Assembly (NCBI GenBank): GCA_038049695.1
Contig: CP142456.1
Location: 80,065,422-80,129,421, forward strand
Length of the DNA stretch: 64,000 nucleotides
Reading direction: 5' to 3'
Source: Cinnamomum chago
Taxonomy: Eukaryota; Streptophyta; Magnoliopsida; Laurales; Lauraceae
This document shows, piece by piece, positions 1 through 64,000 of this stretch. Made by a program: the position numbers and the translations under genes. How positions within the stretch are numbered: the stretch's first letter is position 1; each line of letters opens with the position of its first letter. The notes under the pieces are model-generated. The model had not been told where the DNA came from and did no database searches. It worked only from the letters and a program-made list of their open reading frames with translations.

Positions 1-1088
1 CACAAAAATTAGTCACATCCGATTATCCTAAATCTATCATATGAGGCCCATAAGTATTTGAATGGGTGTACGGTAAATCCAATAGTTCAATCCATTTAAA
101 TGGGTACAAGTTCAGGGTATGTGGGAAATTTAGGGGTATGTGTGTATATCCATGGTTTCTAATTAGGAATTATGTTATGGGTACGTCTACTGCTCAAGTA
201 CTGTGAAACTCATTGGTTTTACGCTAAAAGTTGAGCTACATGTGTGGAGAAGATCTTTATGTTCTCTGTCACCCAATTACATTGAAATTAGTTTTTGTAA
301 TATGTTTATATGGGTTCTCCCACTCATATATTCAACTCCACTAATTATGCTTAATCAAAAGTGATTAGACAAAATGTTAGAAAGATCCCGAATGAATCTT
401 ACATCATCTTTCTCAATGATGAAAAGGATACAAAGAAAGAGTGAAAGTTTAAATCAAGCAGTATATATCTTGCACTTCAAACCAAACAAAAACTCTTTTT
501 TATATCCAAAATGCATCACAATTATAATAAACTTTCTCAATTAAAAAAAAAAAAGAAGAAAAACAAATGAACAGATAAACCTTCCCACCGCTGCCTCATC
601 AAGAAAAGGATAAAAACTTTTAACCCAAAAACCCAAAACAAAAAATTTAGCAACAGATTATAAATACAGTGCGCCGCTGAGAACACTAAAAGGAGTTTGG
701 TTCCCTTATTTCCTTGAAATAGGGAAATGGATACTATTGTTTCATCCCAACAGTATAAAATCTAATGACAACTAATGCACACTCTTTCGAAAAAGAAACA
801 AATTAAAAATTAAGAGATTTTACAGGGATGAGACATTAGTTGATGATATGCTGAAACGACATCTTTGTGCTTCAATTCAAAAAGGGATCCATATTCCATA
901 CTCTTAAAAGAAAAGATATACAAGAAATGAAAACAGAAAGATATTGTTTCGTCCAATCAAAATTAGCCAATTATGTAAATCCCATGAGATTTTACCCAGT
1001 TGACTAATTTTAATTTGATGAAACAATATCAACCTTTTTTTTTTTTTTTTTTTTTGTAGAAACAGGAGGGGAAAGGGATGAGGGATGA

Positions 1089-1119
<31 letters not shown>
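1..1119. other. AT-rich non-coding flank
   Basis: I recognise no gene here. The stretch is AT-rich, has stop codons in all frames, a poly-T run near 1037-1055, and ends in a (TA)n microsatellite at about 1094-1119. It may hold upstream regulatory sequence of the PPR gene, but no specific element can be supported. Confidence 0.5.
1094..1119. repeat. (TA)n microsatellite, left flank of MITE
   Basis: This is an uninterrupted alternating AT run that ends exactly where the GGGGAAG terminus of the small inverted-repeat element begins. Together with the run at 1306-1366 it looks like one TA microsatellite split by the element. Confidence 0.9.
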
Positions 1120-1303
1120 GGGGAAGTTTCAAGTGCATCCATCCCTCACCATAGGGTGAGGGACACTTCCATAATTGGGCATTTTCAAGTACAAAAGTTA
1201 TTTTTTAAGTACATAGGGTGAGGTACACATCCTTGTCTTCATGTGTAAAAATGGAAAGTGTCTCTCACCCTATGGTGAGGGATAGATGCACTTAAAACTT
1301 TCC

Positions 1304-1305
<2 letters not shown>
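1120..1305. mobile_element. Micron-like MITE inserted in a TA microsatellite
   Basis: This 186-bp element starts GGGGAAGTTTCAAGTGCATC and ends with the near-perfect inverse, finishing CTTTCCCC. The inverted arms run about 50 bp each (1120-1172 and 1254-1305). Each arm holds a smaller inverted motif, CTCACC-ATA-GGGTGAG on the left and CTCACCCTATGGTGAG on the right. The centre is about 80 bp and non-coding, so the element must be non-autonomous. Both ends abut (TA)n tracts directly, so any TA target duplication is hidden in the microsatellite. The arrangement resembles the rice Micron family, known to sit inside TA microsatellites; membership of that family is inference. Confidence 0.75.

Positions 1306-1366
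<61 letters not shown>
1306..1366. repeat. (TA)n microsatellite, right flank of MITE
   Basis: About 30 uninterrupted AT dinucleotides follow the MITE's CCCC terminus. The apparent 69-residue isoleucine/tyrosine reading frame across it is a translation of the microsatellite and not a gene. Confidence 0.95.
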
Positions 1367-1367
<1 letters not shown>

Positions 1368-1523
1368 CTTCAATAAAGGGCAGGGCCATATCATCAAGCA
1401 AGCTACTGGTCCAATTGATCCAACGGCTGATTGATGCTCAAATCGGGTACCCCATCTTCCTCCTTGTTCCTCTTCTTCTTAGTTATAGTCTGTAAAATCG
1501 AGTCCTGTTTCCGGTGATGAAGT

Positions 1524-3953
1524 ATGAAATGGGCAGTCACAAACACACCTCTGAAGCATTACATCATTGTCACAAGAATGAGAATCAGATCCATCTCTCA
1601 AATACCCTTAAAATCAAGGCCTCCTCCAATCTCCCAATCAAGCAGCAGCAACAGCAACAACATCGTGTCAGAGATAGATACCATTCTCAAAACCACACCC
1701 TTCATAGAAACCCCTCTCGAACGCCTTGTCCCTCGCATGTCCGCCTCCGTCGTAGCTTCCGTGCTCGAACAACACAGCGGCCCCCCACAGTCTGGTTTCA
1801 GATTCTTCGCTTGGGCCATGCGTAGAATGCATTTCAACACCTGGGTCTCTCACAATTATATGATTAGGATCCTCCAAGGTGAAGGTGAGAACGGGTTTCA
1901 AGCTGCGTGGCAGGTGCTCGACGAATTGAAATGCGGCGGAATTCCCATTGTGCCGCACGTCTTTGCCCTTCTTATGCAGGCCTATGCCAAGTCCGGCAGG
2001 GCAGTGAATGCCATAGAGTCATTCGGGAGGATGCACGAGTATAAGTGCCGCCCCAACACATTCGCGTATAACACGGTGATTCACATCCTGATTGAAGAGA
2101 AGGTTTTCCCAATCGCAATGGCAGTGTACAATCAGATGATCAAGAGTCACTGCCCCCCAAATCGTGCCACTTTCAACATTCTGATTGATGGGCTGTCTAA
2201 AGCTGGGGAGATACAGCACGCGCTTCAACTGTTCGATGAAATGTTTGAGAGAGGTATTTCTCCAAATACGATGACTTACACTGCTGTCCTTTTGGGTCAT
2301 TGCCAAGCTAACCGAACTGATGATGCACATAGGCTCTTACCTGTTATGAAAAAGAATAATTGTTATCCTGATACAATTACCTACAATGCTTTACTTAATG
2401 GGTTCTGCAAGTTGGGTCAAATGGACGAAGCCTTTATGCTTCTCAGATCATTTCGGATGGAGGGTTATGTGCTTGGATTGAATGGCTATAGTTGTCTGAT
2501 TGATGGGTTGTTTAGAGCACGCCGTTTCGAGGAGGCCTGCCAGTGTTACAGGAACATGTTGGAGGAGAACATTTCACCCGATTGCATATTGTACACAATC
2601 ATGATTAAGGGTTACTCAGAAGCTGGTAAGGTTGAGGATGCATTCTCATTCTTGAGTGAGATGACTGATCAGGGGTTAGTACCAGACACCTTCTGTTACA
2701 ACACCCTAATCAAGGGACTTTGTGATGTTGGTCTTTTGGATAAGGCCCGATTTCTTAAGCTGGAGATTTCGAAACAAGATTGTTTTCCTGATTCTGCTAC
2801 ATACACTATCATGATTTGCGGGCTTTGCAAGGAGGGGTTGGTTCACGACGCGCAAGAGATATTTGATGAAATGGGAAAGCTCGGGTGCTTCCCGACAGTG
2901 ATGACATTCAATGCTCTTATCAATGGACTATGTAAAGCTGGCGAGTTAAAAAAAGCTCGTGATCTTTTATACAAGATGGAGACGGGGAGGAACCCTTCAC
3001 TGTTTCTTCGGCTGTCTCAAGGCACTGATAAGGTTCATGATAGCGCAAGTCTTCAAATGCACGTTGAGCGATTGTGTGATTCAGGCTGTGTACTCAAGGC
3101 CTATAAGCTTCTCAAAGATTTTGTAGATAGTGGGGTCGTACAAGATGTCATTACCTATAACATATTGATTAATGGGTTTTGCAAAGCAAGGAAGATCGAT
3201 GAAGCATTTAAGGTCTTCAAAGAATTAAAGCTAAAAGGATACTCCCCTGATGCAGTTACGTACGGTGTACTTATAAATGGGCTTCTTAAGGTAAATAGAG
3301 AAGAGGATGCATTTAGGGTCTTTGAACGTATGGTGAGCAATGGATGCACACCAAGTTTGGTGGTTTACAAGACACTCATGACAGCAGTGTGCCGGAAGGG
3401 AAGAGTTTCACAAGGTCTTGCACTTTGGCTGAAATACATCTCACAGAAGGTTGGTATTAGCACTGAAGAAGACAAAGCGATCAAAGAGGTGCGGGAACAC
3501 TTTGAAAGTGGGGATATAGAAGCAGCAGTAAGAGGCCTACTTGCGATTGACTTAAAACTTAAAGATGTTGATCCTGCGCCTTACACAATTTGGCTAATTG
3601 GGCTTTGCCGAGCAGCAAGAGTAGATGATGCCTGTAAGATCTTCTTGGTCCTCACCGAATTCGACATCAATGTCACTCCACCAAGTTGTGTAGCTCTTAT
3701 AACCGGCCTTTGCCAGGAGGGGTGCCAGGAGGGGAAGGTGGCATTGGCTTTAGACATTTTCCAATATACTATGAAGAGAGGGTTCTTCTTGATGCCACAA
3801 ATATGCAACACGCTGATCAAGTGTTTATGTACTAATCGTAAGAAGAAAGATGCCCTTGAGCTGGTGCGGAGAATGAATGCCATGGGATATGATTTGGATT
3901 TTTATCTCCTTAAAACCACAAAATCTATTCTATATGGTCATGAGCGTAGTTAA
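1524..3953 (+). CDS. P-class pentatricopeptide repeat (PPR) protein, At1g79540-like
   Basis: This intronless 809-residue frame is built of tandem 35-residue PPR motifs, for example TYNALLNGFCKLGQMDEAF and TFNALINGLCKAGELKKA, from about residue 110 to 650 with a degenerate tail to about 790. There is no E or DYW extension, so it is P-class. Family knowledge says such proteins bind organellar RNA and aid its processing, stability or translation. The N-terminus is rich in Arg, Ser and Pro and poor in acidic residues, which suits an organellar presequence, more likely mitochondrial (inference). From memory the layout matches the Arabidopsis At1g79540 family. The start at 1524 puts MKW first; an out-of-frame ATG at 1517 could act as a small upstream frame. 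A frameshifted paralogue lies at 27405-29708, so this is the working copy. I see no frameshift or stop. Confidence 0.93.
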   Translation: MKWAVTNTPLKHYIIVTRMRIRSISQIPLKSRPPPISQSSSSNSNNIVSEIDTILKTTPFIETPLERLVPRMSASVVASVLEQHSGPPQSGFRFFAWAMRRMHFNTWVSHNYMIRILQGEGENGFQAAWQVLDELKCGGIPIVPHVFALLMQAYAKSGRAVNAIESFGRMHEYKCRPNTFAYNTVIHILIEEKVFPIAMAVYNQMIKSHCPPNRATFNILIDGLSKAGEIQHALQLFDEMFERGISPNTMTYTAVLLGHCQANRTDDAHRLLPVMKKNNCYPDTITYNALLNGFCKLGQMDEAFMLLRSFRMEGYVLGLNGYSCLIDGLFRARRFEEACQCYRNMLEENISPDCILYTIMIKGYSEAGKVEDAFSFLSEMTDQGLVPDTFCYNTLIKGLCDVGLLDKARFLKLEISKQDCFPDSATYTIMICGLCKEGLVHDAQEIFDEMGKLGCFPTVMTFNALINGLCKAGELKKARDLLYKMETGRNPSLFLRLSQGTDKVHDSASLQMHVERLCDSGCVLKAYKLLKDFVDSGVVQDVITYNILINGFCKARKIDEAFKVFKELKLKGYSPDAVTYGVLINGLLKVNREEDAFRVFERMVSNGCTPSLVVYKTLMTAVCRKGRVSQGLALWLKYISQKVGISTEEDKAIKEVREHFESGDIEAAVRGLLAIDLKLKDVDPAPYTIWLIGLCRAARVDDACKIFLVLTEFDINVTPPSCVALITGLCQEGCQEGKVALALDIFQYTMKRGFFLMPQICNTLIKCLCTNRKKKDALELVRRMNAMGYDLDFYLLKTTKSILYGHERS

Positions 3954-4330
3954 CAAGTATGCTGTATTATCACATGGCCACTGTGCCAAACAGGTAGAGT
4001 TGCTGGGTCAAAGTCTGCTTTCCTGCAATCAATTGCTGGCATAATAGCCTATTAGACTCCTCGCAGGTGAAAATCTTGTTTTAGAACCATGGATGAGGCT
4101 CATTTCATGCGATGATGATGTTGATGACATTGAGGTGATGAAAAGAGCACACTATGTCAAAAAGGCAGATTCCTGACGTCTAAGATAAAAAATAAAAAAC
4201 CTGACGGCCATGGCTATCGTCTGGTTTTTGATGGCTCGCAGCCGTCGATCCTTCGTCCGCAAGTGGTCCCCCATGTGATGGTGATAGCGGTGTTACTTGA
4301 TACAGCAGCTGGGCCATCGTTTAAAACCCT
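3954..4330. other. 3' flank of PPR gene, partly duplicated downstream
   Basis: There is no gene here. The stretch from about 3955 to 4075, containing CACATGGCCACTGTGCCAAA, recurs at 29709-29726 plus 30207-30294 behind the PPR pseudogene. The segmental duplication therefore carried at least 120 bp of 3' flank with the gene, probably including its 3'UTR. Confidence 0.7.
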
Positions 4331-4720
4331 AATCGTTTAAAGCCCCCGATGCTACCCTAATCGTTACACACAAACGACGCCTCTCCATCGCTCTGCCTCT
4401 CTCTCCAAATCCCCAAAGAAAAACCCTAATCCGCAAACCTCCCTCTCTCTCGCTCATTCATGGAGTTTTGATCTATTTGAAGCCAGCATTCATGGAGTTC
4501 TTTCAATCTTCCAGACCCTTCTTTTGTTTTTGGGGTTTTGAGGTTTGATCGCTTCCCTCTCTCTTTGAAGTCGGCATTGAACAGATCAGTTGTGTTGAGG
4601 TTTGGATATCTGGATCGATCAAGAGTTCTAGTTTGATTGAATACGAGGTTCGTTGTTTCATCATCATCTTCTTCTTCCCTTTTGATTCTTCTGTGATCCC
4701 ATTGATTTTGCACAGGTGAC
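4315..4720 (+). promoter_or_regulatory. CT-rich, telo-box-containing leader-like region
   Basis: Two telo-box-like AAACCCTAA motifs (about 4324 and 4422) precede and overlap a CT-rich tract with many CTCTCT runs, then T-rich sequence with candidate splice donors. This is the usual look of the 5' end of a constitutively expressed plant gene with a non-coding first exon. No recognisable coding exon follows before the solo LTR at 6806, so it may be the orphan 5' end of a decayed gene, or of a gene whose exons I could not recognise. Strand is inferred from the CT-rich side. Confidence 0.4.
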
Positions 4721-5967
4721 TAAGTAGAATTCTAGCAAATTTGTGGAAAAATTTTCATTTTCCCATAGTCTCGTTCTGAAATTTCCATGTTCATTTGCAG
4801 TTTGTTTGATTTATGTTTCCTGTGTAGCTTCATTATTGTATTAAAAGTAAGACCCAGTTTATTCCTATTGAAATTTATTGGAAATGTGTTTTTTTATTCT
4901 GTCTTTGTGGGGTAGCCACTCTTTAGTATTTCTCATTCTTCTATTGGAACCAATATCCATTGCCATTTCAGTTCATCTACTTAAAACTGTATCACATTTT
5001 TTTTTTTTTTTTTGTGTGGTTGGATTTTGAGATCCGTAGCGTTTGTGAGAAGGTAACGGTTATGATGATCTCCGTTGTTTTTTTTCTTTGGATTGTGAAT
5101 GTATTTCTATGGGTTGTGTGGGTGCTCTCATGGGGAGGAGTCTGCTATTTATAAAAACGTTGTTTTTTTTAACTTCCTAATGTTTGACTATCAGCCACTA
5201 CGCTTGAATTCCATTGAATGACCATTTATTTTGTAGAAGTTTGAGCAACTCTGATGATCGTTGGCCAAATAAATTAATGTAGAATGAAAAATCCTGTTTT
5301 CTTCCTACCGATACCGATTTGCAGAAGAAAGTTTTCTCTCTTTTTTTTGTGGGTAAATTAGAATATTGTTCAAGTGGATAAGACCATGGAACGAGCTTGG
5401 AAGTGCTGAAAATTGGGAATGGTAGCTAGCTGGGTCTGGTTTGGGCTGTATCCTGGTCTGATAAACAATGATACCATCATCTGGTAAAGCTATTTGAGGG
5501 TTCTTAATTTCTTGCAGATCTTAAGTTTTACTTCTCTTGTTTTAGCTACTTTGATGGGAAAGCAGGGCATCAATTTCTTAGGATATCAAAACGAAAGATA
5601 TAGATGTAAAAAGTAAAAGGTAGATAGGAAGTGTGTCCAATGAAAGTGTGATTGCGATCCATTCTTTTCCCTAAAAATAAATTTATGGCCATTAAGTCAG
5701 TAAAAGATTTCATACCCGAAAAAAAAAGTCAATGAAAGATTTCCACTAAATCTCCTCAAATATCAAATCTCAATATTTTTCTAATTACTATCGGTGATGC
5801 ATTTTAGTTCTAGTCGTCTTTAACAATCAAAGATGGCAACAAATACTTCAAAGTTAGACATAGGAAAATGTGTTGTCGCCAAGAGTGAGAAGATGCTCTT
5901 TATTGCAACATTAAGGTTGTGGGTTTGATAATAAAACTAAGTGTGAGATTAAACTGAAAGACCTAGA
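4721..5967. other. Non-coding T-rich stretch
   Basis: Intron-like, T-rich sequence with no frame I can assign to a family. Short apparent frames such as that at 4960-5154 are low-complexity Phe/Val/Trp-rich readings. Confidence 0.4.
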
Positions 5968-6095
5968 CAGTGGACACACAACTTTGTACAGGGTTTATAA
6001 TCTTGGTCAACTGACCAGGGAGTAGTTTATCAGTGGACACACAACTTTGTAGAGGGTTTATAATCTTGGTCAACTGACCAGGGAGTAGTTTATCA
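5968..6095. repeat. 63-bp tandem duplication, two copies
   Basis: A unit beginning CAGTGGACACACAACTTTGT occurs at 5968 and again at 6031, nearly identical, with a period of 63 bp. It is a simple local duplication with no associated gene. Confidence 0.9.
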
Positions 6096-6805
6096 GTATT
6101 GATGTATTTGGTCTACACTTATGGCCTGTTTGTTTTATGTAATTGAATGTCTAAGATTTTATTTATAAGTGGTTAAAGATGACGAACCAAGGTTGAATAT
6201 AAAAAATGACCATTAAGTGACCTACCCTTTAACAGAAGTTAATTCAAGAAAAGATGGTACATGAATACCCAACCTTCTTTCTTTCAATACCTAGGAAAGT
6301 CAAGATCCCATTTACATCACCGCCTTATTTCCTTCAGCCATCACCTAGTCTGAAACAATCCTTCAGTAATGCTCATCTCATTATAAATTCCTATATTTTT
6401 ATTTCCTATGTAATAGCAGTTATAATTGAACCTTCTATATAATAATATAAAATTTGATGCCTATATCTCATTCCATTTGGAATATTTGCTGTTGTTAAAG
6501 AGGCAGGTCGTGGCACAATTATCCCATAAATTTCCCAATGGCCTCAAAATGGTGTTGGTGTTGACAACTTGAAGAGCTGAGATAAAATTATGAATCCATA
6601 TTGCATCTTAAGCAACCCATATACTCTGTTTCCATGGTGGAAACGCGGTGCCATGATACAACTCTTTGTGTTGAACACATAAAGCTTGTTTTAGTTCATA
6701 TATGGATTTTTTTTTAATTTATACTTTTCTATATTCGACAAACCCTTCAAGTTGAATTTTATACACAATTCTTAACAAGTTGAAAATGGATTATACCTGG
6801 CCTAG

Positions 6806-9309
6806 TGTCACGACCCGGACCCGAATTACGATAACCCCGGGCCGTGAGCCCATACTTACTCCCGTGAACTCCGAATTAACCGAAGTTAAAACGGAATTCA
6901 CAAGGGATAACATCTTCAATAAACCTGTCAAATACACAATATTGCGGAAACACATATATTTGACAATATCAAATTTCGATTTACATGTATACAAAAGAAT
7001 AAGGTCCTTATACATGTATCATTCTCATCATTTCCTTGTCAATCGGTGTGTACCCAAAACACCATACAGTAACAATTAATTACATCTCAAAATGGTTAAC
7101 AAAATAACTTTTCAAAACATTTCTCAAAATATTATAGTTCTTTCGCGCACTCGAATACCCATATCAAATGGTATTCCATCCGTTCCATTTGTTCAGTCCT
7201 CCTGGAGGAACCGGAGCAGTCTCATCTGCTGGCGCCGGGGGCGCTGCTGCATCGGCAATGGCAAACGGGCCTGTGATGTCATCAATAACACTAATGAACA
7301 CGACGGTTCAACAATGTATAAATAGATCTTGTAATAGCACATGTTAATACATATACTGAATTCATTAAATCCATTTGGTAATAATTACCATTCTAGACAA
7401 ATCTAGATAATTCCTACAATGACATTGGTAAACGTAAGAGTTGATCAATAGACATTCACAAGATAATCACTATCATAGCTTTCATTCATTCATTCAATTC
7501 CATTTCATTTCATTTCTTTTACCATCTTCCCTCAAAGGAAGGATTCATCTTCCGAATGGAAGGCATCAATCATTATCCATAGATATGATCGGAATATGTG
7601 AGACTTACTAGTGTCCAGGCCAGGGACAACTAGCATCACCACGGAGCTCTGGAACGCCCCAAATCCATCTACTGCAGTAAGATTATTCATTTCATTGTTA
7701 CCTTTAGTAACTGTTCATTCATTAATCCATTCATTTATTGTATTGTTCAGTTCAGTTCAGTAACGAGCTTAAGGGATTACTAAGTAGTGTCATATTCAGA
7801 ACTCGCACCACATCTATTAATTCTATTCAAGTTCACAATCAAATTTTTAAACCAAACAAATGGGTGAAACGCTTGTTATTTAATGTACGTGTTATTCTTG
7901 ATGAACATCACTATGATAGTAGTTTGTACATTCAAATAACCTAAGCTAACACTTATGCAGGTTTAGATAACACATTTGAAGAATTAATACTTAATTCGTT
8001 ACCACTTTTTTCTTTTAATTTCCTTAATCTTGATAATCTTAGATTAGGGCATAATCAATTCTAACACTAATTTATAGACCACTAAGACTCATAGAAAGCG
8101 TAATTGGTTCCAAAAAGGACCAATTTCAACTGAAATCATGTCCCAGTTACGGACTGTCCGATCGATCGGTCTGTATGTTCGATCGATCGGACCGAGAAAC
8201 CTCTCAGTTAAATGATCGGACCGTAACTGGGACGAGTTGCAGGTCCGAAACCTGATTTTTCTCTCCCCTTTCCTTTCTTCCTTCATTTCATTCACAACCT
8301 GCATTAAATATTGGAACCTCCTGTTCCCTCCTCATACACCATTCATCCACAACAATACTTCTAATCATTCATTACCCATCTTAATCAATCATAATTAATC
8401 CCATAATCTCATGGAAATGTACAAAAATCCATGAAATCACTATGCATTTCTACAATGATTTTAACACTAATTACAAGAAATGTTTATACTTGCCTTTCTT
8501 GAAGTCTAGTTAACTCAAAGCCCTTTGTTTAGCTTTTGCTTTGAGATGAAAAAAAAACCCCAAATGAAACCCTAATTCCATGAAAACATGAAATACACAA
8601 ATCCATCAGCCATTTATGCTAGAAATCATGCCTAAGCACTCATTATGACTTGCAAAGTCATTAAAAGTTCCAAGTACTTACTTGTAGCTTAATGAGAGAA
8701 ATCTTGAGATCTTTCTCAAGCTCTTCACTTCAACAATGGGGAGGATGGCTTGGAGAAGATGATGAAGATGAAGATACACTCCTCACAAACTACTTGGATC
8801 ACTCTTAGCTTCTCTCTTGAGGAAGAAGATTGGAAGAGAAAAGGAGAGAATGAGTCTAGGGTTTTTCTTGAAGTGAAAATGAATGAATGATTCATTTCAT
8901 TCTAATATAGGGTTCCTTCACACAATAACCCCCTCTTAATAAACTTTATTATATATTGAGTCAAATAAAGTTTCACTTGGTCCATTTGAGGTCAAATGGA
9001 ACCGCATTTATTATGAAAGTTAACGTACTATTCGAGATACACGCGTTGATATCAAGAATTTCCGCATTTGACGAAATACGTGAAAACCCGTATTTACGAA
9101 GAAGTCTTTAGCCTACCTTGTTTGAGTCTAAACTCACTTTAACCAATTCAATTTCATCTTAGTCCATTCTATTATGCTTAATGCATCATTTGAGACTAAT
9201 TTCTCTCTCTTTGGTCGTTAACCTTCATTAATACGATTATTCATGCTTAATTAGCATTAATCCCAATTAATTAGCCTTAATCGTGATTAGTTTGGGTCGG
9301 GGTGTAACA
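6806..9309. mobile_element. Solo LTR, family A copy 1 (2.5 kb)
   Basis: The element begins TGTCACGACCCGGACCC and ends GGGTCGGGGTGTAACA, the TG...CA form of LTR ends. It is flanked by a perfect 5-bp direct repeat CCTAG (6801-6805 and 9310-9314). There is no gag-pol frame, primer-binding site or second LTR, so I read it as a solo LTR left by recombination between the LTRs of a retrotransposon. A diverged copy in inverse orientation lies at 19676-21955; several internal stretches match, such as the CTCCTGGAGG region near 7200 and the AACACGACGGTTCAACAA region near 7297. The TGTCACGACCC / TGTAACACCCC termini resemble plant Gypsy LTRs; superfamily is inference. Confidence 0.8.
8142..8231. repeat. 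Palindrome cassette in solo LTR A1 (CGATCGATCG type)
   Basis: An 11-bp inverted repeat (CCCAGTTACGG at 8142, CCGTAACTGGG at 8221) encloses two CpG-rich palindromes of the form CCGATCGATCGG (about 8158 and 8180) and a half copy (8214). Two other LTRs in this window hold comparable but sequence-distinct palindrome clusters (20588-20722 and 23517-23660). Function unknown; it could be a binding-site array or a structured RNA segment. Confidence 0.7.
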
Positions 9310-9314
9310 CCTAG

Positions 9315-11375
9315 CCTTTACAACCTATGGGCAGGATGTGGTCTGAATGCAAGACCCAACTTGTAATGGGCTTGGGCTCAGCAAGACAAGCTTCAGTTTG
9401 GCCGTTCAACCCATGAACAACTCTACCCTTTTATGGAGTAGGCATCAGTTTCTGTACTGTTTTTTGTAATTAGATTGTGAATGTTGGGTAGAAAGAATTA
9501 TAAGTGGTTTCAATCGACTACAGTGTCTATTGTGACAAAGGCTAATTGATTCTTCAATCAGTTAGATATATATTATTTCTCTATTATATGAGGGAAAAAA
9601 TGTGTTTTAACTTGCTCTTGCTTGCAGAATCTTGATATTTGCGAAATTACGGCTTATTAATTACCAAAGATCTATTGGGGATAATAGATGTGCATTTTTA
9701 CATATTTAAGTGTTTTTTTTCCTGCTTGCTGCTTTTCCTTTAGTTTTATATAAGGGTGGGTGTGTTTGGTTGTTCTGAAAGTAATCATCTAGGACATCTG
9801 CCTGTCTTCTGTAGCTTAGCAATTAGTTGCTTGTGGATTTGTGACATTACCGCTTCAATTTTTTCGAAGATAGAAGAATTGTCTACCACTTAGTACTTAT
9901 CTGAAAAATCTGTGCTGTTACAATTGGCAAGCAAAATAAGTAGGCATTTATATGTGTCTGATGTCTCTGTGACCACAGCTTTGGAAGACTTACAAAATTC
10001 TGTTTGCAATTGAATAATAAATTCTGAAAAAATACAAAACACTTGGTAGTTGGTACTATGTTATTTCTACCATTACACTTGATACAGGGATGGCTTTGGT
10101 CCTTTTATGGGCAAATATTAGGGTATATATAGGGCTCAGTTTTGGCTAGGCTTTGCTCTTGTTTGGACTGGTCCATAATATAATGATGGATTTTATCAGA
10201 CTTATATGTTGGCTTTGCTCTCACTCTTCTTCTTCTTCTCTCTCTTGTTTCTCTGGATGCAGATTATGTGGGGTGTTTACAGATTGATGGAAAGATGGAG
10301 TGAGAATGTTTTTGACAAATGGGAAATCATTTTTTCCCTCAAAAATCATTCTTTTTGGGCATAAAATGCTCAAGTTTCCCATTAGAAGTTATAGGTATTT
10401 GGAAATAGTTTATGGGGGAGAATGATTTTCCATTGCTTTATGTTAAAGTTTTCCATGGGAGGTGGAAGAATTTTGAGGGACATGGAATGCAGATTTGAAC
10501 TCGAGGAAGAGAGCCATTCTGTGCAGTTTTTTTACAATATCAGTCCTCAAAAGGGCTACCAATATCAGCCTGCACATTAGCCACGAGGACAGAACTTTAA
10601 TTATGAAGAAATAGAGTAAATGCAATGTGAAGGAAACAAAACATGCACATCAGCCATGAGGGCAGAACTTCCATTGACACCAAATAGAGGAATACACAAA
10701 ACAGTCATTTTTGTATAACATGTAAAGCATGGATGACTGGGTTTAGTAAAATCCATCCGTGCTCTTCCCATGGATCTCATGGATCATCTTCTATCCCCCT
10801 ATCCTTCTAAATCCTTACACACCCAGCACTGTACATATGCCAAATCCATGGGTATCAACAGTAATGGAATTGACATGATGTCCCCAGAACACAACTATGT
10901 ACTTCCCTATCACACCACACTATATAATTAGTTTCCTAAAAAATTTTCAGGAAATTTAACAGGTGACACCGAAATTCAATAAAAATAATAATAAAGATTT
11001 CCTCTGTTCTGATTAGAGAACTATATAAAGGGACACAAAAGTAGAAACAAGATCTCGTTTTCATCATTAATGTACAGTGGTGGAGTTGTATTATTCCTTG
11101 TCAATCTCTGTATATGGAATTATGGGTTTTCATCATTAATGTACAGTGGTGGAGTTGTAGCTTTCTTAATGATTTGTTGTTGCCTTTTATTTTTAAGTAT
11201 ATGATTCTGTGTGCAATATCTATAGATTTAATATACATAGAATTCATTTAGAGAGATATAAAAGCATAGTTTTATGATGTCTATGATGTTTAGTAGTTGG
11301 ATCTGATTTCAACAGATTTTGAAATTCATGTTTAGATTGTTGTAACAGGTACTTGTTGGGTTTTCTAGGTTCAGA
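9315..11375. other. Non-coding interval with a 34-bp direct repeat
   Basis: No gene recognised. A 34-bp sequence containing CATCATTAATGTACAGTGG occurs at 11057-11090 and again at 11126-11159 (period 69 bp). The rest is AT-rich single-copy-looking sequence. Confidence 0.4.
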
Positions 11376-12069
11376 ATGGAGCCTCCAAGCATGGAATGGA
11401 TGACGGCACCTAGGCTTTCTAAAGAGTACCTGGAAGGAGTAGAACTATTCTTTCGGTATGTAAGGGCTAATACACATTTTTGAGGGGGTAATGATCGGTA
11501 TTGTTGTCCGAGTGTCAAATGCCGAAATTTTCGAGGGAAGAAGACACTAAGAGAAATTCATACACATTTAACATGTGATGGAATAGATACGTCTTACATG
11601 ACATGGATCCACCATGGAGAACTCTATCCCAAAAGTCGTGTAAATGTAGGGGCTAGTGATGTAGTATGTGGACAGGTTGATTTGGTGAATGATGTATCCC
11701 AAGGCGAGATAATGCTTAAAAAAATGTGGGGGGTAGTGCATCTGCATGCATGCATGCAGTGATGAAGATCATCATCAAGAAGATGGGGAAGGTCATAATG
11801 GTACATCAGAGAATGTCCGGTATCAGAAGTTGATGGAAGATGCAATGCAACCTTTATATCCCTCGTGTAAAATTGAGGATACAAAATTGTTAGTGATGGT
11901 TGAGTTGCTAAGCATGAAGGCTAGACATCGATGGTCTAATAAGAGTTTCACAGAATTGATACATATGTTCAAAAGGGTTCTGCCAGTTGAAAACACTTTG
12001 CCAAATAATACTTGCAATGCAAAGAAGATGATCGAGTCTCTTCGTATGGATTATTTGTTCGAAATGTAA
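11376..12069 (+). pseudogene. CACTA (En/Spm) transposase fragment, decayed
   Basis: Translation from the ATG at 11376 gives a transposase-associated domain start (WMTAPRLSKEYLEGVELFF), interrupted by a stop at about 11481. In shifted frames the CPSVKCRNF zinc-binding stretch and the HLTCDGIDTSYMTWIHHGE core follow. An open stretch at 11746-12069 then matches the next conserved block of plant En/Spm-like transposases (LMEDAMQPLYPSCK, the WSNKSF region and NTLPNN). Everything after that block is missing, as are CACTA termini, so it is a dead 5' fragment. Frameshifts and a stop argue against a working domesticated gene. Confidence 0.7.
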
Positions 12070-13098
12070 TTATAGAATTTGAAAATGTTGTAATTGATTT
12101 ATTGTTGGATGTTGTAATTTTGATTTGTTTGGAATACAATTGGAGAGATTGAGAATGTTGAAAAGTATACAAATCGTGTATATTTTTAAATCTTTTATTG
12201 TGATGTTTGGAATGATTGCATGTACTGAGTGTTATGTTTTGAAAGACTATATGTCAAATAATGTGAAATGGCTATGTACAGGTAGCAAGTTAATGTTTGG
12301 TCTGGAATGACATGTCCATAGGATTTGAATGTGCATGTTTCATTTTGAAAAGTACGTATGGAATGAGATGATTGATTGGGATGTGATGAAGACCTGTAAC
12401 GGGATGTAGCTACTGCGATGAAATGTTTCTTGGAATGTTATTTTTTTTATGTAATTAAGTTTGGGAAGTATATGAAGTTCTATCATATAGAACTCCAGTA
12501 ATAAACTTCCTGTTGTTGCAAGAGGCATTTGTAATAAGCAAGTTTGTAGTAGGAAAGCTGAAATGGATGAGTCAGGCACCTGCTATATTTGGTTATAGGC
12601 CGACCGATAAGAAAGTAACAACATGTGTGCTTGTTTTGTCCTTAGTTGAAAGAGAATGAATTAGGAAGTTCTTTTGCAGTTGATCTAAGATCAGGTCGTA
12701 AGAAAAAAGCCCTCCTGTTAAAGGGAGACTTTGTCAAAATTTTCATTTGTTATTTCATGTGTACAAAATGGTTTTTTAGGATGTATTGGAGGATGTACAA
12801 TATTTTTTGAATTATGCCCCTGTTTGGCATCACTAATCTTTTCCTCTATTTCTCAAAATCTCTAAGTTGGGTAGAGGTTTTGAGAATAAAGGCCTTTGGC
12901 AGCATTTGACAGTCTCCTTTTTTTTATATTTTATTTTATTTTTTAGAGAAATAGAGGCAATGCCTCTATTTTCAACAGCTCACCATTGATAGCATGCAGA
13001 AAGTAGAGGAAAAAAATAGGTGAGTGAACGATATTCTTGCCCATTCACGCCCTAGTACTTTTTTCTTTATTTATTTTTCTCAGAATCTAAGAATCAAG
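12070..13098. other. Non-coding interval
   Basis: No gene recognised. From about 12815 the sequence becomes repeat-like (CCCCTGTTTGGCATCACTAA), a type of sequence often seen at ends of plant non-autonomous DNA transposons, but no paired terminus could be fixed. Confidence 0.35.
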
Positions 13099-13699
13099 AT
13101 CCAAACCGTTGGAAATGCTCACAAGATCAAACACGACTATGACACCGAATTTCAGCCGTTGGATCATCATCAATATCTAAATATGTGCAAAAAAAAGTGA
13201 GCCATTGGATGTAATTTTTTGAAATCTGTGGGGCCTAGATTCCAAATCCACACCGTTAGATCTCTTTGGAAGGCTAGAAACAGCTATGTGGTAAATTTTC
13301 AAGGCTTGGTACCTTATGGATCTCAAGATATTTGCAAAACAATATCAACATTGATGTATTATGCTTAATATTGGATTTGTCCATGAGCAATAAACATTTT
13401 TCTATTTTTATTATTTTTTATGGAAGTGTAAATCATGATCCAAACCGTTGAAAATGTTAAAAAGATCAAACACGACCATGACACCAAATTTCTGTTGTTG
13501 GATCATCATCAATCTAAAGATAAGTAAAAAAAAAAAGAGGCCTCAGATGTAAATTTCTAGATTATGCGGTTCCCAAACACCATATCTAAATTGTTAGATC
13601 TCTTTGGAAGGCTGAATACAATCATAGGGTCAATTTTCAAGGCTTGATACCTTGTGAATATGGAGAAACTTATGAAAAACTTTCAACCATTGATATAAA
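13099..13699. repeat. Diverged tandem duplication, period about 341 bp
   Basis: The block at about 13099-13352 (CCAAACCGTTG, GATCAAACACGAC, GTTAGATCTCTTTGGAAGGCT, TTTTCAAGGCTTG) recurs in the same order at about 13440-13699 with moderate divergence. It is non-coding and older than the other tandem duplications here. It probably belongs to a non-autonomous transposon spanning roughly 12815-14010, judging from CTGTTTGGCATC-like and ACCAAACAAGG motifs at its sides. Confidence 0.7.
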
Positions 13700-14286
13700 A
13701 AAATCTATTTAACATATATCTTTGCATTACCAAACACTTCTTTTGATTCTAATCACTTTTTTTATAGCTCTTTTTTTAATGGCTTTATTTTATTGGATCA
13801 ATCCAAAAAAAAGTAGAGATACCAAACAAGGCATATATTGAATGAATTTGAGATGGAGATAATTGGATAAATTTTTTTTTAATGATTCCTCTTCCGTTGC
13901 CAAACTTGGAATGCGAGGAATCTTCTCCGTCATACATCTCCAAATAAGAAAGTCTAATTTCACAGAAGCAAAAATTCCTCCGAATAGAGGATTTCAATCC
14001 CGTTACCAAACGTGCATGCGAGCGGGGAGCTTATAATGATAATGTAATTCAAGCCAAAAAGTAATAAGTTCCAAGTGTGAATATGTTAAAAACACAATAA
14101 TATCAATCTTATGGTTGTAGAGGGTTTGCGGGTCCTCTTGAGACAAACAAGGATTCATGGCTGGATTTGAAAACTTTTGGAATGTGTATCGCAACCCAGA
14201 TCTACATCTTCATCATAAAAAAAAAAAAAAAGGGTTTTGTCATTGTTTTGTGATGTATGGACTATTTAAGTAATTGAATTCCAAAT
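13700..14286. other. Non-coding left flank of the inverted-repeat element
   Basis: No gene recognised. It contains ACCAAACAAGGC- and TTACCAAACGTGC-like segments that may be the far end of the element mentioned for 13099-13699, and a poly-A run near 14218-14231. Confidence 0.35.
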
Positions 14287-14295
14287 TAAGTTTTA
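14287..14295. repeat. 9-bp target-site duplication, left
   Basis: TAAGTTTTA here is repeated exactly at 26483-26491 on the other side of the inverted-repeat element, in direct orientation. A 9-bp duplication is characteristic of Mutator-superfamily insertion. Confidence 0.75.
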
Positions 14296-15852
14296 GAGGA
14301 TTTTACCCAAAAAATCCTTTAAGACTCGTCATAGGCAAAAAACACCATCAACATCTTATAAAGACCACAGTAGTTCCAAAGGCTTTGTTTGGTATTTTTT
14401 TTATTTTTATTTTTTTCTCTAAAGAAGGGATATCCCCATACCGCAAAACCCTTTTTTCCCTCTTCCCATATTCGACTTCTTCTCTCTCCCTCCGTCTATC
14501 TTCCTTTCTGTCCCAATCGGTTGGCAACGGTAGTAGAGATCAATACACCTGCATTTCTTCCTCTGCTCTCCTCCCCACCTGCATTTCTTCCACATCGCCG
14601 GCACCAATCCCTAACTTCTTTTCTTGTTTTCAGATTTTTCCTGATTTTGATTTTTCAGTTGTTGCATTGGAATCTCAGATTGTTTGTTGGTTTTATTTTG
14701 TGTCATTTGATGTTCTCTCTGTGTTGGCTATCTTTGTCTGAGACGTGTGATGTTCTCATTGAAATTGGTTGAAGGGTTTTTATTGTTATGTGCTTTTAAA
14801 GACCAAATAATGTAGCGGCATGGTTAGTTAACACTAACATTGGGTCTGGCCAATGTTTTTATTGAAATTGGTTAAATGGGTTTTGTTGTTATGTGCCTTT
14901 AGAGATGACCAAGAAGCCAGAAATGACAATTTCATTTTGTTTTTATCACTATCTTAATTGTGGAGACCAGGAAATATTGGAAAGATATCCTACCAGTCTT
15001 GTTTTTGGAGAAAAGGTGATAACTTTATGTAGGATTGGAGTTTGTTCCTGTTCTTTGTCTGAAAAAGATTGATTGGTCCTTGTTGAATGTGTTTATATGC
15101 TTTAATCACATGAGGGTGGGTTTGGGCATCTATGGAAGTGTTGGTTCTGCCAATGAAAGGAGAAAAAATGTGGGTTTTGGTGGAATTGCTTGGATGATTT
15201 ATGGTCATTTCTACTAACCCTTGGATGATTTATGAGGCCCTAAATGCAAACAATTCAAATCTAGAAAAGTTTCTAAAAATATGATGAATGTTGAAAAATT
15301 CTAAGTGTGAAAAACTTGTACACAGGCCTGTTTTCACTGGACTGTACGACCTACCTAAGATGTTTCAAACCTAGATCTAATGGTTGTAATTCTAACTTTG
15401 ATGTTGCATGAACACAAAAAAAATAAAAAATAAAAAAGTGAAAAGGGAATTAAGATGAAGAAGTTATTATCCCCTATAGATGCCTAGCTAGTTGAATAGT
15501 TTTGACTTGGAATCTGCTACGACCATGCTGAATACCCCTGTTTAGGCCACTGGTTAACCCGCTTCTAAAGGGGTTTTTTTTTTTTTTTTTTTTGCTGAAA
15601 TTTTGGGTTCTCAAATTTCTTATTATATGCTTCAAATCTGCTATTTTTCAAGACAAAACAATTACGTTTGCCTGGTTTTCAACTCGTGCACTTTTCGAAC
15701 ACAGTCGGATCGAATCTGCTGAAACTGTGCAGAATGTTTCACTAGTCACATACCAAGTCCGAATTTAATCTTTCTAATCAATTCTCATACTTTGATTTTC
15801 AGCAACAAAACATGATTTTAAACATGAAAACATAATCTTTCCCTGATTTTAG
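14296..15852. repeat. Left arm of the long inverted repeat
   Basis: The arm begins with a CT-rich leader-like tract (14440-14590), as expected if the TIR holds a promoter. It continues through a 60-residue open frame (15035-15217) mirrored in the other arm, to the inner end near AACATAATCTTTCCCTGATT. Its reverse complement matches 25347-26482, 22687-23120 and 16548-16618 in that order. A poly-T run near 15572-15593 is arm-specific. Confidence 0.85.
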
Positions 15853-16547
15853 CATAAACTTAAATCCAATCTATAGGAGTTTAGCACCCAGGTCCGGCCT
15901 TTTGAATATCTCCAAAAATATTTTGCTTTGATAAAATGGAATGTCAGCTTGTGTGAACTTGAATGGTTTTCGAATAATGCAGTGTTCGGCGAAAGCACAT
16001 GCGAAGACCCCACAGTCGTTCCTATTATCTTGGTGGGGGATGTCTTTTTTGGGTTAGAAGTGATGCATCTATAGCGCCCCAGGTCCGATCAACATCAATA
16101 ATATGAAAGAGAAATATAGTGAATAGGGATAAATACTATATCTAATCACGTATCAATATAATGAGATAAACATTCATGATATATACCAGTCCGTGTGAGG
16201 TCCCTTCAAATATGTGATTCTGTTGTTCATATAGAAGGATATTTTCAATTCCTTGAAGTCCTTTTTTTCTTTCATCTGCATGAATGAAACTAAGTCTTCT
16301 AAAAGCAGTTCATCACTGTGTTGCAAATGACACACCATACAAATGTTGCACTATGTAGATAGAGGAGTTTCTAATGTTTTGAACACACAAGTTGACTCTA
16401 CACAGCTGAGTAGTAAGCATATCCTGCAATGAAAGCCATAGAGCTTAATGTGTTCATGACCACTTCCTAAGAACAAATTGAATCAATAAAACCAAACATT
16501 TCAAGAATATTAGCTAAAGAAACACACTTTCGATAACCAATAACAGA
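15853..16547. other. Spacer (loop) of the long inverted repeat
   Basis: About 695 bp between the inner ends of the arms. It has no long open frame and no recognised family. In an arm-to-arm transcript it would be the loop of a hairpin with a stem of about 1.5 kb, before the later insertions. Confidence 0.6.
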
Positions 16548-16618
16548 GCATAATAAGGGAAAGATTATGTTTTCATGTTTAAAAGTATGTTTTGTTGATG
16601 AAAATCAAAGTTTGTGGA
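16548..16618. repeat. Right arm of the inverted repeat, innermost piece
   Basis: AAAGATTATGTTTTCATG and the following bases are the reverse complement of about 15781-15845 in the left arm. The piece is cut off by the hAT insertion, whose TSD CTAATTAG begins at 16619. Confidence 0.8.
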
Positions 16619-16748
16619 CTAATTAGCAAGGCCGGCTTAAGCATACGGCAATAAAAGCCCTTGCTTTAGGCCCCCAAAATTTTAGGCCCCAAATTTTCTC
16701 AACTTCCAAAAAAAAGCAATAAAGTTAGCTTGTTTCTCCCAAAAAAAG

Positions 16749-16922
16749 AAGGCCTCATAACAAATCCCTATAAATAAGGCCCATTTTAAACAGTTCACAT
16801 TCCAAAAGGCCTTATAACAAATCGCTAGAAATAAGGCCCCATTTTAAACCGTTCACATTCCAAAAGGCCTCATGAAAAATCTCAAAAAATAAGGCCCCAT
16901 TTTAAACCATTCACATTCCAAA
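16749..16922. repeat. hAT subterminal repeats, three 57-58 bp units
   Basis: Three tandem copies start AAGGCC at 16749, 16806 and 16864 and share the core AAGGCCCCATTTTAAACC, then CACATTCCAAAA. Subterminal repeats near hAT ends are known transposase-binding regions, so a binding role is likely for the family (inference). Confidence 0.8.
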
Positions 16923-17196
16923 AGAATTAAACTTTTCACATTCCAAAACATGAGAAAATTTGTAGCCATTAAAACCGTTACATTCCAAAAAAATCCAACT
17001 TATACCTTTTCACATTCCAAAAACATGAGAAAAGTGGTAGCCAAAAAAAAAAACACCTTACAATTACAACAAGTAATGAATTCCTTTTGAGTTCTAAAAT
17101 TCTTCCTCTTTATAGATTTTTTTTCTGCATTTGCATGCAATCCAAAGAGAACAATCTCCTCTATGTTCTTATTGAATCCCTTCAATTCAAGAGGTG

Positions 17197-17775
17197 TTTT
17201 TTTTTTTTTTTCTCCAGATTCTATTCTCCTTACACTCCTGGTTGAAGCCAAAGGGTATGCATTTTATATATTATTTTTTCCCCTCTTCTTTTTGTTCTTA
17301 TGTGATACTTCTTTTTATAATATAGTTTTGATAATATATGTTAATCATGGCTCACTAACACAAATATAGTCTGTTTTTTTTAAAGGTTCTATAATCTTTA
17401 TGGCCAACACCGATAAATTGTTAAATCAGGTTCTATTGTTTTGTGCTTTTAGAATTTTTTAAATTAAAAGCTCATACTCTTTGTTTTTTTTTTTTTTTTC
17501 TCCAGATTCTATTCTCCTTACACTCCTGGTTGAAGCCAAAGGGTATGCATTTTATATATTATTTTTTCCCCTCTTCTTTTTGTTCTTATGTGATACTTCT
17601 TTTTATAATATAGTTTTGATAATATATGTTAATCATGGCTCACTAACACAAATATAGTCTGTTTTTTTTTTAAGGTTCTATAATCTTTGTGGCCAACACC
17701 GATAAATTGTTAAATCAGGTTCTATTGTTCTGTGCTTTTAGAATTTTTTAAATTAAAAGCTCATACTCTTTGTTT
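17197..17775. repeat. 288-bp tandem duplication inside the hAT element
   Basis: The stretch starting TCTCCAGATTCTATTCTCC at 17211 recurs at 17499 almost identically, through GTTAAATCAGGTTCTATTGT to AGCTCATACTCTTTG. The near-identity implies a recent duplication, upstream of the transposase start and therefore in its leader or intron. Confidence 0.9.
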
Positions 17776-19675
17776 ATTATAGTTAGTGTTTATTTTATTT
17801 GTAAATATTATTAGTTATAATTTATAAATAATAAATATGTCTACTAGAAAATACGAATCAGGATACTCAAAACTTAAAAAGAAAAAAAAGAATAGATGAT
17901 TTAATTCAATCTCAAAAATGAGCTCTTGATAAATTTGTTACAAGCAATAGCAAAATATAACAATAAATGAACAAGAAATTGATCTAAGTGAGTTAGAAGA
18001 TAATAAAATAGTAGAACAAAAATATATCAATGAAGATATCCATAATGATAGTCAAATTCTTAATGAAGAACATGAGAATATTAATGAAACAACTCATCAT
18101 ATTCCTACAAATATTTATGATCCAAGTCAATGGACAAATATTGATACAAAACTAAGAGATTTATTAGTAGAAATTAAAGGGCCCAATTAGAGATAATGAT
18201 CTAGATTTTCCCAAAGATGAATTCTCTAGACATTTTTCTGCTACATATTATATTCAAAAATTACCAAATGGGGAGAAGCGTGATAGAAAATGGCTAGTGT
18301 ATTCAATAGATTTGGATAGAATATTTTGTTTTTGTTGTTAGTTGTTTAATTTAGATTGTAATACAAGTAAGCTAACTAATGAAGGAACTAAATATTGGAG
18401 AAATCTTGGTGTTAAGCTTAAGAGTGATGAGACAACTAATGAGCATATTACTAACATGAATACTTGCATTGATTTAGAAATAAGATTGTCAAAAAATAAA
18501 ACAATTGATAAAAATATCCAAGAACAAATTAACAAAGAGAAAGATCATTGGAAAAAAGTATTATCAAGAATTATTGTTGTCGTAAAGAATCTTGGTAAAA
18601 ATAATTTGGCATTTCGAGGAACAAATGAAAAGATATATCTAGCAAAGAATGGAAATTTTTTAAGTTCAATTGAAATGATTGCAGAATTTGATCCGGTAAT
18701 GCAAGAACATATTCGACGTATTCAACATGATGAAATTCATAATCATTACCTTGGACGTAATATACAAAATGAATTGATAAATTTAATAGCAAATGATATT
18801 ATAAGTAAAATTATTAAAAGAGTTAAAGAAGCAAAATATTTTTCAATTATACTCGATTGCACTCCGGATGCTAGTCATCAAGAGCAAATGTCTCTCGTAT
18901 TACGATGTGTAGATATTTCATCAAGTCCAGTAAAAACAGAAGAATATTTTTTAGAATTTCTAAAAGTAGACGATACCACTGGAAAAGGCCTTTTTAATGC
19001 AATTATAGATGCAATAAGAAATCTTGAAATTGATATTAATGATGTACGAGGACAGGGATATGATAATGGATCTAATATGAAAGGAAAACATCTAGGGGTA
19101 CAAAAAAGACTCCTAGATATAAATCCTAGAGCGTTTTACACACCATGGGTTGCCATAATCTAAATCTAGTACTTTGCGATATGACCAACTCTTTTCATAA
19201 AGCTATATCTTTTTCTGGAGTTGTACAACATATATATTCATTATTTTCTTCTTCTGCAAAATGTTGGAGAATTTTACAAGATAATGTACCCGGTTTAACT
19301 CTTAAGTCATTGTCATAAACACGTTGAGAAAGTCGTATTGAAAGTGTTAAAGCAATAAGATACCAAGCTCCATAAATAAGAGATGCATTAGCAAAAAATA
19401 GTGAAGATCCTAAAACTAAAAGTGAAGCTAACTGTTTAGCAACATATGAGATTGAGAACTTTGAATTTTCATTGGGCATGATAGTTTGGTATGATATATT
19501 ATTTGTTGTTAACTCAGTTAGTAAAAATTTACAATCAAAAGATATGCGTATTGATATTGCTATAGATCAATTAAAAGGTCTTATTTCTTTTTTTGAAAAA
19601 AATAGAGAAAATGGATTTACATTTGCTATGATTACATCTATAGAGATTGCGGCTGAAATGAAAATAGAACCTATA

Positions 19676-21955
19676 TGTTAGGCTCCGTCCCGAGTTAATC
19701 ATAATTAACTTTAATTAATTGAGCTTAAGACTAATTAAGCCGGTTTAATGATTCAATGAAATCGAATTAGTCTAAATGACTAAATTAGGCTTGATGAAAT
19801 AGTAGATATGATTATGAAGTGAATTGTAAGGAAATGAAGCCCAAATGAGCAAACCAAAGACTTTTTCGGAAATACGGATTTGTACGTATAATGTCGAATT
19901 CGAAAACTCTTGTACTTGCATGTGTATCGCAACGAGTACGATAACTTTCATAAAAGACTTGAATTGATTCGACGAATATCAGATCAAATGGACCTTTAAA
20001 TGACTTGAATTGAGATTAAAGGAAATAAAAGGGGCTTAAATGCAAAATAATCTCATATAAGATGAGATGAACTTCATTCATCTCATTTCCTCTTGTTTTC
20101 CAACCCTAGGCAACATCCGTTTCATGTTTTCCTTTCTTCTTTCTTTCGTTCTTCTTCCTTTGAGTGTGAATTGAGGTGAGTGAAGAGAAGAGGAGACTAT
20201 ATACTTCATCTTCTTCATCATTTTATTGCAAATCAAGCTTCACTTTGAGGAATTCCTACTCAAGCCAAGCTAGACAAGGGTTTGCGGCAAGCAAAGCTTC
20301 ATTTGAGGCAAGTTATGCATGTATTTATGCTTGTTATAATGTTTTCATTGATGTTGATGGAAATACATGATGAATCAGATATTATGGTGAATTATGGGTT
20401 TTAAAACCCTAATTAGAATATGTATTATTGTTAGATTGATTGGAAATGGATGGTGTGTGTAGGGGACAGGAGGTCCCATTATTCTTGCAGGTTGTAGAGG
20501 AGTAATGGAGAAATGGGTGCAAAAGAAGAGAGAAGGAATCAGATTTTCGGAGTTGAGTTCTAGACAGTTCATTCTAGCGAACAGGGAGTCGCTCGAGCGA
20601 CCAAGGTTCTGTTTCAGGGAAAACGCGTCCTGGACCGGTCGCTCGAGCGAACATTAAAATGCGATCCAGCGACCAACGTTCTGTGAAGTGTCCGCTCGAG
20701 CGAACTTTACTCGCTCGAGGGAACTGATACAGAAACCCACAGTGATTGTAAGTGAAAATTTTGGCCAATCGCGAGGACCGAGTGAGTTTTGGATGTTTAC
20801 GAGAACGAAAATCGCTTATGTGGTCATAAATCCTTCTCGTATCGTTAAGGTGAGTTATTAGTGATATCTACCCTCCATAAGTGTTAACTAGGGTTATCCT
20901 AATGCATAATCAACTAAGTAATGTCATCAAAAGTAATACGTGCATTGATGACCATAGTTGCACTCAAGGGTTGGTTAGAGGCTTGCTTCAGACTGAGAAT
21001 GAGATGGGTACGAATTGTTAAAGGGTCTGACACTACCTAGTGGTTTATTAAACTCCTTATTGAATTGCACTGAATGAACTGATAAATGAAATGACTATTC
21101 CTACTGCAGTAGATGAGATTGGGGTGTTCCGGAGCCCGTGGTGACACCAGTGATCTTTGATCAAGACACTGGGAGATCCCACCTTATTGGACCGAAAGGT
21201 CATTGACTGAAAAGTCATACATTGAAAAGCCATTAATAAAGGTTGAACGTAATGAATAAATGAATATGAATTGCTTCCTTTTGGGAAGAATAGAATGAAT
21301 AGAATGGAGTTGAAACCAATGCTAGTGTAGTTGTCATATTATTGTCATTGTTATTTATGTTTCTTATGAATTGTTTAGCTCTGTTAAACAATGAACTACT
21401 AGGACATTATGAACATGCTATAAATGTATGTATACCTTGTTGAACCGTCGTGTTCACGGTATTACTGATGATATTACAGGCTCAGTTGCCCGTGCCGGTC
21501 CCTCCGAGACCGTCCAGACAGCGGAGGAGGCCCATTCGATACCTCCAGGAGGTCTAGCCGAATGGACGTGATTCGAGAGCTTATATATGGAGATATTTTG
21601 GAAACGTTTTAGGAAATACTTGTATATTCATTTTTGGTATTGTAATTAAGAGAAATGATGTCCCCTGCATTGTATGTTCAATATGCAGTGGTTGATATAG
21701 GGAAACTGAAACGATGTAAGTGAACGTTACAGTTCAAAGTAAAGTATGTGATTTATTTTGTTAAACAGGTTGTCAATGTATACATGTATATTATTGTATA
21801 TTCCGCACAACTGTACATTGACAGGTACGTATGCAAGATCCCTTGTAAACTTCGTTGTGACTTCGGTTAAACGGGGTTTACGGGAGTAAGTATGATTAAC
21901 ATCGCGACCCGGGGGTTAACCCTAATGACTCTGATCTCGGGTCCGGGTCGTGACA
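19676..21955. mobile_element. Solo LTR, family A copy 2, inside the hAT transposase gene
   Basis: It starts TGTTAGGCTCCGTCCCGAG and ends GGGTCCGGGTCGTGACA, with a perfect 5-bp TSD CTATA (19671-19675 and 21956-21960). Its reverse complement aligns with the solo LTR at 6806-9309 at both ends and in several internal blocks, at moderate divergence. It has no coding capacity beyond short frames. It splits the hAT transposase just before its C-terminal third and is the innermost layer of the nest. Confidence 0.85.
20588..20722. repeat. Palindrome cassette in solo LTR A2 (GCTCGAGC type)
   Basis: Four copies of a CpG-rich palindrome centred on GCTCGAGC occur within 135 bp: GTCGCTCGAGCGAC at 20588, GTCGCTCGAGCGAA at 20638, a third at 20691 and a weaker one at 20709. 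By position this corresponds to the CGATCGATCG cassette of copy A1, but the palindrome sequence is completely different. Confidence 0.8.
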
Positions 21956-22686
21956 CTATATTCGTGAAAAACGTATAATTCGTAGAAAGAAGCAGTTTGA
22001 TGATGAGAATGTCAATGACAAGACAATACAATCTGCTGAAGAATCATTTAGAATTGATTATTTTATATACATAGTAGATCAAGCTATTTCTTCAATTCAG
22101 AGTAGGTTTGAACAGTTTAAAATATATGAAAGCATTTTTGGCTTTCTATTTAATTTTAAAATTTTAAAACCACTTGATAATGATAGTTTGAAAAAAAGTT
22201 GTCATAATCTCGAATGTTCCTTGAAACATGACAGTTTTTCTGATATTAATGGTTTAGATTTATTTTCAAAATTGAAAGTTTTAAAAGAGATTTTTCAAAC
22301 AGAAGAAAACACTCCAATTGACATACTTAATTATATAAAAAGACTAGATTCTTTTCCAAATGCATATATTTCTTACAGAATATTATTGACAATACCTGTA
22401 ACTGTTGCTTCTGCAAAAAGAAGTTTTTCAAAATTAAAATTGATAAAATCCTACCTACGATCAACAATGTCAGAAGAAAGATGAAGTGGATTAGCCATAA
22501 TATCAATTGAAAAGGATATGTTAGCAAAACTTGAATATAAAAACTTAATTAGTAATTTTGCATCACAAAAAGCGAGAAAAATAAATTTTAAATAAAATAT
22601 TTATAATAATATTACAAATAGAAAAGGCCTCATTTAATATTTTTTCTTTAGGCCTCAAGTTGTCTTAAGCCGGCCCTGCTAATTAG

Positions 22687-23120
22687 AAAGATTAAATTTG
22701 GACTTCTTATGTGAATAGTGAAAAATTCTACACAATTTCTACAGATTCGACCCGACTGTGGTCAAAAAGTGCCCGAGTTGAAAACCAGGCAAACGTTATT
22801 ATTTTGTCATGAAAAATAGTAGATTTCAAGTGTATAATAAGAACGTTAAGGCCCCAAAATTTCAGCCAAAAACACCCTTTGGAAGCGGGTTAACCAGTGG
22901 CCTAAATAAGGGTACTCAGCATGGTCGTAGCAGTCGACCCGACTGTGTTCGAAAAGTGCGCGAGTTGAAAACCACACAAACATGATTGTTTTGTCCTGAA
23001 AAATAGCAGATTTGAAGCATATAATAAGAAATTTGAGAACCCAAAATTTCAGCCAAAAAAACCGTTTGGAAGCGAGTTAACCAGTGGCCTAAACAGGGGT
23101 ACTCAACATGGTCGTAGCAG
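22687..23120. repeat. Right arm of the inverted repeat, middle piece, with a 187-bp tandem duplication
   Basis: This is the reverse complement of about 15520-15770 of the left arm. A unit from about 22746 to 22932 (CGACCCGACTGTG ... CATGGTCGTAGCAG) is duplicated at about 22933-23120. The left arm has one copy only, so the duplication arose in this arm after the element formed. The two units differ at many positions. Confidence 0.8.
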
Positions 23121-23125
23121 ATTTC

Positions 23126-25341
23126 TGTTAGGAATTTTCTAGATTGCAATTTGATGGATGCATTATCATTCAAGCATCATTTGATTTACACACTTGCATT
23201 GGTTTTAAATAAACTTGAAATCTTGTTTTATTCATGCATTGCTTTTAAGATTTGTAAAAGTTTTGATTTATGCATGATTTGTATTTTCATCTTGGATGCA
23301 TTTGTTTTAGAAAAGAGTTTTCAAGAAATCAAGCAAGCCTTTGTTTTAAAAGTTTTGAATCTTTTTAGGCTTTTTATGTCATGTTTTAAAATCCATTAGA
23401 ATCTTTAAAACATGTTTTTAAAGCTTGATTTAGTAGGCAAAAAGGTCCCCCAAGCAAAACCTTCATATATGCAAAAGTTGCATTTTTTGCAAAGGGGGGA
23501 GTCCCGGCAGTGTTGCCGGTCGACCGAGAGGCAGGTCTCGGTCGACCGAGACAACTGGAGGTAAAACCTGCAGTTTTTGAACTGAAACCTCCAACGGTCA
23601 GAAATCTGACCGTTGTGCCTTCCCGGTCGACCGAGACCTCTTTGTCGGTCGACCGAGGACTAGCCGTTGGCAACTTTTTGCTATAAATATGAGTTCTTTC
23701 CCTTGCCAAAAGTTGGGAATTTTTAACCCCTCCTTGAGAGGATTTGAGGCATATCAAAAGGGAAAAGAACCAAGGGATGAAGGGGATGATTAGGAAAGCT
23801 AAAGCTTGGATTAATGAAGTTAAACCACCAAGTAGGCTCTTCCTTCCTTAATCATATGTTTGCATGCTTTTGTTTTATTTTTGGTAAATCATTTCTAGCA
23901 TGTTAAACTATGTTTGTGTTGTGTCCTTAACATATTTTATGTTTTGAGTTGATTTATTGTTTTGGATACAACACCATATGATTCAATCCAAGTAGTACTT
24001 AACTTTGGTAAATCTAAGTAGATCATGTTAATGAAAGAACCTTTGAAATCATATGTAACATGATCCATATACTTGGTTGAATCTTTGGTTGTTGTTTTCC
24101 ATCATAAGAACATCTCTTTCAAAACTAACTTATGTTTTGGATTCAACTTCTTTACAAATCATATGTTTTCATGTTTTGTTTTATCATTGGTAAATCTTAG
24201 TAACATGTTAACCTATGATGTGTTGTATCCTTAGCATGTGTTATATTTTGAATAGATCTATTGTTTTGGATACATCACCATTGATTCATCAAAGTAGTAC
24301 TTTATCTTTGGTAAATCTAAGTAGATCATGTTAATGAAATATGTAACATGATTCATATACTTTGTTGAATCATTGGTTGTTGTTTTTCCATCATAAGAAA
24401 ATCTCTCTCAAATGTATCTTATGTTTTGGATCCAACATCATTACAAATCATATGTGTATTATTGTTTTAAAGTTTCACAACTTGCCTTACTTTGATTGGT
24501 AAATCATTTTCAAGTTGTCCTTATAATTACATATGATTTGTCCCCTCTTTTCAATCAAATCTATTTTTATGTTTTGAGCTTCATGTTGATTTGATTGACA
24601 TCCCTATGCATCACATGTTTAGAGCTAATCCATTTCATACAACTTGTGTATCTTTGACATCATTAACAAGTTGTTACTTTTAACATGTGATTGCATTCTT
24701 CCTCAATCATAAATGTTTTTGAGCTAAAACTTTCAAAAGCCTTAGGCATACTTTATGAGCTTTCATTTTCAAAATGATTGAGGACCACACACACACACTT
24801 CATATACTTTCATCTTTGCATTCATAGTGTGAGTGTGTATTAGTTCTACACTTCCATATCCGCCTATTTAAGAGGCATTGTAATGAGCTTAATTGAATCT
24901 CCATCAAGTGTATTAAAGACACTATTTTAGTGAGATAACCAACCTTGTGGTTGAAGAGGTTATTGCTTAGCCTATAAAAGCATAATGTATAGGTTGATGT
25001 TAAGCCTTGAAAAACATCATTGTAAGGTTATTGCTTAGCCTTGGAAAGCATATTGTAAAGGTTATTGCTTAGCCTATTGAAAAGCATAAATAGTGGAAAT
25101 CCGGTGGGGTGTTGGTTCACAAGCCGGTAGTGGATGTAGGCATTGAGGCCGAACCACTATAAATACTTGTGTGATGGTGCTTGCTTTGTGGTGATTGTTT
25201 TCTTTAAGCTTCCGCATTTTGTTTGATAATCATCACTTGTGACTAGTTTGTTTTAAAGAAGTTAAAATTGTTAAAATTGGTCATAAAAGAAGCTCACCCT
25301 ATTCACCCCCCCTCTAGGGTTCGGATCCCCATGGACTTACA
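23126..25341. mobile_element. Solo LTR, family B (2.2 kb)
   Basis: It begins TGTTAGGAATTTTCTAG and ends CCCCATGGACTTACA, flanked by a perfect 5-bp TSD ATTTC (23121-23125 and 25342-25346). Near its 3' end are CTATAAATACTTGTGTG, a likely TATA region, and CACCCCCCCTCTAGG, which resembles the 3' part of long Copia (SIRE-type) LTRs as I recall them. No gag-pol, so a solo LTR. It lies in the right arm of the long inverted repeat. Several related internal segments (GGTAAATC, TATGTTTTGGAT, 23880-24430) suggest an old internal duplication. Confidence 0.82.
23517..23660. repeat. Palindrome cassette in solo LTR B (GGTCGACC type)
   Basis: Four copies of CGGTCGACCGAG occur at 23517, 23538, 23624 and 23646. 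Between the second and third sits a perfect hairpin CAACGGTCAGA-AA-TCTGACCGTTG (23592-23615). The cassette parallels those at 8142-8231 and 20588-20722 in copy number and spacing. Confidence 0.85.
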
Positions 25342-25346
25342 ATTTC

Positions 25347-26482
25347 CAGGTCAAAACTATTCAACTAGGCATCTTTAGGGGATAATAACTTCTTTATCTT
25401 AATTCCCTTTTCACTTTTTTTTTTTTTTTTTTTTGGTTCATGCAATATCAAAGTTAGAATTACAACCATTAGATCTAGGTTTGAAACATCTTAGGTAGGT
25501 CGTAAAGGCCTATGCACTAGTTTTCCACACTTAAAATTTTTCAACATTCATCATTTTTTTAGAAACTTTTCTAGATTTGCATTGCTTGCATTTTGGGGCC
25601 TCATAAATCATCCAAGGGTTAGTAGAAATGGCCATAAATCATCCAAGCAATTCCACCAATACCCACAATTTTCCCCCTTTCATTGGCAGAACTAACACTT
25701 CCATACATGCCCAAACCCACCCTCTTGTGATTAAAGCATATAAACACATTCAACAAGGATCGATCAATCTTTTTCAGACAAAGAACATGAACAAACTCCA
25801 ATCCTACATAAAGTTATCACCTTTTCTCTAAAAACAAGACTGATAGGATATCTTTCCAAAATTTCCCGATCTCCACAATCAAGATAATGATAAAAACAAA
25901 AAAGAAATTGTCATCTCTGGCTTCTTGGCCATCTCTAAATGCATGTAACAACAAAAACCATTTAACCAATTTAAAAAAAAAAACATTGGTCAGCCCCAAT
26001 GTTGGTGTTAACTAACCACGCCACTACATTATCTGGTCTCTAAAAGCACATAACAACAAATCCCTTCAACCAATTTCAATGAGAACATCACACTTCTCAG
26101 ACAAAGATAGCAAACACAGAGAGAACATCAAATTGTACAAAATAAAACCAACAAACAATCTGAGATTCCAATGCAACAACTGAAAAAATCAAAATCAGAA
26201 CGAATAAAGGAAAAAATTGAAAACAAGAAGAGAAGTTAGGGATTGGTACCGGCAGTGATGAAGAAATGCAGGTGGGGAGGAGAGGAGAGGAGAGGAGAGG
26301 AAAAAATGCGGGTGTGTCGATCTCTGCTGCCGTTGCAAACCGATTGGGAGAGCAAGGAAGATAAATGGAGGGAGAAAAAAAAATACCAAACAGGGCCTTT
26401 GGGACTACTGTGGTCTTTATAAGATGTTGATGGTGTTTTTGGCTTATAACGAGTCTTAAGGGATTTTTCAGGTAAAATCCTC
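25347..26482. repeat. Right arm of the inverted repeat, outer piece
   Basis: The reverse complement of 14296 to about 15500. It ends GGTAAAATCCTC against the right TSD. It contains a (GGAGA)n run at about 26272-26300 inside the mirrored CT-rich leader, and a minus-strand copy (25619-25801) of the 60-residue frame seen in the left arm. Confidence 0.85.
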
Positions 26483-26491
26483 TAAGTTTTA
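26483..26491. repeat. 9-bp target-site duplication, right
   Basis: TAAGTTTTA, identical to 14287-14295. A second TAAGTTTTA starts 29 bp further right within a local duplication (AAAAAATAAA-AGATTTG), so the host site held a tandem repeat of this sequence. Confidence 0.75.
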
Positions 26492-26575
26492 AAAAATAAA
26501 AGATTTGTCTATAAGTTTTAAAAAATAAAGATTTGCCTATATGGAAGGCTTTGGATAATCAAGTGTCTATTGGCA

Positions 26576-26671
26576 TGGCAAATTTATTCAACCTTCTAAT
26601 TGATAGGCTGTGTAAGGCAGGGAAGATCCAGGATGCGCTTAAAACATCTGAAGGAGGGTTATGTGATTGAT
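26576..26671 (+). pseudogene. PPR gene scrap
   Basis: Translation gives NLFNLLIDRLCKAGKIQDALK, a good PPR helix pair close to motifs in the PPR gene at 1524-3953. It runs at once into GGAGGGTTATGTGATTG, which matches a later part of the pseudogene (about 28309). It is therefore an internally deleted remnant of the same PPR family, upstream of the pseudogene at 27405. It is too short to function. Confidence 0.55.
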
Positions 26672-26699
26672 TTGATGCTTCTCTCCTTCTGTTCATGGG

Positions 26700-27404
26700 T
26701 ATATAATTGGTGAGCCTACTTAGTGTGGCCCACTCAAGAAAAATCTAGACCTCCAAAAAAAAAAAGGTTTCATTTCTCCACAAATATTTTTATAAATCTT
26801 CACAAAGTGAATTGACTCAGACTATCCAAATTTGGCCCCATCATTTGATTTAATCCCTATAAAACCATCAAATCTTGTCAATTTATTCATTCATGTGATT
26901 TTAAAGTGATCAATCTAGATGGTGACCCCAATTCTTAAGTCCCCCCACCAACCCAAAAAACAACAAAAGCCCCAAATGATCCTGATTTTGATTTGCAGTG
27001 AGGCCTAATTATTAGAGGTATATATCTTTATAATTAGGAAGAGTGAGGTTTTTTATTTCAAATTCATGACATAATGAATTCACTGCTAGGCTAAGCTTTG
27101 CTTCTGCCCAGCTGCTGCACCTTAATTTCAGCAGAAGCATTTGCCTTCAAATTACAAAGGAAGAAGTATTGTGAGTTTGAGTTTATTAATGGAGTTGGCT
27201 AACTTCTCTCTGAAATATGTCTATGAAAGATTACAGATAAACCCTTTTTATGTAAGAGAAGAAGTCTAACATGGATGGATTTGCATGGATTTGAATCCAA
27301 ATCCAGATTTCTATTCTTCTCATAGAAATCTTCCAAACGATGAGAGCAAGAGGAATCCTCGTCTTATGTCTTCTCCTCCTCTCTCTGTTTGTGTTGGTGA
27401 AGGT
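26700..27404. other. Non-coding interval upstream of PPR pseudogene
   Basis: No gene recognised. Sequence just before 27405 is CT-rich with a Ser/Leu-rich frame, resembling a leader. Confidence 0.35.
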
Positions 27405-29708
27405 ATGAAATGGGCATATGATGATGAAAATCACATCTTCTCTAATCAAACCCATCTCCCAAATCCCCTCCTCCAAATCAAAATCTCTCCCCCAACAACC
27501 CAGCATCAGTATGGCTTTCCGAATCCGAATCCCCATCCTCATCCTCATCCTCATCCACCAACACCATCATCTCAGAAATCGAAACCATCCTCAAAACCAC
27601 CCCTTCCATCGTAGAAACTCCTCTGGAGAGACTCGTCCCTCGCATATCCGCCTCCATCGTCGCCTCCTTCCTCCAGCAACACCCAACACCTCGACGACCC
27701 GCAGTCTGCTTTCCGCTTCTTCGCTTGGGCGATGCGCAGAATGCGTTTCAACTCCTGGGTCTCTCACAATTCTATGATTAGGATCCTCCAAGGTGAAGGT
27801 GAGAACGGGTCTCACGTCTTTACCGTTCTCATGCAGGCCTATGCCAAGTCCGGCAGGGCAGTGAATGCCATCGAGTCATTCGGGAAGATGCACGAGTATA
27901 AGTGCCGCCCCAACACATTTGTGTATAATACTGTGCTTCACATTCTGATGGAAGAAGAGGATTTCGATGTCGCAATGGCGGTTTACTATCAGATTATCAA
28001 GTGTCATTGCCCCCCCGAATCGCCCGACATTCAACATTCTGATTCATGGGTTGTGTAAGCTGGGGATGATCGATGACGCCTATCGACTTTTGGAAGAAAT
28101 GACTATAACTAACAGAGGTATTTCTCCCAATACGATGATTATCACTTGTTTTGCTAGAGTCACTGGTGATGCACATAAGTTCTTACGTTCTTTGAAAGAG
28201 GAGAATTGTTATCCTGATACAATTACCTACAACGCTTTGCTTTGTAGGTTTTGCAAGTTGGGTCAAATTCATGAAGCTTTAAGGCTTCTCAACTCATTTC
28301 AGACGGAGGGTGGTTATGTGATTGGATTGAATGGCTATAGTTGTCTGATTGATGGGTTGTTTAGAGCAGGCCGTTTCGAGGAGGCCTGCCAGCGTTACAG
28401 GAACATGTTGGAGGAGAACATTTCACCCGATTGCATATTGTATACAATCATGATTAAAGGTTGCCAAGAAGCCGGTAAGATTAAGGATGCCTTCTCATTC
28501 TTGGGTGAGATGATCAAGCGGGGGTTAGTTCCAGACACATTCTGTTACAGGGTCTTTGCGATGCTGGTCTTTTGGGTGAGGCCGAATCGGTTAAGCTTAA
28601 GCTGGAGATTTCAAAACAAAAAGGTTTTCCTGATTCTGCTACACACACTATCATGATTTGCGGGCATTGCAAGGAGGGGTTGGTTTCCAACGCTCAAAAG
28701 GTGCAGGAGATGTTTGATGAAATGGAAAAGCAAGGGTGCTTCCTGACAATGATGGCATTCAACGCTCTTATCAATGGACTCTGTAGAGCTGGCAAGGTAA
28801 AAAGAGCTTATGATCTTTTTTTCAAGATGCAGGAGGAGAGGAGGCCTTCAGTAGTTCTTCAGCTTTCTCTAGAAAAGGGTGCAAGTCTTCAAATGTACAT
28901 TGAGCGATTGTGTGATTCAGGCCGTGTACTCGAGGCCTATAAAGTTATCAAAAAGCTTGAAGATACTGGGGTTGCACAGGACGTCATTACTTATAACATA
29001 TTGATTAATGGGTTTGGCAAAGCAACGCTTGAAGATTCTTCTGACAAAGAGGAGCCGCATATCTATAGAGAAGATGTGCTTTTCAAAGAAATGAAACAAA
29101 AAGGATACTCCCCTGATGCAGTTACGTACCGTGCACTCATTACAGCAGCGTTCCGAAAGGAAAGATTTTCAAAAGGTCTTAAACTTTGGCTGGAATACAT
29201 CTCACAGAAGGCTGATAATTTCACGCCTGAAGAAATAGATAAAGCAATGAAAGTGTTGCTGAAACACTATGCAGGAGGGAATATAGAAGCAGTAGTAAGA
29301 GGCCTACTTGCGATTGACTTAGAACTCAAAGATTTTGATCCTGCGCCTTACACAATTTGGCTAATTCAGCTTTGCCGAGCAAAAAGAGTAGACGATGCCC
29401 ATAAGATCTTCTCGGTCCTCACTGAATTCGACATCAATGTCACTCCACCAAGTTGTGTAGCTCTTATAACCGGCCTTTGTCGGGAGCGGGAGGTGGCCTT
29501 GGCTTCAGACATATTCCAATATACTATGAGGAGGGGATTCTTCTTGATCCCACAAATATGCAACATGCTGATCATGTGTTTATGGACTAAACACAAGAAA
29601 AAAGATGCCCTTGAGCTACTGCGGAGAATGAATGACATGGGATATGATTTGGATTTTTATCTCCTTAAAACCACAAAATCTATTCTACATGGTCATGAGT
29701 GTAGCTAA
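27405..29708 (+). pseudogene. PPR pseudogene, paralogue of the gene at 1524-3953
   Basis: It opens with the same ATGAAATGGGC and ends in the same SILHGHE/stop context as the intact gene. The PPR reading moves through several frames: near 27440, near 27550 beside an (ATCCTC)n expansion, near 27690-27730, at a C-run grown by one base near 28011, and near 28552 after a small deletion. There is also an in-frame loss of about 22 codons near 27811 and of about one PPR motif near 29110. Long blocks still match closely (EEACQRYRNMLEENISPDC, TPPSCVALITGLCRE). The last 378 codons (28572-29708) are open, so a short product is conceivable, but it lacks any targeting sequence. I read it as a dead duplicate. 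Confidence 0.9.
27531..27556. repeat. (ATCCTC)n microsatellite inside PPR pseudogene
   Basis: Four to five tandem ATCCTC units in the region coding for the N-terminal linker. The intact paralogue has no such run. It sits at one of the frame changes. Confidence 0.85.
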
Positions 29709-30294
29709 CAAGTATGCTGTGTATGACATGTTGATGCAGGCCAGCCAGATCATTGGCCAGCCAATCCATCGGACCCAGTCCTTATGCCCAGAGTCTTATT
29801 TTGAGTGTTTTCATTTATTTAGAAGTCTTTAAATTAAAGTTCATTTAATCTTGATTGTTAATCAAGTTTAGTAATTTAGTTTCCTTTATTGCTTAGGAAA
29901 GTAGAGTCCAACTAGGAAAGGGGATGTCTAACCCTTCATATAAGTATGTAATCTATCCATTAGGAGAGACAGTCCATGATTATTCAATAAAATTGTTTAA
30001 TGGGTTTTTTTCATTGGGATGTGGATTTTTCTACTGTTTGAGAATGCTTGTGCTTAGAAGTTTGAATTCCTTGGGGATTCGACCAAGCCTATTTGGAGCT
30101 TGGTTCCTATCATTGAATCCTCGTTGTATTTGGCAAACTTTCTCTTGGAGTTTGTTTACATTCATCCTATATTTGTTCAACTTCCATTTATAGATCCTGG
30201 GTTGCATCACATGGCCACTGTGCCAAACAGGTAAGAGTTGCTGGGGTTCTTTCTTGCAATCATTAGCCAGCATTACAGCGTATTCGACTCCCTG
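29709..30294. other. Duplicated 3' flank of PPR pseudogene
   Basis: AACAAGTATGCTGT at 29708 and TCACATGGCCACTGTGCCAA from 30207 match consecutive sequence at about 3953-4075 behind the intact PPR gene. They are separated here by a 478-bp insertion. This shows the duplication was at DNA level and included the 3' flank, so the pseudogene is not a retrocopy. Confidence 0.8.
29729..30206. mobile_element. Small solo LTR-like insertion (478 bp)
   Basis: It is absent from the corresponding place behind the intact PPR gene. It starts TGTTGATGCAGG and ends CCTGGGTTGCA (TG...CA), with TGACA before and TCACA after, a 5-bp TSD with one mismatch. TATA-like TATAAGTATG and AATAAAATTG motifs at about 29938 and 29987 suit an LTR. 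Size and signals suggest a short Copia-type solo LTR. Confidence 0.6.
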
Positions 30295-30787
30295 TTCATT
30301 CTACTTAGTTGGATTAGTGTGTTATAAGCAGTGTTATCCAACTGAGAAATTAGCAAGGGAAACAATGTGTGCAATGGATACATAGAACCTCCCGTTCTGC
30401 AGCATTTGTTGTAGCATTCTTATGATGAGAGAAATGCATGCCTGGAACAGCAAGAGGAAAATAATATAAGAATTAAGAAGGCGAAGGAGAAGGGGGTTTG
30501 TTTGCGAGAGGAAATGTATTTCCTATTAACTATGGCATTCAGTGTGATTGAACCCAAAATAATTTTAGCTGTCAAACTCAGGTAGGGCCACCCATTTTGA
30601 AGTGTCATGGTGAGAATAGGATCCAGGCATTGATTGTATATATTGGCAAATAATTTCTGAGCCTCATGAGTCGTGCCAGACGATATTTTTGTAACAATAA
30701 GAGAAGAAATGTTCTTAGAACATTTTGTGAGCTCTATGTTCTTAGAACATGAGACTGAGTTAGAATGTTTCAAGGGCTAGAGAAGAA
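30295..30787. other. Non-coding interval
   Basis: No gene recognised. It separates the duplicated PPR flank from the 5' end of the LINE remnant. Confidence 0.35.
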
Positions 30788-31786
30788 ATGGGGACCAAGC
30801 TAGGGTGGATTAGAGATTGTTGGTCTTTGTTCGTGACTAATCCTGCTCCGGCGACAACAACGAAGGTTCTTTTTAATGTGTTCAAGGAGGCAGGTCCAGT
30901 GTTCGATGTTTTCTTGCCATAGGATAGGAGTTCAGGACAAGGAAGAGGATTTGGTTTTGTTTGTTTCAAAACAGAACGGGATGCAAATAGGGCCATCAAA
31001 AATCTGAACGGTAGAGTTGTTTTTGGAAGGAGGATCAGAGTTCAGATCGTGAAAGTGATTAACAGAAATATTAAAATTTTGAGACATCCAGAAGCAAATG
31101 CGAGGCTGGAACCTATGATTGGTAATCAATTTCATGGAAGAGGTACGTCGAAACAAAGGCGCAGTATTATAGAAGTGGAGAAAAAGGGTAATGAACTGGT
31201 ATGGAATATGGATAGAAGAAGAGGGTGGTTTTAAAGTTGTCGAAGTAGCAGATTCGTTGGCTTCTTCTTTAAAACAAGTGGTTACTGATTCATTTGTGGC
31301 TACAATGTCTACTGTCGATGCATCTGTGAAGGATATTCAAGATTGGTGTTTTTCGAAAGGGGGAATTCTAGTAGAGGTGAAGAGGCTTAGTTGGTCTTTA
31401 TTCTGGATTAAACCTTCATCGCAGGAGGACTTCTCTAAACTGGCTGAATTGGATTCTGTTGTGGATGATTGCCTCATAAGAAGACTAGATCGGTGGACAG
31501 AAGTTTTATGCCCCGTGCTACACCCTATTTGGGTTCGTCTTGAAGGCATCCCTCTCCATGCATGGGATGAGAAGGTTTTTCAAAGATTGGGTGAATGTTT
31601 GGGGACAGTGATGGAAATAGACAAAGACGCTACAAGTGGACAAAGAATCGATATGGTTAGGTTACTCATCTTAAGGGATTCTCAGAGATGCATCCCAGAA
31701 ACTGTGGCTTTGGAGGTTGATGGGGCTCATTTCTGTGTGTCCATTGCTGAAGAAGATGACTCTAGGTGCATCGGAAAAATCAGGTG
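30788..31786 (+). pseudogene. LINE ORF1 remnant with RRM and DUF4283-like regions
   Basis: From ATG 30788 the frame reads MGTKLGWIRDCWSLFVTN and then an RNA-recognition motif with an RNP1-like GRGFGFVCF. An in-frame TAG at about 30924 lies inside the RRM. After a frameshift, an open stretch at 31191-31787 carries FVATMSTVDASVKDIQDWCF, WSLFWIKPSS and HPIWVRLEGIPLHAW, typical of the DUF4283-like part of plant L1-type LINE ORF1. RRM-bearing ORF1 is a known plant LINE type that packages the element RNA. Stop and frameshift make it dead. Confidence 0.8.
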
Positions 31787-32059
31787 ATCGTCGGTGAGTC
31801 CTAGGGAGCCTGCGTCGACGGAGATCCAAGAAGCAAAGATTGTGGAGAAGAATCCGAAATCTCCGGTAGACGGCCCAGCAATTAGGGTTTTCAAAATCAT
31901 ATCTCCAATCCTATTGATCTTTCAGCACAAAACAAGGAAGGAAATCAATTGATGATGACAAAAATCGCGATCACGGGTGAAGATTTCTCGGAAAATCCCT
32001 TGAGGAAGAATCAATCTGCAAACGGTGATGACGCCATTGGATTTCGTCGAACGCCAAGG

Positions 32060-32450
32060 ATAAATGCAAACATTGAGGTAACTCATGTACAATTTGCAGA
32101 TGATACTATCTTGTTTTGTGATTCTTCTTTGGATCGGTTGCAAAATCTTAAGTGTATTTTGAAATGGTTTGAGTTCCTATCGGGTCTGAAGATAAATTAT
32201 GGTAAATGTGAATTGATTGGTGTTCGAGTGGAGAATAGTTATGTTGCTTTCTTGGCAGATGTCTTTGGGTGTAAAATTGGTGCATTACCTTCTAAGTAGC
32301 TGGGCCTTCCTTTATGCTTGGGAATTCCAGAGAAACATCTTTGGGAGTCGGTTGTTGAGCGGATAGAAATGAAGTTAAGTTCTTGGAAGGGTAGATATCT
32401 GTCTATGGGAGGTCGTCTTACTCTGATTAAATCAGTTCTTCCAGTATTTC
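32060..32450 (+). pseudogene. LINE reverse transcriptase fragment
   Basis: The frame at 31949-32299 contains VTHVQFADDTILFC, the catalytic F/YxDD region of LINE reverse transcriptase, then LKCILKWFEFLSGLKINYGKCELIG. After a stop at 32297 it continues with KLSSWKGRYLSMGGRLTLIKSVL. The endonuclease and the N-terminal two thirds of RT are missing between here and ORF1 at 31787. The match ends near 32450 with no poly-A, so the 3' end is lost. It probably belongs to the same degenerate insertion as 30788-31786. Confidence 0.85.
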
Positions 32451-34598
32451 AATCAGCTGGAAATGTTGATTTCAATAACTGGAAGAGGATAATGCATGGC
32501 TTTAAATATCAGCTGAAACACTTCAGCTCACCAATACGTGCAAATAGTAGTATCTCATATTTATCAGCTGTTATTTATAGTTAGGTAGGTATATATAACT
32601 ATTAATACCAGAATATTCTCATAGTTGATTTTGTTTAAAAGAAAGGTAAAATGTTTACTCTGAAGTGTTGTTCATTGGTTGAATGCAGAATCTTAGAATA
32701 GTGTAAGAACTGAAACGCACGCAAAATGGAGTTAAGAAGCAAAAAAAAATCTAGTGTTTTTTTTTTTTTTTTTTGATATATGGACTTAAGTATTATACTC
32801 TTTTCTAAAATAATATTGAATCCAACATTGTCTTGATGTGTATCTGTGATACGGCTGATAAATATCATATGGTCTTTTGAATATTTTCATATATATATAT
32901 ATATATATATATTATATAGGACGCCCTCCCCTCAGGGTCTGCTCACACACGTGTGGGCTTTAAAGGCATAAAAAAAAAAAAAAAAAAACCTCAAGACGAA
33001 CAAAATGAAGAAAAAAAAAATCCCACCCACGCCCTATTTTTTCATGGAATAGAGAGAGAGAGAGAGAGAGAATACTTGTTCCGCTCGGCCTCCTGGCCAC
33101 AATGCTCACTCCGTCCAGCTTGCTGTTGACCAAGGTACACTCTCCTTCTATTGGTTGGCAGTTTTTTTTTTTTTTTTTTTCCCGCCCTAATTTTTTTTTC
33201 TACAGAAATCAGAGAAAGAGTAAGAGAAAGAAGAAGGGAATTTGCTCGGCCTGGTCTGCCTACAACAAAGGTACTCTCTCTCCTTTTCTCAGTTTGCCAA
33301 AACTTCATGATAGAGTTTAGCATTTGGAATTATGGAAATGGCAGAGACAAATGCGATGTTTATTGGAGCGGGTGTGCCTGATGTTCGGTAGGTCTCTAAG
33401 ATGGTCAGTAAATCGAATGCAGTGTTTGTTTTATTTAGAATTCCTTTTTTTGTTTCCTTTGTTTTGTGGGTTTGATAGGTGGCCCTAATTTTCTGACTGA
33501 ATATTAAGAAGGCGGCATTGTTGATTTGTATGTATATAGTCCCTGTTTTTTTTATTTTCTGACTGAGTTAGGAAGAGGAAATATAAGTGGTATTATTTAC
33601 AGATGAATAAAAAGGAAAATGGTGGATTTCCTCTTGATAGGGCTGCTAAAGATAATGAGTAGCAGACGGTTCTTTTAATTTTGTGTTTAATTTTCTATTT
33701 TGATTTTCAAAATCTGAATGATGCATGCCAGTCGCTTTACTCTTAAATTTTTCAATTTTTTTTTTTGTTTGCTTTGCAAAATTTTCAGATATTCAAGAGA
33801 TTTTTTTCTACACTAAAATTTCCAAACTCTTAAATATCTAGCTTTCAAAATAGTCAGATGCAGTCAATATTTGTCAATCCAACTCGAGAGACAATTTTTT
33901 AGGGAATTTAGATACCCCTAAACAATTTAATTCCCAGAGATCCTGTAGCCAAACAAGGAATTGCAGCAGCTAAATACATGGGTTGTCATAACTGACTTTG
34001 CTTTGATCAATTCCAAACTGAATGTGAATGGTATAGTACTATGGGGGAATTGATATAGTTGTAGTTTGGCTTCTAATTACTAGCTTGGATATGTTTTTTG
34101 TATTTCAACTTTCAATTGATGTAGTTGAATGGTGTATAAGTGTATTGTATATTATTTTGATTTTGATACAGGCTCGTTGATGTTGATTGTGAATGTCATT
34201 TGATGTTTATAGTTGTTGCAAGGACATTGATGTTGAATTTTGAATCTTGTCTACAGGATCATTGATGTCCAATGCTGAATGTCAATTTGAGTTGAAAGAG
34301 AATGGGAGTTGAATCGGTGTATGTTGAAACAAACGTTGCATGTGCTATTGAGGTGCCACTCACTGGAATAAGTGTGCCCCTTTCCATGTGGCCAAGTCTA
34401 ACATATCACAGTTTGTATGATCAGGTAATGTTGTCACTACCTGGTTAGGAGAATTCGGCACACTGAATTTTCTCGTTCTTCATAGGGAACTATTGTCTTT
34501 TGCTTACTAGGATGATTGCTAAATTTTGTCTCTTGCATTTGGGTTGTAACATTCATGGATCTATTATTTTGTATGTCCAACAGAAAACAATGTTTATT
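32451..34598. other. Non-coding interval with simple repeats
   Basis: No gene recognised. It holds a (TA)n run (about 32888-32914), poly-A/poly-T runs, a (GA)n run (about 33050-33070), and two related CTCGGCCT...GCCTAC/CCTGGCC stretches followed by AAGGTAC and CTCTC runs (about 33087 and 33245) that look like a small diverged duplication. A short frame from ATG 34305 has no family I know. Confidence 0.4.
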
Positions 34599-34692
34599 TG
34601 TGTTGCCTTGAATGTTAATGGAATTTGTGTTGTCCTGAATGGTAGTGGAATTTGTGTTGTCCTGAATGTTGATGAGATTTGTGTTGTCTGAA
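34599..34692. repeat. 27-bp minisatellite, three and a half units
   Basis: Units of TGTGTTGTCCTGAATG... begin at 34599, 34626, 34653 and (partial) 34680. Because 27 is a multiple of three, one frame reads as a nine-residue repeat (ICVVLN...), but no gene is apparent. Confidence 0.9.
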
Positions 34693-37483
34693 CGGAAGGG
34701 TGTGATGATCATGACGATCAGGACTTGTAAGAAGTCTCCCAGTACAGATATAATGTACCTAGTTGAAATTTATAAGCTACTAGTCCATCAACTTCATCAG
34801 GAGTATAAAAAACGATCACACCTCAGGATCAATACTTGCTTTGTGTTGAAAAATACTTTTCTCAGATGCACTTCTATTTTTGAAAGTGCGGAATTTTCTT
34901 GATAAAAATGGATGTGACATTGTAGGTTCATGTAATGACTTCGGAAGAGGCATGAGTTTTGTAGGTGCATCCTTTTTTTTTTTTTCATTTGGACAAGTTA
35001 CAGGTGCAAACATTAAAAGCTTGATGTTGGAAGATAAATTCCATAGTGTTGTTGGTACAGGTTGATGTAATGACATTGTTAGATGATGAAACTTGGGGCT
35101 TTTTGGGTGTTTGAGGACGTGCTAGTGGCAGAATGGTTCCATGTTATTCAAAATTTTGAAACTCTTGGCTGTATGTGTTCCATGTAATCCAATTATATAA
35201 TTTTAATTTTATGAAACTGCTATACAAATGGCTGCAGGTTATGGCAGTTTGCCATCCCCAGCTTAAAACACCTTTCACATGAAAACAAATGAGCAAAGAA
35301 ATACTATTGGTTAGTCATATTAAACACCGCGACCGTTTACACAGGTTAATGAGACACATTAAACACCACAACTGTTCAACAATCCATATTCACCAAATTC
35401 GGGTTGATCTGAAACTGTCTACATATAAAGAATCAACCATTTGCCCCTTGTTGAAATTCTTTTTGCTCGAAATTACAGATTTAGTTTTCATTAGTCTTGC
35501 CAAGGAGCCTCCATTTCCTTGCCTAAGTTGGAGCATTAAAGAGGCCCAAATCTGCGTTGGTTGGCCTGATAGATGTGACCTTTGACTGCACCAGAAACTG
35601 GTACTAGCCTTGTTCACCTGCCATTACCTTTTCGAATTGGCCTTCACTAGTGTTTGATGATGACATCTCCTGTGGTCTCACTTTGATCAGGAGTTAAAGA
35701 AGAGGTCTAATTGTCAATCTATAACATCCATCCTGTGAGCTGTAGCTTGGAGTTCTCAAGTCATGTATTGAACAATCTCAAGCATTTGTTTGAATGAAAA
35801 AAAAGATGGAATGGTTGGACTGGTTTTCAAGGCCCAGTTAAGATTCTAGATTGTCCATCTCAGGCCTCAAGCTGCACTTAAGGTGAATCTATCCATTGAG
35901 GGATCAATGGCAAAGATGAATAGACATTTTATCTCAATGTGGATGTAGAACCCCTTAAGGAATTTTTTTTTTTTTTAATTGATTCAGGGGGTCTGGCATT
36001 TAATGAAATTCCCGCACCTCCTAGTGCGGGGCCTTCCCATAGGTTGAAAATTTTGCTTCCAATAGGTAGAAAATTTTGCTTCCCAACTATGAATGAGGCC
36101 GATGTGATGATGATGTTGATTTAGAGACTCAAACTTTTCGGGTTTTAATTAATGAAACTAAGATACAAAATATGAATAATAACTTTGCCAATTTGGCCTT
36201 TCTATCACTTACGTAGGCAAACTAATCATTAAGTCATGCCCCACTTTCCCATTACCCAAAGACACTGACTGCATTGGTGATGAGCATAGTTCCACAATAT
36301 AATACAACCAAGATGAGATCAATCATATAATGCATGGTGGCTCTGGAACCCGTAGTGGCTAAGTAACAGCAGATTAAAAGGTCTCAAATGTTTTATCCGT
36401 CCATTTGTTCCCACCTTCGCATTTGAATTCATTCCTCTACACACCAACCGTGAAAAACCAGTTTTGCAGAAATCTATCTGGGAAAGAAATACCTACTTTA
36501 CTTTTGATTGCTCCTTTACTGTAACAAGGAGGTCATCAAATAATCTTACCTTTCAAGTGGTGCACGCATGTCTCTGCTGTAGTATCTTTTGCATTCCATG
36601 CATGCAATATCTCCCCCAGAAAAGATACAAAATATCGCATTTTTTTCCCTTGTCATTTGTCAAGGAGGTTTCTTGGCTTTACACAAGCAGGCCCAAAATG
36701 AATTAAGTGGACACAGAAAATGAATAACCAACTATGGCACAGGTAAATGAAATCCTTCAGCTCTCATCTCTTCAATAATCATTTACAACGAACTCCTAGG
36801 AATTCAATTCAATGCAAACAAACAGGACCTTTAAGGCATATTTATGTAGCACAAGGATTCCGTGCTCTACAGATCTCTTTTCCTCCACTAGGAATCCGGT
36901 TCTCCACCCCGCGCCCATTGGATTCAGTGTTTCTTTTTTTAATCTCTACTTACCGCATGGAAATCTGTCAAACTAGACGTCTAGAAGGATGAGCCTCGAA
37001 TAGAGTCTGAACCCTCTCTTCCTCTCTACTACTAGAGTCCTCTTGTTACACAAACATGGAAATATGACTGCCAAGTAGTCCAAGACAGATAAAATAAAAC
37101 TTACATGGTATTAGAGATTACTGAAACCAGTGTGTAAAGGTAGTTAACATGCAAAACCATTATGCAACGGCATTTACTGCACAGAAATCGGAAAGCATTC
37201 TCACTGAACAAGGATACAAGCGAACTTTAACAGTGAGAAATACAGACATACACAGGCCCTGAATTAGTACAGTAACCACCACAGAGGGAAAGGGAAAACT
37301 AGAAGCTGTCTCACAAGTTAGTAGATACAGAAACATAAAAGTTACCTCCCCACTTTTTTCACAACCATTTCAACTGAGCAGACTTGATCACCTAATCCAT
37401 CTCTTCGATACCCAATCGAGGATGAGGCTGATGCTACAACACAAGGCATGCAGATGAGAATTTGTGGAATCCAGTGCTACCTC
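34693..37483. other. Non-coding interval downstream of the KING1-like gene
   Basis: No coding feature recognised. The part next to 37483 should hold the 3'UTR of the minus-strand KING1-like gene; I could not place its polyadenylation site. Confidence 0.4.
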
Positions 37484-37781
37484 TTAAACCCTGCTATTTT
37501 GTGGCAGCGGAACAACACCATCAAAGAAATCACCAAAGTAGCCCCGGGGCTCATGCACTAGCCTAGAGATGATGTCTCGAAGTGTTATCACCCCCTCCAG
37601 ATGACCTTCATTATTAATGACATAGATTCTCTGTATCTTATTGGAGTCGAGCTTCAGAATGATGTCCTTGACCGTGTCATGTCTTTGGCAAGTAATCAAG
37701 CCGAGAAGCATCGGTGAATCCTTTTCACGCTCTTGCAGATAGCTCCTAACAGTGGTCAGGAAATCCTTTGCTGTGATGGAT
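37484..37781 (-). CDS. KING1: KING1-like gene, last exon (CBS4 and C-terminus)
   Basis: Acceptor TATATGCAG precedes the exon; its first base completes the Arg codon split by the previous intron. It encodes SITAKDFLTTVRSYLQERE, then the CBS4 stretch DTVKDIILKLDSNKIQRIYV...GVITLRDIISRLV, then the conserved tail and stop. Confidence 0.9.
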
Positions 37782-40700
37782 CTGCATATACACAAGCATG
37801 ACAGGAAATTACATGTGATTTCCATTGCTAACAAATAAGATCAAACAGATATATGGCACCTGACTCTCGGTAAATGAACTAAAAAATATGGAGATGAATC
37901 CCTTGAGCTGACAAATTAAGAACTCTTTCAAAGTGGTATATATAGCACATTGATGGTTCCTGCCGATCCTACCAAATAAAAGAGTGGGTTGTGGACTTGC
38001 CTCCAAAAGAGTACCCATTGTATAAGCCTAGCTGATCTGACTCGACCAATGTCCCTAATTGTGAGCCCAATCCTGCTTTTCTTTTGACCATTTAGATGTG
38101 CAGTCCACAATGCCAACTTACACCCGGTTGGGCAATTGTACCCCCGCCAATATGCCATGTGTCCCCCAGCACAATACTCATTGGTACATCAACCAGATTT
38201 GTTGGGCTAGCAGGTCATGAATGAAGCTTGTACATGTAGGGCCCATGGCATGGTGATCTTGTCTGCCGAGCAGGCGATTTCCCTCACATGAAAAGATGAA
38301 CGATTCCACAAAGACATTCTCACCAGGCAACTTTCGAAATCTCCAGGAAAACATGGCTGAGAAACAATTACAAACGTCCATATTCAAAATGAAAGGCCAA
38401 ATGATGGATAGCTACTCTCAGAAGATGGAAGAGGCCTTTGTGGCACAGTAACAGAGCTGGGAATACGAGACAATCAGCTGGTACGATTGAAGACAGATGG
38501 GCAGGAGAAGGTAGGTATTAGGTATTGAGTGCACAGGGCAAAAGAGGAGGAACATGGTGCCCGCAGAGGGCTGCTGTTGCACCAGCAACTGGGTGAAGAA
38601 GATGGCAGGGATTGCTTATCAAGATTGAGAGTTGATGCCAGATTGTGGTTGAACGTTGCAAACAGACATTACAGAGGCACAGGGTCCATCACTCAGGTGT
38701 AGATGGCCACTATGCAGGATGAGATCAGAGGGCTATAATGCAGTGTGAGAGGCTTTGAGGCTCAGAGTCTCCAAATTGCAGTGCAATAAAGGGTCAGATG
38801 TGATTAGAATGTGGAAGGTGGTTACACTTTAGCCATGCAATTAGAGGTTTAGATTTGACAATTGTTACTTGTCAGGGAGGCAGATGTGATCATTTGGAAT
38901 GATGTGCTGTGGAGTCATTGGTTAGGGATCCCCTGGATTTGGTGGCAAGGCTTTTACCAAGTTTGGTTCAGAGAGAAACTGTAAAAATTATTTCTCATTC
39001 ATTGAGTACTCATATAGAGAACCCTGTTCTTCTCCGAGCGGACAATACACCATTCATATGTGGTCCCACTCTATGCCAACCTTTGGCGTGGTTGAAGGTT
39101 CACCTTGGAGCATGTCAATCAGCAGGGGCGTGTGTTGGCGGTGGGGTCGCTCATCATACATAGCGGCCGGGAAAAAATTCAGCCCTATCAGATATTCCCA
39201 TCTCTTGATTTAATGGCTTCATACTATAATGATTTGATAACTAAACAATTTTTTTTTCCAGATTCAATCCACAGGTGATTGTAGGTTGGATGAGTCAAAT
39301 GTGGCCGGTGCCAAAACACAAGATAGTGAGCTGGGCCCAAGTATGTCACATAGAGCTGGACTATGTGGCCCACTCTTAGGTGAACATTTCTACTCTTACA
39401 TAATACAAAGATAAAGATCATCAAAGATGAGATCTAGAAAATCTCTCCAGAACCTATCACATTATATCTAGATTATCCAATCTATATCCTAAGATGGACA
39501 ACTGAACCGTGAGCCGCCACTTGTACAAATAAAAACCCAATACAGAGGACCACCCTCCCAAACACCCCTCCCCTCCGGCCTTCCCTTTCCCTTCCCCTCT
39601 TCCTCTTTTCTCGAGTTTCATCATGCACATCAGTGAAGAATAATGGACTAATACATTTTGAACCAAGCAACTGCATCCATTTTAGTAGGCATCCACCCAT
39701 AGCCCATGAAGCATTTTCTATGTTTTACCATTCATGTTGCAAGGAAATTATCCGATAGCTGGGTATAAGGTTCAGAGAGGTATCTAACCAGAATATTGCT
39801 CCAGACCTGCAAGGTGGATGGGACCCACATACACTGATCAATGGGGAGGATAAACCAGTGGTCTTTCGTGCCCCAGCCTTTTAACTCCTCTAGATGGATT
39901 ACTAGAGTTATGATGACATGTTACCACTGCTCTAAAGCTTTATTGAAGTTAAACACACTGCACTATCTTTTACATATGATCCACAAAATAAAATAAAACA
40001 AACCATGCATAACATCAGCAAAACAAATAGGCTATGGACTCAATCAAATGTTGGAAAAATTAATAGATATGTATACCTGTAATCTTTATAAATTTCAGGG
40101 GCAGAAAGGAGGAATTGAACGTCTCTGATGCTTATATTGCCAATAGCTTTCTTTCCACAGCCTTCGACAACTGGAACACCACCAATTCCCTTTTTCCTCA
40201 TCAGTTTAAAGGCCTGCAAAACAGGCTCCTCTGCACTCACCTAATACAAAATAAAAAATGAATATTGAGAGTCATGGGACACAACTCATATTCCAGTACC
40301 TATACATCATAGATAAGATATTTGGTGTAGCTTGTGAAGATTCATACAACCATAAAAACTAATGCCAACATCTATATATTACATGATGCATTTGCTCAAA
40401 CAAAAGCCGAGACATGTTTTGGAACAAGAAAGAAATGAGCTTTTTATTTCATAAAAATTATTCAAAAAAATATTTCAAAAAGAAAGAAATAAAGTTCTTT
40501 ATTTGATAAAAAATATTCAATAAGTTGTTTAATTTATTGTATGTTAGGACTTTCTATTTCCTTCTTTTTATGGGCGGATCACAGTAGAAATTCTATGTTT
40601 GCTAAAGTCGTATCATTAAGGCTCTGTATTATAAAGCACGAGGATGTATGGAAATGACTATTAAAAAAAAGGATGTATGGAAATGATTGTCGGAGAAATG

Positions 40701-41975
40701 TTCTTTTCTGTTGCAACAAGAACAGAAAGGATTCCATTTGAGACTTGTTTTGTGCCAAGGGAGAAAATTGAAAACTTTGATGCAGCCACATCATATGCCA
40801 TTGACGAAGAAGATTTGAACACATAAAATTTTGAAGAAATGGAGAGTTCTTGTCACATATTCCTTCACCTTGTTATTTTGTCAATTTGAAGTGTGAACTT
40901 AATGCAGTATCTTAACTTCTTCCAAAATTATTTCTGGCGTTACACACTCATTATTGAAACAAGCAATAGAGCCAGTAAAGTTACCTTCAGTAACTGTTTA
41001 GGATTCATAAATGGAAGGCCCAGTTCGGACAGTTGCTTTGTTCCCCAGCTCTCAAACCAATGAAGCCCGACACATTCTGCCAACATGTGAACAACAGCAG
41101 CCTGTGTGATGATGTTATTGATCTTCACTTCCCCCATATCAACAACAGGAAGACTTTTCATTCTGTACTTAGATAGGAGCAAAAGCATAGTAAGAAATGT
41201 GTCAGAATTTTGCAGGGCAAGAAATGGAGCCCAGCGGAAAGATCCCGAGATGTCTCCAACCTGCACAATATCAAAAAAGAGGAAGTATCAAAACTTGATG
41301 TTTTTTTTTTATTGATTGGTAATCCTAATCTACCCGCCTAAGCTACCCTATGAAAACCGTGCAATGATTGATTAAAACATAATGTTTTTTTTTTTTTTCT
41401 TGGTCATTGTTATTTTACTTTTATCTTTTGAGACATCAGCAATGGCACTGGTGAGGCCCATATGTGAATAATATGAGAATCATGTGATTGCCCCCACATC
41501 TGATGGGCCATGCCATGATAATTTTCATATCTGATGATCCTAGCCATCTGGTTGTAGAGTTGCAAATGGATGACAACAGCCCATGGATCAAGGTTAAAGA
41601 GGATAAAATCCAAACTTAGGATCATTCAATAGGAAGATTTTGGGATTATCTTCCACCAATAAAAGGGGCGTCATATAAATGTTCTGAATCATCCGAAGAT
41701 GGGCCGTCCATATAAGAAACGGGAAGGAGTAGCATCTCACTTTTCAGCACTTTGTTATGGCATTAATGTAGAAACATGAGACAAACATAAGAAAACGAAG
41801 AAACAAAGGCATCGACAAGTTGAAATTCGAACAAGACTTTGGTATCCTTGGGTCAAGAGAAAAGGAAGACCTTCGTATTTTTGTAGAAGTCAGAAGAGGT
41901 CAAAACTTCAAAAAAGCTTCCGCCCATAGAAACATCTGCTTCAGAGCCCGACTGTCCCACAACAGCAACTTCAGA
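37484..41975 (-). CDS. KING1: SnRK1 gamma-type regulatory subunit, KING1-like (partial, four exons seen)
   Basis: Four minus-strand exons join in frame: 41975-41871 (105 nt), 41260-40985 (276), 40240-40077 (164) and 37781-37484 (298 with stop), giving 280 codons plus stop. All visible junctions are GT-AG. The product has a linker ending EVLTSSDFYKNTK and three CBS repeats, and ends GYFGDFFDGVVPLPQNSRV. This matches plant KING1, the AMPK-gamma-like partner of SnRK1 in energy signalling, whose CBS pairs are adenylate-type binding modules in the wider family. Plant KING1 is about 420 residues, so about 140 N-terminal residues with the first CBS repeat are missing. Those exons should lie right of 41976, where a LINE fragment and the 670-bp array begin. 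The exons look under constraint, with no stops or frameshifts. Either the array is intronic or the gene is truncated. Confidence 0.88.
37782..40076 (-). other. KING1-like gene, 2.3 kb intron
   Basis: Donor AG|GTATAC at 40077/40076 and acceptor GCAG at 37782-37785. No coding exon or known transposon recognised inside; short open frames such as 38909-39163 have no family match I know. Confidence 0.75.
40077..40240 (-). CDS. KING1: KING1-like gene, exon with CBS3
   Basis: Acceptor TTGTATTAG precedes GTGAGTGCAGAGG. It encodes VSAEEPVLQAFKLMRKKGIG, then GVPVVEG...GNISIRDVQFLLSAPEIYKDY, a full CBS core, and ends two bases into an Arg codon. Confidence 0.92.
40241..40984 (-). other. KING1-like gene, intron between CBS2 and CBS3 exons
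   Basis: Donor CTGAAG|GTAACT and acceptor ATTAG. No feature inside is recognised. Confidence 0.8.
40985..41260 (-). CDS. KING1: KING1-like gene, exon with CBS2
   Basis: Acceptor ATTGTGCAG precedes GTTGGAGACATC. It encodes VGDISGSFRWAPFLALQ, then FLTMLLLLSKYRMKSLPVVD and AAVVHMLAECVGLHWFESWG, ending LGLPFMNPKQLLK at a phase-0 donor. Confidence 0.93.
41871..41975 (-). CDS. KING1: KING1-like gene, linker exon (most 5' exon visible)
   Basis: Thirty-five codons reading SEVAVVGQSGSEADVSMGGS, then FFEVLTSSDFYKNTK, with acceptor CATGTGCAG before and donor AAG|GTCTTC after, both phase 0. An in-frame TGA lies just upstream of the acceptor, supporting this boundary. FFEVLTSS-xxYKNTK before the CBS2 exon is the order seen in plant KING1 proteins. 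Confidence 0.8.
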
Positions 41976-42145
41976 CTGCACATGAGCTTTAAATGTGTGA
42001 TATTTCAGATTTCATGCTGGAAACATGCAAGGGTAACAGTATCACTCCTAAAAAAAAGACAATAGAATAATGCAAAAACGAAAATTTCAACATACAAGCG
42101 GGTGCTGGTGGGGTGTCAGTCCTTGTCCAGTCTTCTTTCTATATA

Positions 42146-43307
42146 TATTTTAATGCAGGGATGCAGTTGACTTTCGCATTTGGAAGCCCCATTCTGCAGG
42201 CTTGTTTTCCTAAATGTCTTTTTCTAAGGAGATAGATCCTTATAAAAGGTCTCCTTGTGCAGCAGTGTGGACTGGGCTTGTCCCACCTAGAGTGGACGCA
42301 TTCTATTGGTTGGCAGTGGCGGGTAAAATCTCAAACGCTGATGTTTTGAGAAGGGGATTGGTGTTAGATACAATTTCAGATACTTGTCACCTATGTGGGA
42401 GAGAGATGGAATCAATGGATCATTTTTATTTTTTTTCATTCATTGCGATGTAGATTCATCTATTTAAAGATACTTTCTCAATGAATGTGGAGTGAGTTGG
42501 TGTTTTCCAGGTTTTTTTAATAATGTTGTTAAAGCTTGGACGGGGGACTCCAACAATGGGATAATCTTTCCATTCTTTGGTCAATTTGGAAACAAAGGAA
42601 TGATAGAATATTCAATAGGAAAGAATTGTGATGGGATGACGAGGATCTACTTTCAGCTATTCTCTTGATAGACGATAACATTATGCAAAGTTGGGGAGCT
42701 TGTTTGAAGAGGGGTGTTGTAAAGAAGAATGAATTAGTTCCTTAGCGTTCTCCACCGTGTGAAGTATTAAAATTCAATGTGGATGGAGCGGCAAAAGGAA
42801 AACCGAGGTTGGCTGGCATAGTGGCTAGAATGGGAGGCGTTCTAAGAAATCATAAGGGGAAGTTATTTATCTGTTCTCTAAGCATGTAGGGATCAAAGAC
42901 TCTAATGAAGTAGAAGTTATGGCAGTTTTGGAAGCTCTTCGTGTTTATCATACCTTATTTCATCATTTTCTTATTGTAGAGTGTGATTCAGTTAGAGCTA
43001 TATCTTGGTTGGAATCTTTGAGGGGGCCATGGAAAATGCAATTCCTACTCAACGAAATCAAACTTCTAATATCAGATACGCAGGTCACGTTTCACATTAA
43101 TAGATCTACAAACGAGATGGCAGATTCTTTAGCCAAGCAAGGGTGTTAGAACATGTAATTTAAGTGTTTCTATTTTGTAGTTGGTGGCTGGTACATTTCT
43201 CCTGTACCGCTTCAACTATGAGGAGTGTCTTTTGTTTGCTCAGGGCTATGTTGTATTTGTTCTTTCTTCAATAAAATTTTACTGTTCCTGATAGGAAAAA
43301 AAAAAAA
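42146..43307 (+). mobile_element. 5'-truncated LINE 3' end (zf-RVT, RNase H, 3'UTR, poly-A), founder of the array
   Basis: Translation shows the zinc-finger region that follows reverse transcriptase in plant LINEs (42214-42453: GLVPPRVDAFYWLAVAGKIS, CHLCGREMESMDHFYF). After frameshifts comes an RNase H domain: first catalytic Asp in FNVDGAAKG near 42780, then EVMAVLEAL, VECDSVRAISW and MADSLAK, with stop at 43147-43149. An in-frame TAG near 42885 disables it. The 3'UTR has AATAAA at 43270 and a poly-A run at 43296-43307. The 5' limit is approximate. It lies opposite in strand to the KING1-like gene, about 170 bp upstream of its first visible exon. Its RNase H second half, 3'UTR and about 165 bp of 3' flank form the monomer of the adjacent array. 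Confidence 0.82.
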
Positions 43308-43472
43308 CACTCAACACACAGCATTTGGTATGTTGAATGAGAAGTAGTTATGATTTATGAAACTATAGCTCCTAGTGAGCAAGAAAAATAGAAAAAGTTA
43401 ATGTGTTTCAAATATAAACAATTTGGTGGATTGAAACTATAATTTGTTTGGCCTTCATGTGACAACTGCTTA
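42805..43472 (+). repeat. Array unit 1 (founder, A-like)
   Basis: Differs from all others in reading GGTTGGCTGGCATAGTGGCTAGAATGG (others CTCGCATAG and AGCATGG) and in a Trp-Leu-Glu rather than Trp-Val-Glu in its RNase H frame (42919-43149). Confidence 0.9.
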
Positions 43473-44143
43473 GAGGTTGGCTCGCATAGTGGCTAGCATG
43501 GGAGGCGTTCTAAGAAATCATAAGGAGAAGTTATTTATCTGTTCTCTAAGCATGTAGGGATCAAAGACTCTAATGAACTAGAAGTTATGGCAGTTTTGGA
43601 AGCTCTTCGTGTTTATCATACCTTATTTCATCATTTTCTTATTGTAGAGTGTGATTCAGTTAGAGCTATATCTTGCGTGGAATCTTTGAGGGGGGCATGG
43701 AAAATGCAATTCCTATTCAACGAAATCAAACTTCTAATATCAGATATGCAGGTCACATTTCACATTAATAGATCTACAAACGAGATGGCAGATTCTTTAG
43801 CCAAGCAAGGGTGTTAGAACATGTAATTTAAGTGTTTCTATTTTGTAGTTGGTGGCTGGTACATTTCTCCTGTACTGCTTCAACTATGAGGGGTGTCTTT
43901 TGTTTGCTCAAGGCTATGTTGTATTTGTTCTTTCTTCAATAAAATTTTACTGTTCCTGATAGGAAAAGAAAAAAAAAACACTCAACACACAGCATTTGGT
44001 ATGTTGAATGAGAAGTAGTTATGATTTACAAAACAATAGCTCCAAGTGAGCAAGAAAAATAGAAAAAGTTAATGTGTTTCAAATATAAACAATTTGGTGG
44101 ATTGAAACTATAATTTGTTTGGCCTTCATGTGACAACTGCTTA
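43473..44143 (+). repeat. Array unit 2 (B)
   Basis: 76-codon frame at 43587-43817, with Cys in place of Trp (AISCVES). Tail carries the variants ACAAAACAATAG and CCAAGTGAGC. Confidence 0.9.
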
Positions 44144-44811
44144 GAGGTTGGCTCGCATAGTGGCTAGCATGGGAGGCGTTCTAAGAAATCATAAGGGGAA
44201 GTTATTTATCTGTTCTCTAAGCATGTAGGGATCAAAGACTCTAATGAAGTAGAAGTTATGGCAGTTTTGGAAGCTCTTCGTGTTTATCATACCTTATTTC
44301 ATCATTTTCTTATTGTAGAGTGTGATTCAGTTAGAGCTATATCTTGGGTGGAATCTTTGAGGGGGCCATGGAAAATGCAATTCCTACTCAACGAAATCAA
44401 ACTTCTAATATCAGATACGCAGGTCACGTTTCACATTAATAGATCTACAAACGAGATGGCAGATTCTTTAGCCAAGCAAGGGTGTTAGAACATGTAATTT
44501 AAGTGTTTCTATTTTGTACTTGGTGGCTGGTACATTTCTCCTGTACCGCTTCAACTATGAGGAGTGTCTTTTGTTTGCTCAGGGCTATGTTGTATTTGTT
44601 CTTTCTTCAATAAAATTTTACTGTTCCTGATAGGAAAAAAAAAAAACACTCAACACACAGCATTTGGTATGTTGAATGAGAAGTAGTTATGATTTATGAA
44701 ACTATAGCTCCTAGTGAGCAAGAAAAATAGAAAAAGTTAATGTGTTTCAAATATAAACAATTTGGTGGATTGAAACTATAATTTGTTTGGCCTTCATGTG
44801 ACAACTGCTTA
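44144..44811 (+). repeat. Array unit 3 (A)
   Basis: 76-codon frame at 44258-44488. Tail variant TTTTGTACTTGGTGG, shared with units 12 and 21. Confidence 0.9.
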
Positions 44812-45482
44812 GAGGTTGGCTCGCATAGTGGCTAGCATGGGAGGCGTTCTAAGAAATCATAAGGAGAAGTTATTTATCTGTTCTCTAAGCATGTAGGGAT
44901 CAAAGACTCTAATGAACTAGAAGTTATGGCAGTTTTGGAAGCTCTTCGTGTTTATCATACCTTATTTCATCATTTTCTTATTGTAGAGTGTGATTCAGTT
45001 AGAGCTATATCTTGGGTGGAATCTTTGAGGGGGGCATGGAAAATGCAATTCCTATTCAACGAAATCAAACTTCTAATATCAGATATGCAGGTCACATTTC
45101 ACATTAATAGATCTACAGACGAGATGGCAGATTCTTTAGCCAAGCAAGGGTGTTAGAACATGTAATTTAAGTGTTTCTATTTTGTAGTTGGTGGCTGGTA
45201 CATTTCTCCTGTACTGCTTCAGATATGAGGGGTGTCTTTTGTTTGCTCAGGGCTATGTTGTATTTGTTCTTTCTTCAATAAAATTTTACGGTTCCTGATA
45301 GGAAAAGAAAAAAAAAACACTCAACACACAGCATTTGGTATGTTGAATGAGAAGTAGTTATGATTTTCGAAACTATAGCTCCTAGTGAGCAAGAATAATA
45401 GAAAAAGTTAATGTGTTTCAAATATAAACAATTTGGTGGATTGAAACTATAATTTGTTTGGCCTTCATGTGACAACTGCTTA
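44812..45482 (+). repeat. Array unit 4 (B)
   Basis: 76-codon frame at 44926-45156 with Asp for Asn (STDEM). Private variants CTTCAGATATGAGG and TTTTACGGTTCC. Confidence 0.9.
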
Positions 45483-46153
45483 GAGGTTGGCTCGCATAGT
45501 GGCTAGCATGGGAGGCGTTCTAAGAAATCATAAGGAGAAGTTATTTATCTGTTCTCTAAGCATGTAGGGATCAAAGACTCTAATGAAGTAGAAGTTATGG
45601 CAGTTTTGGAAGCTCTTCGTGTTTATCATACCTTATTTCATCATTTTCTTATTGTAGAGTGCGATTCAGTTAGAGCTATATCTTGGGTGGAATCTTTGAG
45701 GAGGGCATGGAAAATGCAATTCCTATTCAACGAAATCAAACTTCTAATATCAGATATGCAGGTCACATTTCACATTAATAGATCTACAAACGAGATGGCA
45801 GATTCTTTAGCCAAGCAAGGGTGTTAGAACATGTAATTTAAGTGTTTCTATTTTGTAGTTGGTGGCTGGGACATTTCTCCTGTACTGCTTCAACTATGAG
45901 GGGTGTCTTTTGTTTGCTCAGGGCTATGTTGTATTTGTTCTTTCTTCAATAAAATTTTACTGTTCCTGATAGGAAAAGAAAAAAAAAACACTCAACACAC
46001 AGCATTTGGTATGTTGAATGAGAAGTAGTTATGATTTACGAAACTATAGCTCCTAGTGAGCAAGAATAATAGAAAACGTTAATGTGTTTCAAATATAAAC
46101 AATTTGGTGGATTGAAACTATAATTTGTTTGGCCTTCATGTGACAACTGCTTA
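45483..46153 (+). repeat. Array unit 5 (B, RRAW variant)
   Basis: 76-codon frame at 45597-45827 with Gly to Arg (GAGGAGGGCATGG), shared only with unit 6. Confidence 0.9.
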
Positions 46154-46828
46154 GAGGTTGGCTCGCATAATGGCTAGCATGGGAGGCGTTCTAAGAAATC
46201 ATAAGGGGAAGTTATTTATCTGTTCTCTAAGCATGTAGGGATCAAAGACTCTAATGAAGTAGAAGTTATGGCAGTTTTGGAAGCTCTTCGTGTTTATCAT
46301 ACCTTATTTCATCATTTTCTTATTGTAGAGTGTGATTCAGTTAGAGCTATATCTTGGGTGGAATCTTTGAGGAGGGCATGGAAAATGCAATTCCTATTCA
46401 ACGAAATCAAACTTCTAATATCAGATATGCAGGTCACATTTCACATTAATAGATCTACAAACGAGATGGCAGATTCTTTAGCCAAGCAAGGGTGTTAGAA
46501 CATGTAATTTAAGTGTTTCTATTTTGTAGTTGGTGGCTGGTACATTTCTCCTATACCGCTTCAACTATGAGGAGTGTCGTTTGTTTGCTCAGGGCTATGT
46601 TGTATTTGTTCTTTCTTCAATAAAATTTTACTGTTCCTGATAGGAAAAAAAAAAAAAAAAAAACACTCAACACACAGCATTTGGTATGTTGAATGAGAAG
46701 TAGTTATGATTTATGAAACTATAGCTCCTAGTGAGCAAGAAAAATAGAAAAAGTTAATGTGTTTCAAATATAAACAATTTGGTGGATTGAAACTATAATT
46801 TGTTTGGCCTTCATGTGACAACTGCTTA
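46154..46828 (+). repeat. Array unit 6 (B coding part, A tail: recombinant)
   Basis: The frame at 46268-46498 is the RRAW variant of B, but the 3' part is A type (CTATACCGCTTC, GAGGAGTGTCG) with a long poly-A. Evidence of exchange between subtypes. Confidence 0.9.
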
Positions 46829-47509
46829 GAGGTTGGCTCGCATAGTGGCTAGCATGGTAGGCGTTCTAAGAAATCATAAGCAGAAGTTATTTATCTGTTC
46901 TCTAAGCATGTAGGGATCAAAGACTCTAATGAAGTAGAAGTTATGGCAGTTTTGGAAGCTCTTCGTGTTTATCATACCTTATTTCATCATTTTCTTATTG
47001 TAGAGTGTGATTCAGTTAGAGCTATATCTTGGGTGGAATCTTTGAGGGGGGCATGGAAAATGCAATTCCTATTCAACGAAATCAAACTTCTAATATCAGA
47101 TATGCAGGTCACATTTCACATTAATAGATCTACAAACGAGATGGCAGATTCTTTAGCCAAGCAAGGGTGTTAGAACATGTAATTTAAGTGTTTCTATTTT
47201 GTAGTTGGTGGCTGGGACATTTCTCCTGTACTGCTTCAACTATGAGGGGTGTCTTTTGTTTGCTCAGGGCTATGTTGTATTTTTTCTTTCTTCAAAATTT
47301 TTTTACTGTTCCTGATAGGAAAAGAAAAAAAAAACAAAAAAAAACACTCAACACACAGCATTTGGTATGTTGAATGAGAAGTAGTTATGATTTACGAAAC
47401 TATAGCTCCTAGTGAGCAAGAATAATAGAAAAAGTTAATGTGTTTCAAATATAAACAATTTGGTGGATTGAAACTATAATTTGTTTGGCCTTCATGTGAC
47501 AACTGCTTA
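46829..47509 (+). repeat. Array unit 7 (B, CAG variant)
   Basis: Leader reads CATAAGCAGAAG, shared with units 9 and 11. Frame 46943-47173. The polyadenylation signal is altered (TTCAAAATTTTTTT) and the A tract is lengthened, making it the longest monomer. Confidence 0.9.
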
Positions 47510-48177
47510 GAGGTTGGCTCGCATAGTGGCTAGCATGGGAGGCGTTCTAAGAAATCATAAGGGGAAGTTATTTATCTGTTCTCTAAGCATGTAGGGATCA
47601 AAGACTCTAATGAACTAGAAGTTATGGCAGTTTTGGAAGCTCTTCGTGTTTATCATACCTTATTTCATCATTTTCTTATTGTAGAGTGTGATTCAGTTAG
47701 AGCTATATCTTGGGTGGAATCTTTGAGGGGGCCATGGAAAATGCAATTCCTACTCATCGAAATCAAACTTCTAATATCAGATACGCAGGTCACGTTTCAC
47801 ATTAATAGATCTACAAACGAGATGGCAGATTCTTTAGCCAAGCAAGGGTGTTAGAACATGTAATTTAAGTGTTTCTATTTTGTAGTTGGTGGCTGGTACA
47901 TTTCTCCTATACCGCTTCAACTATGAGGAGTGTCGTTTGTTTGCTCAGGGCTATGTTGTATTTGTTCTTTCTTCAATAAAATTTTACTGTTCCTGATAGG
48001 AAAAAAAAAAAACACTCAACACACAGCATTTGGTATGTTGAATGAGAAGTAGTTATGATTTATGAAACTATAGCTCCTAGTGAGCAAGAAAAATAGAAAA
48101 AGTTAATGTGTTTCAAATATAAACAATTTGGTGGATTGAAACTATAATTTGTTTGGCCTTCATGTGACAACTGCTTA
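47510..48177 (+). repeat. Array unit 8 (A, LLIEIK variant)
   Basis: Frame 47624-47854 with Asn to Ile, shared with unit 12. Tail has CTATACCGC and GAGTGTCGTTTG as in unit 6. Confidence 0.9.
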
Positions 48178-48522
48178 GAGGTTGGCTCGCATAGTGGCTA
48201 GCATGGTAGGCGTTCTAAGAAATCATAAGCAGAAGTTATTTATCTGTTCTCTAAGCATGTAGGGATCAAAGACTCTAATGAAGTAGAAGTTATGGCAGTT
48301 TTGGAAGCTCTTCGTGTTTATCATACCTTATTTCATCATTTTCTTATTGTAGAGTGTGATTCAGTTAGAGCTATATCTTGGGTGGAATCTTTGAGGGGGG
48401 CATGGAAAATGCAATTCCTATTCAACGAAATCAAACTTCTAATATCAGATATGCAGGTCACATTTCACATTAATAGATCTACAAACGAGATGGCAGATTC
48501 TTTAGCCAAGCAAGGGTGTTAG

Positions 48523-48804
48523 TGTAAAGTAATAGACCCACAGGTCAGCTCAACCTAATGGGTCAGTTTGACCCATGTATTGGGTCAGCCTTGTATGAGT
48601 TGTAAACAGATTAGATAGATATTAGTTGCCTTAGTTAAGGCTGTAATTGTGTAATCAGATCTCTAATGAGATCCTCTAATCTAGGCTTTTGTGTATATAT
48701 ATGTATCATTCGTCCATTGATTCAATACAGAAAAACAATTACAACTTCTCTCTCTCTCGTGTATGCTCTGTGATATCTCTGGCTTGGTTCAAGTATCTTC
48801 TACA
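48523..48804 (+). repeat. Copia 5' LTR
   Basis: 282 bp, starting TGTAAAGTAATAG and ending AAGTATCTTCTACA. A TATATATAT run near 48694 is the probable TATA region, with a CTCTCTCTCTCG tract downstream. Confidence 0.95.
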
Positions 48805-48816
48805 TGGTATCAGAGC
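48805..48816 (+). promoter_or_regulatory. Copia primer-binding site
   Basis: TGGTATCAGAGC directly follows the 5' LTR and is the usual plant PBS complementary to the 3' end of initiator methionine tRNA, used to prime minus-strand synthesis. Confidence 0.93.
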
Positions 48817-49471
48817 CCTAGAGCACTGATCGTCTATCCATTCCAGCATAGGAGAAGACCTGTGACGGTTCTGATTGCTTGTAAAAGCACTGTATCGGCT
48901 GTGATCAAAGGTGGCCCACCTATTGATCACCCACTGCCCAGAGAAATCCTCCCATCCTGGTTGACCATAATTCCTGGGAATTATACACATTTTTTCCAGA
49001 TTTCTTGATCATCTGAGGTAGGCCATTCTCTCTGCTTTGTACTTCTCCCGTTTGTGCACATAGTTTTAATCACGACCGTCCAATTTTTTGGTCTCTCAAG
49101 CTTTTATCAAAATTCCACTTGGAGGTGCTTCGGATTTTTGATACAGAGATCACTGTGTGATCTGATCTTCCTCTTGATCATCCAGTGGGGCCCACAGAGC
49201 AAATCTGTGCCCCAAATCAAGGACGCCTGGGCCATTTTTTTGGGTCTTTTGGACTGGTTTTGATCTGGTTGCTTCCTGTGACTGTATTTCTTCATCTGCT
49301 CATTCAGCGGGACCCATAGCACTCATCTGTGATCTATTTCAAGTGCCCTGGACTCATTTACTTACATTTATTCAAGATCTGTTTTGTTCCTGTGGTTGGA
49401 TTTCAATTCTGTTTTGGATCTGGGACTGGATTTCCCATATATTCAGTCTGTGATCACTGTGTCTTGCTCAA

Positions 49472-52400
49472 ATGTCTTCTGATAGACCTGTAACGGGTAT
49501 TACTATTATACTTGATGGCTCAAATTATCCATATTGGTCCCATCTCATGCAAAATTTCCTCAAAGGTCAAAAATTATGGAAATATGTTGCTCAGCAGATC
49601 CCTCCACCAGATAGTAAGGATGCTAAGTTTGAGGAATGGGAAGCTTCCATCGGGAAAATTAATTCTTGGATTGCCAATTCAGTCAATCCATCTATTGGGA
49701 ATCAATTGGCTAAATTCAATTATCCTAAGGACGCTTGGGATCATTTAGCAAGGTTATACACTCAGTCTAATGCTGCTCGAAGGTATCAATTAGAATGGGA
49801 TATTAAAAATGCAGATCAAGGAAATGACTCCATTCATGATTTCTTCATCAAAATGACTGCCTTATGGGACCAACTGGCTCTAATGGAACCCAACTTTAAA
49901 ACAACTGAAGATGCTCACACTTTTGAAGTTTATCGGCAGCAGACTCGTCTTGTTCAATTTCTTATGGCCCTCCGCCCTGATTTTGAACATGTTCGCGGTC
50001 AATTATTACATCGGTCACCACTACCTTTTGTGGATACGGCACTCTCAGAACTTTTGGCAGAGGAACAAACTCAGCTTTCTCTTACAAGGAAGAAACATGT
50101 GGAACCCACACATGTACTATCAGCAAATGTTAGTATCCCAAGGAATGATCGCCCATTTCCATCTGGTACCAATGACTTTTGCAATTATTGTAAGAAGAAA
50201 GGGCACTGGAAACGGGATTGTCCTACCAGACCCCCAAGGCCAACAGATAAGAACAGACCCTCTGGTCAGCAGCCCAATCGTGGTCCCATGCAATCTTATC
50301 AACAGCGACCATATGCAGCCAAAGTTGCTGAAGATGATAGTTTTCTGCCTCCGCAACTGGATCTTACATCTCAGATTCAAGCTATGGTTGATGAGCGCAT
50401 GCAACAGTTGTTTCTGGCTTCCTCCACTGGTTCTGCCTCTCAGATGGTCCCTACACCCTCAGCCTCTGGTTCTGCCATGACCATTTCTGGTCCGTCAGGT
50501 ACTCTTGATTCTACATGGATCTTTGACTCTGGTGCATCCTATCATATGACAAATGATGTTTCCATACTTCATAATTGTCATACTCCTGCTAGCTCTCTCA
50601 CCATCCATACAGCTGATGCCACTCCTCTACCAGTCTCTCTTATTGGCTCTGTTTCAAATAAGTTGATCTCTCTCACTAATGTTTTGTGTGTTCCTCACCT
50701 ATCTATCAACTTAATCTCTGTTAGTCAATTGACTTCATCTGGATTTCTTGTCTCATTTTCTTCTACTGGCTGTTCTGTGCAGGATCCGCGCACCGGGAGA
50801 CAGATTGGGACCGGCCTTAGGTCAGGAGGACTCTACTATCTCCACTCACTGCATCTTCCATCTTCCAGCATTTCACCTGCCGCACTCGTTTCATCTCATT
50901 CACCCTTTGCCCTTTGGCACTCTCGTTTAGGACATTTATCTTTAAATAAAATGAAGCTTTTATTTACTAGTGGTGTATTTGGAAATATTTCTGTATCAGA
51001 CATTTCTACCTGTTTTGGTTGCCAATTTGGTAAACAACATGCTTTACCTTACAATAAAAGCACTTCTTTTACTAATGCTCCTTTTGCTTTGGTACATTCT
51101 GATGTCTGGGGACCTGCCTCTCAGCCAACAAAAGGTGGTTCCATTTATTATGTGCTGTTCATTGATGATTTCACTAGATATACTTGGTTGTATTTAATGA
51201 AAAATCGTTCTGAGTTATACAACATCTACACTGCTTTCTCCACCATGGTTTCCACTCAATTTAAAACGAGGATTAAAATATTCAGGTCTGACTCCGGGGG
51301 AGAATACATGTCCCACAAATTCCGTTCTTACCTGACCAGTCAAGGAACTCTAGCTCAATTATCATGTCCTGCCACACCACAGCAAAATGGTGTAGCAGAA
51401 CGGAAACACAGACATATCCTTGAAACTGCTAGATCCTTGATTTACTCCTCACATGTTCCTTTGCAATTTTGGGGGGAAGCAGCCCTGACTGCAATCTATC
51501 TGATTAACAGAACACCATCCTCTGTCTTATCTGGCACCTCTCCCTATGAAAAATTGTTCTCCTGTAAACCTGACTTGTCCTATCTCAAAGTTTTTGGTTG
51601 CACCTGTTTTGTTCTGTTACATGATAACGAGAGAACCAAACTTTCCCCAAAATCCACTGTCTGTGTCTTTTTAGGGTATGGCATCGAACAGAAAGGCTAT
51701 CGATGCTATGATCCTAAAACCAATAGATTACGGGTCTCTCGTAATGTCACCTTCTTGGAACACATACCTTTCTATTCATTACCTACCCAATCCTCTACTC
51801 CTGCGCAACCTACAGTCTATCCTCTTGATCCCTTTCCAGACCTGTTTCCTTCCGATACCCCTTCTACTCCACCCCTGCAGGTATATCATCGTCGGCCCAA
51901 ACCTCCGTCTGCTCCTTCGGAATCTGCAGCCCCACCTCCTCCTCCTGATCATGGGCCTATCTCCTCTGCTTCAGATGTGCAGGATCCTCCTCAAACTCGA
52001 AGGTATCCAGTACGCACCAGAATCCCTCCCTCTAGATTTGGCTTTGTTTGTACTGATCATTTTTCTCCATCATACAAGTCCTTCCTTGCAGCAATTCATA
52101 CCTTGGCAGAACCACAATCCTATAAGGAGGCCATTGCTCATCCGCACTGGAGGTCTGCCATCGCAGATGAACTTGCAGCTTTGCAGAAAACTCACACATG
52201 GGATCTTGTTCCTCTTCCCCCTGGGAAACGGGCCATCGGCTGCAAATGGATATTTAAGATCAAGACCAAAACTGATGGATCTGTTGATCGATACAAAGCT
52301 CGCTTGGTTGCAAAGGGCTACACACAAGAATATGGGGTCGATTATGAGGAGACTTTTGCTCCAGTTGCTAAGATGACAACTGTCCGTACTTTTATTTCTG

Positions 52401-53413
52401 TTGCCGCTGCTAGGCATTGGCCACTCTATCAGCTTGATGTCAAGAATGCATTTTTGAATGGATTTCTTCAGGAAGAAATATATATGCATCCTCCTCCAGG
52501 CGTCGTGAGACCTCCTCATTCTGTGTGTCGACTCAAACGTGCTTTATATGGACTCAAACAAGCCCCTCGTGCTTGGTTTGAACGGTTTAGCACCAGCATT
52601 ATCAGCATTGGATTTTCTCAGAGTACTCATGATTCCGCTCTCTTCACTCACTACTCACGATCTGGCTGTGTTTTCTTGTTACTCTATGTCGATGATATGA
52701 TTATCACTGGCAATGATGCTACTGGTATTTTATCCTTGAAGAATTTTCTTCATCGACAGTTTGAGATGAAAGATTTGGGCCATCTGCGTTACTTTCTGGG
52801 CATTGAGGTTGCCTACTCTCCCGAAGGATATCTTTTGTCACAAACAAAATACTGCAATGAAGTTCTCCAAAGAGCTGGCCTCACAGATCTTAAGCCTGTC
52901 TCTACTCCTATTGAACATAATTTGAAGCTTCGAACTACTGATGGAGATCTTCTTTCTGATCCGACTCGCTATCGTGAGGTGGTCGGTTGCTTGGTTTATC
53001 TTACCATTACCAGACCAGATATTGCCTATGCGGTACATGTGGTAAGCCAATTTGTTGCGCAACCCACTCATCTTCATTGGGCTGCTGTACTGCGCATATT
53101 GAGATACTTACAAGGAAGTACCAACCGCGCCCTCCTTTTTTCCTCCAGTCCGAATCTGACTCTGCGTTGCTATTCTGATTCCGATTGGGCAGGCGATGTC
53201 AATGACCGTCGCTCTACAACAGGCTTCTCCATTTTTCTTGGCTCCTCTCTCATCTCTTGGAAGAGCAAGAAACAAGAAGTTGTATCACGGTCATCCACTG
53301 AAGCTGAATATCGTGCTATATCTCACACTACTGCTGAAATCATTTGGCTTCACTGGTTACTTAGAGATTTAGGAGTTCTAGTTCCTAAATCTACCCCTCT
53401 ATACGGACAGTGA
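49472..53413 (+). CDS. Copia gag-pol polyprotein, C-terminally truncated by a frameshift
   Basis: The 1313-residue frame has a Copia gag region (about 1-220), a CCHC zinc knuckle (CNYCKKKGHWKRDC, 237-250), an aspartic protease (DSGAS at 352), a GAG-pre-integrase zinc region (LWHSRLGHLS), an integrase with Asp544, Asp607 and Glu643 (35 residues between the last two), a reverse transcriptase with YVDD at 1072-1075, and most of RNase H (Asp1236, Glu1277/1279). The frame stops at 53411 because of a small deletion near 53404. The remaining RNase H and tail read on in another frame from 53406 to a stop at 53682, just inside the 3' LTR. All other catalytic residues looked for are present, so trans-mobilisation is possible. 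With identical LTRs the break is either as recent as the insertion or a sequencing error. Confidence 0.93.
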   Translation: MSSDRPVTGITIILDGSNYPYWSHLMQNFLKGQKLWKYVAQQIPPPDSKDAKFEEWEASIGKINSWIANSVNPSIGNQLAKFNYPKDAWDHLARLYTQSNAARRYQLEWDIKNADQGNDSIHDFFIKMTALWDQLALMEPNFKTTEDAHTFEVYRQQTRLVQFLMALRPDFEHVRGQLLHRSPLPFVDTALSELLAEEQTQLSLTRKKHVEPTHVLSANVSIPRNDRPFPSGTNDFCNYCKKKGHWKRDCPTRPPRPTDKNRPSGQQPNRGPMQSYQQRPYAAKVAEDDSFLPPQLDLTSQIQAMVDERMQQLFLASSTGSASQMVPTPSASGSAMTISGPSGTLDSTWIFDSGASYHMTNDVSILHNCHTPASSLTIHTADATPLPVSLIGSVSNKLISLTNVLCVPHLSINLISVSQLTSSGFLVSFSSTGCSVQDPRTGRQIGTGLRSGGLYYLHSLHLPSSSISPAALVSSHSPFALWHSRLGHLSLNKMKLLFTSGVFGNISVSDISTCFGCQFGKQHALPYNKSTSFTNAPFALVHSDVWGPASQPTKGGSIYYVLFIDDFTRYTWLYLMKNRSELYNIYTAFSTMVSTQFKTRIKIFRSDSGGEYMSHKFRSYLTSQGTLAQLSCPATPQQNGVAERKHRHILETARSLIYSSHVPLQFWGEAALTAIYLINRTPSSVLSGTSPYEKLFSCKPDLSYLKVFGCTCFVLLHDNERTKLSPKSTVCVFLGYGIEQKGYRCYDPKTNRLRVSRNVTFLEHIPFYSLPTQSSTPAQPTVYPLDPFPDLFPSDTPSTPPLQVYHRRPKPPSAPSESAAPPPPPDHGPISSASDVQDPPQTRRYPVRTRIPPSRFGFVCTDHFSPSYKSFLAAIHTLAEPQSYKEAIAHPHWRSAIADELAALQKTHTWDLVPLPPGKRAIGCKWIFKIKTKTDGSVDRYKARLVAKGYTQEYGVDYEETFAPVAKMTTVRTFISVAAARHWPLYQLDVKNAFLNGFLQEEIYMHPPPGVVRPPHSVCRLKRALYGLKQAPRAWFERFSTSIISIGFSQSTHDSALFTHYSRSGCVFLLLYVDDMIITGNDATGILSLKNFLHRQFEMKDLGHLRYFLGIEVAYSPEGYLLSQTKYCNEVLQRAGLTDLKPVSTPIEHNLKLRTTDGDLLSDPTRYREVVGCLVYLTITRPDIAYAVHVVSQFVAQPTHLHWAAVLRILRYLQGSTNRALLFSSSPNLTLRCYSDSDWAGDVNDRRSTTGFSIFLGSSLISWKSKKQEVVSRSSTEAEYRAISHTTAEIIWLHWLLRDLGVLVPKSTPLYGQ

Positions 53414-53636
53414 AAGTGCACGGAAACTTGCCACAAATGATGTCTTCCATGAACGATCCAAACATCTTGAAGTTGACTGTCATTTCATTCGTCAACATGT
53501 TCGGAGTGATACTATAAAGCTCTTCCAGCTTTCATCAGCGACTCAAATAGCAGATTTTTTCACCAATAGTCACTCAGCATCTCGTTTTTTGGAGCTAGTT
53601 TCCAAGCTCTCGATGGTCACATTCTCCCATCCAAAG

Positions 53637-53648
53637 CTTGAGAGGGGG
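53637..53648 (+). other. Copia polypurine tract
   Basis: Purine-rich GAGAGGGGG immediately before the 3' LTR, the expected primer site for plus-strand synthesis. Confidence 0.85.
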
Positions 53649-53930
53649 TGTAAAGTAATAGACCCACAGGTCAGCTCAACCTAATGGGTCAGTTTGACCC
53701 ATGTATTGGGTCAGCCTTGTATGAGTTGTAAACAGATTAGATAGATATTAGTTGCCTTAGTTAAGGCTGTAATTGTGTAATCAGATCTCTAATGAGATCC
53801 TCTAATCTAGGCTTTTGTGTATATATATGTATCATTCGTCCATTGATTCAATACAGAAAAACAATTACAACTTCTCTCTCTCTCGTGTATGCTCTGTGAT
53901 ATCTCTGGCTTGGTTCAAGTATCTTCTACA
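53649..53930 (+). repeat. Copia 3' LTR
   Basis: 282 bp, the same length as the 5' LTR and with no difference found on reading both through. Followed by TSD GTTAG and resumption of array unit 9. Confidence 0.95.
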
Positions 53931-54261
53931 GTTAGAACATGTAATTTAAGTGTTTCCATTTTGTAGTTGGTGGCTGGGACATTTCTCCTGTACTGCTTCA
54001 ACTATGAGGGGTGTCTTTTGTTTGCTCAGGGCTATGTTGTATTTGTTCTTTCTTCAAAAAAATTTTACTGTTCCTGATAGGAAAAGAAAAAAAAAACACT
54101 CAACACACAGCATTTGGTATGTTGAATGAGAAGTAGTTATGATTTACGAAACTATAGCTCCTAGTGAGCAAGAATAATAGAAAAAGTTAATGTGTTTCAA
54201 ATATAAACAATTTGGTGGATTGAAACTATAATTTGTTTGGCCTTCATGTGACAACTGCTTA

Positions 54262-54937
54262 GAGGTTGGCTCGCATAGTGGCTAGCATGGGAGGCGTTCT
54301 AAGAAATCATAAGGGGAAGTTATTTATCTGTTCTCTAAGCATGTAGGGATCAAAGACTCTAATGAAGTAGAAGTTATGGCAGTTTTGGAAGCTCTTCGTG
54401 TTTATCATACCTTATTTCATCATTTTCTTATTGTAGAGTGTGATTCAGTTAGAGCTATATCTTGGGTGGAATCTTTGAGGGGGCCATGGAAAATGCAATT
54501 CCTACTCAGCGAAATCAAACTTCTAATATCAGATACGCAGGTCACGTTTCACATTAATAGATCTACAAACGAGATGGCAGATTCTTTAGCCAAGCAAGGG
54601 TGTTAGAACATGTAATTTAAGTGTTTCTATTTTGTAGTTGGTGGCTGGTACATTTCTCCTGTACCGCTTCAACTATGAGGAGTGTCGTTTGTTTGCTCAG
54701 GGCTATGTTGTATTTGTTCTTTCTTCAATAAAATTTTACTGTTCCTGATAGGAAAAAAAAAAAAAAAAAAAACACTCAACACACAGCATTTGGTATGTTG
54801 AATGAGAAGTAGTTATGATTTATGAAACTATAGCTCCTAGTGAGCAAGAAAAATAGAAAAAGTTAATGTGTTTCAAATATAAACAATTTGGTGGATTGAA
54901 ACTATAATTTGTTTGGCCTTCATGTGACAACTGCTTA
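54262..54937 (+). repeat. Array unit 10 (A)
   Basis: Frame 54376-54606 with Asn to Ser (LLSEIK). Tail has GAGTGTCGTTTG as in units 6 and 8 and a long poly-A. Confidence 0.9.
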
Positions 54938-55609
54938 GAGGTTGGCTCGCATAGTGGCTAGCATGGGAGGCGTTCTAAGAAATCATAAGCAGAAGTTATT
55001 TATCTGTTCTCTAAGCATGTAGGGATCAAAGACTCTAATGAACAAGAAGTTATGGCAGTTTTGGAAGCTCTTCGTGTTTATCATACCTTATTTCATCATT
55101 TTCTTATTGTAGAGTGTGATTCAGTTAGAGCTATATCTTGGGTGGAATCTTTGAGGGGGGCATGGAAAATGCAATTCCTATTCAACGAAATCAAACTTCT
55201 AATATCAGATATGCAGGTCACATTTCACATTAATAGATCTACAAACGAGATGGCAGATTCTTTAGCCAAGCAAGGGTGTTAGAACATGTAATTTAAGTGT
55301 TTCTATTTTGTAGTTGGTGGCTGGTACATTTCTCCTGTATTGCTTCAACTATGAGGGGTGTCTTTTGTTTGCTCAGGGCTATGTTGTATTTGTTCTTTCT
55401 TCAATAAAATTTTACTGTTCCAGATAGGAAAAGAAAAAAAAAAACACTCAACACACAGCATTTGGTATGTTGAATGAGAAGTAGTTATGATTTACGAAAC
55501 TATAGCTCCTAGTGAGCAAGAATAATAGAAAAAGTTAATGTGTTTCAAATATAAACAATTTGGTGGATTGAAACTATAATTTGTTTGGCCTTCATCTGAC
55601 AACTGCTTA
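54938..55609 (+). repeat. Array unit 11 (B, CAG variant)
   Basis: Leader CATAAGCAGAAG and private GAACAAGAAG; frame 55052-55282. Private TATTGCTTC and TTCCAGATAGG in the tail. Confidence 0.9.
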
Positions 55610-56282
55610 GAGGTTGGCTCGCATAGTGGCTAGCATGGGAGGCGTTCTAAGAAATCATAAGGGGAAGTTATTTATCTGTTCTCTAAGCATGTAGGGATCA
55701 AAGACTCTAATGAAGTAGAAGTTATGGCAGTTTTGGAAGCTCTTCGTGTTTATCATACCTTATTTCATCATTTTCTTATTGTAGAGTGTGATTCAGTTAG
55801 AGCTATATCTTGGGTGGAATCTTTGAGGGGGCCATGGAAAATGCAATTCCTACTCATCGAAATCAAACTTCTAATATCAGATACGCAGGTCACGTTTCAC
55901 ATTAATAGATCTACAAACGAGATGGCAGATTCTTTAGCCAAGCAAGGGTGTTAGAACATGTAATTTAAGTGTTTCTATTTTGTACTTGGTGGCTGGTACA
56001 TTTCTCCTGTACCGCTTCAACTATGAGGAGTGTCTTTTGGTTGCTCAGGGCTATGTTGTATTTGTTCTTTCTTAAATAAAATTTTACTGTTCCTGATAGG
56101 AAAAAAAAAAAAAAAAACACTCAACACACAGCATTTGGTATGTTGAATGAGAAGTAGTTATGATTTATGAAACTATAGCTCCTAGTGAGCAAGAAAAATA
56201 GAAAAAGTTAATGTGTTTCAAATATAAACAATTTGGTGGATTGAAACTATAATTTGTTTGGCCTTCACGTGACAAATGCTTA
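55610..56282 (+). repeat. Array unit 12 (A, LLIEIK variant)
   Basis: Frame 55724-55954. Tail with TTGTACTTGG, CTTTTGGTTGC, TTCTTAAATAAAA, GCCTTCACG and ACAAATGC. Confidence 0.9.
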
Positions 56283-56949
56283 GAGGTTGGCTCGCATAGT
56301 GGCTAGCATGGGAGGCGTTCTAAGAAATCATAAGGGGAAGTTATTTATCTGTTCTCTAAGCATGTAGGGATCAAAGACTCTAATGAAGTAGAAGTTATGG
56401 CAGTTTTGGAAGCTCTTCGTGTTTATCATACCTTATTTCATCATTTTCTTATTGTAGAGTGTGATTCAGTTAGAGCTATATCTTGGGTGGAATCTTTGAG
56501 GGGGCCATGGAAAATGCAATTCCTATTCAACGAAATCAAACTTCTAATATCAGATACGTAGGTCACGTTTCACATTAATAGATATACAAACGAGATGGCA
56601 GATTCTTTAGCCAAGCAAGGGTGTTAGAACATGTAATTTAAGTGTTTCTATTTTGTAGTTGGTGGCTGGTACATTTCTCCTGTACCGCTTCAACTATGAG
56701 GAGTGTCTTTTGTTTGCTCAGGGCTATGTTGTATTTGTTCTTTCTTCAATAAAATTTTACTGTTCCTGATAGGAAAAAAAAAAACACTCAACACACAGCA
56801 TTTGGTATGTTGAATGAGAAGTAGTTATGATTTATGAAACTATAGCTCCTAGTGAGCAAGAAAAATAGAAAAAGTTAATGTGCTTCAAATATAAACAATT
56901 TGGTGGATTGAAACTATAATTTGTTTGGCCTTCATGTGACAACTGCTTA
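56283..56949 (+). repeat. Array unit 13 (A/B hybrid, frame broken)
   Basis: The only monomer with an early stop: the frame from 56397 meets TAG in GATACGTAGGTCACG, after about 55 codons. It mixes the A variants GGGGGCC and ACG with the B variant CTATTCAACG. Tail variant GTGCTTCAAAT is shared with units 17 and 22. Confidence 0.9.
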
Positions 56950-57620
56950 GAGGTTGGCTCGCATAGTGGCTAGCATGGGAGGCGTTCTAAGAAATCATAA
57001 GGAGAAGTTATTTATCTGTTCTCTAAGCATGTAGGGATCAAAGACTCTAATGAACTAGAAGTTATGGCAGTTTTGGAAGCTCTTCGTGTTTATCATACCT
57101 TATTTCATCATTTTCTTATTGTAGAGTGTGATTCAGTTAGAGCTATATCTTGGGTGGAATCTTTGAGGGGGGCATGGAAAATGCAATTCCTATTCAACGA
57201 AATCAAACTTCTAATATCAGATATGCAGGTCACATTTCACATTAATAGATCTACAAACGAGATGGCAGATTCTTTAGCCAAGCAAGGGTGTTAGAACATG
57301 TAATTTAAGTGTTTCTATTTTGTAGTTGGTGGCTGGTACATTTCTCCTGTACTGCTTCAACTATGAGGGGTGTCTTTTGTTTGCTCAGGGCTATGTTGTA
57401 TTTGTTCTTTCTTCAATAAAATTTTACTGTTCCTGATAGGAAAAGAAAAAAAAAACACTCAACACACAGCATTTGGTACGTTGAATGAGAAGTAGTTATG
57501 ATTTACGAAACTATAGCTCCTAGTGAGCAAGAATAATAGAAAAAGTTAATGTGTTTCAAATATAAACAATTTGGTGGATTGAAACTATAATTTGTTTGGC
57601 CTTCATGTGACAACTGCTTA
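56950..57620 (+). repeat. Array unit 14 (B)
   Basis: Frame 57064-57294. Tail variant TTTGGTACGTTG shared with units 18 and 23. Confidence 0.9.
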
Positions 57621-58288
57621 GAGGTTGGCTCGCATAGTGGCTAGCATGGGAGGCGTTCTAAGAAATCATAAGGGGAAGTTATTTATCTGTTCTCTAAGCA
57701 TGTAGGGATCAAAGACTCTAATGAACTAGAAGTTATGGCAGTTTTGGAAGCTCTTCGTGTTTATCATACCTTATTTCATCATTTTCTTATTGTAGAGTGT
57801 GATTCAGTTAGAGCTATATCTTGGGTGGAATCTTTGAGGGGGCCATGGAAAATGCAATTCCTACTCAACGAAATCAAACTTCTAATATCAGATACGCAGG
57901 TCACGTTTCACATTAATAGATCTACAAACGAGATGGCAGATTCTTTAGCCAAGCAAGGGTGTTAGAACATGTACTTTAAGTGTTTCTATTTTGTAGTTGG
58001 TGGCTGGTACATTTCTCCTGTACCGCTTCAACTATGAGGAGTGTCTTTTGTTTGCTCAGGGCTATGTTGTATTTGTTCTTTCTTCAATAAAATTTTACTG
58101 TTCCTGATAGGAAAAAAAAAAAACACTCAACACACAGCATTTGGTATGTTGAATGAGAAGTAGTTATGATTTATGAAACTATAGCTCCTAGTGAGCAAGA
58201 AAAATAGAAAAAGTTAATGTGTTTCAAATATAAACAATTTGGTGGATTGAAACTATAATTTGTTTGGCCTTCATGTGACAACTGCTTA
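57621..58288 (+). repeat. Array unit 15 (A)
   Basis: Frame 57735-57965. Private ACATGTACTTTAAG after the stop. Confidence 0.9.
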
Positions 58289-58960
58289 GAGGTTGGCTCG
58301 CATAGTGGCTAGCATGGGAGGCGTTCTAAGAAATCATAAGGAGAAGTTATTTATCTGTTCTCTAAGCATGTAGGGATCAAAGACTCTAATGAAGTAGAAG
58401 TTATGGCAGTTTTGGAAGCTCTTCGAGTTTATCATACCTTATTTCATCATTTTCTTATTGTAGAGTGTGATTCAGTTAGAGCTATATCTTGGGTGGAATC
58501 TTTGAGGGGGGCATGGAAAATGCAATTCCTATTCAACGAAATCAAACTTCTAATATCAGATATGCAGGTCACATTTGACATTAATAGATCTACAAAAGAG
58601 ATGGCAGATTCTTTAGCCAAGCAAGGGTGTTAGAACATGTAATTTAAGTGTTTCTATTTTGTAGTTGGTGGCTGGTACATTTCTCCTGTACTGCTTCAAC
58701 TATGAGGGGTGTCTTTTGTTTGCTCAGGGCTATGTTGTATTTGTTCTTTCTTCAATAAAATTTTACTGTTCCTGATAGGAAAAGAAAAAAAAAAACACTC
58801 AACACACAGCATTTGGTATGTTGAATGAGAAGTAGTTATGATTTACGAAACTATAGCTCCTAGTGAGCAAGAATAATAGAAAAAGTTAATGTGTTTCAAA
58901 TATAAACAATTTGGTGGATTGAAACTATAATTTGTTTGGCCTTCATGTGACAACTGCTTA
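58289..58960 (+). repeat. Array unit 16 (B)
   Basis: Frame 58403-58633 with two private substitutions (FDINRSTKEM). Confidence 0.9.
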
Positions 58961-59628
58961 GAGGTTGGCTCGCATAGTGGCTAGCATGGGAGGCGTTCTA
59001 AGAAATCATAAGGGGAAGTTATTTATCTGTTCTCTAAGCATGTAGGGATCAAAGACTCTAATGAAGTAGAAGTTATGGCAGTTTTGGAAGCTCTTCGTGT
59101 TTATCATACCTTATTTCATCATTTTCTTATTGTAGAGTGTGATTCAGTTAGAGCTATATCTTGGGTGGAATCTTTGAGGGGGCCATGGAAAATGCAATTC
59201 CTACTCAACGAAATCAAACTTCTAATATCAGATACGCAGGTCACGTTTCACATTAATAGATCTACAAACGAGATGGCAGATTCTTTAGCCAAGCAAGGGT
59301 AATAGAACATGTAATTTAAGTGTTTCTATTTTGTAGTTGGTGGCTGGTACATTTCTCCTGTACCGCTTCAACTATGAGGAGTGTCTTTTGTTTGCTCAGG
59401 GCTATGTTGTATTTGTTCTTTCTTCAATAAAATTTTACTGTTCCTGATAGGAAAAAAAAAAAACACTCAACACACAGCATTTGGTATGTTGAATGAGAAG
59501 TAGTTATGATTTATGAAACTATAGCTCCTAGTGAGCAAGAAAAATAGAAAAAGTTAATGTGCTTCAAATATAAACAATTTGGTGGATTGAAACTATAATT
59601 TGTTTGGCCTTCATGTGACAACTGCTTA
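58961..59628 (+). repeat. Array unit 17 (A, early TAA)
   Basis: Frame 59075-59302 ends one codon early (CAAGGGTAATAG), shared only with unit 22. Tail has GTGCTTCAAAT. Confidence 0.9.
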
Positions 59629-60298
59629 GAGGTTGGCTCGCATAGTGGCTAGCATGGGAGGCGTTCTAAGAAATCATAAGGAGAAGTTATTTATCTGTTC
59701 TCTAAGCATGTAGGGATCAAAGACTCTAATGAACTAGAAGTTATGGCAGTTTTGGAAGCTCTTCGTGTTTATCATACCTTATTTCATCATTTTCTTATTG
59801 TAGAGTGTGATTCAGTTAGAGCTATATCTTGGGTGGAATCTTTGAGGGGGGCATGGAAAATGCAATTCCTATTCAACGAAATCAAACTTCTAATATCAGA
59901 TATGCAGGTCACATTTCACATTAATAGATCTACAAACGAGATGGCAGATTCTTTAGCCAAGCAAGGGTGTTAGAACATGTAATTTAAGTGTTTCTATTTT
60001 GTAGTTGGTGGCTGGTACATTTCTCCTGTACTGCTTCAACTATGAGGGGTGTCTTTTGTTTGCTCAGGGCTATGTTGTATTTGTTCTTTCTTCAATAAAA
60101 TTTTACTGTTCCTGATAGGAAAAGAAAAAAAAACACTCAACACACAGCATTTGGTACGTTGAATGAGAAGTAGTTATGATTTACGAAACTATAGCTCCTA
60201 GTGAGCAAGAATAATAGAAAAAGTTAATGTGTTTCAAATATAAACAATTTGGTGGATTGAAACTATAATTTGTTTGGCCTTCATGTGACAACTGCTTA
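59629..60298 (+). repeat. Array unit 18 (B)
   Basis: Frame 59743-59973. Tail has TTTGGTACGTTG. Confidence 0.9.
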
Positions 60299-60966
60299 GA
60301 GGTTGGCTCGCATAGTGGCTAGCATGGGAGGCGTTCTAAGAAATCATAAGGGGAAGTTATTTATCTGTTCTCTAAGCATGTAGGGATCAAAGACTCTAAT
60401 GAAGTAGAAGTTATGGCAGTTTTGGAAGCTCTTCGTGTTTATCATACCTTATTTCATCATTTTCTTATTGTAGAGTGTGATTCAGTTAGAGCTATATCTT
60501 GGGTGGAATCTTTGAGGGGGCCATGGAAAATGCAATTCCTACTCAACGAAATCAAACTTCTAATATCAGATACGCAGGTCACGTTTCACATTAATAGATC
60601 TACAAACGAGATGGCAGATTCTTTAGCCAAGCAAGGGTGTTAGAACATGTAATTTAAGTGTTTCTATTTTGTAGTTGGTGGCTGGTACATTTCTCCTGTA
60701 CCGCTTCAACTATGAGGAGTGTCTTTTGTTTGCTCAGGGCTATGTTGTATTTGTTCTTTCTTCAATAAAATTTTACTGTTCCTGATAGGAAAAAAAAAAA
60801 ACACTCAACACACAGCATTTGGTATGTTGAATGAGAAGTAGTTAAGATTTATGAAACTATAGCTCCTAGTGAGCAAGAAAAATAGAAAAAGTTAATGTGT
60901 TTCAAATATAAACAATTTGGTGGATTGAAACTATAATTTGTTTGGCCTTCATGTGACAACTGCTTA
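60299..60966 (+). repeat. Array unit 19 (A)
   Basis: Frame 60413-60643. Private GTAGTTAAGATTTATG in the tail. Confidence 0.9.
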
Positions 60967-61639
60967 GAGGTTGGCTCGCATAGTGGCTAGCATGGGAGGC
61001 GTTCTAAGAAATCATAAGGAGAAGTTATTTATCTGTTCTCTAAGCATGTAGGGATCAAAGACTCTAATGAACTAGAAGTTATGGCAGTTTTGGAAGCTCT
61101 TTGTGTTTATCATACCTTATTTCATCATTTTCTTATTGTAGAGTGTGATTCAGTTAGAGCTATATCTTGGGTGGAATCTTTGAGGGGGGCATGGAAAATG
61201 CAATTCCTATTCAACGAAATCAAACTTCTAATATCAGATATGCAGGTCACATTTCACATTAATAGATCTACAAACGAGATGGCAGATTCTTTAGCCAAGC
61301 AAGGGTGTTAGAACATGTAATTTAAGTGTTTCTATTTTGTAGTTGGTGGCTGGTACATTTCTCCTGTACTGCTTCAACTATGAGGGGTGTCTTTTGTTTG
61401 CTCAGGGCTATGTTGTATTTGTTCTTTCTTCAATAAAATTTTACTGTTCCTGATAGGAAAAGAAAAAAAAAAAACACTCAACACACAGCATTTGGTATGT
61501 TGAATGAGAAGTAGTTATGATTTACGAAACTATAGCTCCTAGTGAGGAAGAATAATAGAAAAAGTTAATGTGTTTCAAATATAAACAATTTGGTGGATTG
61601 AAACTATAATTTGTTTGGCCTTCATGTGACAACTGCTTA
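60967..61639 (+). repeat. Array unit 20 (B)
   Basis: Frame 61081-61311 with Arg to Cys (EALCVYH). Private GTGAGGAAGAATAATAG. Confidence 0.9.
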
Positions 61640-62307
61640 GAGGTTGGCTCGCATAGTGGCTAGCATGGGAGGCATTCTAAGAAATCATAAGGGGAAGTTA
61701 TTTATCTGTTCTCTAAGCATGTAGGGATCAAAGACTCTAATGAAGTAGAAGTTATGGCAGTTTTGGAAGCTCTTCGTGTTTATCATACCTTATTTCATCA
61801 TTTTCTTATTGTAGAGTGTGATTCAGTTAGAGCTATATCTTGGGTGGAATCTTTGAGGGGGCCATGGAAAATGCAATTCCTACTCAACGAAATCAAACTT
61901 CTAATATCAGATACGCAGGTCACGTTTCACATTAATAGATCTACAAACGAGATGGCAGATTCTTTAGCCAAGCAAGGGTGTTAGAACATGTAATTTAAGT
62001 GTTTCTATTTTGTACTTGGTGGCTGGTACATTTCTCCTGTACCGCTTCAACTATGAGGAGTGTCTTTTGTTTGCTCAGGGCTATGTTGTATTTGTTCTTT
62101 CTTCAATAAAATTTTACTGTTCCTGATAGGAAAAAAAAAAAACACTCAACACACAGCATTTGGTATGTTGAATGAGAAGTAGTTATGATTTATGAAACTA
62201 TAGCTCCTAGTGAGCAAGAAAAATAGAAAAAGTTAATGTGTTTCAACTATAAACAATTTGGTGGATTGAAACTATAATTTGTTTGGCCTTCATGTGACAA
62301 CTGCTTA
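61640..62307 (+). repeat. Array unit 21 (A)
   Basis: Frame 61754-61984. Leader GGAGGCATTC is private; tail TTGTACTTGG is shared with units 3 and 12; private TTCAACTATAAAC. Confidence 0.9.
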
Positions 62308-62975
62308 GAGGTTGGCTCGCATAGTGGCTAGCATGGGAGGCGTTCTAAGAAATCATAAGGAGAAGTTATTTATCTGTTCTCTAAGCATGTAGGGATCAAA
62401 GACTCTAATGAAGTAGAAGTTATGGCAGTTTTGGAAGCTCTTCGTGTTTATCATACCTTATTTCATCATTTTCTTATTGTAGAGTGTGATTCAGTTAGAG
62501 CTATATCTTGGGTGGAATCTTTGAGGGGGCCATGGAAAATGCAATTCCTACTCAACGAAATCAAACTTCTAATATCAGATACGCAGGTCACGTTTCACAT
62601 TAATAGATCTACAAACGAGATGGCAGATTCTTTAGCCAAGCAAGGGTAATAGAACATGTAATTTAAGTGTTTCTATTTTGTAGTTGGTGGCTGGTACATT
62701 TCTCCTGTACCGCTTCAACTATGAGGAGTGTCTTTTGTTTGCTCAGGGCTATGTTGTATTTGTTCTTTCTTCAATAAAATTTTACTGTTCCTGATAGGAA
62801 AAAAAAAAAACACTCAACACACAGCATTTGGTATGTTGAATGAGAAGTAGTTATGATTTATGAAACTATAGCTCCTAGTGAGCAAGAAAAATAGAAAAAG
62901 TTAATGTGCTTCAAATATAAACAATTTGGTGGATTGAAACTATAATTTGTTTGGCCTTCATGTGACAACTGCTTA
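62308..62975 (+). repeat. Array unit 22 (A frame behind a B leader: recombinant)
   Basis: Leader CATAAGGAGAAG is B type, while the frame 62422-62649 is A type with the early TAA of unit 17. Two A-type frames are adjacent here (units 21-22). Confidence 0.9.
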
Positions 62976-63645
62976 GAGGTTGGCTCGCATAGTGGCTAGC
63001 ATGGGAGGCGTTCTAAGAAATCATAAGGAGAAGTTATTTATCTGTTCTCTAAGCATGTAGGGATCAAAGACTCTAATGAACTAGAAGTTATGGCAGTTTT
63101 GGAAGCTCTTCGTGTTTATCATACCTTATTTCATCATTTTCTTATTGTAGAGTGTGATTCAGTTAGAGCTATATCTTGGGTGGAATCTTTGAGGGGGGCA
63201 TGGAAAATGCAATTCCTATTCAACGAAATCAAACTTCTAATATCAGTTATGCAGGTCACATTTCACATTAATAGATCTACAAACGAGATGGCAGATTCTT
63301 TAGCCAAGCAAGGGTGTTAGAACATGTAATTTAAGTGTTTCTATTTTGTAGTTGGTGGCTGGTACATTTCTCCTGTACTGCTTCAACTATGAGGGGTGTC
63401 TTTTGTTTGCTCAGGGCTATGTTGTATTTGTTCTTTCTTCAATAAAATTTTACTGTTCCTGATAGGAAAAGAAAAAAAAACACTCAACACACAGCATTTG
63501 GTACGTTGAATGAGAAGTAGTTATGATTTACGAAACTATAGCTCCTAGTGAGCAAGAATAATAGAAAAAGTTAATGTGTTTCAAATATAAACAATTTGGT
63601 GGATTGAAACTATAATTTGTTTGGCCTTCATGTGACAACTGCTTA
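62976..63645 (+). repeat. Array unit 23 (B)
   Basis: Frame 63090-63320 with Asp to Val (ISVMQ). Tail TTTGGTACGTTG. Confidence 0.9.
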
Positions 63646-64000
63646 GAGGTTGGCTCGCATAGTGGCTAGCATGGGAGGCGTTCTAAGAAATCATAAGGGG
63701 AAGTTATTTATCTGTTCTCTAAGCATGTAGGGATCAAAGACTCTAATGAAGTAGAAGTTATGGCAGTTTTGGAAGCTCTTCGTGTTTATCATACCTTATT
63801 TCATCATTTTCTTATTGTAGAGTGTGATTCAGTTAGAGCTATATCTTGGGTGGAATCTTTGAGGGGGCCATGGAAAATGCAATTCCTACTCAACGAAATC
63901 AAACTTCTAATATCAGATACGCAGGTCACGTTTCACATTAATAGATCTACAAACGAGATGGCAGATTCTTTAGCCAAGCAAGGGTGTTAGAACATGTAAT
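63646..64000 (+). repeat. Array unit 24 (A), cut by the window end
   Basis: Frame 63760-63990 complete; the 3'UTR is cut off at 64000, so the array continues. Confidence 0.9.

Follow-up and report, generated by a model that had tools for sequence, protein, structure and literature searches.

A single-locus satellite array derived from the 3' end of a LINE in Cinnamomum chago

The window, the whole stretch of 64,000 nucleotides of Cinnamomum chago DNA analyzed here, contains the start of an array of 41 head-to-tail units in a single orientation, which opens inside a dead LINE copy and occupies 42806-75703 in window-extended coordinates (Table 1). The right end of the array lies 11,703 bp past the window, at C6:80141124, on a contig of 84.4 Mb whose end is about 4.2 Mb away. 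A PPR gene is present in the same window. The units are 666-681 bp long, and each is composed of the 3' part of RNase H, the 3'UTR and the poly-A of the 5'-truncated LINE, followed by a non-LINE flank. Twenty-four units start within the window, 22 of them complete and uninterrupted, one (u09) split by a Copia element with an open frame at 49454-53410, and one (u24) running off the end of the window. Identity to unit 2 is 96.3-99.0% across the complete units of the window. The first-pass annotation of this DNA had described tandem units of about 670 bp containing a LINE 3' end and flank, numbering at least 24 and still running at the window edge, and the full count bears this out. Its flank common to all units is also present, although the length is 166 bp in unit 1 rather than the 165 bp given. 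The Copia element and the A/B structure described below were absent from that annotation.

Table 1. Positions of the LINE, the array units and associated features in window coordinates
Feature	Position	Strand	Evidence or remark
Possible 5' target-site duplication copy of LINE, decayed	42087..42099	+	Local alignment to flank start with a single mismatch and a single gap
Dead 5'-truncated LINE copy; approximate start at 42100-42115	42100..43307	+	Ends of related-copy alignments; zf-RVT and RVT_3 matches
zf-RVT piece of LINE, only left of unit 1	42214..42447	+	Pfam zf-RVT E 3.5e-10
Unit 1, A kind, array left edge, runs on into LINE	42806..43473	+	Unit alignment
12-bp insertion, in every unit, private to the array's LINE copy; exact placement ambiguous	42821..42832	+	Alignment with related LINEs
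Open RNase H remnant, 97 aa, unit 1, repeated in units	42856..43146	+	RVT_3 E 4e-10
LINE poly-A in unit 1	43296..43307	+	Sequence
Non-LINE flank in unit 1, 166 bp	43308..43473	+	Flank matches in genome
Possible 3' target-site duplication copy	43311..43322	+	Local alignment
Units 2-8	43474..48178	+	Kinds in order B A B B mixed B A
Unit 9, B kind, interrupted by Copia element	48179..54262	+	Unit alignment and kind typing
Copia LTR retrotransposon in unit 9, 5408 bp	48523..53930	+	282-bp identical LTRs, site duplication GTTAG
Units 10-23	54263..63646	+	Unit alignment and kind typing
Unit 24, A kind, cut at window end; array continues to unit 41	63647..64000	+	Unit alignment

With its near-identical head-to-tail units, recognizable transposon sequence and homogenization between units, the array is transposon-derived satellite DNA. 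Satellites in the classical sense occupy many loci or are highly abundant; this one has a single locus and 41 units. Macrosatellites have units of about a kilobase or more, and the array is by unit size a satellite rather than the macrosatellite it had been called.

Plant L1-type LINEs carry zf-RVT and RNase H domains. Both are found in the copy at the left edge, together with a 3' poly-A and a 5' truncation, the features of an L1-type LINE insertion. A search of the genome with the unit (39 scored of 434 candidates) recovered dispersed LINE relatives at 73-85% among the scored matches, and 13 of these 39 matches, which lie outside the array, served as outgroup LINE copies. The alignments of eight of these stop at 42104 or 42115, and those of the other five further right. 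All 13 extend leftward beyond the start of unit 1, whereas every other unit start has the end of the flank as its left context. These alignments and the zf-RVT and RVT_3 matches uphold the earlier description of unit 1 as continuous with LINE coding sequence on its left and of later units as starting abruptly inside RNase H. The 12-bp insertion and a one-base deletion are carried by every unit (41 rows). None of the 13 related copies has the deletion; the insertion is lacking in 12 of them (net 12-base gap) and, judged by eye, in the thirteenth, which aligns poorly there. A target-site duplication of the LINE is only suggestive: no exact duplication of at least seven bases is present around the LINE, and the putative one is a decayed 13-column match at the truncation point, equalled in score by 356 of 20,000 random 30-mers. 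The RVT_3 match lies in the unit frame in all seven pieces tested. Variants of the 97-aa frame among the 24 window units (18 nonsynonymous, 4 synonymous, 2 stop) are close to the 17.6, 5.4 and 1.0 expected, so there is no sign of selection on the frame, and the array is best taken as neutral.

The units are of two kinds, A and B, which alternate in 33 of 38 steps, a value reached in none of 200,000 shuffles. Mean substitutions among the window units are 5.6 within A, 7.6 within B and 15.8 between A and B; between units they are 14.35 at lag 1 and 7.56 at lag 2. The array is a higher-order repeat with a period above one monomer, amplified mainly in AB dimers. Units 17-21 were recopied as units 22-26, with 0-1 substitution each, and u22 and u06 look recombinant.

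At the right edge, which lay outside the view of the first-pass annotation, the last unit runs into host DNA that is matched once. No long stretch of microhomology at the founding joint is seen there. This is the structure that the founder story predicts. Forty-four alignment columns could be polarized against the outgroup LINEs (column 24 could not), and by these columns the last unit, u41, has departed least from the ancestral state, with 3 derived bases. The first, u01, has 4, one of them private (column 204), and it alone has kept the ancestral G at column 10, beside the left junction. Columns 243 and 274 are derived in A and u01 and ancestral in B and u41; at columns 105, 222 and 403 B is mostly derived and u41 ancestral; and at column 53 u41 and B have a derived base in common. 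Conversion between A and B blurs such sites, as at columns 53 and 105, where the division into A and B is not clean. In an outgroup-rooted tree of 40 units and 6 of the 13 outgroups, support was 100 for the array and 93 for B without u41, and root placement was weakly supported, with 49 for A and 52 for u41 with B. In the unrooted tree u01 falls within A, and its body is therefore not visibly ancestral. The founder persists as the two edges of the array and not as a single intact unit. Unit 1 had been regarded as the founder copy, which holds for its left end, with the ancestral column 10, but not for its body, which is of the A kind and has A-type derived bases. We lean slightly toward a reading in which both edges of the founding duplication are still in place, the original LINE junction on an A copy at the left and the original host junction on a pre-B copy at the right, with the AB dimer amplified in between. 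CpG decay was dropped as a guide to the ancestral kind because the outgroups have T, not C, as the ancestral base at column 274. Pfam scores were inconsistent as a guide to ancestry (three A pieces at 40.1-40.2 bits; four B pieces at 34.5, 31.0, 40.5 and 33.7).

We propose a model in which a 5'-truncated LINE copy would have inserted at the locus and decayed. A tandem duplication, from inside RNase H to 166 bp past the poly-A and joined through no more than one or two bases of homology, would then have produced two copies, which diverged into A on the left and B on the right. Misaligned copies would have exchanged unequally, for the most part in AB-dimer register, and so expanded to 41 units while the outermost ends stayed put, and the Copia element would have entered unit 9 later. 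We regard this sequence of events as very probable. The anatomy, the single locus, the lesions common to all units, the two edges, the alternation and the five-unit block copy are shown directly, whereas the mechanism behind the first joint, the sequence of steps and the preference for unequal exchange over other recombination are inferred. The core of the earlier account, a truncated LINE followed by duplication of its 3' end with host DNA and by amplification, is supported by the edges, the private lesions and the single-locus flank.

The main alternative origin is rolling-circle birth, in which a circle of the LINE 3' end and flank was copied into a concatemer that recombined back into the LINE at its original place. 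Under this origin one would expect the same pair of edges and an equally low-homology internal joint, and a rolling circle could have been the source of the first copies. However, a simple rolling circle would give identical units, and the ordered alternation of A and B, like the copying of five units as a block out of register, indicates that exchange took place later and step by step, which makes such a birth unlikely. Recombination between repeats is a usual route to tandem duplication according to the available part of a review (PMC9659126), and two neighboring LINE copies of the same family could in principle have recombined in this way. Yet the right edge is host DNA and not a second LINE, the joint is without long homology, and all units have lesions private to one copy; this origin is largely refuted, as it would require that a second LINE once stood at the right edge and was lost unseen, and we give it only a very slender chance.

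A length of about 166 bp is a common one for satellite monomers, and the flank has this length, as would be expected had the LINE inserted into, or been captured by, an older satellite from which this locus derives. In the window, however, the flank is always accompanied by the LINE, and genome-wide all 40 scored flank matches (of 42 candidates) are inside the array. This search beyond the locus, a check proposed with the earlier account, indicates that the unit is not a dispersed satellite, and an older satellite is highly improbable as the source. A LINE 3' end with its poly-A recurs in every unit, as repeated LINE insertions at one site would also produce; this is refuted because the host flank is common to all units, as are the left breakpoint and the lesions of one dead copy, and its probability is close to nil. 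An assembly artefact with a far smaller true unit number is very unlikely. Assembler collapse or inflation looks unlikely because 38 of the 40 complete units are distinct in sequence, exact repeats in the array reach at most 1388 bp, and the array lies within one contig stretch, with no N bases in the 50 kb right of the window.

The first copies of a satellite are usually inferred from old homogenized arrays whose founder has gone. Here a single assembled locus preserves founder lesions and breakpoints, the initial divergence, a stage of dimers, recombinants and a block copied recently, and models of satellite birth are therefore testable at the same place in relatives. The A/B alternation, the least derived position of u41 and the readable right edge go beyond the first-pass annotation. 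The unit-joint pattern had no match in viral_contigs and the unit protein none in plasmids, both collections without plant genomes. In a literature search covering accessible parts of PMC9659126, PMC6947457, PMC8091179 and PMC11288735, with most subscription journals outside its reach, no plant satellite from a LINE 3' end was found.

LINE-derived satellites are already a known kind. In the CUS-TR24 satellite of Cuscuta europaea, as described in the portion of the paper available (PMC8091179), L1-CS LINEs insert into an existing satellite, a similarly close association of LINE and satellite in a plant; in the Cinnamomum chago array, by contrast, the LINE 3' end has itself become the repeated unit. 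The centromeric LINE Celine of poplar likewise forms clusters of truncated plant copies, for which its authors, in the part accessible, consider nested insertion or regional amplification (PMC11288735). These clusters are not resolved there as a tandem satellite; our array lies about 4.2 Mb from its contig end and shares the window with a PPR gene. According to Table 1 of the review, the part available for comparison, the plant satellites PisTR-A, Sobo, CRM1TR and CRM4TR are also retroelement-born, but from LTR retrotransposons and not from LINEs (PMC9659126). The same table gives a LINE 3' or ORF2 origin for the common cetacean satellite (L1 3'UTR), PROsat of Phodopus and Pvc 20 of a seal (both L1 ORF2) and 18HT of Drosophila (HeT-A/TART 3'UTR), all of them animal. 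The HinfI (SCR1) satellite of chicken, from the 3'UTR and partial ORF2 of a CR1 LINE (PMC9659126, Table 1), is similarly a tandem satellite of LINE 3'UTR and partial coding region. As far as that table describes it, HinfI (SCR1) is an animal satellite of the CR1 clade, whereas the Cinnamomum chago array is from a plant, includes host flank in its unit, and has one locus, two readable edges and AB dimers. The LINE-derived satellites in that table are all animal and include no plant LINE, and if our model is true, a plant LINE would join the list. On the slightly favored reading of the two edges, every step between a single dead LINE and a higher-order array of 41 units could be followed at one plant locus.

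The array occupies 42806-64000 of the window (C6:80065422-80129421) as head-to-tail units, with 24 unit starts found there in a search with unit 2 as the query, and the complete units in the window are 96.3-99.0% identical to unit 2. The first-pass annotation had reported at least 24 units, still running at the window edge. The count inside the window stands; examination of 50 kb to the right adds 17 further unit starts and places the end of the array 11,703 bp past the window. The total is 41 units across 32.9 kb, a 5.4-kb Copia element included. That annotation was also right about the presence of a non-LINE flank in each unit, but the flank of unit 1 is 166 bp rather than 165 bp.

Unit 1 was earlier described as continuous with the LINE on its left, and this is borne out by a zf-RVT domain (Pfam, E 3.5e-10) and by the alignments of 13 related LINE copies, taken as outgroups from 39 matches listed outside the array; all 13 alignments run through the left boundary of unit 1. 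The RNase H start to the left of the boundary sits in a different frame, and this piece, searched alone, had no Pfam match. Eight of the 13 alignments end at 42104 or 42115 although the compared DNA extended further, and the other five end further right, which places the 5' truncation of the LINE near 42100. A decayed 13-column match between the DNA just upstream of the LINE and the start of the flank, equaled by 356 of 20,000 random 30-mers, may be a target-site duplication.

Features of unit 1 and of the DNA around the array (positions beyond 64000 continue the window rightward)
Feature	Position	Remarks
Unit 1	42806-43473	RNase H 3' part, stop, AATAAA, poly-A, non-LINE DNA
Stop codon of RNase H 3' part, unit 1	43147	
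AATAAA, unit 1	43270	
Poly-A, unit 1	43296-43307	
Older Copia element	75817-83950	113 bp right of array; LTR parts 96.7% identical; ATTAT flanks
PPR-repeat open frame	1521-3950	810 aa
Second PPR copy, decayed	27556-29730	~26 kb from first; DNA 77-86% identical
hAT-transposase-like pieces	18342-19160 and 21954-22481	DUF4371 and hAT dimerisation domain
Fragments, possibly another LINE	31173-32581	DUF4283; reverse-transcriptase-like frames by eye; no clear similarity to array LINE
Tandem pair	17197-17775	288 bp; 98% alike
Inverted pair	14477-15527 / 25330-26383	~1.05 kb; 88% identical

Two changes mark the array LINE near the unit start: a 12-bp insertion and the loss of one base. The lost base is present in all 13 related copies; the insertion is absent from 12 of them (a net 12-base gap) and, judged by eye, from the thirteenth, L020, which aligned badly at this point. 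Across the 41 array rows, one for each of the 40 complete units and one for the left part of unit 9, the deletion region is ungapped throughout, and alignment columns 11-23 are the same as in unit 1 in all but u06 and u37 (39/41), each of which has a point change there. The insertion (42821-42832) lies ~15 bp from the left breakpoint of the array and resembles neighboring sequence, and the two events may be related. In a genome search with the flank, all 40 scored matches, from 42 candidates, fall in the array, and none was found outside it. DNA past the right edge has a single match among the 40 that were scored. As searches of this kind pass over very common words, these absences are not absolute.

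The last unit runs up to CAACTGCT and then passes into CTAGCTTTTC, the host DNA there extending 113 bp to the older Copia element. The corresponding point inside the array reads CAACTGCT-TA-GAGGTTGGCT, joined to LINE. Comparison of the two reveals no long homology at the founding joint, which would have formed with two filler bases or with a 1-2-base overlap, equally good fits to the sequence.

The units are of two kinds, A (668 bp) and B (671 bp), which differ by ten substitutions between their consensus sequences and also in the poly-A region. With kinds assigned by hand from eight sites and the mixed units u06 (middle B, right part A) and u41 left out, A and B alternate in 33 of 38 steps over 39 units, a figure reached by 0 of 200,000 shuffles. 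Alternation is weaker for the window only (right halves, 19/22 steps, p 0.0009; left halves, 18/23, p 0.009). Same-kind neighbors are units 4/5, 12/13, 21/22, and 35/36, and also 5/7 with u06 left out. Units 22-26 repeat units 17-21 with 0-1 substitution per unit, and u22 has the B base at column 53 and is A thereafter, as expected at an exchange point.

The 13 outgroups polarize 44 variable columns. Among complete units, u41 has the fewest derived bases (3); u01, u19, u24, and u28 have 4 each, one of those in u01 being private (column 204), and the ancestral G at column 10 survives in u01 and in no other unit. Columns 243 and 274 are derived in the A consensus and u01 and ancestral in B and u41, columns 105, 222, and 403 are derived in the B consensus and ancestral in A, u01, and u41, and at column 53 u41 is derived together with B. 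In an unrooted tree of the window units, u01 falls within A (split support 99/98). When the 40 complete units are rooted with six of the 13 outgroups, u41 comes out beside B (support 52), with 93 for B without u41 and 49 for A. The first pair would have been A on the left and B on the right, with the outer edges spared much of the exchange that came later. Columns 10 and 24 are C both in B and in interior A units, column 24 having no ancestral state assignable from the outgroups; an early exchange that fell between columns 24 and 53 and gave the interior A units the left end of B would account for this.

The two LTRs of the Copia element in unit 9 are identical (282/282 bases), the element has a GTTAG site duplication, and unit lengths indicate no copy of it in other units. 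The 97-aa frame showed no sign of selection and no function was found for the array, for which neutrality is the preferred reading. The two PPR copies in the window place the array in a gene-bearing region, and Copia, PPR, and LINE content together point to a plant genome.

A LINE-derived satellite is a known kind. One review lists examples from chicken, cetaceans, hamster, seal, and Drosophila, the plant transposon-derived satellites in its table coming only from non-LINE element types (PMC9659126), and a second gives similar cases plus an additional chicken CR1 set (PMC6947457). Poplar Celine clusters are described as possibly including regional amplification (PMC11288735). In the account of Cuscuta, LINEs insert into a satellite and do not form one (PMC8091179), whereas here the LINE forms the unit. 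As far as literature searches reach, this array stands out in two ways: both of its founder edges can be read, and its source is a LINE in an apparent plant genome.
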